Below are positions 1-24,229 of a stretch of 24,229 nt of DNA, one piece after another. The notes beneath the pieces were generated by a model, which was given only the letters and a program-made list of their open reading frames with translations, did not search any database and was not told the DNA's origin. The stretch is from a virus: positions 1 through 24,229 of IMG/VR virus record IMGVR_UViG_3300009502_001137; one strand, written 5' to 3'. Position 1 is the first letter of the stretch. Every line of letters starts with the position of its first letter. Both the position numbers and the translations under genes were made by a program.

Positions 1-96
1 AAACTCATCTCCCAATTGCAGCGCACTCCCGCCGACGTTGGTGGCGGTCAGAGTGCCTCCGTAAGCCAATGCGCCTGTCACATAGTAAAGGCGCCC
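1..96 (-). pseudogene. C-terminal-domain fragment of a host beta-strand-repeat surface protein (partial)
   Basis: On the minus strand, in the frame whose last codon in the window is 1-3, the sequence reads GRLYYVTGALAYGG followed by TLTATNVGGSALQLGDEF and runs off the left edge. The pattern 'AYGGTLT-TN-GG-AL--GD-F' is the one seen near the C-terminus of autotransporter-associated beta-strand-repeat proteins of Verrucomicrobiota and Planctomycetota. The frame is closed by an in-frame TAG at 97-99, so the N-terminal part is missing here. The simplest reading is a chromosomal gene interrupted by the phage whose end starts near 97. Family assignment is from a 32-residue stretch only. Confidence 0.5.
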
Positions 97-189
97 CTAG
101 TTTGAGAAGAAATGGAAAAGGTTTGAGAAGTTCCGCCCATTCCGCCCCATACTTTGCCCCCCCGTAACGGACCGTTAAACACCCACTAA
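97..189. other. Probable phage/host junction and phage-end region
   Basis: These bases lie between the truncated host-like frame and the last phage gene, and no gene is seen in them. They hold two exact copies of GTTTGAGAAG (100-109 and 121-130), 21 bp apart, which is two helical turns. They are followed by CCGCCCATTCCGCCCC and a perfect palindrome TAACGG-A-CCGTTA (165-177). Ordered repeats next to a junction are what one expects of transposase or integrase binding sites. The exact end cannot be fixed from one side. The host frame implies that host DNA reaches at least position 96. Confidence 0.4.
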
Positions 190-1440
190 TCACCAAGCCG
201 AAAGCGCCGCTCGCTTCCAGCTATTGGTCCCCACGCTCACATAAACGTAGTTGGTGTCTGCGCACACGATGCCAGACCCGTAACCCCACGTCGTGCTGGT
301 GGCGTTGGTGATCGTCCGGGGAGTCAATTGCAAAACGGTATTCAACGCAATCACCCCTGGATTCGACGAGGGAATCGTTGCGGTGCAAAAGCCAGCATCC
401 TGCCAGGGAAACGGCACGGTGAAAACCCAAGCGTTGCCCGTAAGCGTTGGGGCGCTGTCTGAAAGCTGCCAGTTCAACGGGCTCACCGTATGCGAGAACA
501 TCAGCCTCACGCTGGACGATATGCCGTTAGTCAGCACCGACACCACGACGTTGGTGCCGGTCCCGTCAACGGCAGCGGTGAGCGTGTTGGTCACGGTCGT
601 CGCAGGCGTGTAGTTCACCGTAAAGGCATCCTTGTTGAGGAAGCTCCAGTGCAGCACGGTCCCCTGGTTGCCGCCGACATACTCGGTCCACCCGACGTTG
701 TAGTGTAGGGTGTAGGCGTTCAACTGCACGTCCTGGATCGCCGACCACCATCTTGTAGTTGCAAAGGTTGTGTCCACGTAGTTTTTGGTTGCGGCTTCGG
801 ATGGGCTTTTGGGCTCTCCCAAAACGAGCTTTTCTCCGTAGAGAGCGTTAGTGCATCCGAACAGGTCTGGCCGTGCCAGCCTCCAGTAGGTCACATTGGT
901 AACGGCCCCCGGCATCGGAATCGCCGTGAGGTCAAATGAGTTCGTTGCAATTGCCGAGCCGGAATAGAACATAACGCGCACCCGCGTATTGGTGATGAGG
1001 GTCACCGACCCGGCTACATAATTGCTCCCGTCATATGAGAAGAGCAACTGCGGCGTGCCCAATATCGCCGTATAGGTCACGCCGGCCAGATTCGTCACCC
1101 AGACCGGAGCGTTGGTCGCGCCCGCCGCTAGGCTGATGCCGTTGGTGGACCAGGCCGCTACGCGCTGACTGTTAAGCATGGCGTTGGTTTGGGCATCGGC
1201 CATACCCCCTTGGATCGCTGTAATCTCTCCTTGCAGCGTGGCGAAATTCGTTTCCACTGCCTGCCATTGCTGCCAAGGATAAACACCTCCGCTATGGTCC
1301 GATCCGTCAAGCGGCCAGAAAGTATCATTCGTGCGCCAGGTATTGGTTCCAATCCATGGAATCGTATAGGTTGCCGCCTCGGCCAGCACCGGAAACAAAA
1401 GCATCGAGCCAAGCAGTGTTATTATCAGTCTTTTTTTCAT
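190..1440 (-). CDS. Secreted-type tail fibre/distal tail protein
   Basis: A 416-residue protein and the last gene of the late operon. Residues 1-22 form a textbook signal peptide (MKKRL, hydrophobic core, then AEA before ATYT), which is unusual for a phage fibre. Residues 213-223 read PSEAATKNYVD, a motif common in phage tail-fibre proteins ('DAATKNYVD'). The rest is Asn/Thr-rich and predicted beta-rich. The C-terminus has the pattern TNYVYVSVGTNSWKR, also typical of fibre ends. It starts with ATG at 1438-1440, three bases after the preceding gene stops, so it is translationally linked to it. Position and motifs support a receptor-binding or distal tail role; the exact function is inferred. 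Confidence 0.7.
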   Translation of the reverse strand: MKKRLIITLLGSMLLFPVLAEAATYTIPWIGTNTWRTNDTFWPLDGSDHSGGVYPWQQWQAVETNFATLQGEITAIQGGMADAQTNAMLNSQRVAAWSTNGISLAAGATNAPVWVTNLAGVTYTAILGTPQLLFSYDGSNYVAGSVTLITNTRVRVMFYSGSAIATNSFDLTAIPMPGAVTNVTYWRLARPDLFGCTNALYGEKLVLGEPKSPSEAATKNYVDTTFATTRWWSAIQDVQLNAYTLHYNVGWTEYVGGNQGTVLHWSFLNKDAFTVNYTPATTVTNTLTAAVDGTGTNVVVSVLTNGISSSVRLMFSHTVSPLNWQLSDSAPTLTGNAWVFTVPFPWQDAGFCTATIPSSNPGVIALNTVLQLTPRTITNATSTTWGYGSGIVCADTNYVYVSVGTNSWKRAALSAW

Positions 1441-1443
1441 AAT

Positions 1444-2385
1444 CTAATCGGTTGAGAGCCCCGTGCCGTCCGTAGAGAGTCCATTGCCATCCGAGCTGAG
1501 TCCCGATGGCAGGTTGCCGGGGATACGACTGTTGCCGTCCATCCAGACACCAAATGGCATGCCCCACGCCATCGAGCAGCTCGACGGGTCGGATGCCAGA
1601 ATCGTAAAGTTGACGTCTAAGGTGATTGCCTGCAGTGCGTAATAGGTTGTGGCAGCGATTGAGTTGTTTATCCGTTGCAACGGAAACGGCACCGAGCTCA
1701 CCATTGGCACCGTCACCAACAACTCTCCGTCCACGACCGGCTTCCACCCGGAATCCGTAACATCGATCCTCATCGCCGTATCCCAGCCCCCGTATTCAAA
1801 GCACCATCGGCACCGGCCGCTCCAATAGGGAATCTTCAATCTGCCTCCGGCATACCGCGCCTGAGCCCGCGCCATCGCCAAATAGCCATAGTAAATGGAC
1901 CACCCCGACATCGCCGTGCCCGCGAGGTGGGGAGGAGCGTTATTCCATACAGGCGCCCCATTGAAATTCCAGACGAACTGGGGTTGCATGTAATTGGTCC
2001 AGACCGTTGAGTCCGTTGGGGGATCGGCATGCGCATTCACGGATCTAAATTGATAATTCTGCGCCCAGTGGTTCGTCAGTGTCAGTGCGTTCAGGCTCGC
2101 CAGACAATCGCTATAGAACTGAGCATCCCCTGCATCCCCTAAAGCCGACCCGCCCGGTGAAAGCGCTAATGTGTCGCGCCACCTCCAGTGCGTGTAATCA
2201 GCGATGGTTGCGACCCAGCTCGGCGCATTCCCAACGTCGATGTCTGCTGGCAAGTAAGTCAGCCCTGCCTGGCGCACCCAAATCGACTCCGGAAGGCCAT
2301 TGGTGCTTTTCACGTGATGGGGAGATTCCACCACCACCCGGTGTCGGCTTTCGAGCAGCGCATTATCTATGAGCTGCCCGCTCAT
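1444..2385 (-). CDS. Putative distal tail protein, unknown family
   Basis: A 313-residue protein that I do not recognise. It begins with an ATGA overlap with the stop of the tail-hub gene, so the two are translationally coupled. It is rich in Trp and Tyr with no evident signal peptide. The C-terminus ends in a short tandem peptide repeat (GLSSDGNGLSTDGTGLSTD), suggesting replication slippage or a flexible tail. Its place between the hub and the fibre gene suggests a baseplate or tail-tip accessory protein; this is inference from order only. Confidence 0.6.
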   Translation of the reverse strand: MSGQLIDNALLESRHRVVVESPHHVKSTNGLPESIWVRQAGLTYLPADIDVGNAPSWVATIADYTHWRWRDTLALSPGGSALGDAGDAQFYSDCLASLNALTLTNHWAQNYQFRSVNAHADPPTDSTVWTNYMQPQFVWNFNGAPVWNNAPPHLAGTAMSGWSIYYGYLAMARAQARYAGGRLKIPYWSGRCRWCFEYGGWDTAMRIDVTDSGWKPVVDGELLVTVPMVSSVPFPLQRINNSIAATTYYALQAITLDVNFTILASDPSSCSMAWGMPFGVWMDGNSRIPGNLPSGLSSDGNGLSTDGTGLSTD

Positions 2386-4769
2386 GTCGGCATGATGTAT
2401 TTCTTAGTCCACTCGCGCGCGGTGTTCACCTCGATGCACTTTAGATCACTGGAGGAGAAACTCACCCCGCTGTAGTCCACCACGGCGACATATATAACAT
2501 CGCCCGTGTTGAACCGCGGGAACATCACCTGGGCCTCGGTCGTGGTGCCGTCGTTGGAATTCCGGCGGTTATCGTCCACGTAGGTGTACGCGAAGTTGGT
2601 CCCCTCGACCGTTGCCCCCCCCGGCATTCGCCCTGGCATTGATTTTGCCACCTTGAACTCGGCGCCCACCTGAGCCGTATTGTTAAACCTCTTCACGCCC
2701 AGATAATTCGCGTTAAAAAGGCTCGTGATCTGGCACTGCATCACCCCGCCGCCCCCGCCGATCCTCACATCGCTAGCCGTGTCATTGCCCGTGTCAGTAT
2801 CCGCGCAAGCCGGGGCCGCCAGCGCCACCGCAAACTTCGCGCTGCCGTCCGACGCATCCGTATAATGCAGCCGCAGAGGCTTCATCACGCGCGTCGCCCC
2901 CGTCAACGCCGGCGTCCGCTGCAGCAGCTCCGCCGGATCATGTTCGATCTTCGCCGTCAAGGCCCCGCCCACATCCTTCAGCAGGATCGCCTCGTATTTC
3001 TTCTCTGGCAGCCCCGCACTCGTATTCTCCTTTGCCGAGTGCTTCCCTAGCGTCACACTGTTGTCCCCGTTGCTCGATTTCCCCGACGCCCGCGCCTTCG
3101 GGTTCGAGTAAATCCGCCGCTGCCGATTGATCAAGAAAAGTGCCGTCAATCCCCCCGCGCTCAAAAACTGCTGCGGCCCGATCACCAGCGTCCGCCGCCC
3201 CGTCCCATATTCCTTCGTGATCGACTGGATCCAGGCATTCATCGCCGCCCATTCCGTCCGGCCATTGCTCAGGTTCAGCACGTTCCCGAGGTTGACCCCT
3301 CCGGAAATCTCACGCCCCACCACCGTCACCTCTCCCTCGTGCTGCAACCCCGCCAGCGACGTGTAAAGCATCTGCGCCAGCCCCGCCGGAATCGTGTCCC
3401 CATCGACCGACTCCGATATGGCGCCGTATTTCCCCGTCACGCCATTCGTGATCACCCCTCGCCACGAAAGCTGCTTCCTCGGAAACCATTCCACCAGTGA
3501 TCCATTCGTCGCCGTCTCCGGATCGCTCCCCGTCGCGTCCACGTCATAAAGCTTGTAAGTCGCATCCGCCGTTATTGTCACCGCCTGCCCGGTCACCGGC
3601 GTCCCATCCTCCAGCGTCATCCATTCGCAGATCGACGATCCATCCATCAGGATGTTCGGATATGTGCTCAGGCTCACGATATTCCCGTCATCATCCTGCA
3701 CCGTTAATCCGCCCAGCAACGCAAAGGCCCTCACCTTCGTGCTCTGCAGCTCCGGCAACACCGCCCGCCAAAAAGCCCGGTTATTCGCCGGCGTCAACGT
3801 CTGCAGCTCCCCATACACATGCGTCATACTGAACCCCTGCAAATCAATCGTCTGCACCAGCACCCGCAGCCCCCCATCCGGGTCCAGCGCGTTATTAGAT
3901 CCATGCGGCCCATACTTCTGCTTCGTCTTCTGCACCCAGGACGCCCCGTCAAACTGGTTCGTCTGCTTAAAAAACAGCACCACACTCCGCGCCTGCAAGT
4001 CCGGCCTCGCCACGATCCGCATCGACTCATGCCCCACCCCATCCGCCAGCGCCAGCGTCACCGGCGTGTTGTTAGCCCCCGACGTCACATTCGCGGTCGG
4101 CGGTAGTGTCGAGTAATCAAACCACAGCCCCGCATCCGGCGAGCACCGCAGGCAATACTCGATCACCTCCGTGCACTTCACATCCTGCATCGGGTAAGGC
4201 GCCAGCGGCACCGCCACGTCAATCGTCCCGATCTGGAAGGGCGCCGCCATCCCCTGCGCCTCAAACATATCCAGGCAATGCTGCAACGTCTCCTCGATTT
4301 GCTGCCCCGTGTGTATCCGGCCAAAGGTCGTCGGCGGCGTAAACTTGTAGCACAGCCACACGTCGCTGCTCAAGTCATGCACCGTCTGATCCACCGGCCC
4401 CAGCCACCAGCACGCCTGTTGTTGATACGCCGTCTCCTGCAGGTCATACCACGGCCCCGCGAAATTGTAGATCACCCCCTCAAAATCCGGCCGCCCCTCC
4501 AGCACATGCAGCAATCGCTTACCCTGGAACTCGATCACCCCTCCCGCAAAACTGTTCGGCGCCCCAGTCCCAGACTCCCGGCCCGCCCGCAAGATCACCT
4601 GCGCTTCAAATGGGAAAATAGGGTCATCAAACACATTGGCCATCGGCTTCCCAACGCGAAACGTGTCCATCGCCAGATTCACCACCTTCGACATCGCCGA
4701 CTCATCCTCCAAACCCCAATCAGCCAGTGTCTTTTCCGTTCCGTTGTATGCCAGTGTCGTGTAGGTCAT
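2382..4769 (-). CDS. Putative tail-tip hub (Tal/gp27-like) protein
   Basis: A 795-residue protein directly downstream of the tape measure gene, the position of the tail hub or tail-associated protein in siphophages. The first half has the mixed alpha/beta look of hub proteins (GVIYNFAGPWYDLQ, about residues 98-111; a segment around IEYCLRCSPDAGLWFDY). The last 200 residues carry a Gly-run and beta-rich sequence typical of tip extensions. The start is ATG at 4767-4769, 27 bp after the tape measure stop. No lytic domain is recognisable. The hub call rests on order and size rather than on a diagnostic motif. Confidence 0.6.
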   Translation of the reverse strand: MTYTTLAYNGTEKTLADWGLEDESAMSKVVNLAMDTFRVGKPMANVFDDPIFPFEAQVILRAGRESGTGAPNSFAGGVIEFQGKRLLHVLEGRPDFEGVIYNFAGPWYDLQETAYQQQACWWLGPVDQTVHDLSSDVWLCYKFTPPTTFGRIHTGQQIEETLQHCLDMFEAQGMAAPFQIGTIDVAVPLAPYPMQDVKCTEVIEYCLRCSPDAGLWFDYSTLPPTANVTSGANNTPVTLALADGVGHESMRIVARPDLQARSVVLFFKQTNQFDGASWVQKTKQKYGPHGSNNALDPDGGLRVLVQTIDLQGFSMTHVYGELQTLTPANNRAFWRAVLPELQSTKVRAFALLGGLTVQDDDGNIVSLSTYPNILMDGSSICEWMTLEDGTPVTGQAVTITADATYKLYDVDATGSDPETATNGSLVEWFPRKQLSWRGVITNGVTGKYGAISESVDGDTIPAGLAQMLYTSLAGLQHEGEVTVVGREISGGVNLGNVLNLSNGRTEWAAMNAWIQSITKEYGTGRRTLVIGPQQFLSAGGLTALFLINRQRRIYSNPKARASGKSSNGDNSVTLGKHSAKENTSAGLPEKKYEAILLKDVGGALTAKIEHDPAELLQRTPALTGATRVMKPLRLHYTDASDGSAKFAVALAAPACADTDTGNDTASDVRIGGGGGVMQCQITSLFNANYLGVKRFNNTAQVGAEFKVAKSMPGRMPGGATVEGTNFAYTYVDDNRRNSNDGTTTEAQVMFPRFNTGDVIYVAVVDYSGVSFSSSDLKCIEVNTAREWTKKYIMPT

Positions 4770-4795
4770 TGCCGTTGCTCACAGGGGAAATCGCT

Positions 4796-6292
4796 TCAAA
4801 TCCGCGGCGGGGCTGCTTCGATCGCCCGCAGCCGCTTGCTCTGTTCTGCCAACTCCTTTGCCACCTTCAGGTTGTGGCTTTCCTGCGCCCTCAAAGCTTC
4901 CAACGTCTCTTCACTGACTCTTTTGCCCGACTGCGCCGCCTGCACAATCTGCTTCTGGAGCTGCCCCAGCTTGTCATCCCCTTGGTTCTTTTCGTCAGTA
5001 ATTCGCCCGGTCGTCTCCAGCTCTGTCGTCTCATCCTTCAGCTTGCCGGCCACGGCCCTTCCCTGCTGCCGAATCCCCAAAACCTCCCGCTTCCCAGGCA
5101 GCGTCCGCTCCAGTTCATCCACCCGATCGGCGTTGCTCTTCGCCCTCGTCTCCGCGACACTGGCATCTCCCTCCGCACCCGGCAGCCTTTGTTCGTCAAT
5201 GGACTTCATGAGCGCCTTCGTTCGCTCGTTGAATTTCCGTTGCAGATCCCGCTTCCGCTTCGCTTCCTCCAGTCGGGCGTCAGCTTCCACCCCTACCGAT
5301 TCCCCCGGAACCTCGCCCGAGCCGACTAACCCCTCTGCCGTCCCTGCCTCATCGGCCGCGGTTTGTGCCTCCTCGTATTCCGTATCGTATTCAGCCTGCT
5401 TCTTCTTCCCCTCCTCCAAATCCTTTTCCGCCTGAGCTCGGCGGGCCTTCAGTCCATCCCGCTTCTTCCGGGCCTCTTGGGCTGCCGTCATTAGACTCTG
5501 TTGCGACGCCTTGTCATGCTGCAACTCCGTCTCCTGCAGCTTCACCTCATCCTGCTCGCCCTTCGTCTTCAGATCGTCCTGAATCTTCCGGTAGCGCTCC
5601 TTGATCCCCGCCCGTGCCTTGATCGCGCCCACCTCGTCCAGCTTCCCGCTCTTCTGCTTCAGGTCCACCTCGGCCAGCTCCTTGGCTTCCCCGGAGCTGT
5701 TCACCTCAGCTTGTGCGTTCGTGAACTCGTGCAGCTTGTCAATCGCCTGCGCTATCGAAGTCTTAAACTTGTCCTCCGCCTTGCCAATGTTGGCGATCGC
5801 CACCGCAAAATCCGCCGCGCTCACCTTCGCCGCGTCCAGCGCCGCCTTCTTCGCCTCGATCCCCGGCAGGAAATCCTTGCTCGCGTTCTGCGCCGCCGCC
5901 GCGTCCAGCTTTGCGTTCCAATCATCCAGCGCCTTCTTCGCCGCCCCAAACACCCCGATCGCGATGGTCAAGCCCGCTACGATCGGATTCATCATCAGCT
6001 TCGCCGCCAGGCCCGCAATAGGAAACTCGTGCGCCAGCTCCCGCGTCAGCTTCTTCAGTTCCGTCTTCTTCAGATTCAGGAACCCCGTCTTGGTCGCGAC
6101 CTCCTCCGTATCCTTCGCATGCTCCTGGAGCGCCTTTCCGCCCGTGCCCATCGCCGCCGTGTGCGCATTCTGCTCCGGCGTCAGCTCCGCCAGTTTGGTC
6201 TTTGTCGACCCCAGCGCCGTATTCGTCTGCTGTGACGCCGCCACCAGGGAACTCGCATCCCCCGTGATCTTGATGGGAAACTCATTCGGCAT
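4796..6292 (-). CDS. Tail tape measure protein
   Basis: A 498-residue protein with the expected composition of a tape measure. Most of residues 120-490 is charged, Ala/Lys/Glu-rich coiled coil, and one hydrophobic segment (about residues 92-118, PIAGLAAKLM to AIGVFGAA) would be the membrane-spanning part. The N-terminus (FPIKITGDASSLVAASQQTN) resembles other short tape measures. It sits downstream of the tail tube gene and upstream of the hub, the canonical order. By the usual rule of about 0.15 nm per residue this predicts a short tail near 75 nm; that figure is inference. The start ATG is three bases after the upstream stop. Confidence 0.8.
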   Translation of the reverse strand: MPNEFPIKITGDASSLVAASQQTNTALGSTKTKLAELTPEQNAHTAAMGTGGKALQEHAKDTEEVATKTGFLNLKKTELKKLTRELAHEFPIAGLAAKLMMNPIVAGLTIAIGVFGAAKKALDDWNAKLDAAAAQNASKDFLPGIEAKKAALDAAKVSAADFAVAIANIGKAEDKFKTSIAQAIDKLHEFTNAQAEVNSSGEAKELAEVDLKQKSGKLDEVGAIKARAGIKERYRKIQDDLKTKGEQDEVKLQETELQHDKASQQSLMTAAQEARKKRDGLKARRAQAEKDLEEGKKKQAEYDTEYEEAQTAADEAGTAEGLVGSGEVPGESVGVEADARLEEAKRKRDLQRKFNERTKALMKSIDEQRLPGAEGDASVAETRAKSNADRVDELERTLPGKREVLGIRQQGRAVAGKLKDETTELETTGRITDEKNQGDDKLGQLQKQIVQAAQSGKRVSEETLEALRAQESHNLKVAKELAEQSKRLRAIEAAPPRI

Positions 6293-6295
6293 AAC

Positions 6296-7267
6296 TCACT
6301 GCGGACCGATTATAGTTGTCGTAATCGCAGGCGGGAAATACGGCCCGGTCGGGCTGGACTCGTAAGGCCCGAACGCAAAGTAGAGTCCCATCTCCGCCGT
6401 AAACGTGACGTTGCTGGTGTAAACCGAATGGCTCACCAGGTTGGTCAGGTATGTAGCATTGCCCAGCGTCAGCACGTAGCGCGATCCGGCCACCAATAAG
6501 CTGTTAGTGAACGCCGCGCAGGCATACCTGTAATAGCCGGGCCCAGGAGATGGCGGAGCGTATACCGCCCCCGCTGGTATCACGTTTGTCGGGACATTAG
6601 ACGGCATCGTATCCGGCAGCAGCGAAGCATTATACGTCCCCCCATCCGTCGGCACGTAGATCACCATCGCACCCCCGACCTGGTCCAGCTCCACCCTGTA
6701 TCCCTGCGGTTCCAGTGGCGTGCTCGCCAGCCCATTCGTCGGCGTCGCGCTCACCGCCGCTCCCCAGACGATATTCGTCCCGTTAGCAAACGGCATCACC
6801 AGCGCCGTCATCGTCACTGCCCGCGTCTGCATGCCCCCCGTCATCGTCCGCAGCGGAAACTGCACCGTCGCCGGCCCGCTCGCTGCCGACCGATACCCCG
6901 GAACATTCGTCGAAAGCGACAGCGCGCTATAAGTCCCGTTGCTCGTCACCGTCATATTCATCGTCCCCGGTGCCCCCACCATTTCCACCGCGTAATCATC
7001 CGGCACCAGGTGCACCGATACCACCCCATTCGTCGGAAACACCGTGATCGGCGTCCCCCACCAGATCTCCGCCCAGTAATCCTCCGGCTCCCCCAGCGCC
7101 GTGATCAGCAGCGCCCGGCTCTGTGCGTTCCCCGTGCACGTCTTCAGCGCGAACACCACCGTCGCCGTCCCATCCGCGTTCGTCTGCCCCTGCGCCGGCC
7201 GGGCAAACCCCGCCGCCAACCCAATAACAAGTCCGATTAGTGCCAATCCGTGTAATCCGTGTCTCAT
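6296..7267 (-). CDS. Secreted protein with two tandem homologous domains, tail module
   Basis: A 323-residue protein of unknown family. Residues 1-27 are a signal peptide (RHGLHGLALIGLVIGLAAGF, then ARPAQG before Q). Residues 33-120 and 131-216 are clearly homologous: both have TVxFxLxTxTGxxQxRAxxxTAL near the start, PTNG in the middle and GTY-(S/N)A-SL at the end. The start ATG is supported by GGAG at 7276-7279 with 8-nt spacing. It lies between a minor tail gene and the tape measure, where tail-assembly chaperones usually sit, but it does not resemble one. Codons 2-12 are encoded by a tandem word repeat (see 7231-7262). Confidence 0.65.
   Translation of the reverse strand: MRHGLHGLALIGLVIGLAAGFARPAQGQTNADGTATVVFALKTCTGNAQSRALLITALGEPEDYWAEIWWGTPITVFPTNGVVSVHLVPDDYAVEMVGAPGTMNMTVTSNGTYSALSLSTNVPGYRSAASGPATVQFPLRTMTGGMQTRAVTMTALVMPFANGTNIVWGAAVSATPTNGLASTPLEPQGYRVELDQVGGAMVIYVPTDGGTYNASLLPDTMPSNVPTNVIPAGAVYAPPSPGPGYYRYACAAFTNSLLVAGSRYVLTLGNATYLTNLVSHSVYTSNVTFTAEMGLYFAFGPYESSPTGPYFPPAITTTIIGPQ
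7231..7262 (-). repeat. ACACGGATT tandem word inside signal-peptide codons
   Basis: Read on the minus strand, two copies of ACACGGATT are followed by GGCACTAATCGGAC. They encode residues 2-12 of the secreted 323-aa protein. Related sequence occurs at the starts at 21328 and 21945, and degenerately before the start at 8951. Confidence 0.7.
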
Positions 7268-7281
7268 GGTTATATCTCCTC
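7268..7281 (-). promoter_or_regulatory. Shine-Dalgarno of the secreted two-domain protein
   Basis: On the minus strand GAGGAG (7276-7281) precedes ATG by 8 nt and overlaps the stop codon of the upstream gene. It fixes the start of the 323-residue protein even though its first codons are repeat-derived. Confidence 0.7.
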
Positions 7282-7699
7282 AGCTATCCGCTACGGGCGC
7301 CTGCAACACCGCCCCATCAATCGTATAGCGGAACACCGTCTCGCGCCCGATCCGGTCCACCGCTGTCACATCCAGAATCATCCCCGTGTAGCTGTCCGCG
7401 AACCCCCCATCCTCCACCACCAGCGTCACATTCGCCGGCACGTCCCCGCTGTGCCGCCGCGAGAACTTCCCCGCCTCATCACCATTCGCGTGGTTCCGCG
7501 ATACCGTCCACGAAAACGACGTCACCCCGTTCTTCCGCGCCCAGGCAAACGGATGCGCCCCCCGGAACAGCGGCGTTAACTGCCCCTTCCGCCGCTCCGA
7601 CGGCAGCGGAGATGGATCAATGATCCACTGCTCCGCCCCATCGTTACCCAGCACGATGTCCGGCAGCACCCCCTCCGCATCCTTCGCCGTGATCTTCAC
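7280..7699 (-). CDS. Putative minor tail protein
   Basis: A 139-residue protein, with GTG start at 7697-7699 (MKITAKDAEGVLPD). It has beta-rich, soluble composition with no signal peptide or membrane segment. It follows the tail tube gene, so it is probably a tail component or tail-assembly factor; I do not recognise a family. Its stop codon TGA overlaps the Shine-Dalgarno sequence of the next gene. The 30 bp before its start consist of three copies of an AGCTGAAA-type word rather than a purine SD. Confidence 0.6.
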   Translation of the reverse strand: MKITAKDAEGVLPDIVLGNDGAEQWIIDPSPLPSERRKGQLTPLFRGAHPFAWARKNGVTSFSWTVSRNHANGDEAGKFSRRHSGDVPANVTLVVEDGGFADSYTGMILDVTAVDRIGRETVFRYTIDGAVLQAPVADS

Positions 7700-7726
7700 T
7701 CAGCTTTCAGCTTTTCAGCGTTTGCT
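7700..7726 (-). repeat. GCTGAAA tandem word at gene junction
   Basis: On the minus strand, three near-copies of (A)GCTGAAA lie immediately before the GTG start of the minor tail gene. The same word is used at 8693-8725. Confidence 0.75.
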
Positions 7727-7729
7727 TTC

Positions 7730-8692
7730 CTATGCGGAGAACAACACCAGCGGTTGCGGCACCCCGGCCGTAAACACCATCGTATTCACGAAGCCAACCT
7801 CCCCGTTGCCCAGCTTCGTCCCGCCAAACTCATAGCCCGCCCCGAAGACCCCCGCGTTCTTCAGCGTGATCGTCTTCGCGTTCGGTCCCGTCAGCACCAG
7901 GTCGCCCCCCGAGAATTGTTTGCCCAGCGTCCCCGCATTGATCGCCGTGTCAATCTGCGCCTGCGTCGGCCCATACGGACGCACCTTCGCCATGAACGAC
8001 ACCGAGTCCAGCTTGTAGCCGCGCACCAGCTTCTGCACCACCAGCGGCGAGTATTTGATGTCATTCGACAACACCCACTCATCCTCCGCCTCGATCGTAT
8101 CGCCCCCGTCGCCCCCCCACCCCACCGTTGTGCCCCACGCCCCCGTCCACGCGCCCGCCTGGAAGTCCGCCATCGTGAACACCCCCCCCGGATCAGCCGC
8201 CCCGGAGGCCGCATACGTGCGGAATGCGCCCGCATCCCCAAGCTTCTTAGCCGACGCCAGTATCCCCGTGATCTCGATCGGCCCAAACAGTGGCTTATCC
8301 ACCCCCAGGTGGATCTCCGGATGCTTCGTAATCGCGCTCCGCGCCATCGTGATCATCCGCCCGTCCAGCGCCCACACCTTGGTTGTCACATCCCCCGCTG
8401 CCGCACCATGTGGCCGCGTCCCGATCACCAGCGCCCCCGCCCTGGCCCCCACGCTCACCCCCAGGTAAGCCGGAAACAGCTCGCCCAGGTTGCCCCACGA
8501 ATCCCACGGCGTCGTGCTGATCACGTCCACCGAGTTCCCCTGCAGCGACGTCACCCGCCCGTGAAACCCGGAACTCCGGTCAATCTTCTCCTGCTTCACC
8601 TCATACTTCGTCGCGCCATTCTCTCCCTCCGGAAAGAAACCCGTCGTCCCCCGATAAACCTTGGCCGGCCCCGAATAAATGTTCTCGCTCAT
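7730..8692 (-). CDS. Major tail (tube) protein
   Basis: A 320-residue soluble protein starting MSENIYSGPAKVYRG and ending LVLFSA. Size, position before the tape measure, Gly-rich beta composition and 'VKxEKIDRSSGFHGRVTSLQGN' style N-terminal region fit tail tube proteins of siphophages. No separate sheath gene of about 400-500 residues is present next to it, which argues for a non-contractile tail. The ATG (8690-8692) is preceded by a CTGAAA word array rather than a strong SD. Confidence 0.7.
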   Translation of the reverse strand: MSENIYSGPAKVYRGTTGFFPEGENGATKYEVKQEKIDRSSGFHGRVTSLQGNSVDVISTTPWDSWGNLGELFPAYLGVSVGARAGALVIGTRPHGAAAGDVTTKVWALDGRMITMARSAITKHPEIHLGVDKPLFGPIEITGILASAKKLGDAGAFRTYAASGAADPGGVFTMADFQAGAWTGAWGTTVGWGGDGGDTIEAEDEWVLSNDIKYSPLVVQKLVRGYKLDSVSFMAKVRPYGPTQAQIDTAINAGTLGKQFSGGDLVLTGPNAKTITLKNAGVFGAGYEFGGTKLGNGEVGFVNTMVFTAGVPQPLVLFSA

Positions 8693-8725
8693 AGTTTCAG
8701 CCTTTCAGTATTTCAGCCTTTCAGC
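8693..8725 (-). repeat. CTGAAA tandem word at gene junction
   Basis: Four copies of a CTGAAA-centred word fill the gap before the tail tube gene. The first copy supplies the TGA stop of the upstream 76-residue gene (GGC TGA), so the word is shared between gene end and leader. Confidence 0.75.
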
Positions 8726-8951
8726 CCTTGTTTTCCGACGGTGCCTTCGCCCCTCGCAGATTCAGCATCAGCGCCCGCGCCTCATTGAACATGCGCTGCC
8801 AAAGCTCGTAATCCTTCGGGTCCTGTTTCTCCGCCTGGAAAGCCTTCAAGGCGGCCGTTGTCACCTCGTAAGGTGTGTTCACTTCCAGCGTTGTCGCAGC
8901 AGCGGCATTCGCCGATCGATAGATGTCCAGTTGTGTCTTCATAAAATTCAT
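8721..8951 (-). CDS. Small hypothetical protein, tail module
   Basis: A 76-residue, mainly helical protein (QLDIYRSANAAAATTLEVN and onwards) with a Lys/Gly-rich end. An alternative start is the second ATG at 8940-8942. No family is recognised. It sits between a tail-completion candidate and the tail tube gene, so a tail-assembly role is possible. Its stop lies in the CTGAAA word array. Confidence 0.6.
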   Translation of the reverse strand: MNFMKTQLDIYRSANAAAATTLEVNTPYEVTTAALKAFQAEKQDPKDYELWQRMFNEARALMLNLRGAKAPSENKG

Positions 8952-8952
8952 G

Positions 8953-8975
8953 TTAATGCGTGAACTCCGTGTCTA
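8953..8975 (-). repeat. CACGGA-type word at gene junction
   Basis: On the minus strand the gap reads TAG, then ACACGGAGTTCACGCATTAAC, then the ATG. This is a degenerate version of the ACACGGATT word, and it begins exactly at the stop codon of the upstream gene. Confidence 0.5.
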
Positions 8976-9704
8976 AGTATTCACCCAGATGACCCCCGAC
9001 GGTATCGCCCCCGCCACAAACGCCCTTGCCCTTATCACCTGCCCCGCCGATGCAATGGGCGCCGCATACAGCCTCGCCGTCGATCCCGCCTTCACGCTCC
9101 CCGGCAGTGGCGAACTCCCGTCCACCGTGAACCAAATCTCCGCCCCCGCCGTCGCGCATGTAAGCGTCATTAACCCACCGTTAACGGCCCATGTCAGTTG
9201 AGCCACTGCCGCCGGCCCGGTCATCGGCGCCTCCAGGCACGTAAAGCTCACCAGGTGCGACTTGATCCCGCTCCCCAGCTCCTGCTTCACGTTCAGCGCC
9301 GCGATGCACGGCGTCTCCGGCTTCAAGTTCGCGATCAGCCCCGCAAGCTGGTATTGCTTCACCGTGTCCCGGATGCGACGCGCGATCCGCCGCGAAGACT
9401 TCCCCGTCCCCTTCGCGTCCCGGTTCAGTTCGAGATTCTCCAGCGTCTGGAATGACGGATACAGCGTCATCGGACCGAACCGGATATTCGGGTTCAGATC
9501 ATCCGCCAGCGTCGGCATCACAATCACCGCCGCCCCGCGGTGCCCGCCCTTGGCCGTCTGCACCGCCTGCAAGCGCTCCATCTCCCGCGCCACGTTCTCC
9601 TCCTCGTAAACCACGATCGGGATGTCCCGGAAGAAATCGTCCCCCTCCAGGCAATCCTTCAGCTCCCACGGCAGCCGATCAATAATGTCCAGCACGTCGC
9701 TCAT
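8973..9704 (-). CDS. Tail-completion candidate with C-terminal chitobiase/Fn3-associated-like domain
   Basis: A 243-residue protein. Residues 1-165 (VLDIIDRLPWELKDCLEGDD and onwards) look like a tail terminator or head-tail joining protein by position. The last 70 residues carry the pattern of the chitobiase/beta-hexosaminidase C-terminal or Fn3-associated domain: IWFTVDGSSPLPGS, then ARLYAAPI, then VIRARAFVAG. Such domains are beta-sandwiches on surface or carbohydrate-active proteins and are unexpected on a tail-completion protein. The start overlaps the upstream stop as ATGA. The first-domain function is inference; the C-terminal domain is a motif-level call. Confidence 0.6.
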   Translation of the reverse strand: MSDVLDIIDRLPWELKDCLEGDDFFRDIPIVVYEEENVAREMERLQAVQTAKGGHRGAAVIVMPTLADDLNPNIRFGPMTLYPSFQTLENLELNRDAKGTGKSSRRIARRIRDTVKQYQLAGLIANLKPETPCIAALNVKQELGSGIKSHLVSFTCLEAPMTGPAAVAQLTWAVNGGLMTLTCATAGAEIWFTVDGSSPLPGSVKAGSTARLYAAPIASAGQVIRARAFVAGAIPSGVIWVNT

Positions 9705-10282
9705 GGCACGCTCCTCGCCACCTTCAGAAACTCAGCGCTCACGATCTTCCCGTAATCCTCCAACACCTCCCGAATCCCGGTCCGAAACGGCGCCCGCTCC
9801 GGAATCACCACATCATGCGCCTCAGCCTTGTAGGCGACCTCCTTGACGTTCTTCCGCGACTTCTTTGCGAAGATCAGCAAGTTGGCGTTAGCCGCCTGGT
9901 GCAGCAGGCTCCCCTTCTTATCCGTCGCCAGCCGGGCCGTCCCGGTGCGCGCCTTGTGATGGATCACCCCGCCAAATTCATGCAGCGCCGCATACTTCAC
10001 CGGCGACCCGATAGACGACGTTGTCCTCGTCCCGCTCGCCACGGTGGGCGACGCCCAGGTCGCCCCGCGTAGCCGGTTCGTCACCACGCCCAGCCTGTGC
10101 TCATCCACCGGAAACGGCCCTTGCCCCGTCAAATGCTTCCGCATGATATTGCCCACCGCCATCTGGTTGGCCTTATCCATCCCCAGGCGGACCGCATCCA
10201 TCCCCCACGAAGGCATCGCCTTCATGGTCGCCAGCAGCGCCTCCGCCTTCGGAGTCAGCTTGATTTGGATGCTCTCACTCAT
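9701..10282 (-). CDS. Phage virion morphogenesis/tail completion protein (gpS/gpG-like)
   Basis: A 193-residue protein counted from ATG at 10280-10282; a GTG at 10283-10285 directly abutting the upstream stop would add one residue. The signature VKYAALHEFGGVIHHKA and the later VIPERAPFRTGI match the 'YAxxHExGG ... PARPF' pattern of the P2 gpS/Mu gpG tail-completion family, with HK97 gp10 as the looser relative. This protein would close the tail end that meets the head. It is directly coupled to the connector gene upstream and overlaps the next gene by 4 bp. Confidence 0.7.
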   Translation of the reverse strand: MSESIQIKLTPKAEALLATMKAMPSWGMDAVRLGMDKANQMAVGNIMRKHLTGQGPFPVDEHRLGVVTNRLRGATWASPTVASGTRTTSSIGSPVKYAALHEFGGVIHHKARTGTARLATDKKGSLLHQAANANLLIFAKKSRKNVKEVAYKAEAHDVVIPERAPFRTGIREVLEDYGKIVSAEFLKVARSVP

Positions 10283-10285
10283 CAC

Positions 10286-10945
10286 TCACGAAAGCTGATA
10301 CCGGATGAACTGCGCCAAAATCATCTTCACCATCGGTGCCAGTCCCACCTTTGCCGTCTCGCTCTGCGCGTTCGGTTTATCCACCAGCCCGATGCCCAGA
10401 TTGTCCCGCGCCGCCCACATCGCCTCGCACTGCCACATGAACGCCGACCGCAGCTCATCCGGCAGATCCGCCACCGCCCCGCCGTTATTCAGTGCCAGCG
10501 GGTCCGTCACCGCCGGCCGCGCGCTCGGGTAGCCCGCCTCCTCCGGTTCCTTGTCCTCAAACCAATACCCGCCCGACCAGGTCGCCCGCACCTGCAGCGG
10601 CCACCGACCCAGCGTGTAGCCAAAATGCAACAGCCCATTCTCGTAATTCACGTTGATCGGCTGCCCCGTGATCTCCGTCCACGAGTCCGTCTGGAAATAC
10701 CGCATCTCCACCTTCTTGATCCCGCTGAGCGGGAACCCCGGCAAATAATAGTGCGGCCGGTCCCCGGAGAACACGATGGTCTGATCCTCCTTATATCCCA
10801 GCCGCCGGTTAGTGAACTGCTCAAACGCCCCGCGCACGCCAGCCCCGAGCATCTGCAGCGACAGGTCAAACTTCGACTCCCCCGCCAGCGATCCCGCCAG
10901 CAGCCCCCGCTTCAGCGTGTCCAGATTTGTAAGTCCGCAGTTCAT
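10286..10945 (-). CDS. Head-tail connector (gp6-like)
   Basis: A 219-residue protein. The N-terminal helical half (LDTLKRGLLAG to FEQFTNRRLGY) followed by a small beta part with YYLPGFPLSGIKKVEMRY and later PDELRSAFMWQC matches gp6-like head-tail connectors, which form a ring under the portal. Position between capsid and tail-completion genes agrees. The ATG at 10943-10945 is preceded by a long GAACCT-type word array with no clear SD. Confidence 0.7.
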   Translation of the reverse strand: MNCGLTNLDTLKRGLLAGSLAGESKFDLSLQMLGAGVRGAFEQFTNRRLGYKEDQTIVFSGDRPHYYLPGFPLSGIKKVEMRYFQTDSWTEITGQPINVNYENGLLHFGYTLGRWPLQVRATWSGGYWFEDKEPEEAGYPSARPAVTDPLALNNGGAVADLPDELRSAFMWQCEAMWAARDNLGIGLVDKPNAQSETAKVGLAPMVKMILAQFIRYQLS

Positions 10946-10950
10946 TCAGT

Positions 10951-11008
10951 TTGTTCGGTATTCGGTGTTCCAGGTTCGAGGTTCGAGGTTCAAGGTTCGA
11001 CGGTTCGG
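10951..11008 (-). repeat. CGAACCT tandem word array at gene junction
   Basis: On the minus strand, at least six degenerate copies of a CGAACCT/CGAATAC word run from the stop of the 58-aa gene to the connector start. The same family occurs before the lipase start (20919-20942) and inside the lipase gene (20450-20490). Confidence 0.75.
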
Positions 11009-11013
11009 TTTGC

Positions 11014-11190
11014 TCAAGCCGCCATCTCCGCCAGCTCCCGCTTCGTCACGTGCCGGTCCTCGCGTATCATTCGGTTCAGCGGTGGCCGGCGCATCATCCT
11101 GTCCTCGCCGCACACCACGCCCCGCTCACCACGCGGAAACAGCTTCACCGCCGCATCCCGCTTCCGCCTCGGTTTCAAGTTCGCTGTCAT
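11014..11190 (-). CDS. Small basic protein (58 aa), capsid module
   Basis: ATG at 11188-11190, TGA at 11014-11016. It reads MTANLKPRRKRDAAVKLFPR and ends VTKRELAEMAA. It is strongly basic, with two Met/Arg clusters (RMMRRPP, NRMIREDR). The frame fits the gap between the decoration-protein and connector genes, and a word array begins directly after its stop, as for its neighbours. Function is unknown; a nucleic-acid or capsid-interior role would suit its charge. SD is weak. Confidence 0.5.
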   Translation of the reverse strand: MTANLKPRRKRDAAVKLFPRGERGVVCGEDRMMRRPPLNRMIREDRHVTKRELAEMAA

Positions 11191-11212
11191 ACTTCACGTT
11201 TCAGGTAAGGCC

Positions 11213-11242
11213 CGGCGGCGGAGCTCTAAAAATCCGCCGCCG
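11213..11242 (-). other. Perfect 10-bp stem-loop between capsid genes
   Basis: CGGCGGCGGA (11213-11222) and TCCGCCGCCG (11233-11242) are exact inverted repeats around a 10-nt loop that reads TTTTTAGAGC on the transcribed strand. No U-run follows the stem, so it is not a classical intrinsic terminator. mRNA processing, stability or attenuation downstream of the capsid gene is possible. Confidence 0.6.
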
Positions 11243-11260
11243 AGCGTGTCCCACCCAAGT

Positions 11261-12028
11261 CTAGTTCCCGTAACGGTTCGGCTTGTATACTACCCGCAAG
11301 TTCAGGTTGGTAAGCACCGCGTTGTTCCCGTTCGTGATGTAATTGAGCCGTAGATAGCCCAGCGAGTTCAGCGTCACGTTGGTGTAGCCGCTCACCGCCG
11401 TCGTCCCGGACGCCGTCACCGGAAACACCACCGCCGACGGCACCCAGTTCACACCATCCCCGGAACCATCAAACACCGCCGTTACCGCCGTCGTCCCGGC
11501 CGCCATCAGCTTGAACGACATCTGCAAGCCGATGTCCCCATATTTGGTCAACGGGATCGTCTGCGTGTAGTTCGTCGCCGAGTTCACCCCAATGCACTGG
11601 TTGGTGGTCGACGACCCGTCCAAGGCGATGCCGTTGGTTTGCACCAGCGCCGTTGCCCCGTATTGCGTCCGCTGCGAAGGCTGGTTCTGCGCCCCGGCCG
11701 TCATCAAGCCCAGCGTCGCCACCAGGGCCACCGCTGCCAGCTTAATGAACCGGCAAGCCAGCGCCGCATACTGCTGTGCGCTCACTTCGCCCTCCTGGTC
11801 CTTCTGGAAGGCTCGGCCGTCCACGCTCACAAACTCCTTGGCCCGCACCTTCACCTTCTTCGGCTCCGCCTTGGCTCGCGCCTCCAGCTCGGCGTTGATG
11901 GCGTCCAGCACATCCTGGGCGTCCTTGTTATCCGGCGTCCGGGACAGCACATCGGCCGCCTCAGCCTTCATCTGGCTCAGCTCAGCCGCCGTCCCGCCCG
12001 CGATCAATTTCTTAGTCTTCGAATCCAC
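11261..12028 (-). CDS. Probable capsid decoration protein with internal signal-peptide-like segment
   Basis: 255 residues; GTG start at 12026-12028 with an AAGGAAAG SD-like stretch upstream. Residues 1-90 are charged and helical and end in a small domain (VKVRAKEFVSVDGRAF) like short phage head accessory domains. Residues 93-112 are hydrophobic (FIKLAAVALVATLGLMTAGA) and look exactly like an N-terminal signal peptide with AGA before QNQ, but placed internally. Residues 115-255 are Thr/Asn-rich and beta-type. It may be a fusion of a cytoplasmic head protein with an exported one. Its position just after the major capsid gene suggests decoration; this is inferred. Confidence 0.55.
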   Translation of the reverse strand: MDSKTKKLIAGGTAAELSQMKAEAADVLSRTPDNKDAQDVLDAINAELEARAKAEPKKVKVRAKEFVSVDGRAFQKDQEGEVSAQQYAALACRFIKLAAVALVATLGLMTAGAQNQPSQRTQYGATALVQTNGIALDGSSTTNQCIGVNSATNYTQTIPLTKYGDIGLQMSFKLMAAGTTAVTAVFDGSGDGVNWVPSAVVFPVTASGTTAVSGYTNVTLNSLGYLRLNYITNGNNAVLTNLNLRVVYKPNRYGN

Positions 12029-12081
12029 AATCTTTCCTTTCGTTATCTGTTTATGTTTCGGTTAAAGCCGTGGGTCGGGGC

Positions 12082-12110
12082 TCTTAACCCTCAACCCTCA
12101 GCCCTCAACC
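12082..12110 (-). repeat. GGGTTGA tandem word at gene junction
   Basis: On the minus strand, three to four copies of GGGTTGA/GGGCTGA lie in the 88-bp gap after the capsid gene stop. The rest of the gap holds the SD-like region of the next gene. Confidence 0.75.
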
Positions 12111-12116
12111 ATTTAG

Positions 12117-13616
12117 CTACTGAGCCGCCAAGGTCAGCACCGCGATCGGCTTCAGGTTATCGTTCCCCGCCAGCGTCTTGAGCTTCACGCCCGCCCGGCA
12201 CAGGCACCGGAACGCCCGCATGTTCTCCGCGAACTTGATGTCGTCGCTCGTTGCCAGCTCAATATCCTGCCGCAGCCCGACCGCCTGGCCTTCCGGATCA
12301 CCAAACGCCGCCACTGCGCTCCCGGCCGTGTTCGTCGTGGGACCCACGGCCGGCAGCTTCACCGGGTAGCCCAGGATGCTGCCGATGCCGCCCGGCGTCG
12401 GCGCCTCCGTGTAGGTCTGGAACAGCGGACGGCCGTTCTTATCCCGCACCGCCAGGGCGCGGATCAACATCTGCGGGTGCATCCACCAGCAAGCCTTGCG
12501 CTTCAGCACCTGCGGGCTCACGGTCAGCAGCGTGTTCTGCCAATCCTCAAGCTGCGTCCCTTCCACCGTGGTATTGCCGGCGGCAGCGGCCGCTGCCAGC
12601 TTCGTGTTCGCGCTCGCGGCATTGAAGATGCCCACGTAGCCCGCGTTGGTCTGGTCGGCCGCGCCGCTCCCGACGAACGCCGCCGTGTCCAGGCCGAACG
12701 CCACGCTCTGCAAGAGCTGCTTCATCAGGAACGGAGCCATATCCACCGAGGAATCCGCCAGCAACTCGCGGGCGGACAGCAGGTAAACGGCCAGCGTCTG
12801 AATGGTCAGCGTCACCGAGCTGCCCGTGAAGGCGCCCTCCGTGATGGCCGTGCCTTCACCCGACCCGCCCGTTCCCGAGCCGATCCAATAAAACTGCGGA
12901 CGAGCGGTGGCCACCGGCACCAGGTTGGTCCGGGCGCCCACGTTCAGCACATCCAGCGTGCTCCAGTCGCCGTAATCCTGCAGCGTGTCATAGATCGTCT
13001 TGAACCATTCGCTCGGGATCGTTGCCTGCCCCAGGGAAGTGTCCACGCCCGTCAGCGCCTTGTGCTGCGTCCGAGCCGTCTCCAGCGTCTTCTGCCACTC
13101 CGTGGGCAGCTTGCTGTAGTCGCCGGGGAAACAGATCGCCCGCGCGCTCGCATTGAACCACGCCCGCATCTCGTCATTATCGGCCAGCGCCTTCTCCACG
13201 GGATCACGGAAGGAAGACCGCGCATTCAGCGCAATCGCCTTCTGCACCTTCACCATCTGGCGCATCGACGTGTCGAAGTCATTCACCGTGTTCTTCACCT
13301 TGGTCAGTTCCTCCAGGGCCTTCTTGACCTCTTTGTCCGAGCGATCCAGATCGCTGGCCACCTGGTCAAACCGGCTCTTGTGCGTCTTCTGCTCATTGGC
13401 GGCTTCCTCCACGCCCTTGAGCACCTTGGACTGGAACTCCTCCTCGGGCATCACCGTGCCCAGCATCGGAATCACCGCCAGGCACAGCAGCGCCGCCTTC
13501 GGGTAGAAGGCCACCAACGCCACCGCTACAATCGCCAGCACCATAAATGCCAGCCCCAACACCAACCGCCGGCCTCGCAGCATCGGCAGCATGAACTTCT
13601 TGATCTTGTTTCTCAT
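12117..13616 (-). CDS. Major capsid protein (HK97 fold) with N-terminal membrane-like segment
   Basis: 499 residues from ATG at 13614-13616. Residues 60-140 form a charged coiled coil (delta/scaffold domain), and the rest has HK97-type capsid signatures: TIQTLAVYLLSARELLADSS, then GRPLFQ and ILGYPVKLPAVG. The gene follows the prohead protease, as expected. Residues 18-55 form a strongly hydrophobic double segment (LVLGLAFMVLAIVAVALVAF then a second stretch), which is very unusual for a capsid subunit. A start at Met56 (13449-13451) would remove it but lacks an SD. A longer upstream frame overlaps the protease gene and is rejected. Confidence 0.8.
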   Translation of the reverse strand: MRNKIKKFMLPMLRGRRLVLGLAFMVLAIVAVALVAFYPKAALLCLAVIPMLGTVMPEEEFQSKVLKGVEEAANEQKTHKSRFDQVASDLDRSDKEVKKALEELTKVKNTVNDFDTSMRQMVKVQKAIALNARSSFRDPVEKALADNDEMRAWFNASARAICFPGDYSKLPTEWQKTLETARTQHKALTGVDTSLGQATIPSEWFKTIYDTLQDYGDWSTLDVLNVGARTNLVPVATARPQFYWIGSGTGGSGEGTAITEGAFTGSSVTLTIQTLAVYLLSARELLADSSVDMAPFLMKQLLQSVAFGLDTAAFVGSGAADQTNAGYVGIFNAASANTKLAAAAAAGNTTVEGTQLEDWQNTLLTVSPQVLKRKACWWMHPQMLIRALAVRDKNGRPLFQTYTEAPTPGGIGSILGYPVKLPAVGPTTNTAGSAVAAFGDPEGQAVGLRQDIELATSDDIKFAENMRAFRCLCRAGVKLKTLAGNDNLKPIAVLTLAAQ

Positions 13617-13619
13617 AAC

Positions 13620-13658
13620 GTTGTGTCTATCTCTCTTTCTTTGGTTTGTGTTCTCTGC
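13620..13658 (-). repeat. Purine-rich leader before the capsid gene
   Basis: On the minus strand the gap reads CGCAGAGAACACAAACC and then AAAGAAAGAGAGATAG before the start. It is weakly repetitive (AGAGA, ACACA) and belongs to the same class of junction sequence. It may act as the SD region. Confidence 0.4.
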
Positions 13659-13660
13659 GG

Positions 13661-14401
13661 TCAAATTCGCCGCAGTTGTTTTTCTATTGCATCCAGGAAC
13701 GCCTTGCGCTTCTGCTGCCTGGCCTGGCTGGCGGCAGCAGACTCCTCTGCCAGCCCGGCGGTTTCGCGCTTGCTTCGCTCCGTGGAAATCCATTCAAGGT
13801 CCGAATCATTCAGCACCCCGGCCTTGTAACTCTTCGCCAGCGCATTCGGGTTCACACCCATCACGCACGCGCTCAGCTCAATCTGTTGCTGCACCACATA
13901 AATGGTGTTCGGCTGCCGCATCCCCGCCCCGATCCCCAGCTCCGCCATCTGTTGGCTCCATATCGGCTTGCCCGGCCGCGACGACGCCGGCAGGATCTGC
14001 GCCCCGCTCCAATCCTCCGACCACTGGTCATGGCCCAGCGAAGTCAGGATCAGCTCCGGCAGGAACCCGGCGCTAACGGCCTTCAGGTAGCCGGCCTTCG
14101 TCATCGCCCAGCCAAACTGCGCCAGCTTGTTCTCCGCCACGTCCACCGCCCATTGCACCGTCTCAATGAGCCGGCGCCCTTCCACCTTGAAATCGAGGAT
14201 CTTCCCCAGGGTGAACTCAATCGACCCATACCGATGCGAATCCACGAACGGCCCGTTCTTCGTCAGCCGGTCAAACCGCCACCCATCAGCCCGTATCACT
14301 TCCCGGTCCGCGTCCAAAGTCTGGTCAGACGCCACGTATTCCAGGATGGCCTGCTTCTCATCCAGCACCTTCGTTTCAGGATTGATCTCGCGTATCAACA
14401 T
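13661..14401 (-). CDS. Prohead protease (S78-like, HK97 family)
   Basis: A 246-residue serine protease that would trim the capsid delta domain during maturation. The catalytic pattern is visible: His56 in VDSHRYG, Ser110 in KAVSAGFLP, and a later IELSACVMGVNPNA (Glu175) equivalent to the 'ELSxVxxPANPxA' motif of the family. A 55-residue stretch between Ser110 and that motif is longer than usual. The C-terminus (180-246) is charged and helical. It lies directly upstream of the capsid gene. ATG is at 14399-14401. Confidence 0.85.
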   Translation of the reverse strand: MLIREINPETKVLDEKQAILEYVASDQTLDADREVIRADGWRFDRLTKNGPFVDSHRYGSIEFTLGKILDFKVEGRRLIETVQWAVDVAENKLAQFGWAMTKAGYLKAVSAGFLPELILTSLGHDQWSEDWSGAQILPASSRPGKPIWSQQMAELGIGAGMRQPNTIYVVQQQIELSACVMGVNPNALAKSYKAGVLNDSDLEWISTERSKRETAGLAEESAAASQARQQKRKAFLDAIEKQLRRI

Positions 14402-14424
14402 AGGTTTTTGCTCTCGACTCTCGA
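14402..14424 (-). repeat. GTCGAGA tandem word at gene junction
   Basis: On the minus strand two copies of GTCGAGA and then GCAAAAACCT precede the protease ATG. The first copy adjoins the TAG of the upstream gene. The same word, GAGTCGAGAGCCAAAA, precedes the start at 19689. Confidence 0.7.
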
Positions 14425-14619
14425 CTACCGCCCCGGCATCACCGCCATCACCGGCAGCTTGGATCGTAAATGCTCCGCCATCTCCCGTTCATCGCTGAAC
14501 GCTGCCTCGCCCAGCCGATAAGACAGCCCGCCAGCGGACGCCGCCACCGTCCGGCTCTTCCGGTCCCGGCTCAGTTCCACGCCCGCCCCGACCGCTTTTT
14601 TGAGTTTCCGCAAATTCAT
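14425..14619 (-). CDS. Small basic hypothetical protein (64 aa)
   Basis: MNLRKLKKAVGAGVELSRDR onwards, ending LPVMAVMPGR. A basic N-terminus is followed by a short alpha/beta pattern. It fills the space between portal and protease, with word arrays on both sides. No family is recognised; a small head-assembly protein is possible. Confidence 0.55.
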   Translation of the reverse strand: MNLRKLKKAVGAGVELSRDRKSRTVAASAGGLSYRLGEAAFSDEREMAEHLRSKLPVMAVMPGR

Positions 14620-14646
14620 TTAGTGTCTTTCGTGTCTTTCGTGGTT
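14620..14646 (-). repeat. CACGAAAGA tandem word at gene junction
   Basis: On the minus strand the portal stop TAA is followed at once by two copies of CACGAAAGA, then CACTAA and the ATG of the 64-residue gene. This fills the whole junction. Confidence 0.8.
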
Positions 14647-17032
14647 ACTCATCCTCCGGCGGCTGCACCACCGCGAGCTGCACGCATTGGCAGTTGATTA
14701 CATTCCCCGCGCTCCCATCATCGTCCCCTGGATACATCAGCAACTCGCCCCCGACCTCGAACGGTTCATCCATCGCGATCGGCCCGCTCTCCCCGCCCTC
14801 CGCGTAGCGGTCTTCCGCCTCCTGATGTTCCGGCCGGATGTTCGGCCCGCCCGAGCACAGCCAGGTCTTGTATTCCACCCCGGCCGCCGTCATTGATTCA
14901 TGCCGCGAGAAATTGAACGCCATCCCCGTCTCCGTCATCGCCACCCGTTTCGCCTGCCCCTTCGAGAGCTGGTTAAACTCCGCCCGCACCCGGTCGCTCA
15001 GCTCCTCCATCGTCTCCCGGTTCTCATAGCCCTCATTCAGCGCCGTGTTGATCTGGTCGCGCACCGTCTGGCCGCACTTCATGATGGCCTGGTCACGCGA
15101 CAGCACATACTCCCCCGCCTTCTGGGGCGGGAACTTCCAGGCATCAATCCCCAGCTCATCCTGCCGCACCTGGTCTGCAGCCGTCTGCAAGGCCATCGTC
15201 ATCACCGGATTCAGCACCAGCTTGAGCTGCTCCCCAAACGCCTGCGCATTGAACACGAAATCAATCACCGACTTCTGCACCGTGGTGGGCGCTTCGGCCG
15301 CGCCATCCAAAGCCTTCGTGCCGCCGTGCGAAGCCAGTTGCCGCAGTGCCTTAGCCCGAAACTCAATCAGCACCCGGTTGATCTTCCCCTCGAACATCTT
15401 CACCGTGGCCGCCCGCCTCTTCATGTGACCCTCCCAGATCCGCTGCCGCTTAGCCCGCGCCATGGCCTTGCGTCCAGCTCCCGCCTGGCTCCCCTTGCGT
15501 TCCCGGAGCGCCTTGATCATCGCCTGCACCGGGTTGGCATCATCTTCCTGTTGCGGATCGTAGTAAGGAGGACGTTCATTCTTCCCGTCCTTCCCATCCT
15601 TCACATTCCCCGGCGCGCTTCCTCCCACTTCACTCAGCAGTGGGTTGGTAGCGGGCGCCGGCGTCGGCTCCATCGCCTCAGTCATCGGCGTCAAGCTCAT
15701 CGGCAGATACCCGATGTCATCCCCCTCGAACCTCGGCAGATCCAAGCTCAGGTAATCGCTCGCGTCCTTGATCGGCATTCCGCGGTTCGCCAGTTTCTCC
15801 ATCGCATCAAACCGCTCCCGCCGCACCGCCTGCAAGACCGGGTGTTCGTCCCAGAGCAGCCCGATCTCATACCGCTGCCCCGTCAACCGCTCGACTAGGT
15901 TCTCCAGTGCATCGCACAGCTTCGCCCCGGTCGGAATGCACGTGTCCAGGATGAGCTGGTAATAAGCGCTCTGGCTTCCCAGCGAGAAATCGTTCTTCAC
16001 GTCGAACATCGACATCGGCACCCCGAACGCCGCTGCGATCTCATGCCGGTTCTCCAGCCGTTGCGCGATGAAGTTCCCGTCCACCGACTTCACCTGGGGA
16101 TCTTCCACCGAGATGTCCCCCGTCATGAAGATCGGCCGGAAGTCCCCCCGGAGCTGCGCCGAGCGCTTCGCCTTCAGATCCGCGATGATCTGTTCCCGTT
16201 GCGGGTCAGCCGGCACCCCGTTCTTCGCCACGATGTAGGGGCCCGTGTCCCCGTTATTCGCCATCAGGTTCCGCGAGAACTTGCCCGCCAGCCAATCCCC
16301 TTCGCTGGCCATCGCCGCCGCGTCATACTCCGCCAGCCCCCGCCAATTATCGTAAGGGTTCCAGAACTTCACCTGGATCACCTGGTCAGGCGTCAGGTGG
16401 TGCACCTTCCCGCCGCCATCCGTGAACACCCAGCCCACCAGCTCCCCGCCTTCCACCACATGCCGCATCCGGTCCGTCCGCGCCACGATGATTTGAGCAA
16501 ACCCCTTGTTTCCGGCCCCAGTAGCCCGTCCGGCACGCGCTTCCGGGAACGGCGCCATCATTTCATCCGACAGCAGCCAGAAACACTCCCCCTTAAGCTT
16601 CAGCCACCCGATGGAAGCCTCCACAAAATCGCTCCAGGCCAGACCCTTCGCCGGCTGTTCCAGCCAGGACGCCACGTCCGGCAGCTCCACAAAATCAGAT
16701 TCCGACCGCTTCACCATCCCCTTGCGCGTCCATACCTTAACCTTCTTCCCCCTGGCCATCGGCGCTTTGCCATTGGCCATAGCCTTCAACCCCGACGCCT
16801 CCCCGCCCCGGCAGTCCAGGAACGCCACTTGGATCGACGACACCGGCCCCGCCACCTTCTTGATCGCCCGTTGCACCCAGGTCGAGTTCTTGTAAGGCTC
16901 GCTCAGTGACTCCTGCCCGCCGCCCTCGATGGCCCGAGCGAACCAGTAAGCCGGCAGCCCCTGGAACCCGCCGCCCATCGAATCAATGCCCTTCCGGACC
17001 AGCCACTTAGCCGCCTTATTGATCAAGCCCAT
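14645..17032 (-). CDS. Portal protein fused to MuF-like head morphogenesis domain
   Basis: 795 residues. Residues 1-450 are an HK97-type portal: KNSTWVQRAIKKVA, LKGECFWLL (147-155), VIQVKFWNP, NRHEIAAAFGVP (328-339), LGSQSAYYQL. A low-complexity linker (455-505) includes KDGKDGKNE. Residues 530-795 match the MuF/SPP1 gp7 family with RVAMTETGMAFNFSR (696-710) and the terminal INCQC motif (779-783). The start ATG at 17030-17032 has GGAGG (17039-17043) at 6-nt spacing, so a longer start at 17059 is unlikely. One polypeptide thus supplies the DNA-entry ring and a minor head protein. Confidence 0.85.
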   Translation of the reverse strand: MGLINKAAKWLVRKGIDSMGGGFQGLPAYWFARAIEGGGQESLSEPYKNSTWVQRAIKKVAGPVSSIQVAFLDCRGGEASGLKAMANGKAPMARGKKVKVWTRKGMVKRSESDFVELPDVASWLEQPAKGLAWSDFVEASIGWLKLKGECFWLLSDEMMAPFPEARAGRATGAGNKGFAQIIVARTDRMRHVVEGGELVGWVFTDGGGKVHHLTPDQVIQVKFWNPYDNWRGLAEYDAAAMASEGDWLAGKFSRNLMANNGDTGPYIVAKNGVPADPQREQIIADLKAKRSAQLRGDFRPIFMTGDISVEDPQVKSVDGNFIAQRLENRHEIAAAFGVPMSMFDVKNDFSLGSQSAYYQLILDTCIPTGAKLCDALENLVERLTGQRYEIGLLWDEHPVLQAVRRERFDAMEKLANRGMPIKDASDYLSLDLPRFEGDDIGYLPMSLTPMTEAMEPTPAPATNPLLSEVGGSAPGNVKDGKDGKNERPPYYDPQQEDDANPVQAMIKALRERKGSQAGAGRKAMARAKRQRIWEGHMKRRAATVKMFEGKINRVLIEFRAKALRQLASHGGTKALDGAAEAPTTVQKSVIDFVFNAQAFGEQLKLVLNPVMTMALQTAADQVRQDELGIDAWKFPPQKAGEYVLSRDQAIMKCGQTVRDQINTALNEGYENRETMEELSDRVRAEFNQLSKGQAKRVAMTETGMAFNFSRHESMTAAGVEYKTWLCSGGPNIRPEHQEAEDRYAEGGESGPIAMDEPFEVGGELLMYPGDDDGSAGNVINCQCVQLAVVQPPEDE
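15570..15612 (-). repeat. GAAGGATGGGAAG-type word in portal linker
   Basis: On the minus strand GAAGGATGGGAAGGACGGGA encodes KDGKDGK in the portal-MuF linker. It resembles the GGGAGTAAT words in the terminase linker and at 21778-21922. Confidence 0.5.
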
Positions 17033-17217
17033 GCCATACCTCCGTTCCTTTGACCCCATTGCGCCATCCTAACCCGTTTCAGGAAGGCCATTAAGAGCCC
17101 CTTAACGCCTCCAAGGGCGCGTCGGAACACCGTAAGGCTATATCGACCCCCGGAAATCGTCCCAGCGCCCCCTAGCGCCCCGACCTTGGACCTTGGACTT
17201 TGGACTTTGGACTTCAT
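17023..17217 (-). CDS. Possible small protein between terminase and portal (64 aa)
   Basis: The frame starts with an ATGA overlap with the terminase stop and ends 10 bp inside the portal gene, as a coupled small gene would. However, its first 12 residues (MKSKVQSPRSKV) are simply a translation of the AAGTCCA word array. The remainder is Arg/Gly-rich with one hydrophobic patch (GVKGLLMAFLK). It may be real or a by-product of repeat insertion. Confidence 0.3.
   Translation of the reverse strand: MKSKVQSPRSKVGALGGAGTISGGRYSLTVFRRALGGVKGLLMAFLKRVRMAQWGQRNGGMAWA
17030..17043 (-). promoter_or_regulatory. Strong Shine-Dalgarno of the portal gene
   Basis: GGAGG (17039-17043, minus) is 6 nt upstream of ATG. 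It decides the portal start and is one of the few canonical SDs in the late operon. Confidence 0.8.
17183..17215 (-). repeat. AAGTCCA tandem word at gene junction
   Basis: On the minus strand four copies of AAGTCCA/AGGTCCA begin at the large terminase stop codon (ATA TGA AGTCC). Confidence 0.8.
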
Positions 17218-18722
17218 ATCAGTATGCTCGAAAACCCAACCCCCGCCGGACCATCCCCCGCCCGCGTGCAAAGCGCCGCCGCCGTCCCCCGATCCGAGTG
17301 CCCGTCCTCGGTATGCGGTGCCCGGTAGGTGATGTTCCCGCTCGGCGTCACGCATCGGTAGATCGAATGCAGATCCTCCCGGATGGTCTGGCTGATCGGT
17401 ATCCGCCACGCCCGCTTCTCAAACGCCATCCGCAGCTTCCCGAAAAGCTCCACCTTCGTCGTGTTGCTCATCGTCACCAGCTCGATCTTCCCATACTTGT
17501 GCTGCTCCGGGTTCCACTCCTGGAACTCCTGCACCAGGTAGTCCCCCATCCCGATCCCCGGCCCCGTGTAATCCAGGCATACCCGCCGCGCCTTGTTGAT
17601 CCGGGGACGCAGCACGTCGATCTGCTTCGGCGTGGACATGTTCTCCAGGCACAGCACTTCCTTCGTGATCTGCAGGTCGGAAATCTTCTCCGCCGCCCAG
17701 CACACCGTCAGATCCCGCTTCCGCCCAAAATCAATCCCCAGGTCCAGTGCATTACTCCCATTCTTCCCATTACTCCCATCCCAATACTCCGCCGGCATCC
17801 CCTCCGTCCCCTCGATGCTCTCGCAGCCCGCGATCAGCTCGTAAGGCAGCAGCACCGATAGCGCGTCGATGAACTGGCACAGGTATTCCTGTGCGAACCC
17901 CTCGAAGTCCCCCATGCTCTGCATCGCCTCGCGGACCTCTTCAATGTCCACCGGCAAACCCATCAGCACCGCGTGGTAGATCGTCACCAGGTGCCGCGAC
18001 CAGGCCATCTTCTTCCCGTCGCCCTTCGTCCAGATCTTGTTCGCCGCGCTCCCGATCCCGTTCGGCGTCGTCACCAGCCGCACCTTCTTCTCTCCGCCCC
18101 GCAATGGATTCGTGATGCTCGGCAGCACCGCCCGCCACGTCGCCGCCGGGTCCTCGAAGAAATCAAACTCCGTCAGCAGCAAACTCGCCGACCGCCCGCG
18201 CACCGTGTCCGGCCGGCCCGGCACGGCCCGCGCCCGGCTCCCGTTCGAGAAGATGATCTCCGCCGCCTTCAACAGCGTCTCGCTGCCCCCGGCCCGCCGC
18301 TCCTGGTAATCGTCGATCTTCAGCCCGAACGCCTCCGCCCAAGTCTTCCCCTGGTCCAGCGAATCCAGCGCCTGCCGCTCCGATGGCGCCGCAATCATCC
18401 ATTCCGTCTTCCGCTTGAAGCAATCCTCCGCCAGCTCCCCCTCGCTCGTGAAATCCTTGCCGCTCTGCCGCGACTGCAGCGCAATCTTGAACCGGCTCGC
18501 GTCATAGGCATAGCCAAACTGGTATTCCAGGTAGAGCGACCGGGGATCATCCTTCGGATAAGGATTCTTCCACCCGTTGACATTCACCCCCAGCTTGTGC
18601 CCCTTGCACCGCTTCTCCAAATCTTCCAACGGCACATCCCGGAGCGCGACCCCAGCCGTAGCCTTGGCCTTCTCGACCTGGCTGTGCAGCTTCTCAATCG
18701 CGTCTTTTCGGGTATTGGCCAT
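17214..18722 (-). CDS. Terminase large subunit
   Basis: A 502-residue DNA-packaging motor. The ATPase half shows a Walker A-type SRQSGKD (84-90), a Walker B-type LLLTEFDFFED (181-191) and the coupling motif TTPNG (218-222). The nuclease half starts at LDLGIDFGRKRDLT (326-339, Asp331) with VCLDYTGPGIGMGD and a final DGHSD (473-477), matching the RNase H-like nuclease of Terminase_6/Mu gp28-type enzymes. The ATG at 18720-18722 is 6 bp after the small terminase stop; a much longer upstream frame covers the small terminase gene and is rejected. Residues 313-324 are encoded by a word repeat between the two domains. Confidence 0.9.
   Translation of the reverse strand: MANTRKDAIEKLHSQVEKAKATAGVALRDVPLEDLEKRCKGHKLGVNVNGWKNPYPKDDPRSLYLEYQFGYAYDASRFKIALQSRQSGKDFTSEGELAEDCFKRKTEWMIAAPSERQALDSLDQGKTWAEAFGLKIDDYQERRAGGSETLLKAAEIIFSNGSRARAVPGRPDTVRGRSASLLLTEFDFFEDPAATWRAVLPSITNPLRGGEKKVRLVTTPNGIGSAANKIWTKGDGKKMAWSRHLVTIYHAVLMGLPVDIEEVREAMQSMGDFEGFAQEYLCQFIDALSVLLPYELIAGCESIEGTEGMPAEYWDGSNGKNGSNALDLGIDFGRKRDLTVCWAAEKISDLQITKEVLCLENMSTPKQIDVLRPRINKARRVCLDYTGPGIGMGDYLVQEFQEWNPEQHKYGKIELVTMSNTTKVELFGKLRMAFEKRAWRIPISQTIREDLHSIYRCVTPSGNITYRAPHTEDGHSDRGTAAALCTRAGDGPAGVGFSSILI
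17751..17790 (-). repeat. GGGAGTAAT word repeat in terminase interdomain linker
   Basis: On the minus strand TGGGATGGGAGTAATGGGA and AGAATGGGAGTAATGC encode DGSNGKNGSN between the ATPase and nuclease domains. Sequence of the same type occurs untranslated at 21800-21822 and 21901-21926. Confidence 0.65.
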
Positions 18723-18727
18723 GAGCT

Positions 18728-19273
18728 TTACTTCGCCGGCATCCCAAACAGTTCCCGCATCCGCGCCGTCCTCTGCTCCTCGGTCAGCGCGGCATCCCCC
18801 ATCACGCCCTGGGCCTGGTCGGCCAGCTTTGCCTTCTCTTCCAGCAGCGTCACCCGCCGCTCGTCTAGTTTGATCTGCGCACTCGTCTGCTGCAACCGGG
18901 CGAATACCAAGACCGGTTTCATCATCCGGTTGACCAGCTCCAGCATTTCCGGGTCGGCATTCCCTTGCGTGCTCAGCTTTAAAATCAGCACGCGATGCAG
19001 CCGGATCAGCGTGTCGAACTCCGGCGCTGGCGACTCCGCAAACTGCTTCTCGACCTCCTTGCACTGCTGTGCCCCTGACGCAATCTGCTTGAGCAACTGC
19101 TCCTCCTGCATAGCCGACTGCCGCGACTGCCACCACTCCGACAATCGCCCCAACGACACCGAGCACCCATCTAGCTTGAGCTGCTCTTGCGCCTCCTTCA
19201 GCGATTTCCCTTCCAGGAACCACTCCGTAAGCCGCTCCGCATGTGCGTCCAGTTTTGAGGCTCTGGCTTTCAT
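18728..19273 (-). CDS. Small terminase candidate (DUF3486/Mu gp27-like)
   Basis: 181 residues. The N-terminal 50 residues form a helix-turn-helix-like region (LTEWFLEGKSLKEAQEQLK then SLGRLSEWWQSR). The rest is helical with FARLQQTSAQIKLDERRVTLLEEKAKL, a pattern typical of the DUF3486/Mu gp27-like proteins that precede the large terminase. It would recognise phage DNA and hand it to the motor. ATG is at 19271-19273 and overlaps the TGA of a 42-residue frame (ATGA). Confidence 0.7.
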   Translation of the reverse strand: MKARASKLDAHAERLTEWFLEGKSLKEAQEQLKLDGCSVSLGRLSEWWQSRQSAMQEEQLLKQIASGAQQCKEVEKQFAESPAPEFDTLIRLHRVLILKLSTQGNADPEMLELVNRMMKPVLVFARLQQTSAQIKLDERRVTLLEEKAKLADQAQGVMGDAALTEEQRTARMRELFGMPAK

Positions 19274-19398
19274 TCATGTTGTGAACCCGCCCACGGACGG
19301 ACGGCAGTTGGCCTCTGCTGCAGCAGGGCACTGCCGTCCGGGAGCAGCGCGAACGTCTTCGCCCTGGTCTGCTCACTTTCCATGTGCTTTGGTGTCAT
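19270..19398 (-). CDS. Very small protein coupled to the small terminase (42 aa)
   Basis: ATG at 19396-19398; reads MTPKHMESEQTRAKTFALLP and ends RPWAGSQHE. Its stop overlaps the next start as ATGA, and it fills exactly the space between the CACAGAT word array and the small terminase. An alternative start is Met6. No family is recognised. Coupled translation of the terminase gene may be its main effect. Confidence 0.45.
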   Translation of the reverse strand: MTPKHMESEQTRAKTFALLPDGSALLQQRPTAVRPWAGSQHE

Positions 19399-19410
19399 TT
19401 TTTAAAAGTT

Positions 19411-19436
19411 CTGTGAAATCTGTGCCATCTGTGGCT
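19411..19436 (-). repeat. CACAGAT tandem word at gene junction
   Basis: On the minus strand TAG is followed by CCACAGATGGCACAGATTT and CACAG: three copies of CACAGAT directly after the stop of the winged-helix gene. Confidence 0.8.
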
Positions 19437-19689
19437 ATCTCATCTGCCGCGCCTGGTGCACCCCCTGCGCCGTCAGCGTCCAGGTCCGCTGCCCAAGGAA
19501 CGAATCCGTAACCCCGGCGACATACCCGCCCGCCTCCACGTCCTTCAGCGCCTCAGACACATCGGCCAAGGTCGGCTGACCAGGCCGTGCATGCGCCTGC
19601 ACCGCCGATACCAGCGATGCCTCATCCATCGGCATCCCATCCCACGACAGCAACACCAGCAAAATCCCGCGTTTCAGTTTCGCTTTCAT
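19435..19689 (-). CDS. Small winged-helix protein (VpaChn25_0724-like position)
   Basis: 84 residues: a helix RGILLVLLSWDG, then DEASLVSAVQAHA, then a recognition-helix-like TLADVSEALKDVEAGGYV, and a wing with QRTWTLTAQGVHQAR. This layout matches the small winged-helix proteins that sit next to gp27-like genes in Mu-like phages, often annotated as the VpaChn25_0724 family. A role in packaging or late control is inferred from position. ATG is at 19687-19689. Confidence 0.6.
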   Translation of the reverse strand: MKAKLKRGILLVLLSWDGMPMDEASLVSAVQAHARPGQPTLADVSEALKDVEAGGYVAGVTDSFLGQRTWTLTAQGVHQARQMR

Positions 19690-19706
19690 TTTTGGCTCTC
19701 GACTCA
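19690..19706 (-). repeat. GTCGAGAG word at gene junction
   Basis: On the minus strand TGAGTCGAGAGCCAAAA joins the stop of the coiled-coil gene to the start of the winged-helix gene. It is a single copy of the word found doubled at 14402-14424. Confidence 0.6.
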
Positions 19707-20171
19707 GCTCGGCTTGCTCTGCGCATTCATCGCCCCACGCACCTCGCTCACCTCGGACAGGATCTCATTCAGCCGGTTATGCAGCCCCGTCGTCCGGTCC
19801 TCATCCGCCTTATTGATGCGCCGCTCCATCTCAACCATCTCTTTGCGCACCCCCTCCAGCTCGGTGTAGATCCCCTTGCGGCTCCCGGCCGCGTCCTTCG
19901 CATCCGTCACCCGCTGCCCGTTCAGGAACGCCAACTGCGTCTCAATCGACGCATGATGCTTCTCGCACTCCTTCTTCGTGATAAACTCCTGCGCCGCCTG
20001 CACCACAAACGGCTGCGGCCCCACCGAAGCCCGCTGCGTCCGCTTGATCGAAGTGATCACGGCAATGTTCGCCCCGATCCCTGCAATCAGCGCCAGCGTA
20101 AGTATCAGTTGCCACACAAACCCAGCATCCGGCATCGCCGCCCCAAATAGGATAGTCGCTTCACTCATCAT
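19704..20171 (-). CDS. Membrane-anchored coiled-coil protein (DUF2730-like or inner spanin)
   Basis: 155 residues, with ATG-ATG at 20166-20171 leaving the start ambiguous by one residue. One transmembrane helix (about 18-41, FVWQLILTLALIAGIGANIAVI) is followed by a basic stretch and a long coiled coil (about 85-145, ELEGVRKEMVEMERRINK). This fits the DUF2730 proteins that precede gp27-like genes in Mu-like phages. The same topology would suit an inner-membrane spanin subunit, given the lipoprotein encoded two genes upstream. The sequence alone does not decide. Confidence 0.6.
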   Translation of the reverse strand: MMSEATILFGAAMPDAGFVWQLILTLALIAGIGANIAVITSIKRTQRASVGPQPFVVQAAQEFITKKECEKHHASIETQLAFLNGQRVTDAKDAAGSRKGIYTELEGVRKEMVEMERRINKADEDRTTGLHNRLNEILSEVSEVRGAMNAQSKPS

Positions 20172-20177
20172 TCATCA
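20161..20177 (-). repeat. TGAATGA tandem word at gene junction
   Basis: On the minus strand GAATGATGAATGATGAGTGA contains the stop of the lipase, two further stops and the tandem ATG starts of the next gene, so termination and initiation share one repeat. Confidence 0.65.
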
Positions 20178-20930
20178 TTCACCCTGCATAATTTCCCCCA
20201 GCCTCCCCTGGTATTCCCCCACCAGGTGATCCACCACTGGCGCCAGCCGCCCCAGCCGGTACCCCACCACCGTCCCGATAAAATCGCTCACCGCCTTCAG
20301 CCCCAGCCGCGGGTTCCGCACCACCCCGCCCGTAGCCGGCATAAAACACTCCTGCCCCACATGTCGATACCCCGTCACCCAAACCGGCAGCCGTGTCACC
20401 ACGTCCGCCTCCAGCACCCACCGCTCCGTAATCCCACCCAGCGATTGGCTGTGCGATGTTCCCGGTTCGATGTTGGCTGTTTCCCGATTGTAACTCCTCC
20501 GCCACGCCCCATCCCCCACCCTCGGCCCCCCAAACGTCACCACCGCCCGCACCGGCTTCCCCGCCGCCCGCAGCATCCGCGCACATATCAACGCCTCCGC
20601 CCCCCCCTTCGAGTGCCCCGTCACCACCACCGCCGACCGCACCGCCGGCACCCGCAATATCTCCGGCAGCAACGAATTCGCCGACCGCCAAAACCCCGAA
20701 TGCACCCCCCCAAAATCCGTATCCACCATCTGAATCCGAAAATCACTCAACCAATCCCGCGTGTTCGCGCTCCCCCGAAACGCCAGCACCAGCGGCCCCG
20801 CCCCCGCCGCCGGCACCATCAACACATGCGCCAGGTCACTCTCAAACGTCACCTCCTCATACGCCCGCGCCGAAGCCTCCACGCAAATTCGCGCCAGCTC
20901 CAGATTCAAAGTTCGCGGCTCAGGGTTCAA
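20175..20930 (-). CDS. Class 3 lipase/esterase
   Basis: 251 residues. Lipase_3 hallmarks are present: VLAFRGSANTRDWLSDF (oxyanion region, 48-64), nucleophile Ser107 in VTGHSKGGAE, VVTFGGPRVGD (130-140), Asp176 in LEADVVTRLP and His235 in VVDHLVGEYQ. The triad is complete, so the enzyme is probably active on ester lipids. Its place between a lipoprotein and a membrane coiled-coil protein suggests an envelope-breaching role at lysis. It has no ATG near the domain start; the frame opens at TTG 20928-20930 inside a GAACC word array, after an in-frame TGA. Residues 148-168 are a repeat-encoded insert. No signal peptide is visible. Confidence 0.75.
   Translation of the reverse strand: MNPEPRTLNLELARICVEASARAYEEVTFESDLAHVLMVPAAGAGPLVLAFRGSANTRDWLSDFRIQMVDTDFGGVHSGFWRSANSLLPEILRVPAVRSAVVVTGHSKGGAEALICARMLRAAGKPVRAVVTFGGPRVGDGAWRRSYNRETANIEPGTSHSQSLGGITERWVLEADVVTRLPVWVTGYRHVGQECFMPATGGVVRNPRLGLKAVSDFIGTVVGYRLGRLAPVVDHLVGEYQGRLGEIMQGE
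20427..20490 (-). repeat. CATCGAA/GGGAACA word insert within the lipase gene
   Basis: On the minus strand GGGAAACAGCCAACATCGAA and CCGGGAACATCGCAC encode NRETANIEPGTSHSQS, which interrupts the usually short segment between VGD and the catalytic Asp. It belongs with the GAACC-type words at 10951-11008 and 20919-20942. Confidence 0.6.
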
Positions 20931-20992
20931 GGTTCAACGTTCCCTATTGGCGATTGGCGATTGGCGATTGGCCATTGGCCATTGGCGATTCG
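20919..20992 (-). repeat. Two adjacent word arrays upstream of the lipase
   Basis: Reading the minus strand, a 7-nt GCCAATC/GGCCAAT array (20944-20990, about six units) is followed by TTGAACCTTGAACCCTGAG (20919-20940). The second array contains the presumed TTG start. The gap to the lipoprotein stop holds nothing else. Confidence 0.8.
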
Positions 20993-20995
20993 GTG

Positions 20996-21328
20996 TTACT
21001 TCAACGCCGCCGCCCCGGCCGCCGCCCCCGCCGCAAAACTCTTCGCCACCGCCTCCCCCGTCGCCCCGATAATCGCCGCCTGGGCCGTCCCCGCATTCGC
21101 CACATTGTCCGGATTCAACCGCGCCGTCAGCTTGTCGATATGCACCCGCACCGTCCCATTCGTCTCGCACGTCACATCCAACCCCACCAAATCATTATCC
21201 TTCGGCGTCTCCAACGAAAACGGCTGCCCCCCCAAACTCCCCGTCACCTTAGTCTTCGGAATCGCCATATTCACCGAACACCCCGCCAAAAGTCCCACCA
21301 ACCCGATAAGTCCCATCCGTGTCTTCAT
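20996..21328 (-). CDS. Small lipoprotein, lysis-region candidate
   Basis: 110 residues with a lipobox: MKTRMGLIGLVGLLAGC, so Cys17 would be lipidated and the protein anchored in an envelope membrane. The mature part is short and polar, and the C-terminus is Ala/Gly-rich (SFAAGAAAGAAALK). It is the first confident gene of the late operon, just before the lipase. An outer-membrane spanin or superinfection-type lipoprotein is possible. Its first codons (GACACGGATGGGACTTATCGG) resemble the word repeat at 7231-7262. Confidence 0.65.
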   Translation of the reverse strand: MKTRMGLIGLVGLLAGCSVNMAIPKTKVTGSLGGQPFSLETPKDNDLVGLDVTCETNGTVRVHIDKLTARLNPDNVANAGTAQAAIIGATGEAVAKSFAAGAAAGAAALK

Positions 21329-21331
21329 AGT

Positions 21332-21358
21332 CTTGTGTGTTATCAGCCTTCAACCTTT
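21332..21358 (-). repeat. GGCTAAA/GGCTGAT word at gene junction
   Basis: On the minus strand GGGCTAAAGGTTGAAGGCTG precedes the lipoprotein start. Its first copy contains the TAA that ends the possible CPFCGG frame. Confidence 0.55.
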
Positions 21359-21557
21359 AGCCCGACAGAGGAACCCCCAGCCACGCCCCGCCACAGAAAG
21401 GGCATCTCTCGGAGAAGCAGTAATCGTGGCCGGGGTTCCAAACTGAACCAATGAGTAGTGTGCATAACCTGGACCGCCCGCATTGCACGGGACTCGGTCT
21501 TCGTTTCGATTCGCTGTTTCTGGATGCCGCAGATTCATTACGCGTCCAGCTAACCAC
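21357..21557 (-). CDS. Possible small CPFCGG zinc-ribbon-like protein
   Basis: A frame of up to 66 residues ending GHDYCFSERCPFCGGAW and then LGVPLSG. The CxxC-G motif resembles short phage zinc proteins. The start is uncertain (GTG 21555-21557 with GAGGGGGTGAGGT upstream). It lies between the late promoter candidate and the lipoprotein, and its stop falls in a word repeat as for real genes nearby. A competing frame overlaps the same stretch, so this is tentative. Confidence 0.3.
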   Translation of the reverse strand: MVSWTRNESAASRNSESKRRPSPVQCGRSRLCTLLIGSVWNPGHDYCFSERCPFCGGAWLGVPLSG

Positions 21558-21626
21558 ACCTCACCCCCTCAGCGTAAGAGGGTGGTTTCCCAACGTAGGA
21601 TTGACTTATCTCCCTGCCCCCAAGCC

Positions 21627-21655
21627 CTTTTACTTCCCCACTCCAGAACTGTCAA
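21627..21655 (-). promoter_or_regulatory. Candidate late-operon promoter
   Basis: On the minus strand a perfect TTGACA (21650-21655) is followed after 17 nt by TAAAAG (21627-21632), 4 of 6 to TATAAT. It lies 8 bp downstream of the repressor terminator and is the only good sigma70-like site I see before the late operon. Bases 21560-21626 hold no gene. Confidence 0.5.
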
Positions 21656-21662
21656 CGGCAAT

Positions 21663-21686
21663 AAAAAAGCCCGGATCACTCCGGGC
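21663..21686 (-). terminator. Intrinsic terminator of the repressor transcript
   Basis: On the minus strand GCCCGG-AGTGAT-CCGGGC is followed by TTTTTT, a 6-bp GC stem with a U-run. It would stop leftward transcription from the repressor gene before the late promoter. Confidence 0.8.
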
Positions 21687-21689
21687 CTC

Positions 21690-21789
21690 GGCCATCGGCG
21701 ATTGGCTATCGGCCATCGGCCCTCGGCCATCGGCCATCGGCCCTCGGCCATCGGCCATCGGCGATCGGCCATCGGCGATCGGCGATTCC
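21690..21789 (-). repeat. GCCGATG 7-nt tandem array
   Basis: About fourteen degenerate copies of a 7-nt unit (GCCGATG, GCCGATC, GCCGAGG, GCCAATC on the minus strand) occupy nearly 100 bp between the repressor and its terminator. A short second patch is at 21867-21886. It is the longest array in the window and is related to the array at 20944-20990. Confidence 0.9.
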
Positions 21790-21821
21790 CCAGCCGCCCC
21801 CCCATCCCTCCCATTATTCCC
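21778..21821. repeat. 44-bp direct repeat, copy 1
   Basis: ATCGGCGATTCCCCAGCC, seven C in total after the G, then ATCCCTCCCATTATTCCC. It is identical over 44 bp to 21879-21922, offset 101 bp, so this is a recent segmental duplication in the non-coding region behind the repressor. Confidence 0.85.
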
Positions 21822-21878
21822 CTTACTCCCCGCCGAAATTTACCATTCACAATTCACGCTGCCCAGTGGCCATCGGCC

Positions 21879-21922
21879 ATCGGCGATTCCCCAGCCGCCC
21901 CCCCATCCCTCCCATTATTCCC
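21879..21922. repeat. 44-bp direct repeat, copy 2
   Basis: An exact copy of 21778-21821. It is followed by sequence resembling the first codons of the lipoprotein gene (ATGAAGACGTGGATGAGACT on the minus strand, 21926-21945), whose ATG overlaps the repressor stop. The resulting 32-residue frame is repeat-made and not called as a gene. Confidence 0.85.
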
Positions 21923-21941
21923 ATTAGTCTCATCCACGTCT

Positions 21942-22340
21942 TCATTCTGTTCCCTCCTCCTTCTCTGTAATTTTCTCCAACTCAACCGCCATTTTAACGA
22001 TCGCTCTTACCAGATCCAACCGCACCTGACCGTCGCTCGCCTTTAATTTCTCCGCCCGGCTGCTGATCGCCGCCACCAATTCATCACTCGTCAAATACGA
22101 CAGGTCGCTCGTCCCCCTTGTGACAGGTTCACATAGATCGGCAGAAGTTTCATCCCATTCTCGCACATCTTCCCATTCAATATTCAACACCTTCGCATAG
22201 GCTTCACGAATCTCCATCGGCACTGAAGTGCGGCCTTTCTCGTATCCACACACCGCATTGTGAGACCTCCCAATAGCCCTTGCCACATCATCTTGTGAAA
22301 GTCTCACACGCGTGCGTAACTCTAGTAAATTATTTTTCAA
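21942..22340 (-). CDS. XRE-family phage repressor
   Basis: 132 residues. Residues 5-60 are an HTH_3/XRE domain (LELRTRVRLSQDDVARAIGR then SHNAVCGYEKG). The C-terminal part is acidic and helical (LDLVRAIVKMAVELEKITEKEE), suitable for dimerisation. There is no LexA/CI-type self-cleavage domain. An in-frame TGA upstream forces a TTG start at 22338-22340. It is divergent from a small HTH gene, the arrangement of a lysogeny switch, and two copies of the operator palindrome lie inside its own gene. Confidence 0.85.
   Translation of the reverse strand: MKNNLLELRTRVRLSQDDVARAIGRSHNAVCGYEKGRTSVPMEIREAYAKVLNIEWEDVREWDETSADLCEPVTRGTSDLSYLTSDELVAAISSRAEKLKASDGQVRLDLVRAIVKMAVELEKITEKEEGTE
22119..22133. 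promoter_or_regulatory. Operator-like palindrome, copy 1
   Basis: TGTGA-CAGGT-TCACA, a perfect 5+5 dyad inside the repressor gene. Confidence 0.6.
22294..22308. promoter_or_regulatory. Operator-like palindrome, copy 2
   Basis: TGTGA-AAGTC-TCACA, inside the 5' end of the repressor gene, 75 bp from copy 3. Confidence 0.6.
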
Positions 22341-22358
22341 AGTATTTCACATCAGCCG

Positions 22359-22387
22359 TTGACAATGTTGTGAAGTTGTCACATATT
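22359..22387 (+). promoter_or_regulatory. Rightward early promoter
   Basis: TTGACA (22359-22364), 17-nt spacer, CATATT (22382-22387; 4 of 6 to TATAAT). It is 22 bp upstream of the first early gene ATG and its spacer is occupied by operator copy 3. Confidence 0.6.
22369..22383. promoter_or_regulatory. Operator-like palindrome, copy 3, in the divergent promoter
   Basis: TGTGA-AGTTG-TCACA, between the -35 and -10 elements of the rightward promoter. A protein bound here would block RNA polymerase. A further half-site pair, TTCACA at 22346-22351 and TGTGAA at 22369-22374, lies around the -35. Confidence 0.7.
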
Positions 22388-22409
22388 GCCATTGTTACAC
22401 GCAACAGGA

Positions 22410-22586
22410 ATGAAACTAGAGCAAGAAACGCAGTCTGTCAAACCGGTGCAGCCCAAGAAACTCACCGTCACCGCCGCCGCCAAAACCCTTGGTGTCACCC
22501 GCACCCATCTCAGCCTGGTCCTCCACGGCCACCGTCAATCCCGCCGCCTCACCGCCCGTTACACCGCCCTCAAACAAGCCGCATGA
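22410..22586 (+). CDS. Cro/Ner-like small HTH protein
   Basis: 58 residues: MKLEQETQSVKPVQPKKLTV, then a helix-turn-helix AAKTLGVTRTHLSLVLHGHR and a basic tail RRLTARYTALKQAA. Size, divergent position and HTH make it the counterpart of Cro or Ner, probably competing with the repressor for the TGTGA-N5-TCACA sites. ATG 22410 is preferred over upstream non-ATG codons because those lie in the promoter. The stop overlaps the next start as ATGA. Confidence 0.75.
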   Translation: MKLEQETQSVKPVQPKKLTVTAAAKTLGVTRTHLSLVLHGHRQSRRLTARYTALKQAA

Positions 22587-22870
22587 CTCTCGCCACATCT
22601 ATCCGCCGCGCTCTCTCCGCTCCCGCGCCCGCCGCTGTGAATTATTTCCGTGCAGCCTTCAGCCCTGCGTATCCAAACGGTATCCGCACCGCATGGAAGC
22701 GCCTCGAATATATTCGGGGCATGCTCGCTGCTGGCCATGAGTTCAACGCCAACACCCTCGCCAAGCTCCGCGGTTGCTCCAGCAAGACCATCAAACGCGA
22801 TGTCTCATTCCTGCGCGCCAATGGTCTGCCCGTCCACTACGATCCCATCCGCAACACTTTCACGCTCTAG
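22583..22870 (+). CDS. Winged-helix regulator-like protein
   Basis: 95 residues. Residues 40-95 form an HTH/winged-helix unit (LEYIRGMLAAGHEFNANTLA, then KLRGCSSKTIKRDVSFL, then HYDPIRNTFTL) like the N-terminal domain of DeoR/WYL-type regulators: recognition helix SSKTIKRDVSFLR and a short wing. The effector domain found in those regulators is absent. It is coupled to the preceding gene and probably regulates early phage genes. Confidence 0.7.
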   Translation: MTLATSIRRALSAPAPAAVNYFRAAFSPAYPNGIRTAWKRLEYIRGMLAAGHEFNANTLAKLRGCSSKTIKRDVSFLRANGLPVHYDPIRNTFTL

Positions 22871-22874
22871 GAGG
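22869..22874 (+). promoter_or_regulatory. Perfect Shine-Dalgarno AGGAGG
   Basis: AGGAGG overlaps the TAG stop of the winged-helix gene and lies 6 nt before ATG 22881. It sets that start and makes the two genes coupled. Confidence 0.8.
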
Positions 22875-22880
22875 CCATTC

Positions 22881-23426
22881 ATGATCGCTCCAGCCATCCA
22901 GCGCCATCTCCCCCTCAAGGACCCCACCTTCCGCCCCACCATGGGCCTTGATGGTGCCAAGCACCTCCTCGACCTCAACGAAGACTACATCCTCGACCTG
23001 GTCGCCGACCGTGCCCTCAGTTTCGCCTGGAACATCGGCCTCGGCGAAGAGCGCCGCGAGCTCCGCCTCCTCCGCGCCAGCATCGACCACTACATGGCCC
23101 ACGGCAGCAAGCCCCACGCCCTCACCGAAGACCAGGCCTTCGCCCTCCTGCTCCCCCCCGGCTTCTCATTAACACCTGGCTTCAGCCAGGTGATCCGTCC
23201 AGCCCCCACGTCGGAAACCGTTTCAACGGTTTCGCGCCCCTACCTGACCAACGGCGAAATCCAGCGCTCCCTCAACTGCGTCAGCGACCACGTCCTGCAC
23301 CTCGTCGAGTCCAAAGACCTCAAGCTCCAGCCCAAGACCGATTACCGCCGTGGCCCCAACGGCAGCGCCCTCATCACCGTCGCCAGCTTCGAGCGCTTCC
23401 TGAAATCCCGGAGGCTCGGCAAGTGA
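22881..23426 (+). CDS. Two-module DNA-binding-like early protein
   Basis: 181 residues. Residues 28-72 (LLDLNEDYILDLVADRALSF ... ELRLLRASIDHYM) and 121-176 (LTNGEIQRSLNCVSDHVLHL ... LITVASFERFL) share the layout of an excisionase/MerR-like HTH: two helices, a short wing, and an Arg/Ser-x-x-x-Phe/His end. This suggests a duplicated DNA-binding unit. The linker 93-120 is encoded by two perfect hairpins (23173-23192, 23214-23233). Function is unknown; it could be an excision or early regulatory factor. Confidence 0.6.
   Translation: MIAPAIQRHLPLKDPTFRPTMGLDGAKHLLDLNEDYILDLVADRALSFAWNIGLGEERRELRLLRASIDHYMAHGSKPHALTEDQAFALLLPPGFSLTPGFSQVIRPAPTSETVSTVSRPYLTNGEIQRSLNCVSDHVLHLVESKDLKLQPKTDYRRGPNGSALITVASFERFLKSRRLGK
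23173..23192. repeat. Hairpin insert 1 within coding sequence
   Basis: CACCTGGCT-TC-AGCCAGGTG, a perfect 9-bp inverted repeat inside the linker of the 181-residue gene, in frame. Confidence 0.85.
23214..23233. repeat. Hairpin insert 2 within coding sequence
   Basis: GAAACCGTT-TC-AACGGTTTC, a perfect 9-bp inverted repeat with the same TC centre as insert 1, 21 bp downstream of it. Confidence 0.85.
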
Positions 23427-23755
23427 GTGCCCTCAAGCAATTCACCGGCTTCAAAGGCAAGTGCGCCTTCGCCCAGGTTGGCAACCTCAAGTTCGCCATC
23501 ATCGCCCGGACCGACCGCGATCTCACCCTCCTTTGGGATGCCATCATGGAAGATGTCCCCTTGGACTCCCGAGGCATCAAGAGCGCCATCCTCATCGAAT
23601 CCAGCACCCTCCCAACCCCAAAGGGGTTGAGTCCCAAAGCCCAGGGTTGCCCGCCCGCCGTAGCTCCGAGCGCAGGCGGGCGAGCTACCCTGGGAACCCG
23701 TCAATCAGAACCCATCAACCCCAAAGGGGTTGCGCCTACCACCATCGACCTATGA
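23423..23755 (+). CDS. Early protein of unknown function with repeat-derived C-terminus
   Basis: 110 residues; GTG start at 23423-23425 with GGAGG upstream and a GTGA overlap with the previous stop. Residues 1-60 (MSALKQFTGFKGKCAFAQVG onwards) look like a compact alpha/beta domain that I do not recognise. Residues 62-110 are encoded entirely by the composite inverted-repeat element 23613-23732 and its flank, remain in frame, and end with an ATGA overlap to the next gene. Confidence 0.6.
   Translation: MSALKQFTGFKGKCAFAQVGNLKFAIIARTDRDLTLLWDAIMEDVPLDSRGIKSAILIESSTLPTPKGLSPKAQGCPPAVAPSAGGRATLGTRQSEPINPKGVAPTTIDL
23613..23732. mobile_element. MITE-like composite inverted-repeat element
   Basis: Two identical 17-mers CAACCCCAAAGGGGTTG (23613-23629 and 23716-23732), each itself a hairpin, flank a large imperfect stem-loop: CCCAGGGT (640-647) pairs with ACCCTGGG (687-694), and GCCCGCC pairs with GGCGGGC (675-681), positions given as the last three digits. 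The 120-bp unit has no coding capacity of its own and lies inside a phage gene without breaking its frame. Confidence 0.65.
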
Positions 23756-24229
23756 CATCCAAACCCGAGACCCTCTACTACTGCCGCACCTGCCAGCGCC
23801 ACAGTTTCACCCGCCGTGGCCCACACCGCAACGTCACCACCAATCTGATGTGTTCGGTGGACCTCGCCGCAATGAACCCCGATAACTGCACCAACTGCAA
23901 CTGGATCATCTCCGGTGCTTGTGGCAACCAAGGCATTCGCAAGCACACCCCATGGCTCGGCTGTGGAGCCTGGAGCAAGACCCATGCTGTGTGTAGTCAA
24001 GCGCTACCAGCCCAAAGACCTGAGCGCTTCTCCAAGGTCGCGACGTTCGACCACGCGGCGGCGGTCTCGCAGTTAAAGACTCTCCACACCGAGGCCCAGA
24101 TTGGACTACGCAAGGTCGTAGCCCTCGGCCTCTTCTGTTTCGAGCTTAAGGAGGTTCACCTTAAGCACGGCCAGTTCGGCCCGTGGCTTCAGGAGTGCGC
24201 CCCGGAGCTTTGCAAGCTCCATTCCAAGT
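23752..24229 (+). CDS. Cys-rich N-terminus joined to DUF3102-like domain (partial, runs off the edge)
   Basis: An open frame of 159 codons from ATG 23752 (ATGA overlap) to the right edge. Residues 1-80 contain eight Cys (C11xxC14, C34, C46xxC49, C57, C71, C81), a zinc-binding look. Residues 98-159 (SQLKTLHTEAQIGLRKVVAL then ELKEVHLKHGQFGPWLQECA) match the DUF3102-like pattern 'GxxLxExKxxLxHGxFxxWL' found in phage early and replication-region proteins. The remainder is outside the window, so total length and function are unknown. Confidence 0.6.
   Translation, partial: MTSKPETLYYCRTCQRHSFTRRGPHRNVTTNLMCSVDLAAMNPDNCTNCNWIISGACGNQGIRKHTPWLGCGAWSKTHAVCSQALPAQRPERFSKVATFDHAAAVSQLKTLHTEAQIGLRKVVALGLFCFELKEVHLKHGQFGPWLQECAPELCKLHSK

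Follow-up and report, generated by a model that had tools for sequence, protein, structure and literature searches.

Heptamer repeat arrays at the gene junctions of a Verrucomicrobiota-type phage and in genomes of the host phylum

The window analysed here, i.e., the whole stretch of DNA under study, is a 24.2-kb virus record from IMG/VR. Its late operon lies on the minus strand and comprises genes for TerS, TerL, a portal/MuF protein, a protease-like protein, the major capsid protein, a connector and tail proteins, as predicted with a simple home-made codon-usage caller whose starts may lie some codons off. Sixteen contigs from MAGs or isolates contain relatives of the window TerL, each of them carrying a name from the Verrucomicrobiota, Lentisphaerae or Kiritimatiellae, and further relatives lie in more than 30 IMG/VR contigs; among annotated phages, Mu-like ones come nearest, sharing about 35% identity. 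The window represents a Verrucomicrobiota-type phage. An Rfam search of the window returned no match.

Short tandem repeats, whose repeated unit is referred to as a word in the following, occur between the late genes (Table 1). Strict arrays, defined as perfect repeats with a period of 6–10 nt and at least 2 copies, number 24 in the window, compared with 2–10 (mean 5.7) in dinucleotide shuffles. In the late operon, 16 gap segments hold nine arrays, whereas 200 shuffles gave 0.17 on average and never more than 2, and 8 of the 16 late-operon gaps of at least 8 nt carry a strict array. Arrays with more than two full copies were found 12 times in gaps and not once in the 20.7 kb called as CDS. Period 7 predominates by far, with a few 8- and 9-mers in the window, and a TRF run on the window agrees with the strict scan. 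The within-genome recurrence test found no repeated word among the window's own strict arrays, and the window contains no inverted array pair within one gap.

Table 1. Tandem arrays of the window, with positions counted from its first nucleotide
Array	Position	Strand	Setting	Detection
CACGGATTA x2	7245-7262	-	within first codons of 323-aa gene	TRF + strict scan
AAAGCTG x2.1	7700-7714	-	adjoins GTG start of 139-aa gene; 15 nt past preceding stop	TRF + strict scan
GGCTGAAA 8-mer, ~4 imperfect copies	8695-8726	-	provides TGA stop of 76-aa gene	TRF + strict scan
TGAGTGA x2	10275-10288	-	spans overlapping stop/start junction (10286/10285)	strict scan
CGAACCT, ~5.7 imperfect / 2.9 perfect copies	10967-11007	-	ahead of 219-aa gene	TRF + strict scan
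GGGTTGA array	12086-12110	-	3' of major capsid gene	TRF + strict scan
GTCGAGA x2.3	14411-14426	-	overlaps TAG stop of 64-aa gene	TRF + strict scan
CACGAAAGA 9-mer x2.8	14619-14643	-	fills gap following portal/MuF gene	TRF + strict scan
AAGTCCA x4.7	17182-17214	-	starts within TGA stop of TerL; next start >120 nt off	TRF + strict scan
TTTCACAGA degenerate 9-mer	19410-19433	-	past 84-aa gene	TRF
TGAATGA array	20161-20181	-	provides stop of lipase-like gene	TRF + strict scan
TTGAACC x2	20924-20937	-	upstream of lipase-like gene	strict scan
GCCAATG/GCCAATC x6	20946-20990	-	past 110-aa gene	TRF + strict scan
GGCCGAT x14	21684-21783	-	upstream of late operon; largest in window	TRF
GGCCGAT x2.4, second block	21868-21884	-		TRF + strict scan

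The initial annotation had reported tandem words, mostly different ones, at the non-overlapping junctions of the late operon. This pattern is real, though partly overstated, and some eight words on that list form true arrays; those recovered are AAAGCTG, GGCTGAAA, CGAACCT (10967), GGGTTGA, GTCGAGA (14411), CACGAAAGA, AAGTCCA, TGAATGA and GCCAATC. However, four listed words proved to be degenerate or single: CACGGA at 8953 is one degenerate pair (the real two-copy array is CACGGATTA, at the start of the 323-aa gene), GTCGAGA at 19690 is present in a single copy, CACAGAT at 19411 is the degenerate 9-mer of Table 1, and GGCTAAA at 21332 is degenerate. A second CGAACCT site, placed at 20919, is in fact the two-copy TTGAACC array. 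The two GGCCGAT blocks upstream of the operon were absent from that list. The arrays had been said usually to begin at a stop codon, which applies to roughly half of them, whereas the array at 7700 adjoins a start. Genes with overlapping starts had been said to lack words; this is mostly trivially true, since such junctions leave no space, but the 10286/10285 junction carries one nonetheless. A heptamer shifts the reading frame by one with each copy, and thus a word containing TGA, TAA or TAG stops every frame within three copies; as 7 is not divisible by 3, arrays can easily provide the stop codon, and often do.

The words had further been described as always T-poor on the transcribed strand. 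This is true in this phage, but it is a trait of all its gaps rather than of the arrays as such, with A at 0.31 and T at 0.17 in gaps with or without arrays and T at 0.175 in CDS. It fails as a general rule: the relative L015 has T-rich arrays 5–9 nt ahead of starts, where the composition in the window is A-rich, and pre-start arrays in longer gaps are pyrimidine-rich.

The generality of the arrays was assessed in 50 relatives picked by TerL or capsid, i.e., without use of the words. Their array density is 0.66 per kb in gaps and 0.083 per kb in CDS, an eightfold difference, whereas the control phages (lambda, HK97 and four Mu-like phages) yielded a single array over 39 kb of gap sequence. At period 7, the relatives' gaps contain 33 arrays of at least 2.5 copies compared with none in shuffles; other periods give 0–7 arrays, with 2–7 for periods 5, 6, 8 and 9. 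The window, L015, L020 and L051 are among the densest in arrays. Viral contigs retrieved by three window words show the same junction arrays.

The words are not restricted to phages. Counts were made in the GTDB order to which the MAG bearing the closest chromosomal TerL belongs; there, AAGTCC x3 occurs in 12 of 146 genomes, GAACCTC x2.4 in 18 of 320 and GGTTGAG x3 in 46 of 320; these host data consist of partial MAGs, some of which were selected for carrying a given word. Reversed control words are likewise common in this order, indicating that the vocabulary is wide and ruling out one special word. One genome (G107) has AAGTCCA, CGAACCT and TGAATGA in common with the window. In Verrucomicrobiota genomes, window words lie both between and within genes. 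Arrays are also found in convergent gaps, and in the host gene LarC an array encodes a KVQSPKSK linker (G001, G107).

Comparison of related phages had been put forward as a check on whether words are gained or lost cleanly. In relatives, orthologous junctions either have a word of their own, lack one altogether or show an ATGA overlap instead, and no clean empty site came to light. For instance, at the TerL–portal junction of the window AAGTCCA sits right at the stop, and relatives have unrelated spacers there before a seemingly conserved stretch. Two 99.5% identical sequences (L262 and L269) have 7 and 5 copies of one array, exactly two heptamers apart. Among near-identical pairs, few as these are, 25 of 29 array comparisons are unchanged, which argues against a hypermutable phase-variation switch; at the window's own arrays no copy-number change was seen, L001 and L009 being identical there. 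In the 70–88% identity range, one pair differs by three units (L270, L274) and another has other words at the same site (L084, L071). Some arrays are conserved at 76–95% identity, namely in the L260/L266/L277 family and in LarC of two genomes, suggesting a function in those cases. Clean insertion at empty sites was also considered, and no instance was found: the one presence/absence difference (L037/L038) sits in a replaced stretch, and a search with flank pairs returned replaced or variable spacers, with neither a clean empty site nor a junction signature.

The same word recurs within single genomes. Same-word pairs number 11 in L015 against 0.10 expected from permutation, 12 in G107 against 0.60 and 10 in G004 against 0.11. 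The presence of one word at unlinked sites far above permutation indicates that a genome copies or favours certain words, and plain independent slippage is insufficient to account for it.

Both features by which an SSR or LSSR is recognised were found, i.e., copy number that differs by whole units and an excess of tandem 7-nt repeats. We consider it probable that the arrays are heptanucleotide SSRs produced by slippage together with some within-genome copying, and that coding constraint confines them to gaps in phages. Short arrays would originate in the genomes of Verrucomicrobiota and of their phages and spread there, drawing on a large lineage-specific vocabulary; strand slippage would change them by whole units, and other words would take over from existing ones with time. 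In a compact phage, coding constraint would leave almost only the inter-gene gaps to the arrays, whose location would then be due to selection and not to targeting, junctions being places where they are tolerated. The initial annotation had raised the alternative that the words are scars of a process that targets gene boundaries. Targeting is not supported, since arrays also lie inside genes, in hosts and phages alike, and selection alone would confine arrays to the gaps of a compact phage. The idea of scars fares better than that of translation leaders, in view of the lineage-specific words, whole-unit copy changes, in-place word replacement and genome-wide recurrence.

A further regularity concerns the strand. 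Of 91 arrays clearly closer to one ORF end within their gap, 68 have a purine-rich strand that points away from the ORF (68:23; p = 2.5e-6, a value that is somewhat optimistic because the purine measure was picked after seeing an A>T measure, which over all data gave a non-significant 46:37). The bias is present at both stops (34:13) and starts (34:10), and in hosts it amounts to 28:5 overall and 16:0 at start ends, whereas array-free host gaps are near neutral (A+G 0.50–0.54). In longer gaps, pre-start arrays are accordingly pyrimidine-rich on the transcribed strand, and this bias persists at 24:7 among arrays separated from the start by an in-frame stop, which excludes a start-calling artefact behind the rule. 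The word AAAGTCC is found 20 times outward and once inward across many genomes (about 18:1 after allowing for homologous or gap-sharing sites). In all five same-word inverted pairs of host gaps the purine strand faces into the gap. The TerL/capsid relatives by themselves give 20:12 outward, which is not significant, and orientation is unreadable in the window's short gaps, where arrays fill the space from stop to start. Together with word recurrence, the purine-outward rule needs an extra strand-specific cause beyond slippage.

One candidate for such a cause is repair of DNA ends. At a break between genes, each outward-reading 3' end would gain purine-rich heptamers by re-primed or slipping synthesis before joining, and the joined ends would leave outward arrays, sometimes as an inverted pair facing across the gap. 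The outward bias at both gene ends, the near-neutral array-free gaps, the AAAGTCC counts and the five facing pairs are all in line with this geometry, which has also been published for GGGAATC (PMC4692102). However, neither clean empty sites nor junction signatures were found, arrays are mostly unchanged between near-identical phages, the TerL/capsid relatives by themselves do not show the rule at a significant level, it is unreadable in short gaps, and an enzyme for the reaction was not found. In addition, AAAGTCC within genes lies 21:5 on the coding strand, so that selection would be required as well. We regard it as unlikely that a strand-specific process writes outward purine-rich heptamer arrays in Verrucomicrobiota and their phages, with a vocabulary varying by lineage, and that the junction words are its scars.

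Another proposal, also made in the initial annotation, is that the arrays are translation leaders, i.e., T-poor or pyrimidine-rich unstructured stretches that would aid 30S binding (S1) where an SD is absent. It was examined through SD duplex energy and local folding. A strong SD precedes 7 of 63 starts with an array no more than 30 nt upstream and 45 of 214 other starts on the same contigs (11% vs. 21%; Mann–Whitney p = 0.10), and local folding is slightly weaker at array-bearing starts (p = 0.10). The TAACTGA repeats of Beggiatoaceae, which lie just ahead of starts where SDs are rare (PMC4679880), offer a parallel. However, convergent gaps and gene interiors contain arrays too, orthologous genes manage without any word, and pre-start composition varies by lineage (T-rich in L015, A-rich in the window). 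A common leader function also sits poorly with arrays that are purine-rich past stops and pyrimidine-rich ahead of starts. The portal gene, said to rely less on words because of its SD, combines an array at the stop before it with an SD of its own. A leader role may exist at single junctions, but as a general explanation it is unsupported by the SD and folding tests, and we hold it to be rather improbable.

Inverted array pairs within one gap could also form RNA stems that end or stabilise transcripts. Convergent inverted pairs of this kind do exist in host gaps (L093, G004 C6, L155, L160 and L166) and in one phage contig (L248), and the pair in L260/L266/L277 is conserved at 76–92% identity. 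Most arrays, however, have no partner in their gap, and neither do those of the window, which makes hairpins or terminators a very improbable account of the arrays as a whole. It is hardly credible, finally, that the words are linkers promoting module exchange between phages in the manner of lambdoid boundary sequences: they do lie at module borders, with GCTGAAA-type words flanking the gene at 7730–8692, and are common to phages and hosts, but most window junctions have different words, shared words measure merely 15–40 bp, and the analysis found no exchange whose breakpoint coincided with a word.

Heptamer repeats of related kinds have been described before. Among the closest are GGGAATC in Xanthomonas and GGGGA(C/T)T in Nostoc, which are located on the coding strand past stops (including stop overlap) but on the non-coding strand ahead of starts; in Xanthomonas, GGGAATC also forms convergent pairs (Rehm et al. 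2015, PMC4692102). Like these, the present arrays are few-copy heptamers, mostly intergenic, 0–50 nt from ORF ends and in a minority intragenic, with a defined strand outward from ORFs, although here the latter is weak in the TerL/capsid relatives and cannot be read in the window gaps. We note two differences. First, the Rehm repeats consist of one G-rich, quadruplex-forming word per group, whereas here there are many words, most of them without GG(G) runs. Second, those repeats were described from chromosomes, with none found on plasmids, whereas the present ones occur in phages as well as chromosomes, and in Verrucomicrobiota.

The TAACTGA direct repeats of marine Beggiatoaceae lie before starts with few SDs (MacGregor 2015, PMC4679880). 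They share with the present arrays the heptamer unit, 2–6 copies, a mostly intergenic position that sometimes overlaps the upstream ORF end, SD-poor starts and a scattered phylogeny. However, they comprise a single word in one orientation that mostly ends a few nucleotides before a start, while here the words differ and about half of the arrays begin at a stop. The GGGACCG elements of Geobacter metallireducens (PMC2700814) are similar in consisting of four heptamers in tandem and in being scattered both inside and between genes, but represent a single conserved, GC-rich element, present in 49 copies, that was treated as a putative regulatory RNA. A survey by Mrazek et al. (2007), as cited in PMC4679880 and PMC4692102, reported long SSRs with a heptanucleotide excess and proposed polymerase slippage; the period-7 excess and the proposed source agree with ours, whereas that work is a general genome survey for which these citing papers mention neither a phage-junction pattern nor an orientation rule. 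Our search of a literature library found no report of heptamer repeats in phages or in Verrucomicrobiota.

The arrays described here are a multi-word variant of already known heptamer repeats. What is new is the many words, their presence in phages and a purine-outward rule that holds across words. Earlier reports on heptamer repeats at gene ends each dealt with a single word; that many words obey one orientation rule, both in a phylum and in its phages, argues for a rule that belongs to a process and not to one sequence. Since gain, loss and copy number are easier to track in small recombining phage genomes, the question becomes testable.

Arrays also occur inside host genes. An AAAGTCC array lies in frame within LarC, where it encodes the linker KVQSPKSK, in two different genomes, and a single 994-aa host gene carries five arrays, each of another heptamer, inside approximately 1 kb. 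Homologues of the latter gene have other words, or none, at the corresponding array sites. Two gaps share flanks of approximately 47 nt around arrays of different heptamers, suggesting that a longer dispersed element surrounds some arrays.

Coordinates of the arrays and associated features
Feature	Locus	Position	Word or sequence
Array in LarC	L092	10340-10370	AAAGTCC
Array in LarC	L240		AAAGTCC
Five arrays in 994-aa gene	L084	17764-18819	five heptamers
Arrays within shared flanks	L183, L171 (genome G029)	5447, 10643	GGAGGGT x10 and GGAAGAC x10
TerL-portal stretch	window (minus strand)	17030-17180	ctggcagccccaaggcgcg...gttaatgccccgttaaa
TerL	window	17214-18713	
Duplicated block and array	window	21684-21930	gggaataatgggagggatgggggggcggctggggaatcgcc; GGCCGAT x14

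Upstream of the late operon of the window, a duplicated block adjoins the GGCCGAT array. The closest annotated relatives of the window TerL are those of the Mu-like phages StopSmel, B23, vB_RhkS_P1 and B3, at approximately 30-35% identity. Between the TerL and portal genes lies a non-coding stretch of approximately 100-150 nt, and Rfam gave no match anywhere in the window, this stretch included. The stretch looks conserved among several relatives (the gaps of L019, L030, L035, L038, L039 and L040), and is possibly a packaging site or an RNA element.
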